Assembly (NCBI GenBank): GCA_020629965.1
Contig: JAHDCG010000010.1
Span: 29,649 to 79,700 of the forward strand
Direction of reading: 5' to 3'
From: Saprospiraceae bacterium
Lineage (GTDB): Bacteria > Bacteroidota > Bacteroidia > Chitinophagales > Saprospiraceae
DNA length: 50,052 nucleotides
In this document: positions 1 through 50,052 of the stretch, piece by piece
Layout: each line of letters begins with the position of its first letter
How positions within the stretch are numbered: the stretch's first letter is position 1
Made by a program: the position numbers and the translations under genes
Notes under the pieces: generated by a model
Database searches by the model: none
The model's input: the letters and a program-made list of their open reading frames with translations, nothing else
What the model was told of the DNA's origin: nothing

Positions 1-21
1 AATCAGTGCGGCAACAACCCA

Positions 22-48
22 AACGACTCCAACCATTCTAACAAAATA
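22..48. repeat. Nine-base periodic leader before the first gene
   Basis: The bases before the first gene contain about three 9-nt units of the form AAC-N-AYTC-N (AACGACTCC, AACCATTCT, AACAAAATA). A similar run lies at 35133-35150 (AACGACTCG, AACCACTCA). It ends about 16 bases before the ATG at 64. The window edge cuts the upstream context, so it is not known whether the array is longer. Confidence 0.4.
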
Positions 49-63
49 AAACCTTTTCACACC

Positions 64-525
64 ATGTATCGCAAAGTAAAAATAGACACCGGAACCATGA
101 TTGTTTCGGCTTTGGTAATGATATTATTTTTCGTCGGCATGTTTTACCTCGTCGGCGGCATCATGAAAGTATTGACGTGGGCGGCTCCCGCCTTGTTGAT
201 TCTCGCCCTCATTTTCGACTATAAAACCGTGCTCAATTACGGGAAATGGCTCATCGACCTTACCAAGCGCAACCCGCTCATGGGCATCGGGGCGATTGCT
301 TTGAGCGTGCTCGCCTATCCTTTAGTGTTCACTTATCTGTTGGCGCGGGCTTATTTGTCAAAGAAAATTAAGAAAATGCAGAGTGATTATGAGACGCGAC
401 AGCAAGGTGAGTTTGCCGATTTTGAAGTCATCGACGAAAAACCGCTGCGTATCGACCTGCCGCCGCGTCGCCCGGAAGCACCGCCGAAAGAACGCGGGAA
501 TGATTATGATGAGATGTTTAAGTGA
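64..525 (+). CDS. Small integral membrane protein of unknown function
   Basis: The 153-residue product has three hydrophobic segments at about residues 11-32, 35-52 and 72-95. A charged tail follows, rich in Asp/Glu and Pro, with a proline-arginine patch near residues 132-142. There is no signal peptidase site, so it is most likely an inner-membrane protein with a cytoplasmic C-terminus. No catalytic motif was recognised. It lies on the same strand as the large AsmA-type gene, but a 195-bp gap with a heptamer array and a terminator hairpin separates them, so cotranscription is doubtful. Function is unknown; the reading frame itself is well supported by length and composition. Confidence 0.75.
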   Translation: MYRKVKIDTGTMIVSALVMILFFVGMFYLVGGIMKVLTWAAPALLILALIFDYKTVLNYGKWLIDLTKRNPLMGIGAIALSVLAYPLVFTYLLARAYLSKKIKKMQSDYETRQQGEFADFEVIDEKPLRIDLPPRRPEAPPKERGNDYDEMFK

Positions 526-575
526 TTTGAGATGTTAGATGTTAGACTTTAGATTTTAGACTCCGCTTTAACTTT
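526..575. repeat. Heptamer array, TTAGA core (copy 1)
   Basis: Starting directly after the stop codon at 525, the sequence runs in 7-nt units with core TTAGA and two changing bases (TG, TG, CT, TT), then CTCCG. A 6-nt periodic stretch follows (CTTTAA, CTTTGA, CTTTGG, CTTTTG). A closely related array fills the gap at 33122-33171. The periodicity is seen directly; the function is unknown. Confidence 0.75.
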
Positions 576-592
576 GACTTTGGCTTTTGCAG

Positions 593-635
593 AAAATACG
601 AATGTGCAACTCGGTTTGCGCGTTCGTATTTTTTT
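593..635 (+). terminator. Probable intrinsic terminator after the first gene
   Basis: AAAATACGAA at 593-602 pairs with TTCGTATTTT at 623-632. Additional TGCAA/TTTGCG-type pairing is possible in the loop, and a T run reaches 635. It sits about 70 bases after the first gene and before the AsmA-type gene, so it should end the first transcript. Confidence 0.65.
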
Positions 636-720
636 GGGGGCAGAACATAAACTCTTGCTCGTTCGTTTTTAAAAGGCAGCGATTTTGTCTGCTTAAAACA
701 CGAAATGCCGTGCGCTCGGT

Positions 721-3700
721 ATGCAAGAAAAAAACTCCGTAAATACTTCGATTTTTGGTCGCATCCTGCGGTTTTTTGCCGTCGTCGTGCTGTTGCTTTT
801 GGCGGCGGCGGGCGGTCTGTATTACTTTTCTTCGGCGCAAAGCAAAGACCGCATTCCGGCGGCTATTCTCGATTATGCGGTACAGGATTTGGGTATCGAC
901 TTAGGTTTTACTTCATATCGGGCGAGCAACGCCGACGATTTTCCTTACGTGATTTTTGAAATCGACGGGCTGTATGTCAAGGGCACCGCCGAAGATGATG
1001 CCGCCGAAAGACTGCTGAACGTCGAGCGGGTGCGCTTCAAAGTATCTCCGTGGGAAGTGCTGACCGACAAGGTACAGCTACGGGATATTTTTATCGAAGG
1101 AGCCAAAATTCGCTTTTTTAAAGACAGCACGGGTTTGAATAATGCAGATTTTAAAGAGTTTTTCGATGCTTCGGCAGGTAAACCCAAGAAGACGCGTAAC
1201 AGTCTTTTCTTTAATGAAGTTACCGCCCGCGATGTGGATTTTGCTTTTGTCGATGCGCAAAAAGGACAGCGTTTTGCGGGAAAATTTTCGCATCTGGATT
1301 TAAAAAATGAAACGCAGGGCACGGACGTTTTGCTGAATGCCGTCGCCGATGTGCATTTTGAGGGATTAACTTTCAGAGAAAAAAACGGGGCATTTTTGGA
1401 GGATAAAAAGGCGCAACTAAACCTGAATTTTGCGCTGCAAACCGACTCTATTCGCATGTACGATTCGGCTCTGCTGACTAACGGTGATACTTTACAATTG
1501 TCGGGAAATTTTTCGCGCGGCATTACTTCCGATTTTAGCCTGTCGGTGTTGAGTCGCGGTATTTTGTTGGAAAATGCGCGAGCACTTTTGAGCGATGATT
1601 TGCAAATGAAACTCGCACCTTTTGCGGTGAAAAAACCGATTGCCGCCCGCTTTCGGGTGCGCAAAAAGGCAACCGTCGGTGAGAAGCCGCGGATGCGCGC
1701 GGATTTTCGGACACTCGACACAGATTTTAAATTTAATGCGGTCGATGTGTCGGACATGTCGCTCGTCGGAGTCTGGATAAGCGACTGCCAAACCCCGCCC
1801 GGTGAGGAGGTACGGCGCGGCGAAGACTGTCTGCGCGTCCGGCGCGTGACGGGCAATTTATTCGATGCGCACCCCGTCGATTTGAGCGGCGAAATTCGGA
1901 ATTTTAAAACGCTCGAACTCAGCGCAAAAGGTACGGCAACAATGGATTTGCCCGCTTTGCAGCCGTATTTGGAAAAGACAATTTGGGAACTGAAGGCCGG
2001 CAAAGCGGACGTCGAAATCGACTACACCGGCAATTTTTCGGAGATACTGAAAAGCAAATTTCGGCAGCGCAAAGGACTGACGGCGCAGGTAAAAATCCGC
2101 AATGCGCGGGCGGAGGCTTACGATATCCCTTTGGAAAATATCAACGGAAATGTGGGGCTGACGGCTCTGCGGGCAAACACCTCAGACTTTACTTTTTCTT
2201 ACAAAAATACGCCGCTGCGGCTGCGCGGTTCGATGCAAAATGTTCTGCGGTACTTGTTTGAAGCGGATGTGGTTTTACAGTCCGATTTGGAGCTTTACGC
2301 GCGGGAAGTCGATGTAGAAAAGTTCACTTCCGAGACTTACAACAGCAGCGACAAAACACTCAGCCTTAGCCTTTTAGACGAGCAGGTTGCAAAAATTTCC
2401 GATGCCGTTACCGAAATTATTACGGGAAAAGCAGCCGTCGAAATCGACCGTGCTTTCTACCGCACGACGGAGGCAAAAAACACAAATTTCACTCTCGAAT
2501 GGCGAGATACAAACAGCGCAAAATTTAGTCCGCAAAAGCCTTTTTTCGCTCTTAAAAACTTCCGCACGACAGTTGCCGACTCGCTGCAATTACAAATGAA
2601 TGCCCGCGCTTTTTCCGCCGACAATCCGCGCATCGAAGCCGATATTGCCTTGCAATCTCCTTTCTCCGCCCTGCCGCCGGCATTTTTAAATGAGAAAATA
2701 AAATTTGAAAAAGGCGCAACGGAAATCAATGCCGCCGCCGAGTTTTTACTCGCCGATTTAGAAAATTTAAACGCCGAAAATCTCGAACTCAGCGGCAATT
2801 TAAAAATCAAAAACACCGCGATTTATCTGCCCGAAAGCGAAGTGCGCCTCAGCGGTCTCAATTCCGAAATTTCTTACACCGAAGACAGCATTTCTCTGCA
2901 GCCCCTGCGCGGAAAAGTCCTCGGCAATCGCGCCGTCGTGACGGGTACGGTAGCGAACTATTTATCGTATTTCGACAACGGAAAAAAGAAAACGAAAAGC
3001 GATTTAAAAATTAAAATTCCGCGTTTTTCCGCCAAAAAACTAACGGGCGCAAACACCGACGAAGCCTTTGCCGCTAAGACTTTTTTCGCCGACCTCCTCC
3101 CCTTCTTTCGCAAAATGCGCGGTACGGCAGACATTGAAATCGCAGACTTTGCCGTACAGGATTTTCCGCTGAAAAACCTTTCTTTTTCACTCGCCGCCAA
3201 AAAGGATAATGCCGGAAAAATCAACTTGGAAATGAGTGATATTTCCGCCCTGCTTTTCGACGATGCGCCGCTGTTGGCAGACGTAAAAATCATCGACCTC
3301 GCCGACCCGCTGCTGACCGTTAATCTGGAAACTAAAATGGCGGTCGAGGACTTTAGTCGCTTGCTCAAAAACGATAATTTTCGACCCGAAGCGGGCACGA
3401 CCGACCTCAAAATTACCTACGCGAATAAACTGCGCGACTCGCTTAACGTGCAGCATTATCTGCTCGACGGCGACCTCAACGGCAGGATTGAATTCAGCGA
3501 AGGGGCGGTCGCTTACCCCCCGCGCGGCTTGACTTTTGACCGGATGAACGGCTATGTGACCTATTCGCGCGACGCGGGTCTGCAAGTCAATTTCGACGAC
3601 ATGTTGTTCAATGAAAACACCGTCAGTATCGACGGTCGGGTACAGGATTTCTTCCCTTTCTTTTTTGAGGAAAACGAGGATTTTATTTTGGAAATGAATT

Positions 3701-4584
3701 TGCGCTCGCCGTTGATTGATTTCAAAAAATTCAGAACGCCGAAAGCGATTGCCGAAGAGCTGACCGAGGCGGAAATTGCGGAAGCGACCGCGACGGAAAA
3801 CGTTATCGACCGCTTACTGGCGGAGGGAAAACTATCTTTAAACTTGCAGGCGGATAAGGTGGTTTACGTGGATTTTACGGGAGAAAATGTCGTCGGGCGC
3901 GCCGATATTACGGACAATGATGTGCGTCTCGACACTTTCAGAATGCAAACCGCCGACGGCACAATGGGTTTGAATGCGGTCATCAACAACATCGACAAAG
4001 ACTTTCCGCTGATGATTTTGGATTTGGATTTTGCGGAAATTAACGCGCCGAAAGCCTTCCGAGGTTTTCAAAATTTCGGACAAACGACCCTGACCGACGA
4101 GAACCTAAAGGGCACTGTCGATGCCGAAATTGCCTTCTCGACGGTGCTCAATAACAACTACGAAGTGCAGTCCGAAACGATGCACGGTACGCTCGATTTG
4201 CACATCAGCGACGGCGAGTTTATCGACTTCAGCGGGCTTAATAATCTGGACGGTTTTTTATGGAAAAACCGTCGCCTCGACCACGTTTATTTTAGTGATT
4301 TGCAGGTTAAAATCGACGTCGAGGGGGAGGATTTGCACTTTGCACCGTTTACTTTCAACTCGACCGCCGCCCGCTTTACGATGGAAGGCACGTACACTTT
4401 CAGCGATGCGGACAGAACCGACCTCTACATCGAAGTGCCGCTCGGCAATATTTTTACGCGCTACGTGAACCGCGAAACGATACGCAAAAATTATAAAAAA
4501 CGCGGCGGCATTCCGATTATCGTACACGTGACGGAGAAGCGGAAGGAGTTGGAATTCGGGTTTGGATTGTATCGGAAGGAGTAG
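721..4584 (+). CDS. AsmA-family protein (large, TamB/AsmA-like)
   Basis: The 1287-residue protein starts with a short basic segment and one strong transmembrane helix at about residues 12-35 ending in a Gly/Tyr-rich stretch. A very long, beta-rich periplasmic region follows, without cysteine clusters or catalytic motifs. The last 300 residues carry the AsmA C-terminal-like pattern of alternating hydrophobic strands. Family members are anchored in the inner membrane, reach across the periplasm and are implicated in lipid movement to, or assembly of, the outer membrane. The ATG at 721 was chosen because it places the membrane helix near the N-terminus. The gene is alone between a terminator and the Uma2 genes. 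The family call is firm; the substrate is unknown. Confidence 0.85.
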   Translation: MQEKNSVNTSIFGRILRFFAVVVLLLLAAAGGLYYFSSAQSKDRIPAAILDYAVQDLGIDLGFTSYRASNADDFPYVIFEIDGLYVKGTAEDDAAERLLNVERVRFKVSPWEVLTDKVQLRDIFIEGAKIRFFKDSTGLNNADFKEFFDASAGKPKKTRNSLFFNEVTARDVDFAFVDAQKGQRFAGKFSHLDLKNETQGTDVLLNAVADVHFEGLTFREKNGAFLEDKKAQLNLNFALQTDSIRMYDSALLTNGDTLQLSGNFSRGITSDFSLSVLSRGILLENARALLSDDLQMKLAPFAVKKPIAARFRVRKKATVGEKPRMRADFRTLDTDFKFNAVDVSDMSLVGVWISDCQTPPGEEVRRGEDCLRVRRVTGNLFDAHPVDLSGEIRNFKTLELSAKGTATMDLPALQPYLEKTIWELKAGKADVEIDYTGNFSEILKSKFRQRKGLTAQVKIRNARAEAYDIPLENINGNVGLTALRANTSDFTFSYKNTPLRLRGSMQNVLRYLFEADVVLQSDLELYAREVDVEKFTSETYNSSDKTLSLSLLDEQVAKISDAVTEIITGKAAVEIDRAFYRTTEAKNTNFTLEWRDTNSAKFSPQKPFFALKNFRTTVADSLQLQMNARAFSADNPRIEADIALQSPFSALPPAFLNEKIKFEKGATEINAAAEFLLADLENLNAENLELSGNLKIKNTAIYLPESEVRLSGLNSEISYTEDSISLQPLRGKVLGNRAVVTGTVANYLSYFDNGKKKTKSDLKIKIPRFSAKKLTGANTDEAFAAKTFFADLLPFFRKMRGTADIEIADFAVQDFPLKNLSFSLAAKKDNAGKINLEMSDISALLFDDAPLLADVKIIDLADPLLTVNLETKMAVEDFSRLLKNDNFRPEAGTTDLKITYANKLRDSLNVQHYLLDGDLNGRIEFSEGAVAYPPRGLTFDRMNGYVTYSRDAGLQVNFDDMLFNENTVSIDGRVQDFFPFFFEENEDFILEMNLRSPLIDFKKFRTPKAIAEELTEAEIAEATATENVIDRLLAEGKLSLNLQADKVVYVDFTGENVVGRADITDNDVRLDTFRMQTADGTMGLNAVINNIDKDFPLMILDLDFAEINAPKAFRGFQNFGQTTLTDENLKGTVDAEIAFSTVLNNNYEVQSETMHGTLDLHISDGEFIDFSGLNNLDGFLWKNRRLDHVYFSDLQVKIDVEGEDLHFAPFTFNSTAARFTMEGTYTFSDADRTDLYIEVPLGNIFTRYVNRETIRKNYKKRGGIPIIVHVTEKRKELEFGFGLYRKE

Positions 4585-4588
4585 GTTT

Positions 4589-4621
4589 TTTGTTTTAATT
4601 CCGAAAAGTCCTTTATCTTTG
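4589..4621 (+). promoter_or_regulatory. Bacteroidota-type promoter for the first Uma2 gene
   Basis: TTTG at 4589-4592 and TATCTTTG at 4614-4621 are separated by 21 bases. They match the TTTG / TANNTTTG pattern of Bacteroidota housekeeping promoters. The box ends 15 bases before the chosen ATG at 4637, implying a very short leader and supporting that start over the upstream in-frame ATG at 4562. Confidence 0.6.
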
Positions 4622-4636
4622 GAGAAAAAATTGAAT

Positions 4637-5272
4637 ATGCTTTCGGTACTTAATCAGTTTTTGTCGCAGCCTTTTTACTCTGTTGAAGAATATATTGCCT
4701 TTGAAGAGAAAACCGAGGTACGTCACGAATATCACAACGGAAAACTACGCCCTATGTCCGGAGGAAGTCGTCGCCACTCATCAATTATCGGTCAAATCAC
4801 TTATTTGTTAATTAAAGAATTTATTGAGCAAAGTAATGACTGTGTTGCAATGCCAAATGATATGCGCGTTTTTGTGAAGAGCAGAAACAAGGGTTTATAT
4901 CCGGATGTGGTCGTTTGTTGCGGTAAAGAAGAATACACATTTCCCGACCGAACCGACTTTGTGTCTAATCCTACGGCTCTCTTCGAGGTGTTGTCACCGA
5001 GTACGGAAGCGTATGATTTATCGGAAAAATTCGACATTTATCAGGAGTTGGACACTTTAAAAGAGTATGTAATTGTGCATCAATCACACTGTCACGTAGA
5101 AGTGAGGAGCTTGATAGATGCGGAAAAAAATTCTTGGAAACTCTCTTTTTATAAAAATCTGACCGATGTTGTTCGTTTAAATTCATTGGGAGTAGAACTG
5201 CCGCTTTCGGTAATTTATCGAAATATTATTTTTGATAAAGATGTTACGGATGATGAGGAAACTTTAATATAA
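4637..5272 (+). CDS. Uma2 family putative endonuclease (DUF820), copy 1
   Basis: The 211-residue protein has the Uma2 restriction-endonuclease-like fold. Visible hallmarks are YHNGKLRPMSGG near residue 35, YPDVVVCC with the PD-type aspartate near residue 95, FEVLSPST carrying the E of the (D/E)xK region, and EYVIVHQ. The upstream ATG at 4562 lies inside the end of the AsmA-type gene and adds 25 unaligned residues. The start at 4637 matches the N-terminus of the downstream paralogue and follows a good promoter box. Uma2 proteins are widely multiplied in cyanobacteria and some Bacteroidota; their biological role is unsettled. This one forms a tandem pair with the next gene. Confidence 0.88.
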   Translation: MLSVLNQFLSQPFYSVEEYIAFEEKTEVRHEYHNGKLRPMSGGSRRHSSIIGQITYLLIKEFIEQSNDCVAMPNDMRVFVKSRNKGLYPDVVVCCGKEEYTFPDRTDFVSNPTALFEVLSPSTEAYDLSEKFDIYQELDTLKEYVIVHQSHCHVEVRSLIDAEKNSWKLSFYKNLTDVVRLNSLGVELPLSVIYRNIIFDKDVTDDEETLI

Positions 5273-5276
5273 AACG

Positions 5277-5297
5277 CCGGACTTTGAAAAGTTCCGG
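5277..5297 (+). terminator. Weak hairpin between the Uma2 paralogues
   Basis: CCGGA at 5277-5281 and TCCGG at 5293-5297 can pair, with CTTT/AAAG extending the stem past one bulged base. A short T-rich stretch follows. It could attenuate transcription between the two copies but is weaker than the other terminators here. Confidence 0.35.
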
Positions 5298-5338
5298 TTT
5301 GTAAGCGACTTAAACGAAACATTTTATAAAAAGCAATT

Positions 5339-5971
5339 ATGCTGTTAGTACTCAATCAGTCTTTATCGCAACCTTTTTACTCTGTCGAAGAATATCTCGC
5401 TTTAGAGAAAAAAACAGGTATGCGCTATGAATATTACAACGGAAAACTACGCCCTATGCCCGGAGGTACACAACGACACAGTCAAATTGAAGTAAATCTG
5501 ACAACTCAACTCCACTTGACTATCAGGGCAAATAAAAAACGGTGTAAGGTTTTTAGTAATGATTTGAAAATTGCGATGCCCGACTCCAAAAAATACCTGT
5601 ATCCCGATGCGGTCGTTTGCTGCGGAGAAGCAGCTTACAATGTTTCTTCTAAAACGGGTTGGACTACTAATCCGTTGATAATTTTTGAGGTGCTGTCACG
5701 GAGTACGTCCTCTTATGATACCGGTGAAAAATTCGGTATTTATCAGCAATTGGAAAGTTTTAAAGAGTATGTCATCATCCATCAAACAAAGAAGTTAGTA
5801 GAAGTGCGCACTTTTAGTAAAGGTACTTCATGGTCGTTTGCTTTCTATAAAGAACCAAATGATATGATTAAACTGCAATCTTTAGGTATCGAGTTATCTT
5901 TAGAGGAAATCTATTATGACATTATAACTGATGAAGACGAGACGGATGAAGTCGTTGAAATTGACAGTTAA
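5339..5971 (+). CDS. Uma2 family putative endonuclease (DUF820), copy 2
   Basis: The 210-residue product is a paralogue of the upstream gene, with the same N-terminal SQPFYSVEEY block and YYNGKLRPMPGG. It also keeps YPDAVVCC with the PD aspartate, FEVLSRST and EYVIIHQ. The two proteins differ most in their middle helices and C-termini, so this is an older duplication rather than a recent copy. The second copy has R where the first has P after FEVLS. The C-terminus is acidic (DEDETDEVVEID). The gene ends 28 bases from the convergent membrane protein gene. The nuclease-fold assignment rests on family motifs; activity is not shown. Confidence 0.88.
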   Translation: MLLVLNQSLSQPFYSVEEYLALEKKTGMRYEYYNGKLRPMPGGTQRHSQIEVNLTTQLHLTIRANKKRCKVFSNDLKIAMPDSKKYLYPDAVVCCGEAAYNVSSKTGWTTNPLIIFEVLSRSTSSYDTGEKFGIYQQLESFKEYVIIHQTKKLVEVRTFSKGTSWSFAFYKEPNDMIKLQSLGIELSLEEIYYDIITDEDETDEVVEIDS

Positions 5972-5999
5972 AACAAAACTCACATTTTCATCAATAAAA

Positions 6000-7316
6000 T
6001 TACTCAACTCCGGATTTATTGTTCACCCCAAAAAACGAAATCTCAAACACAATCGCCACGCCGATAAACAACGGCACCATGAACAGATAGCCGAACGGCA
6101 CATAAATGAAACCGTAAAACCAAGTCAAATAAAATTTCAAACCAATCATTAAGTACAGCCGAATGTCGGTTGTGAGTCGGTACTTTTTAATCAGAAAATA
6201 ACCCGCCGCCAAAGCCGCCGCCGCCGCAAAAGAAACGATAGCGTGCGCCGCTCTCGCCGCGCTCATTTTATCCAAAGCCGTGCCCGGCGTATTGTTGTAA
6301 AACCAACCCGAAAAACTCAATCCCTGAAACAAATGATAGGGTTTTTCGCCGACCTGTTGCCACCCTTGTATGCTCCACTGACGAATAGCGGTCGTTTTAT
6401 AGTACGCCAATCCGTCGGTCAAAATGCTCCAATCCTGCGCCAAAAAAGGAATAACGTACAGCAGCAAAACCCCGCCGATGCACCACAGCCCGAGCCGCAG
6501 CGTCTTTCGGAAGCCGTATTCTATCCAAAAAATAACGAGGGTCAGCGGCAACCAAAAGCTGAAAGCGTAGCGAGATAACAAACAACATACAATACCTAAA
6601 GCGAAAAACCACAGGCGATTTTTATTCATCAGCCCCAAACATAAAATCCAGTAGTAAGCAATCGGCAGCAACTCAACGGCGTGACCGAACACTTTGGGTT
6701 CATAATCAAAAAAGTAGCTGAGCAGCAGAAAAGGAAGACCGAGTTTCAGTAAAATCTCGGGCAGGGTTTGCGTATTGCGGCGCAGCAAAGTCCACATCCA
6801 CACGGCAAGAACGAGCAGAAAACCCAGATAAGCCGTCCACCGGTAGTCGATGTGCAGCAACTCGGAAAAAGTGTAGGGCAGCCACATCATCGGAAAGTAA
6901 GTCGGCAGCACCGTCCACGTCTCGAAGACCATCGGCGTGTAAGGAAACTCACCCGCCAACATACGACGCACGTACAGTTCTAAATTAGGAATGATGTCGG
7001 ACTGCTCGGGCGTAATCGGATAAGTCGCGTAAATCGGCAGCATTTTAGTCGCCCCCCAAGCCGCCAAACCGAGAAAAACAACCGCTGTAATAATTTTCCG
7101 CAGCGGAAAACGAAACGACCCGACGGGCAAAGTCAATGCGGAATCTTTGCGCAGATGATAAAACGCCCCCGCACAAAACAGCAGAGAATACAGCAGCCAA
7201 TACGCCGGACTGCGGTATGCGCCGTATTGATTGCGCATTTCGGTCTGCAAAATTAACTCGCCGTACAGACCGATGCACATCGCCGCAAGGCTGAGAAAGA
7301 ATAAGACTTTTTTCAT
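6000..7316 (-). CDS. Polytopic membrane protein, glycosyltransferase GT-C-like
   Basis: The 438-residue protein has about ten to eleven hydrophobic helices spread along its whole length. The first external loop, after the second helix, holds the segment around residues 95-130 with conserved-looking acidic and aromatic residues. This topology resembles the DUF2029/GT87 and related GT-C polyprenol-phosphate-dependent mannosyltransferases, but no DD or DE signature was identified with confidence. It would act in the inner membrane. Its neighbours (Uma2 genes and a DUF1016 gene) do not suggest a pathway. A promoter box lies 19 bases before the ATG. It could be any multi-pass protein of the same size, so the enzymatic call is tentative. 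Confidence 0.6.
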   Translation of the reverse strand: MKKVLFFLSLAAMCIGLYGELILQTEMRNQYGAYRSPAYWLLYSLLFCAGAFYHLRKDSALTLPVGSFRFPLRKIITAVVFLGLAAWGATKMLPIYATYPITPEQSDIIPNLELYVRRMLAGEFPYTPMVFETWTVLPTYFPMMWLPYTFSELLHIDYRWTAYLGFLLVLAVWMWTLLRRNTQTLPEILLKLGLPFLLLSYFFDYEPKVFGHAVELLPIAYYWILCLGLMNKNRLWFFALGIVCCLLSRYAFSFWLPLTLVIFWIEYGFRKTLRLGLWCIGGVLLLYVIPFLAQDWSILTDGLAYYKTTAIRQWSIQGWQQVGEKPYHLFQGLSFSGWFYNNTPGTALDKMSAARAAHAIVSFAAAAALAAGYFLIKKYRLTTDIRLYLMIGLKFYLTWFYGFIYVPFGYLFMVPLFIGVAIVFEISFFGVNNKSGVE

Positions 7317-7335
7317 GCTGCTTTTCGTTTTGCCG

Positions 7336-7343
7336 CAAAGGTA
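7336..7343 (-). promoter_or_regulatory. Promoter -7 box for the polytopic membrane protein gene
   Basis: On the minus strand TACCTTTG matches TANNTTTG and lies 19 bases before the start codon at 7316. No good TTTG -33 box was found at the usual distance, so only the -7 element is claimed. Confidence 0.45.
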
Positions 7344-7372
7344 GAAAAAAGGTTGAAGTGTACGGGAATGAG

Positions 7373-7399
7373 AAAAGGTCAGACGGGGGCTGACCTTTT
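7373..7399 (-). terminator. Intrinsic terminator after the DUF1016 gene
   Basis: AAAAGGTCAG at 7373-7382 and CTGACCTTTT at 7390-7399 form a perfect 10-bp stem with a 7-base loop. It is 28 bases past the stop codon of the DUF1016 gene on the minus strand. The T run is short but the stem is symmetrical and could work in both directions. Confidence 0.6.
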
Positions 7400-7426
7400 G
7401 CGTGCTATCGACTGCTACTGAAAAAT

Positions 7427-8497
7427 TTACAAAGTATCATCAATTTCACCTTTACTCTCAATAATCGCTTTCAATTCTTTTTTGCTCGGCAAGACGGTTT
7501 GGTATTTACTCGCAAATATCTGTTTATTATCTTCCGGCAAAGTAATTTTCACGAGGGCGTTACTTTTGTCTTTACACAGTACGATGCCGATGGTTTTGTT
7601 TTCAAAATCTAATTTGACAAAGCGGTCATAGTAATTGACATACATCTGCATTTGTCCTAAATCCTGATGCGTCAACTTACCGATTTTCAAGTCGATAATC
7701 ACAAAACATTGCAAAATTCGGTTGTAAAAAACCAAATCGACTCGGTAATGCTCTTCATCAAAAGTAAACCGAACCTGCCGCCCGACAAATGTGAACCCCT
7801 TACCCAATTCCAACAGAAAATGCTCTAATTTATCAATCAGACTTTGCTCCAAATCACTCTCACTGTATTTCTCTTCCTCAGGCAATCCGACAAATTCCAA
7901 AACATAAGGGTCTTTTAAAACATCTTCGGGCTTCTCGATTATCTGCCCTTTTTCCGCAAGTTCTTTTACACCTTTTTTGTCTCGACTCAATACCAAACGC
8001 TCATACAGTGCCGAATTATATTGACGTTTCAGTTCTTTCAAACTCCAACTGTTTTTTATCGCCTCTATTTCATAAAAATTTCTTTCCTCTCGGTTCTTAA
8101 TTCTCATTAAAATCAAATAATGCGACCACCCCAAAGCGAAGTCCGAAGGCAAGCCGTCCGACTGTCGCATCAGCATTTTTTCAGACTCGCCGGAAAGTCT
8201 CTGCCCTTTTCGATATGCCAAATAAAACTGTCGCATTTGCTTGAGATTCGTCTCCGAAAAGCCCTTGCCGAACTCCCGCATCAATTTTTCCGAAACATTT
8301 TTGAGCGTTGTATCTCCGTAATCGTCTCGCTCTTTTCCCTTCTTTTCTTCCTCCGTAATAATTCTGCCGAGTTGAAAATAGGTGTTCACCATTTTGTGGT
8401 TAATCGACCGAACGACCGAGGTGCGCGCTTCTTGTAATATATCTCTCATTTTCAGAAAAAATTCTTGATTTTGTAATGACTCTTGCTCTTCGCTCAT
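7427..8497 (-). CDS. DUF1016 / YhcG-type PD-(D/E)XK nuclease domain protein
   Basis: The 356-residue protein matches the YhcG family. The N-terminal DUF1016 helical region (about residues 10-170) contains the typical YFQLGRIITEEEKKG and GFSETNLKQMRQFY segments. The C-terminal nuclease-like domain (about 235-295) contains YRVDLVFYN and FVIIDLKIG, the D...(D/E)xK core. The length is that of complete family members. Such proteins are common in accessory regions and are often found with defence or mobile genes, but no partner was seen here: it is a single gene with its own promoter box and terminator. DNA cleavage is inferred from the fold, not shown. Confidence 0.92.
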   Translation of the reverse strand: MSEEQESLQNQEFFLKMRDILQEARTSVVRSINHKMVNTYFQLGRIITEEEKKGKERDDYGDTTLKNVSEKLMREFGKGFSETNLKQMRQFYLAYRKGQRLSGESEKMLMRQSDGLPSDFALGWSHYLILMRIKNREERNFYEIEAIKNSWSLKELKRQYNSALYERLVLSRDKKGVKELAEKGQIIEKPEDVLKDPYVLEFVGLPEEEKYSESDLEQSLIDKLEHFLLELGKGFTFVGRQVRFTFDEEHYRVDLVFYNRILQCFVIIDLKIGKLTHQDLGQMQMYVNYYDRFVKLDFENKTIGIVLCKDKSNALVKITLPEDNKQIFASKYQTVLPSKKELKAIIESKGEIDDTL

Positions 8498-8513
8498 CGT
8501 ATGCTGTTTTCGA

Positions 8514-8521
8514 CAAAGTTA
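8514..8521 (-). promoter_or_regulatory. Promoter -7 box for the DUF1016 gene
   Basis: TAACTTTG on the minus strand fits TANNTTTG and lies 16 bases before the start codon at 8497. A TTTG at 8549-8552 is too far away (27 bases) to be a standard -33 box. Confidence 0.4.
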
Positions 8522-8566
8522 TCATTTTTTAGCGATTGCCGCAGAAAACAAATTTTCTAAAAAAAA

Positions 8567-8595
8567 ATACGGAGCACTTTGACAATGCTCCGTAT
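8567..8595 (-). terminator. Intrinsic terminator after the vWA lipoprotein gene
   Basis: ATACGGAGCA at 8567-8576 pairs perfectly with TGCTCCGTAT at 8586-8595. On the minus strand the stem is followed by a run of seven to eight T. It lies 28 bases after the stop of the lipoprotein gene. Confidence 0.8.
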
Positions 8596-8622
8596 CGGTT
8601 TTTTCTGTTTTTCAATTCTCAC

Positions 8623-9678
8623 TTACAACGAACATCCTCCCTCAAACCCCGTCCCGTCATAAGTAAACTCCGTGTAGCCGCGCCCCGTAGGTGCATTCGC
8701 CTGAATGATTAAATCCGCCGTGCCGTTGCGTATCGGGCTGCAATATTCAAAGTTGTAATAGCTGTCGCCCTGGTCGATGACTAAGGTGCCGACCTCGTTA
8801 AAGACGCTGATTAAGCCGTCCAAATCCTGCGCCTGACGAAAGCCGTCCGCGCCGAATTTTTGCAGGTCGGCGGTGTTGATTTCCGAGCCGAGACCGATGG
8901 TAAAAAAACTGATAGCCGGGTCGGCATTATCGACGGCGGTGTAGGCTTCGTTGCGCAAATAACGCTGTGCGCGGTCTTTTCCGTCGGTAAAAAGCACGAC
9001 GGCGGCGGCGGTGATAATGTCCGGTCCGACGCTGCCCATATTGTCTTCGGCTTCTTCCACAGTCTTGATGACGGCGCCGAATAAATCCGTCGAATTGTCG
9101 TTACTGATGTCGGCGTCGATGGAGTTGATACCGGCGATGAGAGCCTCCGCGTCGTCGGTCAGCGGCACGAGGGTATTCAATTCGTCTTCGCCGTCAAACC
9201 AATAAATCGCTGTACGAAAACCGCTGTCGAGGCTGTCGGGCATCACAACATTGACGAAGGAAAGCGCGGCTTGTTTCAACTCTTCGAGATTGTTATTGAT
9301 GACGCTGCCGCTGAGGTCGAGTACCAAAGAGGTCGTGTAATTAAAACGCTGCGGCGAGTTAAAAATGCGGCGGTCGGCCTCATCGGCGGAGACAATGAGT
9401 TTGCAGTTGTCGTTCAGCCCCTGCTCGTAAAACTCAAAATCGGACTCGGTCAGGCGCGGGATGGGATTGCCGTTGCGGTCTTCGAGTTTGAAAAAGACGG
9501 AGACTTTATTCGGCAGTTCGGTTTCGGGACCGGAGAGGACGGTGAAGTTAATCGCCGTACCCGGATTGCGCCAACAACCGTCGGCAACGGGCGGCGCGGT
9601 CGCGTCGTCGTCTTTATTACAGGAGGTGGTCAGCAGCAGAGGAAAAACAAGGAGGAAAGTCAGGAAAAGATTTTTCAT
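8623..9678 (-). CDS. von Willebrand factor A domain lipoprotein
   Basis: The 351-residue precursor has a lipoprotein signal peptide with lipobox LTTSC at about residues 16-20, followed by an Asp-rich +2 region (NKDDD) that in Bacteroidota favours surface or outer-membrane export. The vWA domain covers about residues 110-310; LDLSGS near residue 122 is the DxSxS part of the MIDAS metal site. A later TDG within VLFTDGKD completes the Rossmann-like edge. vWA lipoproteins usually mediate metal-dependent protein binding; the ligand is unknown. The gene is monocistronic, with a terminator at 8567-8595. The domain call is firm. Confidence 0.88.
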   Translation of the reverse strand: MKNLFLTFLLVFPLLLTTSCNKDDDATAPPVADGCWRNPGTAINFTVLSGPETELPNKVSVFFKLEDRNGNPIPRLTESDFEFYEQGLNDNCKLIVSADEADRRIFNSPQRFNYTTSLVLDLSGSVINNNLEELKQAALSFVNVVMPDSLDSGFRTAIYWFDGEDELNTLVPLTDDAEALIAGINSIDADISNDNSTDLFGAVIKTVEEAEDNMGSVGPDIITAAAVVLFTDGKDRAQRYLRNEAYTAVDNADPAISFFTIGLGSEINTADLQKFGADGFRQAQDLDGLISVFNEVGTLVIDQGDSYYNFEYCSPIRNGTADLIIQANAPTGRGYTEFTYDGTGFEGGCSL

Positions 9679-9895
9679 AAGGCAATCAAAGTTTTAGGAG
9701 ATAACAAATTATACGGGTGTTCTAACCGATTTGACCGGTCAGATATTGCATTTTTGTGTGATATTTTTTTGACGAAGGGAAAGAGGGGTTTGTTACAATT
9801 TGTTTCTCGGCATTTACGTTTCCCGGCATTTACATACATTGAGGCGAACCAAGCTGAAGTATTTTTTGCCTTCGGCGTTCACAGGCAGGTGATTT

Positions 9896-9975
9896 GCACG
9901 AACCGTAGCATCGACTTTAGTCGATAAGCTGTTCTTTTTTAACAGGTCGATTAAAATCGACGTTACGGAGCGTGC
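9896..9975. repeat. Long compound palindrome (REP/MITE-like)
   Basis: The 307-bp gap 9679-9985 holds an 80-base compound hairpin. Outer arms GCACG (9896-9900) and CGTGC (9971-9975) enclose CCGTAGC/GTTACGG. Inside are two self-palindromes with 7-bp arms (ATCGACT..AGTCGAT and GTCGATT..AATCGAC) and a CTGTT/AACAG stem around a T-rich loop. The first 26 bases (9900-9925) recur exactly at 45903-45928. The rest of the gap (9679-9895) shows only a short direct repeat of CGGCATTTAC and no gene. Confidence 0.7.
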
Positions 9976-9985
9976 CTGCGACTCA

Positions 9986-10981
9986 TCACAGCACCAACTC
10001 CACAAAAATCGGAAAGTGGTCGGAGTCAATATCCCGCAGCCTTTCCAAGCGCGTCAAGCTAAACTCCCGCGTCACGAAAACGTGGTCGAGCGGCCACCGC
10101 ATTAAGAAGTTTTCGGCGTTATAACTGTTATAAAAACCGCGCCCGACGCGGACATCGTGCAGCAGATTTTCGGTGCCGGTCAGTTCGTCCGTATTGCCCC
10201 ATACGACGTCGTTGAGGTCGCCGGCGACGATGGCGGGCATTCGGCGGTCTTTTACTTTTTTGCCGATTTCGAGTAAGGCGATTTCCTCTTCGCCCGCATT
10301 GTCGGGAATATCCTCGAAGCGCGTCGGCGGTACGGGGTGTACGGCGTAAAGGCCGAAAGATTTGCCGGACGGCAGGGCGAGCGTGCACTCGAAAGAAGGT
10401 ACGTTTTCGTGCTGCATATAGTTGACCGCCACGTTTTGCAGCGGCATTTTACTGTACAAAATCATGCCGTAAGTCGCCTCGTTAATCGTCTCTTTTTTGT
10501 ACGGGTATTCTTTTTGAATGACCGTCAATTCTTTATCCCACCACGCATCGGTTTCCATTGCCAACAGCAGGTCGGGCTTCTTTTCTTTAACCAAATCAAG
10601 CAAAGATTGCGACTCTCGATTCGACATTTTCACATTCGCCAAAAGCAGACTGATTTTATCTTTTGTCTCCGTTTCTCCTTCCGCATCGGGTACCGGAGCG
10701 TGTACGAGCGGCGTATAATTTCCCAAATAATTCACCTGAATAACCAAGCCGCCGAGCATACCGACAATGAGCAGATAATCGTACCACCGCCACCGCTTGG
10801 TGATGATGACAAACAAAATCAGACTCACCACCGCCGTCACAAAAAACTGAATGCGCGGAAAGTCGAGCATCTTGAGAAAGCGATTTTCGGTATCGGTAAA
10901 AACGGAGAGCAGCGAGCCGGTCATCACGGTGGCGGCGAGGAGGCAGAGCAGCAGGTAAAATGTTTTTCGTAGGTTTTCCAT
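9986..10981 (-). CDS. Membrane-anchored endonuclease/exonuclease/phosphatase (EEP) family protein
   Basis: The 331-residue protein begins with three hydrophobic helices (about residues 5-27, 38-55 and 60-80), followed by an EEP catalytic domain. Core residues are visible: LLLANVKMSN, LLLAMETD with the metal-binding Glu, AVHPVPP, IVAGDLND with the Asp-Asn pair, and a C-terminal DSDHFPI carrying the catalytic His. An in-frame ATG 63 bases upstream (11044) exists, but its extra residues are not signal-like, so the start at 10981 is preferred. Family members cleave phosphodiesters in nucleic acids, phospholipids or phosphoinositides. The membrane anchor suggests a periplasmic active site. The substrate is unknown. 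Confidence 0.85.
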   Translation of the reverse strand: MENLRKTFYLLLCLLAATVMTGSLLSVFTDTENRFLKMLDFPRIQFFVTAVVSLILFVIITKRWRWYDYLLIVGMLGGLVIQVNYLGNYTPLVHAPVPDAEGETETKDKISLLLANVKMSNRESQSLLDLVKEKKPDLLLAMETDAWWDKELTVIQKEYPYKKETINEATYGMILYSKMPLQNVAVNYMQHENVPSFECTLALPSGKSFGLYAVHPVPPTRFEDIPDNAGEEEIALLEIGKKVKDRRMPAIVAGDLNDVVWGNTDELTGTENLLHDVRVGRGFYNSYNAENFLMRWPLDHVFVTREFSLTRLERLRDIDSDHFPIFVELVL

Positions 10982-11161
10982 ACAGCTAAAAGGTATGAAA
11001 ACGAACGGTTGTTCGGGAATAAAAGGCAGCAAACATCCATTCATTTAAAATGATCGAAAAATCAAAACCGGCGCAATCTTGCTTTTTCGCCCGAAATGCC
11101 TATTTTTACGAAAAAAGAACATCCGAAAACCTCGATTTTGCAACAATAAAACCCAAACGTT

Positions 11162-12376
11162 TTGCCAAAAATCTGCTTCCTCTTCTGCCTCCTGCTCCCG
11201 CAATTTGCGCACACGCAGTCCCTCGACCGTTACACCGGCGACCTGCGCGTAGATTTAGAAAAGCGACAAATTTCCGTCACTTGGGAAATTCAATTTTCCG
11301 ACCTCGCCGCCGCCGATACGCTGCATTTTTATGTACAAGAGGCGGCATTTGATTTCTCTCTGCAATCGGGACAAAAAGACGTTCCGTTTGAAATAACCGA
11401 GCAAAAATTCATCGGTGAAGACAAAAGTATTTTCATTCCGACCGCCGACCTCAGCGACCGAAAGTTTACGCTGTCTTACCAAAATTCTTTGGACAGCATT
11501 CGCAATCCTAATTTTAAATTTCGCCCGAATTGGACGGAATTAAACATCTACACCGCTTGGTTTCCGTTGAATATCGACTACGGGCTGTTCACCTATGAAC
11601 TCGACGTAAAAACCGCCGGCACGGTAGCGGGTTCGGGCGTTTTACAGGCGAAAAACGACACCTTCTCCTTAGTCCAAAACATTCCCGTTTTTGATATTCC
11701 TTTGATTATTTTTAAAAATAAAAACAGCGTCACCACCGCCGACGGCTCCGTGGAAATTTGCTATACCGACCTCTCACCCGCCGTGCGCGATACGATTAAA
11801 ACGACCGCCGAAAAATACTTTAATGACTACTCCGAAATGTTTGGCTCGCCCGATACGGGAAAATTAGTGCTTGCTGTTAATACCTTTGACCGCAACATCT
11901 CTTTCGCCCGCAAAGGTTTTATTTCGTTGAGTTTGGACAGCATTTTTACCCCGCAAAAAGCGGAAACGCTCGCCCATGAAATCGCGCACCTGTGGTGGAA
12001 TGCCGCCGAGGTCGGCACTTGGGAAGATTGGCTTAACGAAGGCTCGGCGGAGTACGCTTCCATGTTGATTTTGCGAGAAGAACAAGGCGAAGAAAGCTAC
12101 GAGAATGCAGTAAAAAATCTTGAAAAACGCTCGGAAGGTTTGCCGCCGATTGAAAATATCGACAAACGCAATCCGCAAAGCAACACGGTGCTGACTTACA
12201 AAGGTGCGCTGCTGCTCGTGCGTTTGGAGCAAAAAATCGGAACGGAAAAAATGCAATCGGTACTCCGAAAATTTTACCTTGCGGAAGAAAAAACTACCGC
12301 CGCTTTTTTACGAATTTTGGAAAATACGGCGGGGGAAGAGCTAAGCCGTGAATTTCTCGTTTCTTTGCAGGAATAA
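11162..12376 (+). CDS. M1-like zinc metallopeptidase (gluzincin), secreted
   Basis: The 404-residue product has a short signal peptide (about residues 1-19, ending HTQ) and an N-terminal beta region similar to M1 peptidases. The gluzincin site HEIAH lies at residues 272-276, with the third zinc ligand in WLNEGSAEY about 16 residues later. It lacks a recognisable GAMEN exopeptidase motif, so broad aminopeptidase activity is uncertain. The reading frame has no ATG: an upstream in-frame ATG at 11096 is cut off by a stop at 11147, leaving TTG at 11162 as the first start after it. It is probably exported to the periplasm. No operon partner is evident; the gene before it is divergent. Confidence 0.8.
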   Translation: MPKICFLFCLLLPQFAHTQSLDRYTGDLRVDLEKRQISVTWEIQFSDLAAADTLHFYVQEAAFDFSLQSGQKDVPFEITEQKFIGEDKSIFIPTADLSDRKFTLSYQNSLDSIRNPNFKFRPNWTELNIYTAWFPLNIDYGLFTYELDVKTAGTVAGSGVLQAKNDTFSLVQNIPVFDIPLIIFKNKNSVTTADGSVEICYTDLSPAVRDTIKTTAEKYFNDYSEMFGSPDTGKLVLAVNTFDRNISFARKGFISLSLDSIFTPQKAETLAHEIAHLWWNAAEVGTWEDWLNEGSAEYASMLILREEQGEESYENAVKNLEKRSEGLPPIENIDKRNPQSNTVLTYKGALLLVRLEQKIGTEKMQSVLRKFYLAEEKTTAAFLRILENTAGEELSREFLVSLQE

Positions 12377-12385
12377 GTCGCTTAG

Positions 12386-12462
12386 GTGTCTGACACTAAT
12401 CCAATAAAAAGATAAGAAAATTAATGTTTATCGTTACTTTGAGAGTAAAAAGTGTCTGACAC
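12386..12462. repeat. Pair of GTGTCTGACAC palindromes
   Basis: The 192-bp gap before the molybdopterin enzyme holds two exact copies of GTGTC-T-GACAC, at 12386-12396 and 12452-12462, 66 bases apart. Each is an 11-bp palindrome with a single central base. The spacing and identity suggest either a dimeric regulator site or a REP-type dispersed element. The rest of the gap is AT-rich with no gene. Confidence 0.6.
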
Positions 12463-12568
12463 CGGCACTGAATTTAAAACCTCAAAATCCCCCTTTTCCC
12501 CGCCCCGCAAAAACAAAAACCGCCTTCTCCCTTTTACACTCTAAACGCATCTAAACTAATCCGCCGTC

Positions 12569-14923
<2,355 letters not shown>

Positions 14924-14928
14924 GATTA

Positions 14929-15360
14929 TTATTGAAAAATGAGAGGCGGATGGATGCCCAACTTCAAAAATTCTCGCCTCATGTTCATTAGTTCAATACG
15001 ATTTAGTTTGAGACACCAAACTGTAGCGCGACCTGTTTTTGTAATTCCGTTAATTTTTTCAAAGTTCTCACTCCACTCAAAGTGTTGATTCCATGAATGT
15101 TCACGAGGATTAAAAATAACTGCTTGAGTTTGAGAAATTTCGTCAAAACACACGGTTCGGTTATTCTTGAAGCCGTTACAACCGCCGCAGGAGAATGCTA
15201 AGTTGTGAGGCACTGTCAGTCCTCCTCTTGATAAAGGTACAATGTGGTAGATATGATAAGTAGTAATGCAGTAATCCGCGAACCATTGGCAATATTCGCA
15301 GCGATTTCCGGCACGAATCTTAACTGCTTTTCTCAATTTGCTCGAAATATATTCAGACAT
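14929..15360 (-). CDS. HNH endonuclease family protein
   Basis: The 143-residue protein contains a clear HNH module. CEYC at residues 21-24 and the pair Cys58/Cys61 (CGGC) form the structural zinc site. H36/H39 in YHIYHIVPLSRGG, N53 and N62 supply the beta-beta-alpha metal motif. The second half is beta-rich and contains WNQHFEW, common in small HNH proteins of cyanobacteria and Bacteroidota. Its start overlaps the upstream gene by 8 bases, so the two are probably translated from one mRNA. It ends five bases from the convergent molybdopterin gene. Whether it belongs to a toxin pair, a restriction system or a relic intron is not shown. Confidence 0.88.
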   Translation of the reverse strand: MSEYISSKLRKAVKIRAGNRCEYCQWFADYCITTYHIYHIVPLSRGGLTVPHNLAFSCGGCNGFKNNRTVCFDEISQTQAVIFNPREHSWNQHFEWSENFEKINGITKTGRATVWCLKLNRIELMNMRREFLKLGIHPPLIFQ

Positions 15361-15739
15361 TTTTCTTGTTTATAAGTCCGTAACGAGCAATAACGGTATG
15401 CAAAGAAGTATCTTCTGCCTCGGCAATTCGTGCGGCAATTTGAATACGCCGCGCATAATCTTTTTGTATTTTTAAAAATAAGTCCAAACTACGTTGTCTT
15501 TCAGCGTCGGTTATATCGGGCTTATCGACGTAACTTTCGTATTCCTCAATCTCTAAATTTGAAATGCGAGATTCTATTTTTTGTTCCAACAACTTTTTTT
15601 CATTGTCGGTAAGGCTTTTGTTCTTTTTCTCCCAAATTTCATTTAACTGTTTTCTCAAAGAATTTATCTCTGAATTACTCATTTGAGCAGCAGCGGTAAT
15701 GATTTCTTGCACGCCTATTTCGATTGGTATTCTTGCCAT
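15353..15739 (-). CDS. Small coiled-coil protein paired with the HNH gene
   Basis: The 128-residue protein is strongly charged. It is predicted to be mostly helical, with coiled-coil character at about residues 20-65 (repeated Leu/Ile with Lys/Glu) and a second helix at 75-110. The ending ...TVIARYGLIN looks like a small helix-turn. It overlaps the start of the HNH nuclease by 8 bases and sits first in the pair, the usual arrangement for an antitoxin or accessory subunit before a nuclease. No DNA-binding motif was recognised with confidence, so the role as a partner is inference from layout only. Confidence 0.7.
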   Translation of the reverse strand: MARIPIEIGVQEIITAAAQMSNSEINSLRKQLNEIWEKKNKSLTDNEKKLLEQKIESRISNLEIEEYESYVDKPDITDAERQRSLDLFLKIQKDYARRIQIAARIAEAEDTSLHTVIARYGLINKKNV

Positions 15740-16320
15740 GATAAAATTTTTTATTCCAAAACAAAACGATAAAAACCCGAAAATCGTTTCTTAAAAAATA
15801 AATCAAACCAAAGATACACCAAAAATCCCAAAATCACCCCTCCCCTAAAAAGGTCGCGCCGGAAGAATCCTTCACGCCGGCGAGACTGTCACCAATATTA
15901 ACCTTCTTTGCTCAATTCCCAAAATATCCGCAAACAGACACGGAAAAAATCCGGATTGATACAGAATAATTGATAATCTTTTTTAGCTTTACGCCGAATT
16001 GAGGAGTCAATCCGGTTTAAATCTTCGCCGGTTTCAGCGGGCGAAAGGTTAAACCTTATCGACAACAAATTTTCATTTTCACAAATTCAAAATATAATTT
16101 CAAAAACTACATTTTCAAGACATTCTTTCACACCTTTATACGGCAATACTAATACTCAACAAACAATTCCTTTTCATCGCCGCAAGACTGAACAAAAAAT
16201 TTATCATGCCGCGCAGCCTTTTCGGCTCGCTCGGTGCAAGTCAAAATACCGCAAGTCACTCCGGGCGAACGGTAACTGCGACTGTTTTTTAAACTGAATT
16301 TGTAACTTAAATCACAACAC
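15740..16320 (+). promoter_or_regulatory. Long structured leader upstream of susC
   Basis: These 581 bases hold no gene on either strand. Two hairpins stand out. CGCCGG at 15857-15862 pairs with CCGGCG at 15877-15882. At 16014-16055, GGTTTAA pairs with TTAAACC outside an inner TTCGCC/GGCGAA stem. The last 100 bases are AT-rich; a near-match to the -7 box (TGAATTTG, 16295-16302) lies 18 bases before the ATG of susC. No adjacent sigma/anti-sigma or hybrid sensor gene was found, so the regulator must lie elsewhere or be RNA-based. Confidence 0.45.
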
Positions 16321-19300
16321 ATGAAGTATTTTTTTACTCGGATAATTCCGGTATTGGCAGCTTTTTTTCTGCTGTCTAATGTCGCCTCGGCACAGTTCAC
16401 CGCCTCCGGTACGGTGACTGACTCCGACGGAGAAGCCCTCATCGGGGTTTCCGTTTTGGTCAAAGGAACGCCCTCGGGCACCGTCACGGATTTGGACGGA
16501 AAGTATTCGGTTTCGGTACCGAAAGACCCCTCTACTTTGGAGTTCAGCTATGTAGGCTACGCCTCGCAGGATGTCGTCGTTACGGCTGCCAACAGCACCG
16601 CCGATGTACAACTCGGCGAAAGCGCGAACAACCTCGACGAGGTCGTCGTCACGGGTTTGGCAACCAGCATCAAGCGGAGTAACCTCGCCAACTCCGTCGC
16701 CCAAATCAGCGGCGAAGAATTGACGGGTACGACCGTACAATCGACCATGGACGGCGCCCTCTACGGCAAGTTCAAAGGCGCGGAAATTCGCTCCAACTCG
16801 GGTGCGCCCGGCGGCGGTATGTCCGTGCGTCTGCGCGGTGTCACCTCCCTCTTCGGCGACCAGCAGCCGCTGTACATCGTGGACGGGGTGTACATCGACA
16901 ACTCTTCCATTTCTTCGGGTGTCAACATCGTAACGGCAGCGGCCGGCGGCGGTAACACCTCCACCAATCAGGATGACGCCTCTAACCGCGTAGCCGACAT
17001 CGACCCGGAAGACATCGAGACTATCGAAATCCTGAAGGGTGCCTCTGCGGCGGCCATCTACGGAAACCGCGCAGCCGGCGGGGTAGTTATCATCACAACC
17101 AAAAAAGGTAAAGCGGGTGAAACTAAAATCAGCTTTGCACAGACCCTCGGTGTCGTGCGTCCGATTACGTTGTTGGGTACTCGCGACTGGACGACGGAAC
17201 GCGTAACGGAAACTTACGGCGCAGACGAAGCACAGGTATATAACGAGTCTATTGCCAACGGTACTTTTACCGACTACGAAGCGGAAATTTTTGACCAAAC
17301 TCGCCTCCAAACCACCAGCCGCTTAGAGCTGACGGGCGGTACGGACAAAGTTAATTTCTTTGTCGGCGGTACTTACCTCAACCAAAACGGTTTGGTAGAA
17401 AACACGGGCTACGAGAAGTCTTCCGTGCGCGCGAGTTTTAATTTCGACCTGGCGGATTGGGTAGATGTAGGCGTAACAACCAACTACATCAACAGCGAGT
17501 CTAATCGCGGTTTGTTTAACAACTCCAACTCCAACACTACCGTCGGTTATGCTTTGGCATTTACGCGCCCGTGGACTAATCTTTTCCCGGACGAAAACGG
17601 CAACTATCCCGCCAACCCGGCGGTGGGTTCCAATGCTTTGGAGACCATCAATCTGATTACCAACCGCGAAAACGTCAACCGTTTCTTGGGTTCGGTGAAT
17701 GCTAATTTCACTTTATTCACCAACGAAACGAATACCTTGAAACTGAAGTTGGACGCGGGTCTCGACCAGTACGCTTTGCGCACGCGCTCTTTGTTCCCGT
17801 CCGCATTGTCTTACTACCGCGACCCGAGCAGTTTGGGCGGTGCTTCCATCGAAGGTCGCACCAACAGTACCAACGTCAACATGTCGGCATTTTTGGTACA
17901 CTCGCTCTTCACCGAAAGCGGCTTGACTTTCCGCACCCAGGCGGGCGGTTTGCGCTTTACGCAAGACATCAACACCGTAGTAACGACGGCGACCGGTCTG
18001 AACGGTTCACAAACCAACCTCGACCAAGCAGCCAACATCAACGGCTTTCAGAACCAAAGACCGCAGGAAGACCAGGGTTTCTTTGTTCAGGAAGAAGTCA
18101 ATTTCCGCGACATGATTATTGCCACCGTCGGTGTGCGTTGGGACCGCTCGACGAATAACGGTGTGGCAAGTGATTTTTTCACTTACCCCAAAGGAAGTTT
18201 AGCGATTAACATTCACGAGTTTGACTTTTGGAATGAAGACGGCGTACTCAGTAATCTGAAACTGCGCGGTGCCTTCGGTTCGGCGGGTCGCTTCCCGATT
18301 TTCTCGGCGCGTTTCAACGCTTATCCGGGTACGGCTATTGACGGAAATTCGGGTTTGGTTTCTTCCTCGCTGCGCGGAAATCCGAACATTCAGCCCGAGT
18401 TGCAAAAAGAGACGGAATTCGGTATGGATTTGGGTTTTGCGGATAATCGCTTTATCCTCGATGCGACTTACTACATCAAAACCGTAGAAGACCTGTTATT
18501 GCGTGCGGATTTGCCGCCGACTACGGGCTACACCGCAGAATGGATTAACGGGGGTGAGTTGGAAAATCGCGGTATTGAAATCGGCTTGACGGGCAACGTC
18601 ATTCGTCAGGAAAGATTAAACTGGAATACGACTTTGGCTTTCTGGAAAAACCAATCCGAAGTCACACAACTCGATGTACCGGCCTTTAACACGGGCGGTT
18701 TTGCGGCTTCTTTGGGTCAGTTCCGGATTGAAGAGGGTTCTTCGGCAACGCAAATTGTCGGTACTTACAAGACGACCGATGCCAACGGCGACCCGTTGAC
18801 GCAGGCACAAATCGACGAAATCGACCCCAACGGCGACGGTTTTGCGGTGTACGGCGATGCAGAACCGGACTTTAACCTGACGTGGAATAACAACGTACAA
18901 TTCGGTGATTTTACCTTCTCGATGTTGTGGCACCTCAAGCAGGGCGGCGAGGGTATCAACCTCAGTACTTTGCTCTACGACCTCGGCGGCACGACTTGGG
19001 ACTACGACGATACTACCCTCGACCCGGCGGGCGAAACCCCGAACGGTGTGTACCGTACTTCTGAATGGTTTGCGGGTAATGCAGGTCCTTGGATTGAAGA
19101 GACAACCTACCTGCGGATGCGTGAAATCGGCTTGTATTACAAATTCCCGACCAAGATTTTTAACAACTCGACCAACTTGCGTTTGGGTGTTTCGGGTCGT
19201 AATCTGATTAACATTTTCGAATACAACTCTTACGATCCCGAGGTATCTAACTTCGGCGGTAATGTTTTGGCAAACGTAGTAGAAGTGACACCGTTCCCTT

Positions 19301-19341
19301 CTTCCAAAACGTTCCAATTTCACCTTAAAGCGACTTTCTAA
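16321..19341 (+). CDS. SusC/RagA family TonB-linked outer membrane protein
   Basis: The 1006-residue transporter has a signal peptide (about 1-24, ending SAQ). A carboxypeptidase-D-like beta-sandwich (about 25-100) contains the typical GTVTDSDGEALIGVSV and LEFSYVGY segments. The TonB-box/plug region starts with LDEVVVTG near residue 103 and includes the SusC marker LKGASAAAIYGNRAAGGVVIITTKKG. A 22-stranded-type barrel follows and ends in the terminal aromatic FHLKATF. It pairs with the SusD gene 111 bases downstream to import a glycan, peptide or other oligomer. There are no catabolic enzymes in the operon, so the substrate cannot be read from context. Confidence 0.95.
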   Translation: MKYFFTRIIPVLAAFFLLSNVASAQFTASGTVTDSDGEALIGVSVLVKGTPSGTVTDLDGKYSVSVPKDPSTLEFSYVGYASQDVVVTAANSTADVQLGESANNLDEVVVTGLATSIKRSNLANSVAQISGEELTGTTVQSTMDGALYGKFKGAEIRSNSGAPGGGMSVRLRGVTSLFGDQQPLYIVDGVYIDNSSISSGVNIVTAAAGGGNTSTNQDDASNRVADIDPEDIETIEILKGASAAAIYGNRAAGGVVIITTKKGKAGETKISFAQTLGVVRPITLLGTRDWTTERVTETYGADEAQVYNESIANGTFTDYEAEIFDQTRLQTTSRLELTGGTDKVNFFVGGTYLNQNGLVENTGYEKSSVRASFNFDLADWVDVGVTTNYINSESNRGLFNNSNSNTTVGYALAFTRPWTNLFPDENGNYPANPAVGSNALETINLITNRENVNRFLGSVNANFTLFTNETNTLKLKLDAGLDQYALRTRSLFPSALSYYRDPSSLGGASIEGRTNSTNVNMSAFLVHSLFTESGLTFRTQAGGLRFTQDINTVVTTATGLNGSQTNLDQAANINGFQNQRPQEDQGFFVQEEVNFRDMIIATVGVRWDRSTNNGVASDFFTYPKGSLAINIHEFDFWNEDGVLSNLKLRGAFGSAGRFPIFSARFNAYPGTAIDGNSGLVSSSLRGNPNIQPELQKETEFGMDLGFADNRFILDATYYIKTVEDLLLRADLPPTTGYTAEWINGGELENRGIEIGLTGNVIRQERLNWNTTLAFWKNQSEVTQLDVPAFNTGGFAASLGQFRIEEGSSATQIVGTYKTTDANGDPLTQAQIDEIDPNGDGFAVYGDAEPDFNLTWNNNVQFGDFTFSMLWHLKQGGEGINLSTLLYDLGGTTWDYDDTTLDPAGETPNGVYRTSEWFAGNAGPWIEETTYLRMREIGLYYKFPTKIFNNSTNLRLGVSGRNLINIFEYNSYDPEVSNFGGNVLANVVEVTPFPSSKTFQFHLKATF

Positions 19342-19452
19342 ATCCTGCGTCTCGATTTTTTCTCTTGACGTTTAAATAATTTTTTACGTCAAAATTTTCG
19401 GAAAAAAATCCGCGTTTTAGAATTTCAATTTTTCAATTTAAAATTTTTTCAA

Positions 19453-20775
19453 ATGAAGTTATATAATTTAAAAATGTTCATCTTGGGTCTTGCGGCTCTT
19501 ATGGTGTTCGGCACCTCTTGCGAGCTGGATGACATTCCGGATCCGAATAACCCGACCCTGGAAGGTTTGACCAACGGCGGTACCGCCGAAGACATCCGTT
19601 TGATGGCTTCCGGTCTCGAAGCCTCTTTGCGTTCCGACCTCGAATTTTACTACTGGACGGTTTCTATCGTCGGGCGTGAATACTACGACCTGCGCGGTAC
19701 CGACCCGCGTTATACGGGCGAGTTGTTGGGTGCGGAAGGTGCGATTTTGGACAACAACGGTTTCTTAACGACGCGTACTTTCGGCGGTCGCTACCGTGCC
19801 ATTCGCAATGCCAACAACTTTTTGACGGCATTGGAAAATACTTCCGCTTCTTTTACCACGGGAGAAATCAATGCTTATCAGGGTTTTGCGCGTTTAGCAA
19901 AGGCTTATCAGTTGCTTTTGGTTTTTAATCATCAATTTCAAAACGGCTCGCGAATCGATGTAGCCGACGTAGATAATCTCGGTCCGATTGTCGGCTACGA
20001 CGAGGGTCTGCGCTTTATTCAGGAAGAACTGGATGCGGCAGCGGATTTGCTCAATGACGGCGGTGACGCTTTTGCTTTTAATTCTACTCTGGCGGACACT
20101 CCCGCCGAAATGGCAAGACTTGCTAATTCATTGGGTGCCCGGGTAGCATTGTATCGAGGTGATGACGACGGCGCTTTGTCTCGTTTGGAAAACTCTTACT
20201 TCGACTTAGACGGCGACCTCGATACGGGGTCTTACCACCGTTTCGGTGCCAGCGGTAACGATACGCGTAACCCGCTTTTCAACGTACCGAACCAGACGGC
20301 TTATGTAGTTGCCAACGACTTTTTGGAAAATGCAGAAGAAGGTGACACCCGCGTTTCGGACAAAACCACGCCTTTCATGGAAACGGACGATTTGACTTTG
20401 CCGATTTCATTAGGCGGTATTTCGGGTGATACGCAAGTGACTTTGTTCGACAGCGATGTCGCGCCATTGCCGATTATTCGTAACGAAGAGTTGATACTGA
20501 TTTACGCCGAAGCCAACATCGGCAGCGATAACGACGCCACGGTAGAAGCACTCAACGTAGTGCGCAATGCCGCCGGTCTCGACGACTACGACGGCGGCAC
20601 GAGCGACGACGAGTTGCTCGATGCAGTCCTGCAAGAGCGTCGCTACTCTCTCTTCGGTGAAGGTCACCGTTGGATTGATTTGCGCCGCACGGGTAATTTA
20701 GACCGCATCGTAAAGCAGTTGGAAGGTAGTGTGGTTCACACGCAATTTCCTCTGCCGATTTTGGAAACGCCGTAG
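19453..20775 (+). CDS. SusD/RagB family nutrient-binding lipoprotein
   Basis: The 440-residue lipoprotein starts with a signal peptide whose lipobox FGTSC ends near residue 23, followed by an acidic ELDD stretch typical of surface export. The middle has the alpha-helical TPR-like SusD scaffold, and the C-terminus contains the characteristic LPIIRNEELILIYAEANI and LLDAVLQERRYSLFGEGHRWIDLRRTG blocks. It is the lid partner of the SusC barrel upstream. At 440 residues it is somewhat shorter than classical SusD proteins, in line with the RagB-like subgroup. A strong terminator directly follows, so susC-susD is a two-gene unit. Confidence 0.95.
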   Translation: MKLYNLKMFILGLAALMVFGTSCELDDIPDPNNPTLEGLTNGGTAEDIRLMASGLEASLRSDLEFYYWTVSIVGREYYDLRGTDPRYTGELLGAEGAILDNNGFLTTRTFGGRYRAIRNANNFLTALENTSASFTTGEINAYQGFARLAKAYQLLLVFNHQFQNGSRIDVADVDNLGPIVGYDEGLRFIQEELDAAADLLNDGGDAFAFNSTLADTPAEMARLANSLGARVALYRGDDDGALSRLENSYFDLDGDLDTGSYHRFGASGNDTRNPLFNVPNQTAYVVANDFLENAEEGDTRVSDKTTPFMETDDLTLPISLGGISGDTQVTLFDSDVAPLPIIRNEELILIYAEANIGSDNDATVEALNVVRNAAGLDDYDGGTSDDELLDAVLQERRYSLFGEGHRWIDLRRTGNLDRIVKQLEGSVVHTQFPLPILETP

Positions 20776-20805
20776 GGCGCTTTTTTACAACGGTTTATAA
20801 AAAAA

Positions 20806-20839
20806 ACGGGTACCGATTGAGTTCGGTATCCGTTTTTTT
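20806..20839. terminator. Bidirectional terminator after susD
   Basis: ACGGGTACCGA at 20806-20816 pairs with TCGGTATCCGT at 20823-20833 (one G-T pair) and is followed by a T run. On the other strand an A run before the stem gives a T run as well, so it can end both susD and the convergent GIY-YIG-like gene. Confidence 0.85.
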
Positions 20840-21188
20840 AGTTTTTCCGTTTTCTGTCTCGATTTCCGACGGGGTAGCGTTTGTGGTCGGTAAAATATTC
20901 TTCTAAATATCGGTTTTCAATTTCTCTCGCTTTTCGATTCCCCTTGATATGTTTAAGCAAAATACGTCCGTAATATCGTAGCCATCCTACATAAAGATTA
21001 CCCATAGAAATCTGCTCTCTGACTCTTTTTGAAAGGTTATCTTCTTTACTTATCGGGTCGCCGCTGATACCGTACTTGAATGTATCTTCTGTCTCCTTGT
21101 CGATAATCTCGTAAAGGTGATAAAGTTTGGGGTTGTCTTTTTTGTTTCCGTGCATTACAGCAATTGTTAGTTCTCCTCCGTTATCCAC
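20838..21188 (-). CDS. GIY-YIG/URI-like nuclease-fold small protein
   Basis: The 116-residue protein contains YHLYEIIDKETEDTFKYGIS at about residues 23-42, the beta-hairpin and YGIS pattern of GIY-YIG-superfamily (URI) domains, including those at the ends of polymorphic toxins. Downstream Arg and Glu residues (around 52-55 and 90-96) could complete the active site. The C-terminus is very basic. The longest frame overlaps the upstream DUF4240 gene by 22 bases; an internal ATG at 21155 would remove the overlap and is equally plausible. Last gene of a three-gene cassette. Nuclease activity is inferred from the motif. Confidence 0.65.
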   Translation of the reverse strand: MDNGGELTIAVMHGNKKDNPKLYHLYEIIDKETEDTFKYGISGDPISKEDNLSKRVREQISMGNLYVGWLRYYGRILLKHIKGNRKAREIENRYLEEYFTDHKRYPVGNRDRKRKN

Positions 21189-21739
21189 CCTTCCTCATTC
21201 CCGTAGGTTTCATAATTAAAATGCCCTGTGTAATCAAACGTCTTCCCGGTTTTTAATTTATATGCATCCGCAGCTAATGACAGAACAGGTTCGTAGGTCA
21301 AATCTTTCGGCATTTTTGCGGGGTCTTGCAAAATTTCTTCGTATATCTTTTTCCCGTTAGCAACTACCGCACAACGCGCATACAAAAAATTATCTACCGA
21401 GAAATATTTATCTTTCTGCCAACTGTCTTCGCCGATGTGCAGCGCGTATTTTTTAGCATCTAATCGGTGTAATTTCTCGGACAGCGTATCCTGAAACAAA
21501 TAAATATCGCGTATCGGTAACTCCGCCAAACGGACAACAGCAGGACTCGTTATATCGACATCCTCTACTTGTGTCCAATCCAAAAGTCCTAATATCTCCC
21601 AAAACATTTTCTCATCCAAAAGTACCTCTTCGGACTCTGAAATTGTCAATTCTACGTTTCTGTTTTTATATTTTTCCTGCAAATCTTTGAAAAAATTCGG
21701 AATCAAATGAGCTTGGCTGAGCTTTATTGTTTTTGTCAT
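21167..21739 (-). CDS. DUF4240 domain protein with antitoxin-like N-terminus
   Basis: The 190-residue protein has a DUF4240 domain over about residues 42-170. Its markers are EKMFWEIL, an internal run of charged helices, FLYARCAVVANGKKIYEEILQDP and a tail rich in Tyr. The first 40 residues resemble the short DNA-binding or antitoxin proteins found before PIN toxins in Bacteroidota, so this may be a fusion; that comparison is by eye only. The start codon overlaps the stop region of the 80-residue gene before it (the two share position 21739), indicating translational coupling. The function of DUF4240 is unknown. Confidence 0.7.
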   Translation of the reverse strand: MTKTIKLSQAHLIPNFFKDLQEKYKNRNVELTISESEEVLLDEKMFWEILGLLDWTQVEDVDITSPAVVRLAELPIRDIYLFQDTLSEKLHRLDAKKYALHIGEDSWQKDKYFSVDNFLYARCAVVANGKKIYEEILQDPAKMPKDLTYEPVLSLAADAYKLKTGKTFDYTGHFNYETYGNEEGWITEEN

Positions 21740-21981
21740 TATTTTGAGTTTTTTCGTTCTTTAACTTCTATAATGTCCCTTCTTCCACTCCCCTGTTTTC
21801 TCCGACCCCCAACTTTTTCCTTCCAAATTTTGTCCATAGCCTCATCTGCTTGCCGAGCAAAATAGCCGAATAATAAAGATTTGATTTCTAACAAATTTTT
21901 ATCGGGAACATCCAAGGCATAGAGTTTTAACAACTCTAATTGAAGGTTGCTAAATCCCTTTTTTTGCAAATTACTCTCCAT
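21739..21981 (-). CDS. Small antitoxin-like protein
   Basis: This 80-residue protein contains FSNLQLELLKLYALDVP and LLEIKSLLFGYFAR. That pattern is seen in small proteins preceding PIN-type toxins in Bacteroidota and cyanobacteria, and ends in a basic tail. Here no PIN gene follows; the next gene is DUF4240. It is the first gene of the three-gene cassette, with a 186-bp gap upstream in which no clear promoter was seen. The antitoxin role is an inference from family appearance and gene order. Confidence 0.6.
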   Translation of the reverse strand: MESNLQKKGFSNLQLELLKLYALDVPDKNLLEIKSLLFGYFARQADEAMDKIWKEKVGGRRKQGSGRRDIIEVKERKNSK

Positions 21982-22167
21982 AACAATGACGTTTTTTCCG
22001 GTTCTGAACTAAGGAACGCGAAACAAATATACAAGATTTAAAACAACCGCATCTGCCCCTTCCCCGGCGTTTTAGATTTTTCTTCCAAACTGCGCCCTCC
22101 GTATTTGTACGCTTCCCGGTTTTCCTTCTCTAAAAATTCCGAAAAATTATCGTTCCGGCTATTTTCC

Positions 22168-25100
22168 CTACCACACCGCCAAAATTTCCGTCTGCGCACC
22201 CGCTTCCGTTTTTACCGTCACCAAATACATCCCCGCCGGTATATTTTGTAAAGAAATGTGCTGTCGCGGCTCACCGTTTATCGGCGTGCGGAGCAGTTCC
22301 GCGCCCGTTATCGTTGTTAAGACAATATCGCCTTTTTGTCCGCTTTCCGCAAATTCAAGTACCGTGTAATCTTGTGCGGGGTTTGGATAAACGCTGAACA
22401 GCAAATCGTTTGCAGTAAAATTATCGGACGTCGAAGAAAATAAATCGCCGTTTAACTCGAAGACGCGACTTTCGTCCAAATCATCACGCAACGCAATCGC
22501 CCGCAAACCAAAAGACATCTCCCACGCAATCGGCTCGGTATATTCCGTGCTTTCCGCCGTCGGGTCGCTGCCGTCGAGGGTATAATAAATCGTCGCGCCG
22601 GGCGTGCGGGTCGTGAGGGTCAGTTCCGTCATATCTGCATTGAAGTTGTCAATCGGCATACCCGCGCGCCCGATGTCGTAGCCCGTCAGATTTTGCGCCT
22701 CGGGGTGGTAGTAGCGGTCGAAAAAGTAAGGGTCGTCGCCGTAGGTTTGCCACAGCGTTTTGAGTTGGTCGAGGTAGTCGAGGTAAGTATCGTAGCCCGC
22801 TACATCCGGACGGGCACGCCCGCCCCACACGAGGGCAACGAGATATTTTTCCATATTATTAAAGCCCTGCCAGCCGTCGCCTTTGGTGACTCCGAAAGCA
22901 TTGGCGCGGCGAAATTGCCCCATGACGTGCCGCGCCCATTCCCAATCCGCGCCCGACTCCACAACGGCATTTTCGCCCATATAAGTTGCCGTCGCATAGC
23001 TGTGAATGAAGGGCTTGTGATTCGCCGCCGGCACGCCCGACTGCGGATAAGAGTCATGGATAATCAGGTCGCCGTCGGGAAAAACGTCTTCGCGCAGTAC
23101 GCGCATGGCTACATAAGCCGCGAGGAAATCGTCTTGCGCCAGACCGTCGGAATACATCGCCCCCATGCCGTATTCGTCGCGCCAGCGTTTGACTTCGTTG
23201 GCCCATTCTTCGCCGTCGCGGCTGTAATAAAACCACTGACTGAAGTACGCCGACCACTTGTCACCCTCGTCGGTAATCGCGTCCATATATGCCTCCGCGT
23301 TGACATCGTCGCGCAGTTCGTATCGCTCGCCGAATGACATTGCCCAGCCGCGCTGACTGATGTTCCACAGTACCCGGTTATCCATGTATTCGGGGTCGTC
23401 ATAGTCGTCGAGCGGTGCTCCGAAATCGGTGATGCCCCAGTGATAATCAAAAGATTTTTCCCAATCGTAAGGGCGACTCGGGAAAGCGGAAATAAAGACG
23501 CGCTCGCCGGGTCTGACGGTCAGTTCGGTCTGCCAGTTTGCTTCCGCCGCGCCCGAGGTTTCCAAGTCAACGGAACTTAAACCGACAAAGGGCAAATCAG
23601 GCGTCAGCGGCGTGATTTGCGGTGTCAGCCCCGTGCCTTTCGGTGTGTAAATGCTCGTCGTGAAACCTCCGAAATCATCCATGGAAAAGAAATCGCCGCC
23701 TTCCAAACGATTAAAATCGCCGCCGATGACGCTTGCGGAGGTAAAGGTGGTTTCGGTCTGCGGACTGATGACCAACGCCCCGTCGGCCTGCACCCCGACG
23801 GTCAATGCATCGCCGATTAAGATTGCCTCGTCGTCATTTTGCATTTCTACACTCAAACCCGCCAGCGGCAAGCCTTCGTATTCCGCCAAAACACGCGGAA
23901 AGTCGATGCGTTGTCTGACCGTCAAAGTACCCGCCGCGCGGTCGAAAATGTAGTCTGCGCCCGTCGTCGTTGCCGTCAAAATATCGCCTTCTTCGGTAAT
24001 GCTTTCTACCGCCATAGCGAGGTCGCCGGGTCCGCCGGGAAAGGTAACGCCCTCGCCCGGGGCAAAGGCTTCGACGGGAACTTCGGGCAGCTCGATGAAG
24101 GCTAAATCGGCGATTTGAAACAACACATTATCATCGAAACCTGGACCGTATTCGTGAAAACCCAAAAAGACATTGACCTCGTCGTAGCTCAAATCCCAGT
24201 GCGGCGTAAATCGCCACGTCCACCGCTGCCAGCCGTCGGGACCTTCGGTGAGGGCGGGCATTCCCGCGTAGCGCGCACCGACGGAAATTTCACCGTCTTT
24301 TGCGCCGTGCAAACCCCAATTTATCTCCCAGGTCGCACGCGGAAAATCGCAGCGAATGAGTGCGGAAATTTCGTAAGTACGATTGGCTTTAATCGGAAAA
24401 TTATTGAAAGAAAAAAGCCGCGCATCCGCCTCGTCCAAAGTTTCGTCAAAGACAAAAGTGTAGCTCGGAATACCGCTGTAAACGGGGTCGTACAGCAAAC
24501 TCGCGCCGATGTAAGTTTCCCAATCGACGCCGATTTCGCTGAACGTACCGTTAGGAATCGTCAGCACCTCGCCGCCGTACGTTGCAAAGTCGAAGAGGTC
24601 GAGAAAACCCGCCGGCGGTTCGGGCAGATTGTCGGCGCTCTGTACTAACTCAACCGTGTAATTGTCAAGTTGGCAACTGCCCGCATAAGCCGTCCCCCAA
24701 TTTATGTACGACCCCGTATAGCCCGCGCCGGTCGCCCGCGAAACACCTGCCGTAATACCGTACTCTTCACCGTCCACGCGCAGGGTTTGTACGTTGTTGT
24801 TAAGGTCGATAATTTGTTCGATGCGGTGCCAGGTGCCTGTCTCGAAGTAGTTGGCGGGAAATTCGGGTTCCGTCCAGCCGAGATAGTCACCGGTCACGGG
24901 GTCGTAATCTAAAAGACCGAGGGTAAAAAAATCATCACCGAAGCCGAAAGCGATATCCGCCATACTTTCAAAGGTTTCATCGTAGCCGCGCATAAAGGCA
25001 AAGCCTTCGTGCGTCACGCCGGCTTTTGCCAAAAAATCAAAGCCGACGATAACCGTATCGGCGGTAATGATGCCCATATTTAAAGTGCCTTCAAAGTCTG

Positions 25101-25362
25101 CCAGACGGAAAAGACCGGTTTCGGGGGCAGTGATTTCGAGTACCTTGCCGGCGGCGGTGCTGCTGCCGACATTGCCTTGTAAATCGTTGACAATGAAAGG
25201 AGTAGCCGCAGTGCTGTTAATCGAGGTCGGTGCGCTGCCGTTGCCCGGGGCGGTTTGGGGTGCGCTGCCGATTTCGTCGTTTTCAAAGGTGACGTTGAAG
25301 GGAGTTTGAGCGCAGAGGGTGCAAAAGGTGCAGAGGAAGAGGCAGGATAAAATTGATTTCAT
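22168..25362 (-). CDS. Large secreted T9SS type A cargo, glycoside-hydrolase-like
   Basis: The 1064-residue precursor has a signal peptide (about 1-18). A jelly-roll laminin-G/carbohydrate-binding-like domain covers about 20-240, and a second beta-sandwich of CBM type covers about 260-430. A large region (about 440-930) with SDGLAQDDF and W/D-rich segments looks like the TIM-barrel part of a glycoside hydrolase (GH31/GH36-like). Near residue 950 TPGATIYYTLDGSDP marks a chitobiase-type C-terminal module. The final 80 residues (VYPNPAQDYTVLEF...) form the T9SS type A sorting domain. It should be exported across the outer membrane and surface-anchored or released. The catalytic residues were not identified, so the substrate is open. 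Confidence 0.8.
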   Translation of the reverse strand: MKSILSCLFLCTFCTLCAQTPFNVTFENDEIGSAPQTAPGNGSAPTSINSTAATPFIVNDLQGNVGSSTAAGKVLEITAPETGLFRLADFEGTLNMGIITADTVIVGFDFLAKAGVTHEGFAFMRGYDETFESMADIAFGFGDDFFTLGLLDYDPVTGDYLGWTEPEFPANYFETGTWHRIEQIIDLNNNVQTLRVDGEEYGITAGVSRATGAGYTGSYINWGTAYAGSCQLDNYTVELVQSADNLPEPPAGFLDLFDFATYGGEVLTIPNGTFSEIGVDWETYIGASLLYDPVYSGIPSYTFVFDETLDEADARLFSFNNFPIKANRTYEISALIRCDFPRATWEINWGLHGAKDGEISVGARYAGMPALTEGPDGWQRWTWRFTPHWDLSYDEVNVFLGFHEYGPGFDDNVLFQIADLAFIELPEVPVEAFAPGEGVTFPGGPGDLAMAVESITEEGDILTATTTGADYIFDRAAGTLTVRQRIDFPRVLAEYEGLPLAGLSVEMQNDDEAILIGDALTVGVQADGALVISPQTETTFTSASVIGGDFNRLEGGDFFSMDDFGGFTTSIYTPKGTGLTPQITPLTPDLPFVGLSSVDLETSGAAEANWQTELTVRPGERVFISAFPSRPYDWEKSFDYHWGITDFGAPLDDYDDPEYMDNRVLWNISQRGWAMSFGERYELRDDVNAEAYMDAITDEGDKWSAYFSQWFYYSRDGEEWANEVKRWRDEYGMGAMYSDGLAQDDFLAAYVAMRVLREDVFPDGDLIIHDSYPQSGVPAANHKPFIHSYATATYMGENAVVESGADWEWARHVMGQFRRANAFGVTKGDGWQGFNNMEKYLVALVWGGRARPDVAGYDTYLDYLDQLKTLWQTYGDDPYFFDRYYHPEAQNLTGYDIGRAGMPIDNFNADMTELTLTTRTPGATIYYTLDGSDPTAESTEYTEPIAWEMSFGLRAIALRDDLDESRVFELNGDLFSSTSDNFTANDLLFSVYPNPAQDYTVLEFAESGQKGDIVLTTITGAELLRTPINGEPRQHISLQNIPAGMYLVTVKTEAGAQTEILAVW

Positions 25363-25498
25363 GACGCGGTGATTTGAAAATAATGTTGATTTGCTTATTC
25401 GTTTAATTGTTTATTCGTTTGCGCTTATCAGCAACGCTTTACGGACTTTTAGCTGTCGAGATATTTGCTGATATCTACTCAGAAATTCTGAAGTGCGA

Positions 25499-25729
25499 TT
25501 AGTATAAAACAACTGTCTTCTTCCGTTGCAGCACTCGCCCGTTCTTTTCGATTACGACAAAATAACAGCCCGGCGGCAACGTACCGATTTCGACGACTGC
25601 TCGGTCGGTAGTGATGTTTTTGACTTGCAAAACGGGTTTGCCCTGCAAGTCATAAAGTGTAACCCGGTCGAAGGCAGCAGCAGTGTCGGCAATAACGGTC
25701 AGACGGTGTCGTGCGGGGTTCGGAAGCAA
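25499..25729 (-). pseudogene. Orphan T9SS type A sorting tail (gene remnant)
   Basis: About 76 residues read as an isolated sorting domain: LLPNPARHRLTVIADTAA at the start, a LYDLQGKP strand, LPPGCYFVV and a basic C-terminus. There is no ATG, no signal peptide and no passenger. It lies 16 bases past the stop of the preceding gene, which already carries its own complete sorting tail, and it is in a different frame. The simplest view is a leftover 3' end of a former cargo gene, left after deletion or replacement of its passenger. It cannot be a functional cargo as it stands. Confidence 0.65.
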
Positions 25730-25745
25730 ATACAGGCAAAAAAGA

Positions 25746-27149
25746 CTACCGTATTACCAAGCGCACACTCCGTCCTTCCCCTCCCGCAGCGGTCAAGCGC
25801 AGGTAATATACTCCCGCCGCCCACGCAGAGACGTCGATATTTTGCGAGTGCCGCCCGGCATTTTGAGTCGTGTTCTCTTGTAGGAACAACGACTGCCCGA
25901 GAGCATTAAAAATTTCCGTCGTGAAGTTTGTCTTTTCGGGTAAGGAATAACTTACCGTAACGTCGGTGCGGGCGGGATTGGGCAAAACCGATATATCCGC
26001 CGCCGCCGCAACCGGCGCGTCGGTTGCCGTGGCGGTCGTATTAAAGCGATAAACGGCGACCTGATACGGCGATAAAGCACCGGTCAGATTTCCGTTGTTT
26101 ATCGACAAATCATCCGGGCGGTCGGGGAAAAGGTTAAACGCTGCACCGACCACATCCGACGGCAAAGGGATGTTGTAACCGTAGGTGGTTTCGGCGTTGG
26201 CATTGACGGCGATGAGATACACAAAATCATTGTATCGCCGGGTCGCGTAGTAGCGGTAAAAATCAATGACCTCCGCTTGATGTTCGCCAAACAAAATGAC
26301 CTCTTTCAACTCCGACTGCAGCACTTCTTCGGCAATATTGACGGCAATTTCGTAAAGTTCGGGCTGCGTTTCGTCAATCGTCGAGTCGTTGTCGTAATCT
26401 TTGAAAGTATAAAAAAGCACCTCTTTCATCCCGGTGATAAAACCGAGGTAGGTTTGACAATCCAAATGCGCGGCGGGCGGGTAGGTTTCATCGTCCCAAT
26501 TGAACGCTTACGGACTCGAAAACGGAAATTTGTTTTGCATTCTCGCCGTATCCGCCAAAGACCGAAACACGGCGTGAGAGGCTACCAAGTCACCCCAATT
26601 TCCCCACGGGTAAGCCTGCATGCCGCCGATTTCGACGTGCGGCAGCATTTCCGTGAGCGGGCCGTCGGTGTACCAACTCGTACTCGTGACGCGGCTTGCG
26701 TCTATGTCGAGCAAAATTTCTCTTTGCTGCGAAATTTCCGGCGCACCGAAGTCATTGGCATCATCCAAAATATTCCAGGCGATGAGCGAGGGCTGATTTT
26801 TGTACAATTCGATGAAGGTTTCGTAGTCTTCCGGGTCGAGAAAAGAATAAGGCAGACCGAGAATGTTTTTGAGTTGCAGGTCTTCGCATTGCGTAAAAAA
26901 CTGCGCGTAGTCTGCGGGAGACGAAACGGTGGACTCGGTGTATAAACAATTGAAACCGCCCGCCGCTATGCGCGCGGGCAGGTCGTCAAAGTCGGCAAAA
27001 TCCATACCTTCACAGTAAAAACCGACGGGTAAAAATGCTTCACCGTTGACGTACAGATTGCCGTCGGATTGCAGTTCGCTGATGGTTTGCGCGATAGAGG
27101 GTTTGAGCAAAAACAGAGAGCAAATCAGAAAAATAAAGGGTGATTTCAT
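25746..27149 (-). pseudogene. T9SS cargo gene interrupted by one in-frame stop codon
   Basis: Two open segments, 27149-26508 and 26507-25746, are in the same frame and are split by a single TAA at 26508-26510. Across the stop the protein reads continuously: ...KFPFSSP, then AFNWDDETYPPAAHLDCQTY. The joined product would be about 467 residues. It has a signal peptide (1-20), a glycoside-hydrolase-like TIM-barrel region beginning LYVNGEAFLPVGFYCEGMDF, and a T9SS type A tail (LPNPARTDVTVSYS... ending RSVRLVIR). A Gln codon CAA would need only one C-to-T change to give this TAA. Either a recent nonsense mutation or a sequence error; no frameshift is involved. Confidence 0.8.
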
Positions 27150-27351
27150 AATCGGGAAAATTATTTCCGGTGCAGAAAGATAACAACGGTCGGTTCTCGA
27201 AAAAAACTAAATACGAGCAAATATAACCAATACAGGCAGTACCGCACGGCGATTTTCATACACACCTTTTGGTGGGTACTTGATTAAAATCCAAGTCTAA
27301 CCTACACGTTGAAAACTTCTTCTTTTTTTGACAGCAGATAGTCAATCTTCA

Positions 27352-27960
27352 CTACTGCCGCTTCAGATAAGCCCGCCAATCAATCAAATACCGCGTCGCT
27401 AAAGACCGATGCGGCGCCCACGTATCGGAAATTTCAAGTATATTTTTCTTCAAGCCCTTCTTCTCATCAATACCGTAAACGGCGGACATTACCTGCTTTA
27501 CGTGCGAGTCGTCGGGCAAAAAAATGTCGGGGCGTTGCAATGTAAACAGAAGAATCATTTTGGCGGAATGTTCACCGATGCCGTCCAATTCAGTCAGCAG
27601 TTCAATAATTTTTTCGTCCGATAAAACCGACCAATCGAAGTTGTACATATCGTTTTCCTGCCAATATTCCGCCAGGCGCATCACGTTGTGAAATTTGCGA
27701 GCGGCGAGTTTATTTCGCGTCCATTCCTGCTCATCCAAAGTAAAAATCGTCTCCGGCGTCAGCAAATCTTCCTCGCCGAGCATGGCATAGACTTTCTTAA
27801 TCCACTGCCCGCGCGTGCGGTACGGCACTTGGTGTTCGACCATGAGGTACACGAGGTCGGTAAAAACATCATCGGTCGTGTCTTGCTCGGGTGCATCGAG
27901 GGTGTCGATGATTTCGGCGAGGCGCGGGTCGGCTTTGCGCAGGTATTCGGTTGGTGTCAT
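27352..27960 (-). CDS. HhH-GPD base-excision DNA glycosylase
   Basis: The 202-residue protein has the helix-hairpin-helix signature LLTELDGIGEHSAKMILL at about residues 121-138, followed by the catalytic aspartate region FLPDDSHVKQV (D150/D151). The position occupied by the catalytic lysine in endonuclease III is not a lysine, and there is no C-terminal four-cysteine iron-sulphur motif. It therefore looks like a monofunctional glycosylase of the AlkA or MagIII type rather than an AP-lyase. It would remove alkylated or oxidised bases. It lies 7 bases downstream of the acetolactate decarboxylase gene on the same strand, probably cotranscribed. Confidence 0.85.
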   Translation of the reverse strand: MTPTEYLRKADPRLAEIIDTLDAPEQDTTDDVFTDLVYLMVEHQVPYRTRGQWIKKVYAMLGEEDLLTPETIFTLDEQEWTRNKLAARKFHNVMRLAEYWQENDMYNFDWSVLSDEKIIELLTELDGIGEHSAKMILLFTLQRPDIFLPDDSHVKQVMSAVYGIDEKKGLKKNILEISDTWAPHRSLATRYLIDWRAYLKRQ

Positions 27961-27967
27961 TGTTTAT

Positions 27968-28684
27968 TTATTTCGGCAAAAACAAACGCATCTCTCCCAA
28001 TTCCACCGCATCCAAATGACCCATTTTTTGTTCATCTTTCGTTATCAAATGCAGATGCAAATAAGTGTCATAGTGCGTAAAAATGCCTTGATGCTCCGTG
28101 GAGAAAAAACCGATAATTTCGACTTCTTCCACGCCTAATTCATATTTGACCTGCCCGCTGTGCGCTTCTTTCGGCGAAGATACATTGGTGCCGAGCGGTA
28201 AGTTTTGAATGTGAATGAGCGCGCTGTTTATTTTTCCCGCCAATTTGAAAGCGAAAGGGCGTTTATAGTTTTGCGTTTTTTCATTTACATATTCCTCCAA
28301 ATCAGCAATAGACTTTACGGTCGCCGGCAGCGGTTCTTCCTGCCATTCGGTCACATTTGCGTACACAAAAAAAGGCGCGGAAACGTCGCAATTTTTCTCT
28401 ACGGTCATGGTAGAATCCGTGGCGACTTTCGAGACAAAGCACTCTCCGTTTTTTACCAAAATTTCGCCGCGTAAAAAGCTAACGGGACCGATGCCGTACA
28501 GTCCCTTTTTATCGGTGATGGTGTCTAAATTGATTTTACCCGCCAATTCGCCCTTCCACATCACGTTTTTCATGGCACTCTTGACTCTTACGTCGGGGTA
28601 GCTGCCGAAAGTTGCGGTAGCTTTTTGCGTATTTTCACAAGATAATAAAACCAAGACGAGGGAAAGTAAAATCAGGTTTTTCAT
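27968..28684 (-). CDS. Acetolactate decarboxylase with lipoprotein signal
   Basis: The 238-residue protein belongs to the alpha-acetolactate decarboxylase family. GLYGIGPVSFLRGEILV lies at about residues 62-78, and the zinc ligands follow as H210, H212 and H223 within YLHLHLITKDEQKMGHLD. These spacings of two and eleven match the known Bacillus enzyme site. The upstream glutamate region FFSTEHQGIFTH is also present. It should convert acetolactate to acetoin. Unusually for this family it begins with a hydrophobic signal and lipobox LLSC (Cys near residue 16), so the mature enzyme would be a lipoprotein outside the cytoplasm. No acetolactate synthase or butanediol dehydrogenase gene is nearby. 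Confidence 0.9.
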   Translation of the reverse strand: MKNLILLSLVLVLLSCENTQKATATFGSYPDVRVKSAMKNVMWKGELAGKINLDTITDKKGLYGIGPVSFLRGEILVKNGECFVSKVATDSTMTVEKNCDVSAPFFVYANVTEWQEEPLPATVKSIADLEEYVNEKTQNYKRPFAFKLAGKINSALIHIQNLPLGTNVSSPKEAHSGQVKYELGVEEVEIIGFFSTEHQGIFTHYDTYLHLHLITKDEQKMGHLDAVELGEMRLFLPK

Positions 28685-28805
28685 TAGTAAAGAATTGGTT
28701 TTGAATTTTATTGTTGAAAAGTTTCGTTACGATAACCATCGGAATCAGAATGCCCGCCGCTCCTAAACGACTGAACCTTTAACCGGACTTTGCAAATATT
28801 GTTAC

Positions 28806-28842
28806 AAAAAAAGGTTGCCCGAAAAACAGACAACCTTTTTTT
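28806..28842 (-). terminator. Intrinsic terminator after the haloperoxidase gene
   Basis: A seven-A run plus GGTTG (28806-28817) pairs with CAACC plus a T run (28831-28842). It lies just beyond the stop of the haloperoxidase gene on the minus strand and can act in either direction. Confidence 0.75.
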
Positions 28843-28861
28843 TGCAAATTAACCCGAAAAC

Positions 28862-31800
28862 TTAACGCACCACCTCAAATCTGCGCAGCACCCGCGCCTG
28901 CGTTTCCGTTTCCGTCATTTCCAATAAATACACGCCGTCCGTAAAATCGTTCAACTTGATGGTTTGGGAAATCCCCTCGCCCTTTTGCTCAAAAAGCAGG
29001 CGACCCGTAATGTCGTAAACGCGCAAAGTCAAATCGGTACTTTCCGCAAATTCTACCGTCAAATAAGTCTGCGCGGGATTGGGAAATAAGGTAAATGCAT
29101 TGCCGTTCAAATCCGTCACGGAAGACATCACCGCTTCGCCGTCGCAATCTTCGTCGGTATCGTTGTTGACGATTTCTTCCGCGTCGGGGTTGATGTTTTC
29201 GTCGGTATCGTCGCAGTCGCCGTCGATGCTGACAAAGCCCTCGGGAGCAGTAACCGCGCAGGTGTCAACGGCAATTTCCGCGTCGCCGTAGCCGTCCGCG
29301 TCGTTGTCGAGGTAGTAGGTAAATGTCTCGAAACCTTCGTTCAGCATCCCGTCGCAGTTATTGTCGAAAGCGTCGCAAATTTCTTCCGCATCGGGGTTGA
29401 TTTCCGCTCGCGTATCGTCGCAATCGAGGTCGTTGGTGACGAAGCCGATGGGGGCAACGGACTCGCAGGTATTGGAAGTTACCGCCGCGTCGCCGTAGCC
29501 GTCATTATCGCCGTCGGCGTAATAAGTGAAGGTTTCCAAGCCGTCGTCGATGAGACCGGAGCAGTTATTATCGACGTTGTCGCAGATTTCTTCGCTGTCC
29601 GGGTTGACGTCGATATTGGTGTCGTCGCAGTCGTCGCCGTTGGTCACAAAACCCGCCGGCGCGACCAAGGCACAGGTGTCGAGCGCGGTCGCTAAGGCGC
29701 CGTAGCCGTCGCCGTCTTCATCGCGATAGTAGATGAAAGTTTCCAAGCCGTCGTCAATCATTGCGTTGCAGTCGTTGTCGAGGTTGTCGCAAATTTCGGG
29801 CGAGTCGGGATTGACATTCGGGTTGGTATCGTCGCAATCGTCCGCATTCGCCACAAAGCCTTCCGGTGCCGTCGCGGCGCAGGAGTTGAGCGGAAATGCC
29901 GCCGCCCCGAAACCGTCATTGTCGGCGTCGGCGTAATAATTGACAAATTCCAAACCGTCGTCGATTAAATCATTGCAGTCATTATCCAGATTATCGCAAA
30001 TCTCCGGCGAGTCGGGGTTGACATTCGCATTCATATCGTCACAATCTTCAAAGTCAAAAAAGCCGTCTTGGTCCGCATCGACAAAAAAGAAAGTTTCCGC
30101 CAAATCGACCGCGTCATTACCGATGTCGATACCAATCAGGCGACCGGGAATATCATCCGCCGGCGGGTGAATACCGCCCCAAATGCGCGAAAGACTCGTT
30201 TGGTCACTTGCATCGCGGTAAGTCGCCCACTGCAAAGTAATGTCCTGACTCGGCCCGTCTTCAAAGACTAAAAATTGATTTTGCGGTGCCTCGAAAACGC
30301 CCATCCCGCCGGGGAAATAAGCATCGCCGGTCAAGGTCTCCAAAACCTGCGCCGCCGCGCTGCTGTAAGTCGAGTGACCGGAAATATAACCCGCAAAATT
30401 CGGCGTCACGAAAGACGGACGCTGATAGGGCCACCAATTTTCGGCACGTATCCAGCCTACACCCGCTACGTCGGTCGCCGGGTTTTGAATAAAATCGGGA
30501 CCGCGCCACGCATAGAGTTTAACCTTGCCGATGTGTTCGCCCTGCTCGCCCTGCAGCTCGAAAGAGTCGTTGATAGTCACCGTGTCGATGAGACCGGGAA
30601 TGAGCGGCATGCCTTCGGGGTCGTAGTTGCTGCCGTTCGGGTCGCTGCTTTGTCCGCGTTCGGCCATGTAACGAATGGCGGAAATCGGGCGCAGATAATC
30701 GTAATATCCTTTGAGTCCCCAAGTCGTCACGGCCGCGTCATGCATTGCGCCGCCCATCGTGAGGTAGGTTTTAACGTCCCATTCGAGGTCATCCAAAATT
30801 TCACCTTCGCCCCGGTAGCGTTTTTCGAATTGCGGGTGGTCGCTGACGTAATTTAAGAGCGTAAACCAGTGACCGGGAGGTGTTTCGGAGTCGGGACCGT
30901 CTGCCCAAAATTCCGCCAAAATGCGGGCGTAATCGCCGCGCGGCACGATATTCGGCTCGTAAGGCAGACCCGTCACGGGATTGAGATCGTGACCGGTGCT
31001 CGGGTCGCCGCCGTTTTCCAAGTCATAAAAATTACGCATTCCCGCCGAGTCGGTCGGGTAGTCGGAAATATCCAAATTACCCAAAGATGCAGGCGAAATA
31101 TCAATCATCACGCCGTCGGTCGGGTCCATGTGCGACGACCAAGCGGAAACGAGCGCGAAACCCCATTGATAATCGCTCATCGTGGTGTCCGTATTCATCG
31201 GGTCGAGCAAGGGCGGAAAACCGGGGTCATGGTATAAATTCCAAAAATTTCCGTCGCGCTCCGCCACGGTCAAGTCGTCTTCGGTGAGGGCGAAAGGCAC
31301 GACATTTCCCCATTCGGGGCTGAGAAAATCGGGGGTGTTGAAGGGAAATTCGTTACCGCTTTGGTCCACAAAAACATCCAAAGTCAGCGGCTGCCAACGG
31401 TTGGGGTCGGTCATATTCGGGTTGCCGGGGTTGTCCGTAATCAGCGGTTCGTTGACGGGTTCGTAGTATTGATTTTCGTAATCGCTTTGCTCGTTGGCAT
31501 TGTCGGTAAAGCCGTATCCGATGATTAAAAAGGCGATGTAGTTGCCTAAATCCGCCGGATTTCCGGAAGCGTAATCGGTGCCGGTGTATTGAAAGTCGTA
31601 GCCCTGCTCGAAGAAAAAAGCATTGAGTTGCGGCATGATTTCACCCGCGCCCGGCGAGTTTTGAAAGCGGTAAGCAATCATGCGGTAAGCCGCGTAACTG
31701 ATAGCTTCATGACGGGCTTCTTCCAAATTTTCCGGCTCGGGCACACCGTTGAAGGGAAAGTTATAATTGTTGTAGGTATTACCCAAAAAGTAGGGCTGCG

Positions 31801-32020
31801 CTACGGTATCGTAAGCCGCCCATGCGTCGTACATGGCAGCAGACACGTGAAAAAGATTGCGGGCGTGTACGGTCGGTCGCGCCAGGTCGTTGCGCACGGC
31901 GGTGAGCAACAGTTCGTTCCATTCACGGGCGATGCTGTGTTCTTGTGCTTGCACATCAGAAAACAAAAAGCAGAAAGCCGTAAAAAAAGCGAGGGAAATA
32001 CGAGTAAAAGTTTTTTTCAT
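28862..32020 (-). CDS. Vanadium-dependent haloperoxidase with MopE repeats and T9SS tail
   Basis: The 1052-residue precursor has a signal peptide (about 1-25). A vanadium-haloperoxidase/PAP2-type helical domain covers about 30-635. Its vanadate-pocket pieces are GYISGHSTYSSAA near residue 540 (the Gly-His pair with phosphate-binding Ser) and SLSRIWGGIHPPADD near residue 613 (Arg and the vanadate-coordinating His). Six DCDD-type units of the MopE metal-binding repeat (ICDNLDNDC with DADNDGFG) run from about 640 to 965. The C-terminus is a T9SS type A domain. Family enzymes oxidise halides with peroxide. The protein is secreted to the cell surface. The combination of domains is directly readable; halide specificity is not. 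Confidence 0.9.
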   Translation of the reverse strand: MKKTFTRISLAFFTAFCFLFSDVQAQEHSIAREWNELLLTAVRNDLARPTVHARNLFHVSAAMYDAWAAYDTVAQPYFLGNTYNNYNFPFNGVPEPENLEEARHEAISYAAYRMIAYRFQNSPGAGEIMPQLNAFFFEQGYDFQYTGTDYASGNPADLGNYIAFLIIGYGFTDNANEQSDYENQYYEPVNEPLITDNPGNPNMTDPNRWQPLTLDVFVDQSGNEFPFNTPDFLSPEWGNVVPFALTEDDLTVAERDGNFWNLYHDPGFPPLLDPMNTDTTMSDYQWGFALVSAWSSHMDPTDGVMIDISPASLGNLDISDYPTDSAGMRNFYDLENGGDPSTGHDLNPVTGLPYEPNIVPRGDYARILAEFWADGPDSETPPGHWFTLLNYVSDHPQFEKRYRGEGEILDDLEWDVKTYLTMGGAMHDAAVTTWGLKGYYDYLRPISAIRYMAERGQSSDPNGSNYDPEGMPLIPGLIDTVTINDSFELQGEQGEHIGKVKLYAWRGPDFIQNPATDVAGVGWIRAENWWPYQRPSFVTPNFAGYISGHSTYSSAAAQVLETLTGDAYFPGGMGVFEAPQNQFLVFEDGPSQDITLQWATYRDASDQTSLSRIWGGIHPPADDIPGRLIGIDIGNDAVDLAETFFFVDADQDGFFDFEDCDDMNANVNPDSPEICDNLDNDCNDLIDDGLEFVNYYADADNDGFGAAAFPLNSCAATAPEGFVANADDCDDTNPNVNPDSPEICDNLDNDCNAMIDDGLETFIYYRDEDGDGYGALATALDTCALVAPAGFVTNGDDCDDTNIDVNPDSEEICDNVDNNCSGLIDDGLETFTYYADGDNDGYGDAAVTSNTCESVAPIGFVTNDLDCDDTRAEINPDAEEICDAFDNNCDGMLNEGFETFTYYLDNDADGYGDAEIAVDTCAVTAPEGFVSIDGDCDDTDENINPDAEEIVNNDTDEDCDGEAVMSSVTDLNGNAFTLFPNPAQTYLTVEFAESTDLTLRVYDITGRLLFEQKGEGISQTIKLNDFTDGVYLLEMTETETQARVLRRFEVVR

Positions 32021-32324
32021 GAGAATACGGTTTGAGAGTAAAACGGCGCAGAAATAATGCGCAAAGAATTAACTGTTAGCGTTCTTTGGAGGAATATATG
32101 CAAAAATTTCACCAAGTGTTATTTTGCAGGCAAGAAAAGTAAAGTCAGAGGATAAAGACGGGTAAAATCGAGGGCAAAAATAAGGATATACGGGAAAAGG
32201 ATTAGTTAAGGAAAGTCAAAAAAGTGTCGGGATTGAGGCAGGGAAGACGAGTTCCGGTTGTTTGGTTAAATTAAAACAAGATTATGAGGATTTGTCATAG
32301 AGATTAATCGAAATTTGAAAGGCA
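32021..32324. other. Intergenic region between haloperoxidase and metal ABC genes
   Basis: About 300 bases without a convincing gene. A 14-codon ATG frame at 32098 follows a GGAGGA sequence, but it is too short and lacks support. There is no remnant of a membrane permease here, although the neighbouring ABC genes would be expected to have one. The stretch is otherwise AT-rich and unstructured. Confidence 0.6.
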
Positions 32325-32382
32325 AAATTATTTGCCTTCGAAATGTACCCTAATCGACCCACATTCCGAAGGCAAATAATTT
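32325..32382 (-). terminator. 21-bp inverted repeat terminator after the ABC ATPase gene
   Basis: The arms 32325-32345 and 32362-32382 match over 20 of 21 bases, with core TTTGCCTTCG/CGAAGGCAAA and a 16-base loop. The right arm overlaps the last bases of the stop codon of the ATPase gene. On the minus strand a TTTT run follows. It serves as a terminator; its length is unusual. Confidence 0.75.
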
Positions 32383-33121
32383 AAATCAACCCCGTCTTAT
32401 GTAAAATCGGCAACTGACTGCGATAGGCTTTCGCAATATTTTCCTCCGAAAAAGTCTCTTCCGTGTCGCCGTAAGCAATGAGTCGTTGATTGAGTAAAAT
32501 GACTTTATCGAAATATTCGTTAACCGTGGCGAGGTCGTGGTGTACGACCAACAGCGTTTTGCCCTCGGCGGCAAGTCGTTTCAGGCTTTCGATGATTTTT
32601 TCTTCCGTCGTCACATCCACCCCGACAAACGGCTCGTCGAGGAGGAAAATCTCGGCTTCCTGCGCCATGGCACGGGCAATGAAAACGCGCTGCTGCTGCC
32701 CGCCGGACAGTTCGCCGATTTGTCGGTCTTTGAGTTTTTCGATGCCGAGGTCGCGCATGGCTTGCAGGGCGATTTCGCGGTCGCTGTCATCCATCCGCTG
32801 AAACATTTTTTTGTGCGGATACCTGCCCATCAATACAATGTCATAAACCGTCGCCGGAAAAGTCCAATCCACATCATCGCGCTGCGGCACGTACACGACG
32901 CGCTTGCGCTCGGCTTCAATGCTTTTACCCTCAATAAAAATTTTGCCGGAGTTGGTGTCGATTAAACCTAAAATTGCCTTAAAAAGCGTGGATTTTCCCG
33001 CACCGTTCGGGCCGATGAGACCGTAAATCAAACCGGGTTCGATGTCGAGGTAGATGTTGGTCAGGACGCGCTTGCGGTCGTAGCTGACGGAGAGACCTTT
33101 GACGGAGATGGTGGATTCCAC
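32381..33121 (-). CDS. Manganese/zinc ABC transporter, ATP-binding protein
   Basis: The 246-residue ATPase has Walker A GPNGAGKST near residue 38, a Q-loop QRDDVDW near residue 80, the ABC signature LSGGQQQR near 138, Walker B IFLLDEP near 158 and the H-loop histidine in VVHHDLATV near 192. The overall sequence fits the Mn/Zn (MntB, ZnuC, TroB) class. It acts on the inner face of the inner membrane. The substrate-binding protein gene lies 50 bases upstream on the same strand. No permease follows: the next gene is an unrelated haloperoxidase 360 bases away. The metal is inferred from neighbours. Confidence 0.92.
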   Translation of the reverse strand: MESTISVKGLSVSYDRKRVLTNIYLDIEPGLIYGLIGPNGAGKSTLFKAILGLIDTNSGKIFIEGKSIEAERKRVVYVPQRDDVDWTFPATVYDIVLMGRYPHKKMFQRMDDSDREIALQAMRDLGIEKLKDRQIGELSGGQQQRVFIARAMAQEAEIFLLDEPFVGVDVTTEEKIIESLKRLAAEGKTLLVVHHDLATVNEYFDKVILLNQRLIAYGDTEETFSEENIAKAYRSQLPILHKTGLI

Positions 33122-33171
33122 TTTTGAGATTTTAGATTTTAGACGTTAGATTTTAGACTCCGTTTTGACTT
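33122..33171. repeat. Heptamer array, TTAGA core (copy 2)
   Basis: The whole 50-bp gap between the binding-protein stop and the ATPase start is filled by 7-nt units with core TTAGA and changing dinucleotides (TT, TT, CG, TT), ending CTCCG as in the array at 526. In gene orientation the array is inverted (TCTAA units). Confidence 0.75.
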
Positions 33172-34173
33172 TTACATTTGCTTTGCTACCACAAAGAAGC
33201 CGCCGATGAGCAGGATGCCGAGAATGCCCCACAGCAGCCAATTCGTGCCGGAGTTTTCTTCTTCCGCCGTGACTTCGGGTTTTGCTTTTTCTTTGCTCAA
33301 TGCTTTGACAATGGTATCGGTGTTGTGTTTGAGCATGTCGAGATAGGAGGGCGCGGGGCTGTTTTTATCGCCGAGGCTGTCACTGTACAGTTGCCCGCCG
33401 ACGGTGACGTTGTTATCGGCGGCAAGTTGTTCGAGCAGTTTGGGATTGATGGTACTTTCGATGAAGACGGAAGGCACGCCGCTGTCTTCGATGGTTTTGA
33501 CGAGGCGTCTCATATCGGAGGTCTGCACCTGTGCGTCGGTCGAGGTGCCGAGTACGCTTTCGAGGCGCAGACCGTAGCGGCGACCGTAGTACTGAAAGGC
33601 ATCGTGCGAGGTAATCAAAATGCGCTGTTTGACGGGGATGGTGTTGACGGCTTTTTGAATGTAAGCGTCCGTATCTTCGAGTTGCTGACGGTAAACGCCG
33701 TAGTTAAACTCGAATTGCTCTTTTAAATCGGGGCGCAACTTGACCAAAGCGTTTTTGACATTTTCTATGTAGCGCAAACCGTTATTCGCATCCATCCAGG
33801 CGTGCGGGTCAGTGGAACCGGCGTAAGTCTGACTGCCGATAGGCGTGATGCCCTCGGTGATGAGGACGATTTCGGCGCGGGTACCGGAGTTTTCGATGAG
33901 TTCGCCGAGCCAACCTTCGAAGGTCAGTCCGTTTTTGAGAATTAAATCCGCATCGGCGATGAGTTGGGCGTCGCTCGGCGTGGGTTCGTAGATGTGCGGG
34001 TCGCCGCCGATGGGCACGACGCTTTCGATGCGAACTTCGTCACCGGCGATGTTTTCTGCCATGTCGGCGAAGATGGAAGCGGTGGCGACGACGAGAGGTT
34101 TTTCCGGTTCGGCTTGGGCGGAAAGGGTGGTGAGGGTGAAGAAAGTGAAGAGGAGGAGAATTAGTTTTTGCAT
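33172..34173 (-). CDS. Metal ABC transporter substrate-binding protein (MntA/ZnuA type)
   Basis: The 333-residue protein has a signal peptide (about 1-20). It has the cluster 9 metal-binding fold: GGDPHIYEPTPSD near residue 57 (first His), DPHAWMD near 122 (second His), VFIESTINPK near 235 (Glu) and LYSDSLGD near 262 (Asp). This H-H-E-D set is typical of Mn-type binding proteins. No His-rich loop is present, which argues against ZnuA. A C-terminal transmembrane helix (about residues 309-330, LLWGILGILLIGG) follows a linker; most bacterial binding proteins lack this. It probably anchors the protein in the inner membrane facing the periplasm. Confidence 0.92.
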   Translation of the reverse strand: MQKLILLLFTFFTLTTLSAQAEPEKPLVVATASIFADMAENIAGDEVRIESVVPIGGDPHIYEPTPSDAQLIADADLILKNGLTFEGWLGELIENSGTRAEIVLITEGITPIGSQTYAGSTDPHAWMDANNGLRYIENVKNALVKLRPDLKEQFEFNYGVYRQQLEDTDAYIQKAVNTIPVKQRILITSHDAFQYYGRRYGLRLESVLGTSTDAQVQTSDMRRLVKTIEDSGVPSVFIESTINPKLLEQLAADNNVTVGGQLYSDSLGDKNSPAPSYLDMLKHNTDTIVKALSKEKAKPEVTAEEENSGTNWLLWGILGILLIGGFFVVAKQM

Positions 34174-34329
34174 TTTTTACTCTGATTTTTTTATGCTGAT
34201 TGGTTAGGATTTCTTAGGATTTTACGCTGATTTTTTACGCTGACCCCATACAGTTGTCGGGGTGATTTTTTAAGATTTGCGTCCTGTCCCGTACTTCAGT
34301 CGGGATGATTTTTTCTGACTCAAATCGCT
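34174..34329. repeat. Repeat-filled gap with two tandem hairpin units
   Basis: Two related units, each a short GC hairpin then TGATTTTTT, occur in tandem: CCCC/GGGG at 34244-34247 with 34259-34262, and TCCCG/CGGGA at 34287-34291 with 34301-34305. Upstream of them the sequence repeats ACGCTGA and TTAGGA every 10-14 bases, up to the start codon of the binding-protein gene. On the plus strand the hairpins resemble terminators, yet both neighbours are on the minus strand. Confidence 0.6.
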
Positions 34330-35004
34330 CTACTTTCTTTGCACATATAGATTTCTGCACACTTTTTCGGACAGGACAATTTCCGTTTTTCCGTTCAGTA
34401 AAATTTTCAGGCTTTGGTCGTAGGGGAATTTTTCTAAAATTTCCACTTTACTGCCGAGCATCAGGTTTTGCTGTGTCAGATATTGCAAAAATTGCTCGCT
34501 GTCATCCTGTACGCCGACGACGGTGGCTTTGTCGCCTTTCGCGGCGTTGAAAAGGTTGATTTGACGGCGAAAAGTAAACTCGCCGGCGGCATTCGGAATG
34601 GGTTCGCCGTGGGGGTCGAATTTCGGATTGCCCAAAAAATTATCCAGTTTTTCTACCAACTCGGGTGACTTGATGTGCTCTAATTGCTCCGCAATATTGT
34701 GCACTTTATCCCAGGAAAAATTCAGCTTTTCTACTAAAAAGGTTTCCCACAGCCGATGTTTACGCAGCAGTTGCGTGGCGATGGTTTTGCCGTTTTCGGT
34801 GAGCGTCACACCTTTATACTTCTCATAAAAAATCAGGTCTTTTTCCGCCAAACGCTTCAACATATCCGTCACCGAGGCGGCGGAAGTCTGCAAAATCGCC
34901 CCGATATTATTGGTGCCGGCGGGCTTCTCTTCTTTTTCACAAATTGTAAAAATGGCTTTCAGGTAATTCTCTTCGGTTTGGGACAGTCGATGCGTCATAT
35001 TCAA
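34330..35004 (-). CDS. mntR: DtxR/MntR-family metal-dependent regulator
   Basis: The 224-residue protein has an N-terminal DtxR-type winged helix (about residues 1-75) including LSQTEENYLKAIF and TNNIGAILQTSAASVTDMLK. A dimerisation/metal-binding region (about 75-140) has the HKRHRLWE-like LRKHRLWETFLVEKL. A C-terminal FeoA/SH3-like domain (about 155-224) ends in CRNLYVQRK. Such regulators bind Mn(II) or Fe(II) and repress uptake genes. It lies upstream of the Mn/Zn binding protein and ATPase genes. A palindromic operator in its own promoter (35043-35062) predicts autorepression. MntR is favoured over IdeR because of the neighbouring transporter. Confidence 0.88.
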   Translation of the reverse strand: MNMTHRLSQTEENYLKAIFTICEKEEKPAGTNNIGAILQTSAASVTDMLKRLAEKDLIFYEKYKGVTLTENGKTIATQLLRKHRLWETFLVEKLNFSWDKVHNIAEQLEHIKSPELVEKLDNFLGNPKFDPHGEPIPNAAGEFTFRRQINLFNAAKGDKATVVGVQDDSEQFLQYLTQQNLMLGSKVEILEKFPYDQSLKILLNGKTEIVLSEKVCRNLYVQRK

Positions 35005-35031
35005 GGATGTATAAATTTAATTTTCGGACAG

Positions 35032-35062
35032 CAAAGATATGATTTTTAGATAAATCTAAAAA
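35032..35062 (-). promoter_or_regulatory. mntR promoter with overlapping palindromic operator
   Basis: On the minus strand the -7 box TATCTTTG occupies 35032-35039, 27 bases before the start codon. Immediately upstream, within the spacer and -33 position, lies TTTTTAGAT-AA-ATCTAAAAA (35043-35062), a palindrome with perfect 9-bp arms and a 2-bp centre. Its shape and sequence resemble MntR-type operators (TTTAGG..CCTAAA). Binding there would block RNA polymerase. The match to a Mn regulator is inferred from the adjacent gene. Confidence 0.75.
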
Positions 35063-35097
35063 TAGTTGATGGTTGATAGTTGATGGTTGATGGTGGG
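35063..35097. repeat. Heptamer array, GGTTG core (copy A)
   Basis: Four 7-nt units TAGTTGA, TGGTTGA, TAGTTGA, TGGTTGA, then TGGTGGG, directly adjoining the mntR operator. It lies between the divergent mntR and pyrR genes. The same core recurs inverted at 41026 and 46604, and in direct orientation at 48207 and 50036. Confidence 0.7.
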
Positions 35098-35132
35098 GGC
35101 AGGAATATTTTCTTACCGTCGGTATATAACGT

Positions 35133-35177
35133 AACGACTCGAACCACTCAAACAAACAATTATCAAACTACTCAAAC
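35133..35177. repeat. Nine-base periodic segment before pyrR
   Basis: AACGACTCG and AACCACTCA stand in tandem at 35133-35150, and ACTCAAAC recurs at 35170-35177. This resembles the leader at 22-48. The segment precedes the pyrR start by about 45 bases. The open frame upstream of the pyrR start reads through it and is not considered coding. Confidence 0.4.
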
Positions 35178-35207
35178 AACCGGCAAACCGTTTTCAAACC
35201 ATTTTCT

Positions 35208-35215
35208 TACCTTTG
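35208..35215 (+). promoter_or_regulatory. Candidate -7 box for pyrR
   Basis: TACCTTTG fits TANNTTTG and ends 5 bases before the ATG at 35221, so the transcript would be almost leaderless. No clear TTTG -33 box was found at the usual spacing. Confidence 0.4.
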
Positions 35216-35220
35216 CGCCG

Positions 35221-35769
35221 ATGATGAAAAAAGGCAGAGTCATATTAACCAAAGAGCGTTTTCAGTTGACTATCGACCGTTTGTGCCGGCAGTTAATCGA
35301 GCAATACGACGACTTTTCCGATACCTGTTTGGTCGGCATTCAGACGGGCGGCGTGTCGCTGTCGGAAAGATTGCAGCAGCGACTGTCGCAGATGTTGGAT
35401 ATGCCGCATATCACTTCCGGCAAGCTGGACATTACCTTTTACCGCGACGATTTTCGGACGGCGAGCAAGCCTTTAAGTGCCTACCCGACCGAGATGGATT
35501 TTTTGGTCGAAGACAAAAACGTCATCCTCGTCGATGATGTGCTGTACACCGGGCGCACCGTGCAGGCGGCGCTGACTGCGCTTAATCACTACGGCAGACC
35601 GCGCCGCGTCGATTTGGTGAGCATGGTCGATCGACGTTTTAACCGCGAATTGCCCATTCAATCTAACTACATCGGCCTCGCCGTCGATGCCCTCGATAAA
35701 GCCTACGTCAGCGTAGAATGGAAAGAAAAACAGGGCGAAGACAAGATTTTGATTTTCGAAAATAAGTAA
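35221..35769 (+). CDS. pyrR: PyrR-type pyrimidine regulator / uracil phosphoribosyltransferase
   Basis: The 182-residue protein has the type I phosphoribosyltransferase fold with the PRPP-binding motif VILVDDVLYTGRTVQAAL at about residues 101-118 and the upstream LVGIQTGGVSLSERLQQRL. The length agrees with PyrR (about 180). Family members attenuate pyr operons by binding UMP and mRNA, and have weak uracil phosphoribosyltransferase activity. An in-frame ATG at 35080 gives 47 extra residues that read through the repeat segment; the ATG at 35221 is preferred. pyrB follows after 71 bases, supporting a role in pyrimidine synthesis. RNA binding in this phylum is not established. Confidence 0.9.
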   Translation: MMKKGRVILTKERFQLTIDRLCRQLIEQYDDFSDTCLVGIQTGGVSLSERLQQRLSQMLDMPHITSGKLDITFYRDDFRTASKPLSAYPTEMDFLVEDKNVILVDDVLYTGRTVQAALTALNHYGRPRRVDLVSMVDRRFNRELPIQSNYIGLAVDALDKAYVSVEWKEKQGEDKILIFENK

Positions 35770-35773
35770 AAAA

Positions 35774-35832
35774 GGAGAGAGGAGAAAGGAGAGAGTCGCG
35801 CACCTCTCCCCTCTCTCCTCGCACCTCTCCTC
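35774..35832. repeat. Purine/pyrimidine heptamer arrays forming a hairpin between pyrR and pyrB
   Basis: Four bases after pyrR come units of core GGAGA with GA, AA, GA. After GTCGCGC come the pyrimidine units CTCTCCC, CTCTCTC, CTCGCAC and CTCTCCT, ending 8 bases before pyrB. GGAGAGAGG (35774-35782) is exactly complementary to CCTCTCTCC (35810-35818), so the transcript could fold into a long hairpin inside the operon. A roughly U-poor continuation argues against a simple terminator. Confidence 0.7.
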
Positions 35833-35840
35833 TTAAAAAA

Positions 35841-36770
35841 ATGGCAAAAGAACTCAGCACCAAACACGTACTCGGCATCAAATATCTGAATGAAAGTGAC
35901 ATCAATCTCATCTTTCAGACCGCCGAGCAATTCAAAGAAGTCATCAATCGACCGATTAAAAAAGTGCCTTCTTTACGCGATGTGACGGTAGCCAATTTGT
36001 TCTTTGAAAACAGCACGCGCACCCGCATTTCTTTCGAGCTTGCCGAAAAACGCCTTTCCGCCGATACCGTTAATTTTTCCGCCGCTTCCTCTTCCGTCAA
36101 AAAAGGCGAAACCCTCCTCGATACCGTCAACAATATCTTGTCGATGAAAGTCGATATGGTCGTCATGCGGCATCCGGCTCCCGGAGCGCACCATTTTTTG
36201 GCGCAACACATCGAAGCCAACATCGTCAACGCCGGCGACGGCACGCACGAACACCCGACGCAGGCTCTGCTCGATGCTTTCTCCATGCGAGAAAAAATCG
36301 GCGACTTACGCGGTAAAAACATCGCAATTTTCGGCGACATCGTGCACTCGCGCGTGGCATTGAGCAATATTTTCTGCTTACAAAAACTCGGTGCCAACGT
36401 CAAAGTCTGCGGCCCGCCGACCCTCATTCCGCAGCACATCGAAAAACTCGGCGTCGGCGTCTCACACAATGTCCGCGACACCCTCGAATGGTGCGACGTC
36501 GCCAACGTCCTGCGTATTCAACTGGAGCGACAAGACATTAAATTCATCCCTTCGCTCCGCGAATACTCCCGCTACTACGGCATCAATAAAAAACTGCTCG
36601 ACAGCCTCGACAGCGAGGTTTTGGTCATGCACCCCGGCCCGATAAATCGCGGCGTAGAAATCACAAGCGACGTAGCCGACAGCGACCAATCCATTATTTT
36701 AGAGCAAGTCGAAAACGGCGTGGCGGTAAGAATGGCGGTTTTGTATTTGTTGGCAGCGAAGAGGAAATGA
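35841..36770 (+). CDS. pyrB: Aspartate carbamoyltransferase catalytic subunit
   Basis: The 309-residue enzyme carries the carbamoyl-phosphate motif FENSTRTRISFELAEKRL at about residues 53-70. It also has the Ser-Lys loop SSVKKGETLLDT, HPTQALLDAF near residue 136 and the C-terminal VMHPGPINRGVEI near 263. It joins carbamoyl phosphate and aspartate to form carbamoyl aspartate in pyrimidine synthesis. The length is that of a normal PyrB trimer subunit. No pyrI regulatory subunit is adjacent, so regulation may instead come through the upstream pyrR. The next gene, after a 368-bp repeat-rich gap, is unrelated. Confidence 0.97.
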   Translation: MAKELSTKHVLGIKYLNESDINLIFQTAEQFKEVINRPIKKVPSLRDVTVANLFFENSTRTRISFELAEKRLSADTVNFSAASSSVKKGETLLDTVNNILSMKVDMVVMRHPAPGAHHFLAQHIEANIVNAGDGTHEHPTQALLDAFSMREKIGDLRGKNIAIFGDIVHSRVALSNIFCLQKLGANVKVCGPPTLIPQHIEKLGVGVSHNVRDTLEWCDVANVLRIQLERQDIKFIPSLREYSRYYGINKKLLDSLDSEVLVMHPGPINRGVEITSDVADSDQSIILEQVENGVAVRMAVLYLLAAKRK

Positions 36771-36774
36771 CTGT

Positions 36775-36854
36775 CGATTTACGAATTACGATGTACGATT
36801 TACGAGGGCGGGAGCGATTTACGAATTACGATGTACGATTTACGAGGGCGGAGG
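36775..36854. repeat. Heptamer arrays, TACGA core, as a 40-bp direct duplication
   Basis: Beginning 4 bases after the pyrB stop are four units CGATTTA, CGAATTA, CGATGTA, CGATTTA, then CGAGGGCGGGAG. The whole 40-bp block is repeated at 36815-36854 with only minor change at its end. The same units occur inverted at 37104-37138. Confidence 0.8.
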
Positions 36855-36894
36855 TGGTATGTGCATTGACTTTTGTGAATTACTGCTAATCTCG

Positions 36895-36992
36895 TGTTAA
36901 CCGCTTAACAATGCCAACGGCATGGAGCACATCAGCCCGGTATGTAGTTCCGGAGGAACGGAATGCCGGGGGGGAGGAACGGAATGCCCGGG
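36895..36992 (+). other. Structured element of three tandem hairpins (candidate RNA or mobile repeat)
   Basis: Three stems follow each other. TGTTAA/TTAACA at 36895-36910 has loop CCGC. ATGCC/GGCAT at 36911-36923 has loop AAC. The third, longer stem is CCCGGTAT (36936-36943) with ATGCCGGG (36963-36970), enclosing a 3x3 internal loop and GTTCC/GGAAC around GGA. The 3' half is then repeated: GGAGGAACGGAATGCC at 36952 and again at 36973, 21 bases apart. No convincing frame is present. It sits between oppositely oriented heptamer arrays. It may be a small RNA or a dispersed palindromic repeat; neither is proven. Confidence 0.5.
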
Positions 36993-37008
36993 AAAAAACG
37001 AAATACCG

Positions 37009-37043
37009 AAAACAAAACAAAACAAAACAAAACAAAACAAAAC
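37009..37043. repeat. AAAAC pentanucleotide repeat, seven units
   Basis: Seven perfect AAAAC units run from 37009 to 37043, about 95 bases before the K+ channel start. Perfect short repeats of this kind can change length by slippage, so expression of the channel gene could vary; that is inference. Confidence 0.8.
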
Positions 37044-37103
37044 ACAAAAAAGAAAAAACACAACAACCAAACAACCCCAAAACCTAAAGCAAGCAATCCA
37101 AAT

Positions 37104-37138
37104 TCGTAAATCGTACATCGTAAATCGTAAATCGCCAA
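37104..37138. repeat. Inverted TACGA-core heptamer array abutting the K+ channel start
   Basis: Units TCGTAAA, TCGTACA, TCGTAAA, TCGTAAA, TCGCCAA end exactly at the ATG at 37139. Read on the other strand they give CGATTTA, CGATTTA, CGATGTA, CGATTTA, differing from the array after pyrB at one unit only. Confidence 0.8.
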
Positions 37139-38188
37139 ATGCGTCTTTTCAACTTCATCGGACACACTTTGCCTTCGGGTTTTATGAGCATACGCATTGC
37201 GTTTGTGTCGGTGTTTTTTACTGTGCTGTTGGGCGTAGGGGGCTTTATGATATTAGAGGATTATACCTTCGTCGAGGCGTTTTATATGACCATTATTACA
37301 ATTTCGACGGTGGGTTTTACGGAGGTACATCCGCTGCACACCTCGGGGCAGATTTTGGCTTCGGTGCTGATTATGCTGAATATCGGTGTTTTTGCCTACG
37401 CCCTCGCCGTTTTTTCTTACTATATCGTGCAGGGTGAAATTTTCCGAAAATTGCATATCGCTATGATAAATCGTCAAATCTCCGAGTTGGAAAATCACGT
37501 CATCGTTTGCGGCTTCGGTCGCTACGGGCGCGAGATTACCGAGCATTTTTTTAATCACGGACAAGAATTTGTTGTGGTAGAAAACAATCCTGAAAAGGTA
37601 GAAAAAATGCGCAACAGCAAGAAAAAATTCTTATACGTCGAAGCCGATGCAACGAGCGACGAAGCTCTCATAGCGGCGGGCGTAAAGCAAGCGGGCTGCT
37701 TCGTGACGGCGCTGCCCGAAGATGCGGACAATGTTTTTACGGTATTGACGGCGCGGCAGCTAAACCCGAATTTGAACATCATCAGTCGGGCGATAAAAAG
37801 CAGATCGGTGGTAAAATTGGAGTTGGCCGGTGCCAATCACGTCATTACCCCCGAGCAAATCGGCGGCTTTTACATGGCGATGTTGGTCAGCAAACCGGGT
37901 GCCATCGAGTTCTTTTCCTTTTTGACTTCCAAATACGAGGGCGACATCAATTTTGAAGAAATTGCCTTTGAAGATTTGCCCGAAAAATATCAACACAAAG
38001 CCATTAAAGACTTGCATCTGCGTCAACACTCGGGCGCAAATATCATCGGCTACCGCAGCGGCGAAGGAAAATACACTATCAATCCGACGCCCGATACAAC
38101 CTTAACGCCCGGTACGAGTTTTATTGTTTTGGGCGACGGTGAGCAATTAGCGCAGATGAAAACCTATTTTAAAATGACCGAAAATTGA
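37139..38188 (+). CDS. Potassium channel protein with TrkA-N/RCK domain
   Basis: The 349-residue protein has a two-helix ion-channel core. Helix 1 covers about residues 18-39. The pore loop carries the filter TVGFTE at 57-62 (a variant of TVGYG), and helix 2 covers about 68-92. An RCK/TrkA-N Rossmann domain follows, with VIVCGFGRYGREI near residue 121 and the acidic end of strand 2 (VVVENN) indicating NAD binding. A TrkA-C domain fills residues 270-345. It should gate K+ flux across the inner membrane in response to nucleotide or ions. The filter lacks the usual second Gly (F-T-E in place of Y-G-D), as in other bacterial Kch-like channels. The ATG is directly preceded by a heptamer array. Confidence 0.92.
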   Translation: MRLFNFIGHTLPSGFMSIRIAFVSVFFTVLLGVGGFMILEDYTFVEAFYMTIITISTVGFTEVHPLHTSGQILASVLIMLNIGVFAYALAVFSYYIVQGEIFRKLHIAMINRQISELENHVIVCGFGRYGREITEHFFNHGQEFVVVENNPEKVEKMRNSKKKFLYVEADATSDEALIAAGVKQAGCFVTALPEDADNVFTVLTARQLNPNLNIISRAIKSRSVVKLELAGANHVITPEQIGGFYMAMLVSKPGAIEFFSFLTSKYEGDINFEEIAFEDLPEKYQHKAIKDLHLRQHSGANIIGYRSGEGKYTINPTPDTTLTPGTSFIVLGDGEQLAQMKTYFKMTEN

Positions 38189-38208
38189 ACCGGTTAAGAC
38201 AAAAATAC

Positions 38209-38251
38209 CCCCAAACGGGGTTAGTTTTGCGACATATACCGCTTATCTTTG
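38209..38251 (+). promoter_or_regulatory. Promoter with CCCC-AAAC-GGGG palindrome before the type B T9SS gene
   Basis: TTAG at 38221-38224 and TATCTTTG at 38244-38251 are separated by exactly 19 bases, fitting a Bacteroidota promoter with a weak -33 box. Immediately upstream CCCC-AAAC-GGGG (38209-38220) forms a small palindrome that could be an operator, or the end of a weak terminator for the K+ channel gene. A 5' leader of about 250 bases would follow, with no gene in it. Confidence 0.5.
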
Positions 38252-38510
38252 TATTTTATTTTTCCAAGGTATTTACGGTTGCTGCCGTTTGAATTTCAAA
38301 CAGTTTAATTTTCTGTGTAAACAGCGAAAATTCTACCGTAAAAGCATCAAACCGCTCACGACATCTTCCCTTTCGAGTCAACTACATAATAACTACCACT
38401 CCCTTTTTTCTTGAAATCAGCATTGAATTCCGTGAATTCCTTCAAATTTGCGACTCAGTGAATATTATAATCCTCGTTTTTACCCCTGCGAAAAAAACGA
38501 CAACAGAACT

Positions 38511-40931
38511 ATGAACATTTCCAAAGTAAAATTAACCGATTCCAATCTGTTTATCGGCTTGCTCCTGCTGATGACCGCCGCGCTGTACGCCCAACCGCCC
38601 ATCGACTGGGAACACACCTACGGCGGCAGTAATTACGAAGAACTCCAAGCCATGAACTACGCCGGTGACGGCTATATTTTTGCCGGCAACAGCTCCTCCG
38701 AAGACTTCGACGTCATGCCGCCGCACAACGGTTTCAGCGACGCTTGGGTCTTCAAAACCAACGTGACCGGCGATGTCGTCGAGTGGCAAAACACTTTCGG
38801 CTGTGAAGGTTTTGAGCATATTTGGGATATTCTCCCTTTAGATAACGGCGATTTTTTCCTCATCGGTCAGTCCGCCTCCGATGCCTGCCCCAACGGCAAA
38901 ACCGAAGACTCACGCGGCGGAGACGACTATTGGCTCATCAAAATCGACGCCGACGGCAATTACCTCTGGGACAAAACCTACGGCGGCGAGGCTGCCGACA
39001 TTGCCCGTAAAATACTGCCCACCGACGACGGCAATTTTCTTATCGGCGGCTTCTCTTATTCACAAGACTTTGCGACCACCGGCATCGGCGAGCGCACCGT
39101 ACCCAATCGCGGCGAGGCAGATTATTGGCTGGTAAAAATCGACAGCGACGGCAATAAAATCGCGGATTATGTTTACGGAGGCACGCCGCAATCCTTATGG
39201 GAAGGCGATGACTGGCTCTACGACATGAAAAAAATGCCCGACGGCACTTTTCTTTTGGCGGGTTGGTCGGAAAGCAACGGCGGTTTTGAAAAAACCAACG
39301 ACTCTTACGGCAGAAACGACTACTGGCTCATTCAAATCGATCAAAACGGGCAAAAAGTCACGAACGGCGGCACCAAAGACGGCGATTATATCTACGGCGG
39401 CAATTCCGTCGATGCGTTGCAAGAAGTCTTGATAACCATAGACGGCGGCATTTTATTGGTCGGTGAGTCCTTTTCTCAGCCCTTCAGCGATACCGGCATC
39501 GGCAGCAAAACCACGCCGCATTACGGTGCACCCGAAGCCGATGAAGACCTTTGGATTGTCAAATTAAATCCTGCTTTTGAAATCGTGTGGCAGCGCACCT
39601 ACGGCGGTAACAGCCGCGAAATACCGCACGTCGTGTGGGAAAATCGCAGCGGAAAACTGTGGATTGCCGGCGACTCCGTTTCCCCTGCTTCCGGTAACAA
39701 AGAAGACGACAACATCAACGGAAGCAAAGATATTTGGATGCTGCTGCTGACCCCCGACGGCGACAAAATCTGGGAGCAAACCTACGGCGGCGACGGCAGC
39801 GAAGCCCCCGAAGAAATCCTGCCCGCCCACGACGGCGGCTACATCATCGGCGCGCATTCCGACAGCAATCAAAGTCAGTGGAAATCCGAAGACAGTCGCG
39901 GCTTCAACGATTTTTGGATTATCAAAACCGATTGCTCCCTTTACGACACCGAGCTGGACATCGAAACCAACGTCTGCCTCGGCGAGCCGTTTCCGCTCGC
40001 ACCCGAGTTCGAAGGCTGTGACGACTGCGAATATATCTGGCTCGACGGCACGACCGACACCGTGCGCATCGTCAGTCTGACCGAAAATACCGATTTTGAA
40101 ATCCTCGTCACTGACGCCGACGGCTGCGAAGACGAAGGCATCGTGCAGACCATCGTACAGAGTAACCCCGAAATTTTAGAACTCGAAAACATCCCGCCGA
40201 CCTGCACCGACGACACCGACGGCAGCCTGTCGATACTCGAAGCCTCCGGTCTCACCCCGCACGAGTTTTCGCTGAACGGAAGCGACTTTTCGACCGTCGC
40301 TGATTTTGATAACCTGCCCGCCGGCGACTATCAAATCACGCTGCGCGACTCCATCGGCTGCCTTGCCGATACCACAATCAACCTTCCCAATCCGCTCGAA
40401 CCGCTCATCGACATCGGCAACGATACCATTATCGAACTCGGCGACAGCATTTTGGTACAGGTCATCACCTCGCCCGGCGTCGATACTTTTATTTGGCAAA
40501 ATCCGGACTTGGTCAGTTGTGCCGACTGTCCGTTTACCTACATTCGCCCGACACAGCACACGCGTTACCAAATCACCGGTTATAACGCGCAAGGCTGCGC
40601 AATCGAAGCCGCCAAATCCGTCGCCGTCAAACGCGAAACGCCTTTCTACGCGCCCACCGCTTTCTCACCCGACAACAACGGCGACAACGAATTTTTCATG
40701 CTTTTTCCCGGCGACGGCATTATCGGCATCAAAAATTTCTCAATTTATAATCGCTGGGGAGAAATCATGCACCGCCGCGAAAACGTAGCTCTGCACGACC
40801 CGCGCGACGGCTGGAACGGCAACTATCGCGGGAAATCCGCCCCGACGGGCGTCTATGTGTGGGCGGCGGAAGTTGAATTTTTGGACGGAAGAACGGAAGT
40901 ATTTCAAGGAGATTTCACGCTGATGCGATAA
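38511..40931 (+). CDS. Secreted T9SS type B (gliding motility-associated C-terminal) protein
   Basis: The 806-residue protein has a signal peptide (about 1-26, ending YAQ). About seven repeats follow, each containing a W.xTYGG or YGG element (WEHTYGGSN, WDKTYGGEA, WQRTYGGNS, WEQTYGGDG) roughly every 50-70 residues, suggesting a beta-propeller. PKD/Ig-like segments run from about 505 to 690. The last 90 residues (FYAPTAFSPDNNGDNEFF...IYNRWGE...GVYVW) are the CHU_C type B sorting domain. The protein should be delivered to the cell surface by T9SS. The start at 38511 is preferred over the in-frame ATG at 38448 because it begins the signal peptide. Function beyond export is unknown. Confidence 0.9.
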   Translation: MNISKVKLTDSNLFIGLLLLMTAALYAQPPIDWEHTYGGSNYEELQAMNYAGDGYIFAGNSSSEDFDVMPPHNGFSDAWVFKTNVTGDVVEWQNTFGCEGFEHIWDILPLDNGDFFLIGQSASDACPNGKTEDSRGGDDYWLIKIDADGNYLWDKTYGGEAADIARKILPTDDGNFLIGGFSYSQDFATTGIGERTVPNRGEADYWLVKIDSDGNKIADYVYGGTPQSLWEGDDWLYDMKKMPDGTFLLAGWSESNGGFEKTNDSYGRNDYWLIQIDQNGQKVTNGGTKDGDYIYGGNSVDALQEVLITIDGGILLVGESFSQPFSDTGIGSKTTPHYGAPEADEDLWIVKLNPAFEIVWQRTYGGNSREIPHVVWENRSGKLWIAGDSVSPASGNKEDDNINGSKDIWMLLLTPDGDKIWEQTYGGDGSEAPEEILPAHDGGYIIGAHSDSNQSQWKSEDSRGFNDFWIIKTDCSLYDTELDIETNVCLGEPFPLAPEFEGCDDCEYIWLDGTTDTVRIVSLTENTDFEILVTDADGCEDEGIVQTIVQSNPEILELENIPPTCTDDTDGSLSILEASGLTPHEFSLNGSDFSTVADFDNLPAGDYQITLRDSIGCLADTTINLPNPLEPLIDIGNDTIIELGDSILVQVITSPGVDTFIWQNPDLVSCADCPFTYIRPTQHTRYQITGYNAQGCAIEAAKSVAVKRETPFYAPTAFSPDNNGDNEFFMLFPGDGIIGIKNFSIYNRWGEIMHRRENVALHDPRDGWNGNYRGKSAPTGVYVWAAEVEFLDGRTEVFQGDFTLMR

Positions 40932-41025
40932 AGGAGGTTTGGAGGTTGGGATGTTGGGCAGACCATAAACATAACTTATCTGTCTGCGTTCAACCGCCGG
41001 CTACCGGAAAAGAACCGTGAAGCCC

Positions 41026-41067
41026 CCGTCAACCGTCAACCGTCAACCAACAACCGTCAACCGTACT
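41026..41067. repeat. Inverted GGTTG-core heptamer array before SemiSWEET
   Basis: Units CCGTCAA (three times), CCAACAA, CCGTCAA and CCGTACT end one base before the ATG at 41069. The changing dinucleotide is GT or AA on a fixed CAACC core. The rest of the 137-bp gap shows only weak 7-base periodicity (TTGGAGG, TTGGGAT) just after the previous stop. Confidence 0.75.
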
Positions 41068-41068
41068 T

Positions 41069-41326
41069 ATGATTGAACTCCTCGGCACCGTCGCCGGCCT
41101 TTGTACCACCGTCGCCATTTTGCCGCAAATTTACAAGTCCTTTAAAACAAAAAAGACGGCAGATATATCTCCCGTCATGTATTCGATTTTAGTCTTCGGT
41201 CTTGGTTTGTGGTGCATTTACGGCATTATCAAAGACGACGTGCCGCTGATTATTTTCAACGGTCTGGGCGTTGCTTTTAATGCGACTTTGCTGGTTTTGT
41301 ATTTTAAATATAAGGACGGGAAGTGA
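41069..41326 (+). CDS. SemiSWEET-type PQ-loop sugar transporter
   Basis: The 85-residue protein has three hydrophobic helices (about 4-22, 37-56 and 62-80). The PQ-loop motif is in the first: VAILPQIYKSFKTKK, with Pro19-Gln20. This is the half-sized SWEET architecture that works as a dimer to move sugars across the membrane. The residues lining the pore (Trp53 region, Asn around 69 and 76) are consistent. It lies alone between a type B T9SS gene and a convergent HAD phosphatase. The substrate is not predictable from sequence alone. Confidence 0.9.
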   Translation: MIELLGTVAGLCTTVAILPQIYKSFKTKKTADISPVMYSILVFGLGLWCIYGIIKDDVPLIIFNGLGVAFNATLLVLYFKYKDGK

Positions 41327-41343
41327 AAAAATCAGATAGAATG

Positions 41344-42018
41344 CTACCAATCCGCCTCCGATAAATCCGTCAGCGTCACCTTAGCCCCCAGCCCTCTCAA
41401 CACCGCATCCGAATAACCCGTGCGGATACCGACCGCGTACATACCCGCCGCGACGGCCGCCTGCATTCCGGTTTTGCTGTCTTCAAAAATAAAAGTTTGC
41501 GAAAAATCAGACTCCGCCACGTCCAGTGCCTTTGCCAATTTGAGATACGGCTCCGGATTAGGCTTCGGATTTTCGTAATTTTCCACACCCATCATTACCT
41601 CAACGGGCAGCTTGTGTTTTGCTACCGTCGCTTTTACAAAATCATACGGCGCATTACTCGCAATGCCGAAAGGTACCTTTTCCCGCTGCAAACGGGCAAA
41701 AATTTCGCGCACGCCGGGCAGTAACTCGGGCGGGTCGGACTGCAGCAGCAGATGCTGCAATTTTAAATCCATGTATTCAGTAACGCGCTGCGGGTCGTTT
41801 TCACGGGCGCAGTACCACTCGGCGATTTTGCGGGGAGCACGCCCGCTTAACTCTTGCGGATAAGCGGGCGGCAGATTTCCCCAAATTGCGGCGGCGGCGG
41901 ATTGCCACGCCGCTTTGTGCGCATTTTGACTATCGACGATGACGCCGTCAAAATCAAACAGCGAGGCCTTCGGGGCGGGAAGTACGGCTGCTGCGGGCTT
42001 GGCGATTTTTACGGACAT
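41344..42018 (-). CDS. HAD-superfamily phosphatase, beta-phosphoglucomutase-like
   Basis: The 224-residue protein has the subclass I HAD core. Motif 1 FDFDGVIVDS lies near residues 21-30, with nucleophile Asp and acid/base Asp two residues on. Motif 2 Ser/Asn is in GIASNAP near 119, the lysine in NPKPNPEPYLKL near 153 and the acidic motif 4 in IFEDSKTGMQAA near 178. It should hydrolyse or isomerise a phosphorylated sugar. Its N-terminus overlaps the end of the upstream lactone oxidase gene by 65 bases, and no later ATG fits before motif 1. The two are therefore probably translationally coupled. Confidence 0.88.
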   Translation of the reverse strand: MSVKIAKPAAAVLPAPKASLFDFDGVIVDSQNAHKAAWQSAAAAIWGNLPPAYPQELSGRAPRKIAEWYCARENDPQRVTEYMDLKLQHLLLQSDPPELLPGVREIFARLQREKVPFGIASNAPYDFVKATVAKHKLPVEVMMGVENYENPKPNPEPYLKLAKALDVAESDFSQTFIFEDSKTGMQAAVAAGMYAVGIRTGYSDAVLRGLGAKVTLTDLSEADW

Positions 42019-43327
42019 CGAATAGTTCGGTTAAGTATGAATTAAGGAATTTGCCTTCGGGGTCGAGTTCGTAGCGCAGTTCTTTGAAGTCTTCCCAACG
42101 CGGGTATAACTTGCGCAACTCTTCGTTTTTAGCGTCAAAACGCTTGCCCCAGTGCGGGCGACCGCCGTGCTTTAAAAAGATTTCTTCTACGATTTTGAAA
42201 GCAGCATAATTGTCCGCATTCTTCGCGTCGCGGGTTACACAACCAATCGTTACGCAATCTTCGCCGTAGGCGTAGCTTAACCAAGAGTTGTCTTCGCGCA
42301 CAAAGCGAATATCCATCGGAATGTGGACAAAGGCGGGATTATTGCTGTCGTCCATCGCTGCTTTCAGGTCTTTGAAAAGCGCGGGGAAACGCGACAGGGC
42401 AATTGTCCATTCCGCTAATTCCAAAGTACCGCTGCGGCTTTTCGTGACGGTCGCATCGTACAGCGTGCCTTTGTATTCTTTTTTGCTGCTGAAAAACAAA
42501 CGCTGAATAATCTTATTCGCAATCGTCGTAAAACGCGGAAAGCGCGTCGTGTACGCATACAATTTGCGCGACACCAAACGGCGGTGCTTCAAATAATCGG
42601 GTCCTTTTTTCTCGACAACCGGGGTATTCGGATCGATTTTATTACCCAAAATGACGTAACCGTGGTCGGTGTGCGGCATCCACAAAATGCGGGTAAAATC
42701 ATTCTCAAACAACATTTGCTCATAATTCGCCAACCAGTCCGCATCGCGCATCGGCTTTTCTTTGAGGTGCAAAGTATAAACCGGCTCACACTGTAAGGTA
42801 ATTTCGGACATCACGCCGAGCATACCGAGCGACACACGCACTGCATCCATCAGTTCTTCGCCTTCCTGTACCGCACGCACCGTACCGTCCGCCAAAATCA
42901 GGCGCAGACCGATGACGTATTCCGACAGCAGTTTTCCGTCGCGCCCCGTGCCGTGCGTACCCGTAGCGAGCGCGCCGCCGAGTGTAACGGTGTCGATGTC
43001 GGGCAGACAGGGAATACTCCAGCCGCGGTCTTGCATTGCATTGATGAGGACTTTGAGCGTGATGCCGGACTGCACCGTCATTTGCATACGCTCTTCATCG
43101 ACGTGCAAAATTTGGTTGTAATCCGCAATATTTATCAAGGTATCGGTGCCGGCGGCAATGTCGGCGGAGGATTGTTTTGAGCCGTAAACGCGAATGGTCT
43201 TAGGCGCATTTTTCACCGCTGCGATAATTTCCTCTTCGGTCTTCACCGCGTGGTGTGTATTATAGGTATGGCGAACGTTTTCGTTCCAGCTCGTCCACAC
43301 GTTCGTGTTTTTTTGGTCAGTTTGCAT
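41954..43327 (-). CDS. FAD-linked D-arabinono-1,4-lactone oxidase family protein
   Basis: The 457-residue enzyme has a vanillyl-alcohol-oxidase-type FAD domain: TIRVYGSKQSSADIAAG near residue 45, the GGALATGTHGTGR loop near 135, and VQSGITLKVL. The ALO domain at the C-terminal half has the HWGKRF and FLNSYL motifs. Family members oxidise aldonolactones such as arabinono- or gulonolactone. The last 20 or so residues (NRQARSSRTSRPEGLAV) go beyond the normal family end after FLNSYLTELF and lie inside the start of the HAD gene, as if an original stop was lost. No secretion signal is seen. It pairs with the HAD phosphatase, suggesting sugar or sugar-alcohol metabolism. Confidence 0.9.
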   Translation of the reverse strand: MQTDQKNTNVWTSWNENVRHTYNTHHAVKTEEEIIAAVKNAPKTIRVYGSKQSSADIAAGTDTLINIADYNQILHVDEERMQMTVQSGITLKVLINAMQDRGWSIPCLPDIDTVTLGGALATGTHGTGRDGKLLSEYVIGLRLILADGTVRAVQEGEELMDAVRVSLGMLGVMSEITLQCEPVYTLHLKEKPMRDADWLANYEQMLFENDFTRILWMPHTDHGYVILGNKIDPNTPVVEKKGPDYLKHRRLVSRKLYAYTTRFPRFTTIANKIIQRLFFSSKKEYKGTLYDATVTKSRSGTLELAEWTIALSRFPALFKDLKAAMDDSNNPAFVHIPMDIRFVREDNSWLSYAYGEDCVTIGCVTRDAKNADNYAAFKIVEEIFLKHGGRPHWGKRFDAKNEELRKLYPRWEDFKELRYELDPEGKFLNSYLTELFDVRKNRQARSSRTSRPEGLAV

Positions 43328-43630
43328 TGCAAAAGAGTTTAAGTTATCGGCCGTTTTTCGGAAAAAGCGACCCGAATAATAGTAAGTCGGAGCAATCAGG
43401 ACTTATTGTAAAAAATACAATTACTCCGGACTGCTTGGTAGGAGTTAAACAGGGTTTGCCCGGTCCGGTTTAAAAATGAAAAGTTAAGTTTGTATGAAGT
43501 TAAGCCGAGGACGGGGAGAGGTCGGGGGGTGTGTGAAGTTGGGTCGCAAAAAACTGTTTTAAATGCCGGAAAGGTTTTTACTTTACGGACTGATGTGTAA
43601 TTTTCCTTAAAATCTAACCTTTCTTCCGTT
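43328..43630. other. Intergenic region between divergent lactone oxidase and PhoD genes
   Basis: No gene was found in these 302 bases. A hairpin ATTGTA/TACAAT (43405-43410 with 43416-43421) sits inside an outer CGGAG/CTCCG pair (43388-43392 with 43424-43428). Downstream is a G-rich stretch near 43510-43535. Promoters for both genes must lie here, but no strong TANNTTTG was found. Confidence 0.5.
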
Positions 43631-45019
43631 ATGAAAATTAAAAACATTCTCATTTTTATCGCGCTGCTCGGCACTTTTTCTCTGATGGCACAAATCCAAA
43701 ACAAGCCCGCAAAGCCGGCGGCATCCGTCAAAAAAGAACTGCTGCAAAGCGGGCCGATGCCGACCTACTCCGAAATGCGCGAGGTCGGAATATGGCTGCA
43801 AACCAAAACGGCAGCCGACGTTTTTATTTCATATTACCCCGTCAAAAATGTGTTAGCCGACAGCTTGGGCGTTCCCAAACTCCGAAAAAAATACACAACC
43901 GCCGTCGTGCAGACCAAGGCAGACAACGCCTACACCGCGCACCTCGTCGCCGACAGAGTCGAGCCGGGCTACCTCTACGCCTACGAAGTTTCCGTCAACG
44001 GCGTAACCTTGGAATTTCCCTATCCCCTCACCTTTCAATCGCAAGCCCTGTGGCAATACCGTACCGACCCGCCGCCGTTTCGCATGGCAGTCGGCAGTTG
44101 CTCCTACATCAACGAACCGGAGTACGACCGCCCGGGCCGAGGTTACGGCGGAGAGTACGATATTTTCAAATCCATAAACACCGCCGCCCCCGACGCCATG
44201 CTGTGGCTCGGCGATAATGTATATCTGCGCGAGGTGGATTGGTACTCGACGACGGGTATTCAAAAACGCTACACGCACACGCGCTCGACCGAAGAAATGC
44301 AGCCGCTGCTGGCTAACACACACCACTTTGCCATATGGGACGACCACGACTACGGCCCGAATGACAGCGACCGCAGCTTTATTCACAAAGACAAAACGCG
44401 CGAGGCATTTACGAATTTTTGGGGTAATCCGACTTACGGTGTACCCGGCGCACCGGAGGGCATTACTTCGCAATTTCAGTGGAATGACGTACAGTTTTTT
44501 CTGATGGATAATCGGTGGTTTCGCACGCCGAACGACTGCAAAACCTGCGAAAAAGTTTATTTCGGCAAAGCACAAATCGATTGGCTGATTGAGGCGATGG
44601 TCGGCAGCAAAGCGGCCTTTAAGGTCATCGCGACGGGCGGGCAGGTGCTTTCGACGGCGAAGGTGTACGAAAATTACGCAAAACTCAATCTCGAAGAACG
44701 CGCCTACCTGCTGCGCAGAATCAATGAAGAAGGCATCAAAAACGTCGTCTTTTTGACGGGCGACCGGCACCACACCGAGTTGAGTAAATTGGTCAATCCG
44801 GCGGGCAATACGCTGTACGACTGGACGGTTTCGCCGCTGACCTCGGGCTACGGGCCGCGCCAAGAGGAAAACCTTAATCGAGTTGCCGGCACTTTGGTAA
44901 CGGAAAGAAATTTCGGGACTTTGGACTTCAGCGGACCGCGCAAAAATCGGGTGCTGACGATGACGATTTGGGATAAAGACGGGAAGGAGATTTGGACGCG
45001 GCGGGTGGAGGCGGAGTAG
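43631..45019 (+). CDS. PhoD-like alkaline phosphatase family protein
   Basis: The 462-residue protein has a signal peptide (about 1-20). An N-terminal Ig-like purple-acid-phosphatase domain covers about 40-145 and a PhoD-type metallophosphatase domain covers about 150-440. Metal-ligand motifs are GSCSY near residue 153, LWLGDNVYLRE near 192, WDDHDYGPNDSDRSF near 236 and LTGDRHHTEL near 374. This agrees with Ca/Fe-dependent phosphodiesterase/phosphomonoesterase activity. The protein is secreted or periplasmic and likely scavenges phosphate. No Tat twin-arginine is visible, unlike classical PhoD. It stands alone, 20 bases from the convergent prmC gene. Confidence 0.9.
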   Translation: MKIKNILIFIALLGTFSLMAQIQNKPAKPAASVKKELLQSGPMPTYSEMREVGIWLQTKTAADVFISYYPVKNVLADSLGVPKLRKKYTTAVVQTKADNAYTAHLVADRVEPGYLYAYEVSVNGVTLEFPYPLTFQSQALWQYRTDPPPFRMAVGSCSYINEPEYDRPGRGYGGEYDIFKSINTAAPDAMLWLGDNVYLREVDWYSTTGIQKRYTHTRSTEEMQPLLANTHHFAIWDDHDYGPNDSDRSFIHKDKTREAFTNFWGNPTYGVPGAPEGITSQFQWNDVQFFLMDNRWFRTPNDCKTCEKVYFGKAQIDWLIEAMVGSKAAFKVIATGGQVLSTAKVYENYAKLNLEERAYLLRRINEEGIKNVVFLTGDRHHTELSKLVNPAGNTLYDWTVSPLTSGYGPRQEENLNRVAGTLVTERNFGTLDFSGPRKNRVLTMTIWDKDGKEIWTRRVEAE

Positions 45020-45039
45020 ATAATTGCGGAGAATAACCG

Positions 45040-45882
45040 TTAAAACCCCGCCGCAATCATCCGTTTTTTACCCTGCATATCTTCCTTGATTTTTACATAG
45101 TCAAAGCCGTTTGCGCGAACGTGCGCCGCGACTTCTTCCGCATTGTATTCATTACATTCAAAAAACAGAAAGCCGCTTTTGCTCAATTTTTGCCGAGCAA
45201 AAGCGGTTATTTTTTTGTAAAAAATTAAAGGATTTTCGTCGGTGGTGAAGAGGGCTAAATGCGGTTCGTGTCGCAAAACATGACTCGGCATCAGGGTCTT
45301 TTCGCGGGTCGGAATGTAGGGTGGATTGCTGACGATGATATCGCAGGTCGGCAGACTCCCCCACCCTTTTTCATTCAAAATATCCTGTAAAATAAAATCG
45401 ACCGCAACGGCATTTTTTTCCGCATTCTCCCGCGCCGTTTGCAAGGCTTTTTCACTCACATCCAAAGCAGAAATATCGAGGCGCGGCAACCGCTTTTTCA
45501 GCGTAATCGGAATGCAACCGCTGCCCGTACCGATGTCTAAAACGCTGCGTAAATGCGGATGTGCATTCGCCGTTTCTTCTATCCAAAACACCAATTCTTC
45601 CGTCTCCGGGCGCGGAATGAGGACGGCGGGATTGACGTTGAATTTCAGCCCGAAAAAATCCGCTTCACCGAGGATATACTGCACGGGTTCACCGGCGGCT
45701 AAACGGCGGTTAATTTCTTGAAAATGAGCGATTTGTGCAACGGTCAGTTCTCCTGCTTTTTGCGGATTGTAAATATCGAATGCGTCCTCGAAAATGATGC
45801 GAATAATGCTGCGGGCTTCGCCGACACTGTGCTGCGTGGTCAGCGTTTTAAAGAGGATGTTATCAGCTTCTTTTATTTTCAT
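45040..45882 (-). CDS. prmC: Peptide chain release factor N5-glutamine methyltransferase
   Basis: The 280-residue enzyme has an N-terminal helical release-factor-binding domain. The Rossmann methyltransferase domain contains the SAM motif VLDIGTGSGCIPITL near residue 116 and the catalytic NPPY in IIVSNPPYIPTRE near residue 183. The preceding ALIPRPETEELV block is diagnostic for PrmC/HemK. It methylates the Gln of the GGQ motif of release factors 1 and 2. The length is normal. It is preceded by a 102-bp gap holding a dispersed palindrome fragment and then a GNAT gene on the same strand. Confidence 0.95.
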   Translation of the reverse strand: MKIKEADNILFKTLTTQHSVGEARSIIRIIFEDAFDIYNPQKAGELTVAQIAHFQEINRRLAAGEPVQYILGEADFFGLKFNVNPAVLIPRPETEELVFWIEETANAHPHLRSVLDIGTGSGCIPITLKKRLPRLDISALDVSEKALQTARENAEKNAVAVDFILQDILNEKGWGSLPTCDIIVSNPPYIPTREKTLMPSHVLRHEPHLALFTTDENPLIFYKKITAFARQKLSKSGFLFFECNEYNAEEVAAHVRANGFDYVKIKEDMQGKKRMIAAGF

Positions 45883-45902
45883 TATTTAGTTGTCGGTTGC
45901 CT

Positions 45903-45928
45903 GAACCGTAGCATCGACTTTAGTCGAT
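45903..45928. repeat. Partial copy of the dispersed palindrome at 9900
   Basis: These 26 bases, beginning GAACCGTAGCATCGAC, are identical to 9900-9925 and contain the ATCGACT..AGTCGAT self-palindrome. The second half of the 9.9-kb element is not present here; GGCTG followed by a T run replaces it. Confidence 0.75.
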
Positions 45929-45984
45929 TGGCTGTTTTTAAAACGGTGGACGGTTGTATGGTACGGCGCGAATTATCTTACGAT

Positions 45985-46503
45985 TTACAACTCAACCTTA
46001 TACAACATCAACTCTTCCGTTTCCCCCGGCAGGGTCGTAAAGCCTTCGTGCCGCAGACCGATTTTTTCCAACAGTTTTTGGGATGCCGTATTATGTTTTG
46101 CGGTAATGCCGAGTATAGTTTTTAGGTCGAAATCTTCGCGTGCGGCTCGCATCAGTCGCGTCGCGCTCTCGGTGCCGTAGCCTTGCCCTTCGTAGTCGGG
46201 CAAAAAGGCGAAACCGATGTCGGTGCCGGGCAGTCCGGGGCGGTCGTAAAAGCCGCAATTTCCGATTTTCGTGCCGTCGCTTTTCAGTATCACCGCGTAA
46301 TTGCCGAAGCCCAATCTTTCCAACTGCGGTGTCATGCGGTCGGCAATGTATTTTTCCGCCTCGGCTACCGTTTTGACGTTGCGGTCACCGATATTTTGCA
46401 GCCATTTCGGCATGTTGAGGACTTCTAAAACGAAGGGCGCGTCTTCCCTGACCACGGGGCGCAGCAGCAATCTTTCGGTCTCGAAGGTTTTGTATTTTTT
46501 CAT
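45985..46503 (-). CDS. GNAT family N-acetyltransferase (RimJ/RimL type)
   Basis: The 172-residue protein begins RLLLRPVVREDAPFVLEVLN, typical of the RimJ/RimL branch. The acetyl-CoA loop GQGYGTESATRLM lies near residue 106 and LLEKIGLRHEGF near 150. It transfers acetyl groups to an amine, either a protein N-terminus or a small molecule. The chosen ATG at 46503 begins the canonical N-terminus; the longer frame from 46557 passes through heptamer repeats and is not coding. It is followed by the prmC gene on the same strand and preceded by three heptamer arrays. Confidence 0.88.
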   Translation of the reverse strand: MKKYKTFETERLLLRPVVREDAPFVLEVLNMPKWLQNIGDRNVKTVAEAEKYIADRMTPQLERLGFGNYAVILKSDGTKIGNCGFYDRPGLPGTDIGFAFLPDYEGQGYGTESATRLMRAAREDFDLKTILGITAKHNTASQKLLEKIGLRHEGFTTLPGETEELMLYKVEL

Positions 46504-46509
46504 TTGGCA

Positions 46510-46643
46510 GTAAAGAGTAGAGAGTGAAGAGTAAAGAGCCACGCGGGCAACTGACAACGGGCAACCGACAACGAGTCACAAGAATCGAAAGCACAGCGAA
46601 AAACCACAAACCCAACCACCAACCATCAACCACCAACCAACTC
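46510..46643. repeat. Three different heptamer arrays between GNAT and HupE-like genes
   Basis: Array 1 (46510-46537) has four units of form GTNNAGA, six bases from the GNAT start. Array 2 (46546-46573) alternates GGCAAC-N and GACAACG. Array 3 (about 46604-46643) has CCACCAA, CCATCAA, CCACCAA and CCAACTC, the inverted GGTTG family, and runs into the stop codon of the HupE-like gene. Nearly the whole 138-bp gap is thus periodic. Confidence 0.75.
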
Positions 46644-47319
46644 AGTGCGAATGAAAATACCCGTACATCTGAAAGACAAACAGCGCGACACCGGCAACGA
46701 TTAGGAAGCCGTTGGCGACTTTGTAAAAAGTCTCGTAGCTTTTGTATTTTTTCCACTTTGAAATAATAAAAACGATGGGAATGAGCGCGAGGATTTGCCC
46801 TAATTCCACGCCGATATTAAAGCTGACAATTTTGGCGACAATCATTTCCGTACCGATGTCGAAAGATTGCAGACGCGCCGACAAACCGAAGCCGTGAATG
46901 AGTCCGAAAATGAAGACCATGAACAGCAAATTCGGCGAGGTGACGCCGAAATATTTTTTAAAACCTTCCAAATTTTCAAAGCCCTTGTACAACACGCTCA
47001 AAGCGATAACCGCGTCGATGAGATGCTCGTCCGCTTTGATGCCGAGCAGCGTCGCACCGATGAGCGTGATGCTGTGACCGATGGTAAAAACGGTAATGAA
47101 TTTTACAATGTCTTTAAAATTGTTCAGATAAAAAATGACCCCGACGAGGAAAAGCAGGTGGTCGTAGCCGGTCAGCATGTGCTTGGCACCGACGAGGATG
47201 TAACTGAGCAGCCCGCCGTTAGCAAGAATTTCCTGATCGGTTTGCGAAACGCCGTGTGCTTGCAGCACAAGCGGCAACAGCAATAAAAATAAGAGAGAAA
47301 GTCGAGTTTGTAAATTCAT
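46642..47319 (-). CDS. HupE/UreJ-type membrane protein
   Basis: The 225-residue protein has a signal-like first helix ending before AHGVSQTD, then about six transmembrane helices. Conserved features of the HupE/UreJ_2 family are AKHMLTGYDHLLFLVG near residue 45, FTIGHSITL near 78, FGLIHGFGLSARL near 139 and FNIGVELGQ near 168, and a short His-containing C-terminus. Related proteins act as nickel or cobalt permeases in other bacteria, but many Bacteroidota members occur away from hydrogenase or urease genes, as here. The transport role is therefore inferred. It begins 203 bases from the divergent barrel gene. Confidence 0.85.
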   Translation of the reverse strand: MNLQTRLSLLFLLLLPLVLQAHGVSQTDQEILANGGLLSYILVGAKHMLTGYDHLLFLVGVIFYLNNFKDIVKFITVFTIGHSITLIGATLLGIKADEHLIDAVIALSVLYKGFENLEGFKKYFGVTSPNLLFMVFIFGLIHGFGLSARLQSFDIGTEMIVAKIVSFNIGVELGQILALIPIVFIISKWKKYKSYETFYKVANGFLIVAGVALFVFQMYGYFHSH

Positions 47320-47522
47320 ATCGGGTTGTTATTATAAAAGGTGCAAATTTATAAAAATAAATCTATCACGACCACGACTTAGCTTATGTTGAAGAATTAA
47401 AATAACCGTTTTGTCGCTTTTAAAATATCTATGATTGCCGACGCCTGAAAGAAAATGTGACGTTCTTGATTGTTGCCGTCATAATGCTATAAAATTAATT
47501 TTAAAAATCAAAAATACATTTC

Positions 47523-48206
47523 ATGTACAAAAGCTTTACCCTTACACTCCTTTTCTCCGTTTTCTCCTTTGCGGTTTTGCAGGCGCAATTTACGGACATC
47601 AGCAACACCGCTATTAAAGAGCCGACTTCGGCTCTGAGCCTTATGGTCGGTCTGACTAATTACCAAGGCGACCTCATCGAGCCGACTTTCGACTTCGGAG
47701 AGAGTAATTTCGCTTTCGGTTTGCGTTACAGCAAATACTTTTCCGAAAAATTGACCGGTAATCTCGGTGTGCTTTTCGGGGGTATTTCGGGTTCGGATGC
47801 GGACTATGATGCACGTGTAGCGCGCGGTTTTGAGTTGGAAAAGACCTCTTTGGTCAATGTCGCTTTGAGCGGTGACTACTACATTCTCGGTCAAAATCGC
47901 TACCGCAAAGATGAGAATACGGCTATCTATTTGAATGCCGGCATCAATCTGTCTTTTATAGATCCGGAGCCGACGGGCATCCTCGACGGTTCGGAAGAAG
48001 ACTTCGGCGGTTCGGCTTTCGGTGTACAAATCGGCGGCGGTCTGAAGCAGCATTTGAGCGAAAGACTCAGCTTAGCGGCAGAGTTAAGTTTCCGCCCGAC
48101 TTTTTCCGATGAAATCGACGGCATCAGCAAAAACGGAAATCCCGACAACAATGATACCTTCGTTTGGATTGGTTTAGCGGCGACTTATCAATTGGGAGAG
48201 AAGTAG
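47523..48206 (+). CDS. Outer membrane beta-barrel protein (DUF6089-like)
   Basis: The 227-residue protein has a signal peptide (about 1-21, ending LQAQ). A series of amphipathic beta strands follows, beginning with LSLMVGLTNYQGDL, a start seen in DUF6089-type barrels. The strands alternate with acidic loops (SDADYDARVARGFELEK and DGSEEDFGG). The last strand VWIGLAATYQLGEK ends close to the C-terminus, as in small outer membrane barrels. Probably eight strands in the outer membrane. No T9SS tail. The function is unknown; it may be structural. A strong terminator follows about 110 bases downstream. Confidence 0.8.
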   Translation: MYKSFTLTLLFSVFSFAVLQAQFTDISNTAIKEPTSALSLMVGLTNYQGDLIEPTFDFGESNFAFGLRYSKYFSEKLTGNLGVLFGGISGSDADYDARVARGFELEKTSLVNVALSGDYYILGQNRYRKDENTAIYLNAGINLSFIDPEPTGILDGSEEDFGGSAFGVQIGGGLKQHLSERLSLAAELSFRPTFSDEIDGISKNGNPDNNDTFVWIGLAATYQLGEK

Positions 48207-48235
48207 ATGATGGTTGGTAGTTGACGGACGAGGAA
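48207..48235. repeat. Short GGTTG-core heptamer run after the barrel gene
   Basis: Directly after the stop codon the sequence reads ATGGTTG, GTAGTTG, ACGGACG, about two and a half units of the GGTTG family also found at 35063 and 50036. Confidence 0.5.
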
Positions 48236-48318
48236 AGATGCTCGAAACTTGTGTCTTTTCATTGGGTCTGTCTTACTTTATACAACTTTCGATGACCGTC
48301 ATTTTGCTTTTGCATCTG

Positions 48319-48361
48319 AAAAAAATCCTGAATGTTCAGCGGAACGTTCAGGATTTTTTTT
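48319..48361 (+). terminator. Strong intrinsic terminator after the barrel gene
   Basis: AATCCTGAATGTTC (48324-48337) pairs with GAACGTTCAGGATT (48342-48355) with one mismatched pair. It is flanked by an A run upstream and a T run downstream, so it works in both directions. Confidence 0.85.
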
Positions 48362-48425
48362 GTGTTAAATCAGGCACAGTTCCGTCGTATTTCCGTTTCG
48401 TCAAACATTACTTCTGCGTTTCTCC

Positions 48426-48433
48426 TACCTTTG
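48426..48433 (+). promoter_or_regulatory. Candidate -7 box for the dockerin protein gene
   Basis: TACCTTTG fits TANNTTTG and lies 81 bases before the ATG at 48515. No TTTG -33 box at standard spacing was found. Confidence 0.4.
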
Positions 48434-48514
48434 TCAGACCATGAAATACTTCCCCCTTATTTTTAAATTATAATTCCGATACACGGGCTTGATTTTCAGA
48501 CTTATGACCTTGAA

Positions 48515-50035
48515 ATGAAAATCCCACAAACTTTTTATCCCATCACATTTCGATTACTCAGTCTGCTCCTCGCAGCCCTGCTGCCGCATTTTCTTGTCGC
48601 TCAATGCGACCCCGACACCGAGCCGCCCGTCGCTCAATTCGATACTTTGGTCATTTCCTGCACCGCCGTTTTACCGCCCGCCGGCACCGAAATTACTTTT
48701 CTCGACAACTGTGACCCCGACCCGCAAGTCGAAATTATCGACCAATTTACCGACGATAATTTTAACTGCGGTGACGCTGCTTTCCCGCAAGGGGTCGTGT
48801 ACATTACGCGCACCTACGAAGCAACCGATGTATCCGGCAATATCGCAACGGCGGATTTAACTATCGCCCTCGCGCGCCAAGTCGGCGTCACTTTCCCCGC
48901 CGACATCACTTGGACGGCGGAAGAATTTGCGGATTTTCCAAACATCACCGATCCGCAGCCTTTGAGCGACGACCTCGCCGAGACCGGCTCGGGTGTTCCC
49001 GACATCGCGTTAGGTCAGTTTTGCAATTACGCCCTCAGCAGCGAAACGGAAGTGTTGAACGGCTGCGGCGAAAACAACATCACCTTTCTGCGCACCTGGA
49101 TTGTCTTGGATTGGTGCACAAATTCTTTGATTACGGAAGGGGAAGACGGCAGTGACAACACCCAACTCATCAGCATTATCGACGCGGAAAACAGTACCGC
49201 GCCGACGGCGGTCTGCATTAGTAATATTGCCGTCGAAATCATGCCTTTGGACTCGAACGGCGACGGTCAACCGGATTTTTGTATGGTTGAATTATTCGCC
49301 GCTGACTTTGACAACGGCTCGACGGACGACACGACGCCGGCGGAAGACTTGCAGTTTTACTTCGACTCTGATTTTACCGAAACGTTTCGCGTCTTCACCG
49401 GGGCAGACCTCGGGCTTAATAATCTGCTGATTTATGTTGTGGATGAAGACGGCTGTTTCGCGGTTTGCGAATTGACTTTGCTTATTTCCGCTCCGGCCGG
49501 TACACCTTGCAATGCTTTCGACACCGAGGGCGTAAGCGGGCAGGTCAGAGTGCAAACGGGCGAACCGATTAACGACGTAACGGTGAGTATCGGCAGTTTG
49601 CAAGACATCACCGAAGCCGACGGTATGTACGACATTTCCGTGATAATCGAAGCGGGCAATTTCTTTGAGTTAATCGGCGATAAAAACACAAACATTGCCA
49701 ACGGCATAACGGGCGCGGATTTAATCCTCATCCGTCAGCACATTTTGAATGTCAATTCTATCGAAAATCCGGTTTACCTGCGCGCCGCCGATATCAACAA
49801 CAGCGGTGCGATTACGGGCGCGGATTTGGTCTTGGCGCGGCAGGCGATTTTGGGTGTAATTACCGAATTTCCGAACAGCGACTCTTGGCGATTTTACTTT
49901 AATTCTCAGCCCGTTCCGGAAGAATTGACAGAAAGTGCTGTCTTTCAGGCAGACGGCAGTTCGCAGGAATTTGAAATCGATTTTTGGGGCTATAAGGTGG
50001 GTGATGTGAACGGGAGTGCAGACCCGCAGAATTGA
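48515..50035 (+). CDS. Secreted protein with C-terminal dockerin-like repeats
   Basis: The 506-residue protein has a signal peptide (about 1-29, ending LVAQ). Beta-rich HYR/Ig-like segments follow, with cysteine pairs (ISCTAVLPP, DNCDPDPQ and NGCGENN) up to about residue 335. A carboxypeptidase-regulatory-like stretch covers about 342-390. Dockerin type I-like repeats follow: ITGADLILIRQHILN near 402 and NSGAITGADLVLARQAIL near 430, which bind calcium. The end DVNGSADPQN lies where related Saprospiria proteins often continue to a cohesin-like domain and a T9SS tail. Here it stops with TGA at 50033-50035 and a heptamer repeat follows, so it may be truncated. The type of export is uncertain. 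Confidence 0.8.
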   Translation: MKIPQTFYPITFRLLSLLLAALLPHFLVAQCDPDTEPPVAQFDTLVISCTAVLPPAGTEITFLDNCDPDPQVEIIDQFTDDNFNCGDAAFPQGVVYITRTYEATDVSGNIATADLTIALARQVGVTFPADITWTAEEFADFPNITDPQPLSDDLAETGSGVPDIALGQFCNYALSSETEVLNGCGENNITFLRTWIVLDWCTNSLITEGEDGSDNTQLISIIDAENSTAPTAVCISNIAVEIMPLDSNGDGQPDFCMVELFAADFDNGSTDDTTPAEDLQFYFDSDFTETFRVFTGADLGLNNLLIYVVDEDGCFAVCELTLLISAPAGTPCNAFDTEGVSGQVRVQTGEPINDVTVSIGSLQDITEADGMYDISVIIEAGNFFELIGDKNTNIANGITGADLILIRQHILNVNSIENPVYLRAADINNSGAITGADLVLARQAILGVITEFPNSDSWRFYFNSQPVPEELTESAVFQADGSSQEFEIDFWGYKVGDVNGSADPQN

Positions 50036-50052
50036 TGACGGTTGACGGTTGA
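50036..50052. repeat. GGTTG-core heptamer run at the window end
   Basis: After the final stop codon, read from its TGA, the sequence is TGACGGT, TGACGGT, TGA and then the window ends. The array probably continues beyond it. Confidence 0.6.

What the first reader, a model, noticed from the sequence alone, without database searches (positions are those of the whole stretch)
526..50052. Intergenic gaps are filled by tandem heptamers of five fixed plus two variable bases
At least ten gaps (526, 33122, 35063, 35774, 36775, 37104, 41026, 46510-46643, 48207, 50036) run in 7-nt units. Within an array about five bases are constant (TTAGA, TACGA, GGTTG/CAACC, GGAGA, GTNNAGA) and two neighbouring bases change from unit to unit. 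Arrays mostly start 0-4 bases after a stop codon or end 0-8 bases before a start codon, and sometimes fill a gap completely. A 7-nt unit breaks codon phase, so it could only persist outside genes. Cyanobacterial short tandemly repeated repetitive (STRR) heptamers are the nearest known parallel. The constant/variable design and the placement at gene edges are not something I can match to a described Bacteroidota element. They may result from a replication or repair process, serve as mRNA end or spacer signals, or be sites for a repeat-binding protein.
Basis: partly seen in the sequence, partly recalled or inferred. Interest (0 to 1): 0.72.

Follow-up and report, generated by a model that had tools for sequence, protein, structure and literature searches.

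The report
Four-unit heptamer arrays mark gene borders
In this bacterium (likely of the Saprospiraceae), hundreds of short blocks made typically of about four 7- or 8-letter repeats sit right beside gene starts and gene ends, almost all facing the same way, while a sister species often has no repeat or a different one at the same border; they are likely small spreading DNA blocks that would be kept as border signals.

Summary
Real, and stronger than stated. In the first 666 kb read, period-7 arrays are 126 intergenic to 1 coding. In 1.27 Mb (19% of the genome), border arrays (within 30 nt of a gene) have the G-richer strand running from gene into gap in 212 of 218 cases, at starts and stops alike. 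Units have a 5-nt core plus 2 variable bases (octamers: 3). Four units is the commonest length of three or more in six of eight families, and TTAGA, TACGA and GTTGA8 neighbours tend to be unlike. Sister genome G001 keeps the rule (62 to 9), but orthologous gaps mostly differ in array or core. Here 1 of 218 border arrays has four GGG tracts, so quadruplexes are no general reason; simple slippage fits poorly. I favour short mobile blocks kept at borders by polarity, perhaps because polymerase entering a gene then makes C-rich RNA; untested. New variant of a known kind.

The parts
524..560 (+). TTAGA heptamer array directly after the stop codon at 525
   Evidence: TRF; period scan
33123..33157 (+). 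TTAGA array with outer TTTGAGA cap, covering most of the 50-nt gap between two minus-strand genes; the orthologous gap in G001 has a TTAGA array at the opposite edge
35062..35094 (+). GTTGA heptamer array (variable TG/TA)
   Evidence: more than 30 nt from the genes I called
35773..35795 (+). GGAGAGA array, left arm after the stop at 35769
   Evidence: the orthologous gap in G001 has GGTRTCA units on the left and GGAGTCA/GATGTCA units (inverse) on the right
35803..35830 (-). inverse GGAGAGA array, right arm before the pyrB start at 35841
36775..36805 (+). TACGA array after the pyrB stop (36770)
36815..36845 (+). second, identical TACGA array
37101..37134 (-). inverse TACGA array before ATG 37139
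41026..41064 (-). CAACCGT array before the ORF starting at 41069
46509..46538 (+). GAGTRRA array, left side of the gap
   Evidence: the orthologous G001 gap has no array
46544..46573 (-). CAACYGA array inside the same gap
46601..46639 (-). CAACCNN array before the minus-strand gene ending at 46642
50036..50052 (+). GGTTGAC array after the stop at 50035, cut by the end of the contig

Best explanation
The window holds members of a genome-wide class of ~30-bp blocks, typically about four tandem 7- or 8-nt units with a 5-nt core, that lie directly outside gene starts and stops with the G-richer strand pointing into the gap; they are likely short mobile or copied blocks that are predicted to be retained because RNA polymerase entering a gene would then make a C-rich, G-poor RNA. 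Shown: intergenic restriction, border hugging, polarity at both gene ends, four-unit mode in most families, constant cores with variable linkers, inverted pairs more often than expected, no detectable sharing of array-bearing gaps with a sister species, several cores in one genome. Inferred: that blocks spread by copying (REPIN-like in manner), and that polarity is a filter acting on transcription into genes (for instance Rho or another RNA-binding factor loading on the C-rich strand; at start codons also avoidance of extra start codons). The factor that reads or moves the blocks is not identified.
For: Polarity: 212 inward, 5 outward, 1 tie of 218 border arrays in G000; G001 62, 9, 2 of 73; by core instead of GC skew 215 inward, 3 outward, 7 undecided of 225; contigs C58-C77 taken blind: 56 inward, 2 outward; another genus, G004: 13 of 14, ties counted as C-richer. 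Intergenic 126 to 1 coding, blind contigs 110 to 3. Copy number: exact runs of 2/3/4/5 units TTAGA 13/17/30/8, TACGA 7/9/18/2, GTTGA8 15/7/25/1. Neighbours unlike: GTTGA8 4 of 61 identical, pool expectation 0.25; TTAGA (<=6 units) 16 of 120, 0.24; TACGA 22 of 86, 0.33; against shuffles within arrays these deficits are about 2 sd each. Adjacent arrays within 300 bp: 84 of 116 +-, 2 -+ in G000; 22 of 37 +-, 3 -+ in G001. Both borders of a gap: 47 seen, 25.6 expected of 627 gaps; G001 12, 4.1 expected of 381. Same family at both borders of a gap 15 of 32 (0.235 by chance), at both borders of a gene 0 of 8. Short motifs are enriched just inside arrays of several families (TTGCTTG in 15 of 187 inner flanks, 1.1 expected). 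Turnover: of 19 printed orthologous gaps 6 have arrays in both species (4.6 expected if independent), and only 1 of the 6 has the same core at the same border (scored by eye).
Against: No insertion machinery was tied to the arrays: the only Y1-type transposase match in G000 has no array in the 1.57 kb fetched around it (the contig ends under 60 nt downstream). No target-site duplication was demonstrated, and no single motif or conserved interior was found. Only 43 of 160 border arrays have a same-family inverted partner within 400 nt, so a two-armed mobile unit does not cover most heptamer arrays. A core scan of 70 nt from each border gave 195 inward and 16 outward-only borders of 1,468 (15 of the 16 at stops), and in G001 12 arrays run the wrong way at a border (4 in G000). 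TACGA arrays are barely C-rich on the entering strand and GTTTA8 has no fixed pyrimidine-C step, which weakens a Rho-type reading. GTTGACG/GGTTGAC arrays (69 of 79 adjacent GTTGA7 units and 87 of 116 GGTTG units identical) look like ordinary slippage arrays. GGAGA and AGAGT (5 and 6 arrays) have three, not four, as the commonest length, and TTAGA in G001 shows no four-unit mode (26/14/8/1 runs of 2/3/4/5). Array-less stop borders show little inward skew (0.09), so polarity at stops is not a general composition feature.
Confidence: 0.33

Rival explanations
1. Functional border signal made in place: an oligomeric RNA- or DNA-binding protein reads about four equally spaced 5-nt sites at gene borders (post-transcriptional or transcription-ending role), and selection keeps polarity and spacing; no mobility needed.
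For: Polarity, border distance, four-unit mode and constant cores with freer linkers; cores differ yet the architecture is alike in orthologous gaps such as L034 gap 4 and L041 gap 11. PMC4679880 proposed S1, Csp or Csr family readers for TAACTGA repeats.
Against: At least seven cores in one genome would need several readers; array-bearing gaps are not shared between sister species clearly more than by chance (6 of 19 against 4.6 expected).
Confidence: 0.27
2. REPIN/MITE-like hairpin elements in the strict sense: two inverted arrays are the arms of one element moved by a Y1 (RAYT) transposase, and single arrays are remnants.
For: 84 of 116 adjacent array pairs are +-; GTTGA8 has a same-family inverted partner in 15 of 20 cases; RNA folds of the 11 printed pairs are -23 to -50 kcal/mol.
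Against: Partners lacking for most heptamer arrays (TTAGA 7 of 38, TACGA 2 of 16, GTTG7 9 of 63); only 8 of 139 single-border arrays pair with the opposite border better than 97.5% of other borders; variable bases of paired arms do not match better than shuffled pairs in four of five families, GTTG8 being at 0.04; no array next to the one Y1 gene.
Confidence: 0.15
3. Ordinary microsatellites: polymerase slippage favours 7-nt units and arrays survive only outside genes.
For: Heptamers are reported as the most abundant long-repeat class in most genomes, with slippage proposed (PMC4679880 introduction and PMC4692102 discussion, citing Mrazek 2007, which I did not read); GGTTGAC arrays are homogeneous and some are long.
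Against: Polarity 212 to 5; for TTAGA, TACGA and GTTGA8 a mode at four units instead of a steady decline; adjacent units less alike than the pool in the same families.
Confidence: 0.12
4. G-quadruplex elements, as proposed for Xanthomonas and Nostoc heptamers, where four units supply four G-tracts.
For: Same polarity, hugging, inverted pairs and four-unit mode in PMC4692102 (sections 10, 13, 16 read).
Against: 1 of 218 border arrays has four GGG tracts and 135 of 218 lack even four GG tracts, yet four units is the mode of runs of three or more in TTAGA, TACGA, GTTGA8 and GTTTA8.
Confidence: 0.03

Closest known systems
Xanthomonas (GGGANTN)n and Nostoc GGGGA(T/C)T heptamer repeats (PMC4692102; sections 10, 13, 16 and search passages read)
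   Same: Heptamer with five constant and two variable positions, intergenic, four units most common, convergent inverted pairs, mostly within 0-50 bp of ORFs with the G strand non-coding upstream and coding downstream, overlap with stop codons, few in divergent gaps.
   Different: One core type per genome, with G-tracts. Repeats there mostly lie between the same genes in two Xanthomonas species, whereas here array-bearing gaps are not clearly shared between sister species. Here several cores, most without G-tracts, octamers as well, unlike neighbours in three families, and different cores at orthologous borders.
TAACTGA direct repeats of Beggiatoaceae, Cyanobacteria and five Bacteroidetes (PMC4679880; abstract and sections 3, 8, 10, 24 read)
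   Same: Heptamer direct repeats, intergenic, often within a few nt upstream of start codons, patchy distribution.
   Different: A single heptamer there; no TAACTGA direct repeat in my samples of G000 or G001.
Cyanobacterial STRR heptamers (recalled) and the degenerate heptanucleotides of the Nostoc trnL intron P6b stem (PMC3488679, passages read)
   Same: Degenerate heptamers; [quoted passage not shown]
   Different: P6b lies inside an intron, not at gene borders.
REP/REPIN elements with TnpAREP (RAYT) (PMC6006769, passages read)
   Same: Short intergenic units, several families per genome, inverted pairs.
   Different: REPs are palindromes; these are tandem arrays, mostly without a partner, and none was found beside the one Y1 gene in the sequence at hand.

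Membership tests
ORF-border heptamer repeats (PMC4692102 type) | tandem 7-nt unit, intergenic | tested here: met
   126 intergenic, 1 coding
ORF-border heptamer repeats (PMC4692102 type) | G-richer strand runs from the ORF into the gap at both ORF ends | tested here: met
   212 of 218, 5 opposite, 1 tie
ORF-border heptamer repeats (PMC4692102 type) | four units most common | tested here: met
   mode 4 among runs of >=3 in six of eight families, not in GGAGA and AGAGT; counting pairs too, GGTTG and GTTTA8 have more 2-unit runs
ORF-border heptamer repeats (PMC4692102 type) | G-tracts able to form a G-quadruplex | tested here: not met
   1 of 218 has four GGG tracts
ORF-border heptamer repeats (PMC4692102 type) | same unit sequence (GGGAATC, GGGGATT, GGGGACT) | tested here: not met
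   no direct repeat in the G000 or G001 samples
TAACTGA repeats | TAACTGA direct repeats | tested here: not met
   none in 1.27 Mb of G000 or 0.58 Mb of G001
REPIN with RAYT | two inverted copies forming one hairpin | tested here: inconclusive
   43 of 160 border arrays have a same-family inverted partner; 15 of 20 for GTTGA8
REPIN with RAYT | copies flank the transposase gene | tested here: inconclusive
   no array in 1.57 kb around the single Y1 gene, but under 60 nt downstream are in the contig
Slippage microsatellite | neighbouring units most alike, copy number declining steadily | tested here: inconclusive
   not met for TTAGA, TACGA and GTTGA8, where the deficit of alike neighbours is about 2 sd against within-array shuffles; alike neighbours in GTTGA7 and GGTTG

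The most novel reading that the evidence does not exclude
Bacteria of several phyla use an unrecognised gene-border code: fixed-length four-unit arrays with interchangeable 5-nt cores and unlike linkers, set at both ends of genes with one polarity and read by an unknown factor, so that sequence turns over while architecture stays; the quadruplex reading of the Xanthomonas and Nostoc cases would be a special case of it.
Probability: 0.25. Interest if true: 0.85.

Novelty: new variant of a known kind. Interest (0 to 1): 0.6.

Why it matters
Heptamer repeats are reported as the most abundant long simple repeats of most bacterial genomes surveyed (PMC4679880, citing Mrazek 2007), and the papers that I read give them no established function. 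This genome separates the rule (about four units, border, polarity) from the sequence: it keeps the rule with at least seven cores, most without G-tracts, and differs in core from a sister species at orthologous borders. That removes G-quadruplexes as a general explanation, weakens simple slippage, and makes polarity at gene borders directly testable.

Tried and rejected
Slippage: disfavoured for TTAGA, TACGA and GTTGA8 by unlike neighbours and the four-unit mode. G-quadruplex: rejected as general cause. Co-evolving hairpin arms: variable bases of paired arms match no better than shuffled pairs in four of five families (GTTG8 at 0.04; TTAGA7 worse than every shuffle); most single-border arrays lack a pairing opposite border. 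Conserved element interior: gap-to-gap BLAST found dispersed MITE-like families (27 kb of 277 kb of gaps); the arrays are not their ends in the copies printed. Scars of rearrangement: 11 of 19 conserved adjacencies carry arrays in G000. Three-frame stop device: TACGA and GGAGA units carry no stop on the inward strand (by reading the units). Extreme of a general composition skew: array-less start borders are skewed (0.21) but stop borders little (0.09). Known RNA family in the window: none at gathering scores. Organism by name: of the best eight pyrB matches seven are Saprospiraceae MAGs, at 75-85% (80 of 588 kept, and the own genome may be left out); an 827-aa window protein found nothing. Limits: genes were called by my own simple script (72% coding in the first sample), 19% of the genome was read, and some contigs were chosen because they had TTAGA matches; the blind contigs C58-C77 agree. 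Score thresholds and the 30-nt border limit were mine. Lag counts were spoilt by runs of N and discarded; the shuffle control failed and was not rerun.
Full report
What is there. The window is the last 50 kb of contig C272 of a 6.52-Mb draft genome in 291 contigs. Seven of the best eight matches of its aspartate carbamoyltransferase (35841-36770) are Saprospiraceae MAGs at 75-85% identity, so the organism is likely of that family. The scan added an octamer array directly after the stop at 40931. By eye, the window arrays with a clear border have the G-richer strand on + at the left border of the gap and on - at the right border.

Is it more than chance? TTAGANNTTAGANNTTAGA occurs 603 times in the genome and its reversed control 7 times. 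In the first 657 kb of unmasked sequence, ungapped segments scoring 12 or more number 127 at lag 7 and 54 at lag 8; lags 4, 5, 6, 9, 10, 11 and 13 give 7, 5, 23, 33, 17, 5 and 1. Of the 127 lag-7 segments 126 are intergenic, of the 54 lag-8 segments 52, of the 33 lag-9 segments 20, so a few 9- and 10-nt arrays may exist too. A Markov-shuffle control failed and was not rerun. Genes were called by my own codon-usage script (72% coding), so some genes are missed. I read 1.27 Mb (19%) of the genome. Some contigs were chosen because they had TTAGA matches; twenty contigs taken blind (299 kb) gave 110 intergenic and 3 coding arrays.

Unit design. Among 378 intergenic segments (lag-7 and lag-8 lists, some overlapping), 293 fit seven families and 85 were not assigned. 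Period 7: TTAGA, TACGA, GGTTG (with GTTGA), GAGT, GGAGA. Period 8: GTTGA and GTTTA. Core positions are 83-100% constant in TTAGA, TACGA, GTTTA8 and GGTTG and 79-100% in GTTGA8; the commonest base at their variable positions has 39-77%. Linkers are not random (TTAGA is followed by C or T, then mostly T or G). GGAGAGA is rather constant at all seven positions and does not show the 5+2 design.

Length. Exact runs of 2, 3, 4, 5 units in gaps are 13, 17, 30, 8 for TTAGA; 7, 9, 18, 2 for TACGA; 15, 7, 25, 1 for GTTGA8; 40, 14, 23, 1 for GTTTA8; 37, 16, 19, 2 for GGTTG; spacings of 6 and 9-12 give at most 12 pairs per core and a single run of three. Among runs of three or more, four is the mode in six of eight families; GGAGA (5 arrays) and AGAGT (6 arrays) have three. 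In G001 the four-unit mode is seen for TACGA (11 of 16 multi-unit runs) but not for TTAGA (26, 14, 8, 1). Adjacent units are less often identical than the pool predicts in GTTGA8 (4 of 61, 0.25), TTAGA (16 of 120 in arrays of up to six units, 0.24; 23 of 135 in all, 0.23), TACGA (22 of 86, 0.33) and GTTTA8 (6 of 66, 0.13); against shuffles within arrays the deficits are about 2 sd for the first three and 1 sd for GTTTA8. They are more often identical in GTTGA7 (69 of 79, 0.73) and GGTTG (87 of 116, 0.40). Aligned four-unit TTAGA arrays show an outer AGA cap, giving blocks of about 30 nt.

Polarity and position. Of 337 non-overlapping arrays, 218 lie within 30 nt of a called gene. The G-richer strand runs from gene into gap in 212, the other way in 5, tie in 1; starts 82 of 82, stops 130 of 136. 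Median distance is 6 nt at starts and 1 nt at stops; 67 of 136 stop-border arrays overlap or abut the stop codon. By core, with a slightly different set, 215 of 225 are inward, 3 outward, 7 undecided. A core scan of 70 nt from each border gave 195 inward and 16 outward-only borders of 1,468; in short gaps that window can reach the other border. Arrays further in are not polar in one way (nearest border a start: 44 in, 18 out, 2 ties; a stop: 20 in, 33 out, 2 ties). G001: 62 in, 9 out, 2 ties of 73. G004, another genus: 13 of 14, ties counted as C-richer and lag lists overlapping. Divergent gaps are poor in border arrays (19 of 131) against 144 of 385 co-directional and 44 of 111 convergent gaps.

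Pairs. Array neighbours within 300 bp are +- in 84 of 116, -+ in 2, same-way in 27 and with a tie in 3; in G001 +- in 22 of 37, -+ in 3. Both borders of a gap carry arrays in 47 of 627 gaps, 25.6 expected. The family is the same at both borders of a gap in 15 of 32 cases (0.235 by chance) but in 0 of 8 genes. Yet only 43 of 160 border arrays have a same-family inverted partner within 400 nt, 15 of 20 for GTTGA8 but 7 of 38 for TTAGA, and paired arms do not match at the variable bases in four of five families. A hairpin is therefore part of the picture but cannot be the reason for polarity.

Turnover. 21 neighbouring gene pairs are conserved between the G000 and G001 samples; 2 were too long to print. 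Of the 19 scored by eye at a segment score of 9 or more, 6 have no array in either (one has degenerate heptamers in G001), 5 only in G000, 2 only in G001 and 6 in both, 4.6 being expected if independent. Among the 6, only one (L187 gap 6, left border) has the same core at the same border; one (L034 gap 1) has TTAGA at opposite borders. The window's gap before pyrB has GGAGAGA arms in G000, and in G001 GGTRTCA units on the left with GGAGTCA/GATGTCA units on the right, close to the same stop and start codons.

Distribution. TTAGA arrays: 14 of 60 relatives have any match, mostly few; 55 of 395 genomes of the phylum, several of them with a reversed control as high. CAACC arrays: 38 of 150 family members. 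One genome, G538, shows TTAGA pairs in the opposite order at two listed places; it was not followed up.

Known relatives. PMC4692102 (sections 10, 13, 16 read) describes GGGAATC, heterogeneous (GGGANTN)n, in Xanthomonas and GGGGA(T/C)T in Nostoc, with most repeats of four units, convergent inverted pairs, and the same polarity at both ORF ends; it links four to four G-tracts, and finds most repeats between the same genes in two Xanthomonas species, unlike here. PMC4679880 (abstract, sections 3, 8, 10, 24 read) describes TAACTGA before start codons. None of these units is found as a direct repeat in my samples. Literature was looked for in ten searches, in open-licence papers only; none listed a multi-core case in Bacteroidota, which is not proof that none is in print.

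How it may work. Any explanation must give border hugging and one polarity at starts and stops alike. Polarity is equivalent to this: RNA polymerase entering a gene from the gap, sense at the start or antisense at the stop, makes C-richer, G-poorer RNA last before the gene. A filter on transcription into genes would explain all gap types with interchangeable cores; the turnover, the several families, the inverted pairs and the motifs enriched just inside arrays suggest copying or mobility. Both steps are inference. No mover was identified: G000 has one Y1-type transposase match (30.6 bits) whose fetched surroundings have no array.

Noticed in passing
L198:3771-4043, L053:3920-4289, L203:10176-10597, L177:5684-6443: A dispersed palindromic element of about 165 bp with ends reading like AAGTAGCACAC...GTGTGCTACTT, 85-98% alike between copies, looks like a MITE family independent of the arrays.
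   Followed up: partly
L064:8931-9491, L199:13004-13556, L066:7872-8238, L195:12862-13435: A second dispersed gap element rich in CCCCCTAACCCCC...GGGGG hairpins, 80-91% alike.
   Followed up: no
window 36775-36851: A 40-nt unit (TACGA array plus GGGCGGGAG spacer) is duplicated without a mismatch, followed by an AAAAC pentamer tract at 37009-37074.
   Followed up: no
window 50036-50052; L052 end, L055 start, L061 both ends, L065 end, L066 start: Several contigs end in or near homogeneous heptamer arrays, so the longest arrays are probably cut by the assembly.
   Followed up: no
L199:9348-10133: A unit of about 95 bp made of a TACGA array and its inner flank is tandemly repeated about four times.
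   Followed up: no
G538 C2:16476-16553, C12:115036-115118: TTAGA pairs in the order minus then plus, opposite to the rule in G000; gene context unknown.
   Followed up: no
L277:906-1511: Single TnpA/RAYT-like protein (SNHIHLV, YIHRNP by eye) divergent from a gene that reads by eye like a phosphohexomutase; weak Y1_Tnp match.
   Followed up: partly
window 9800-9960 and L044:15800-15960: A hairpin repeat of the form CGTAGCRTCGAYTTTARTCGA...TCGAYTAAARTCGA occurs in more than one gap.
   Followed up: no
L062:10230-10317, L180:17835-17997: Gap borders with GGTTTGAAT-like 9-nt and GGTTGNAAAA-like 10-nt units, suggesting that periods 9 and 10 belong to the same design.
   Followed up: no
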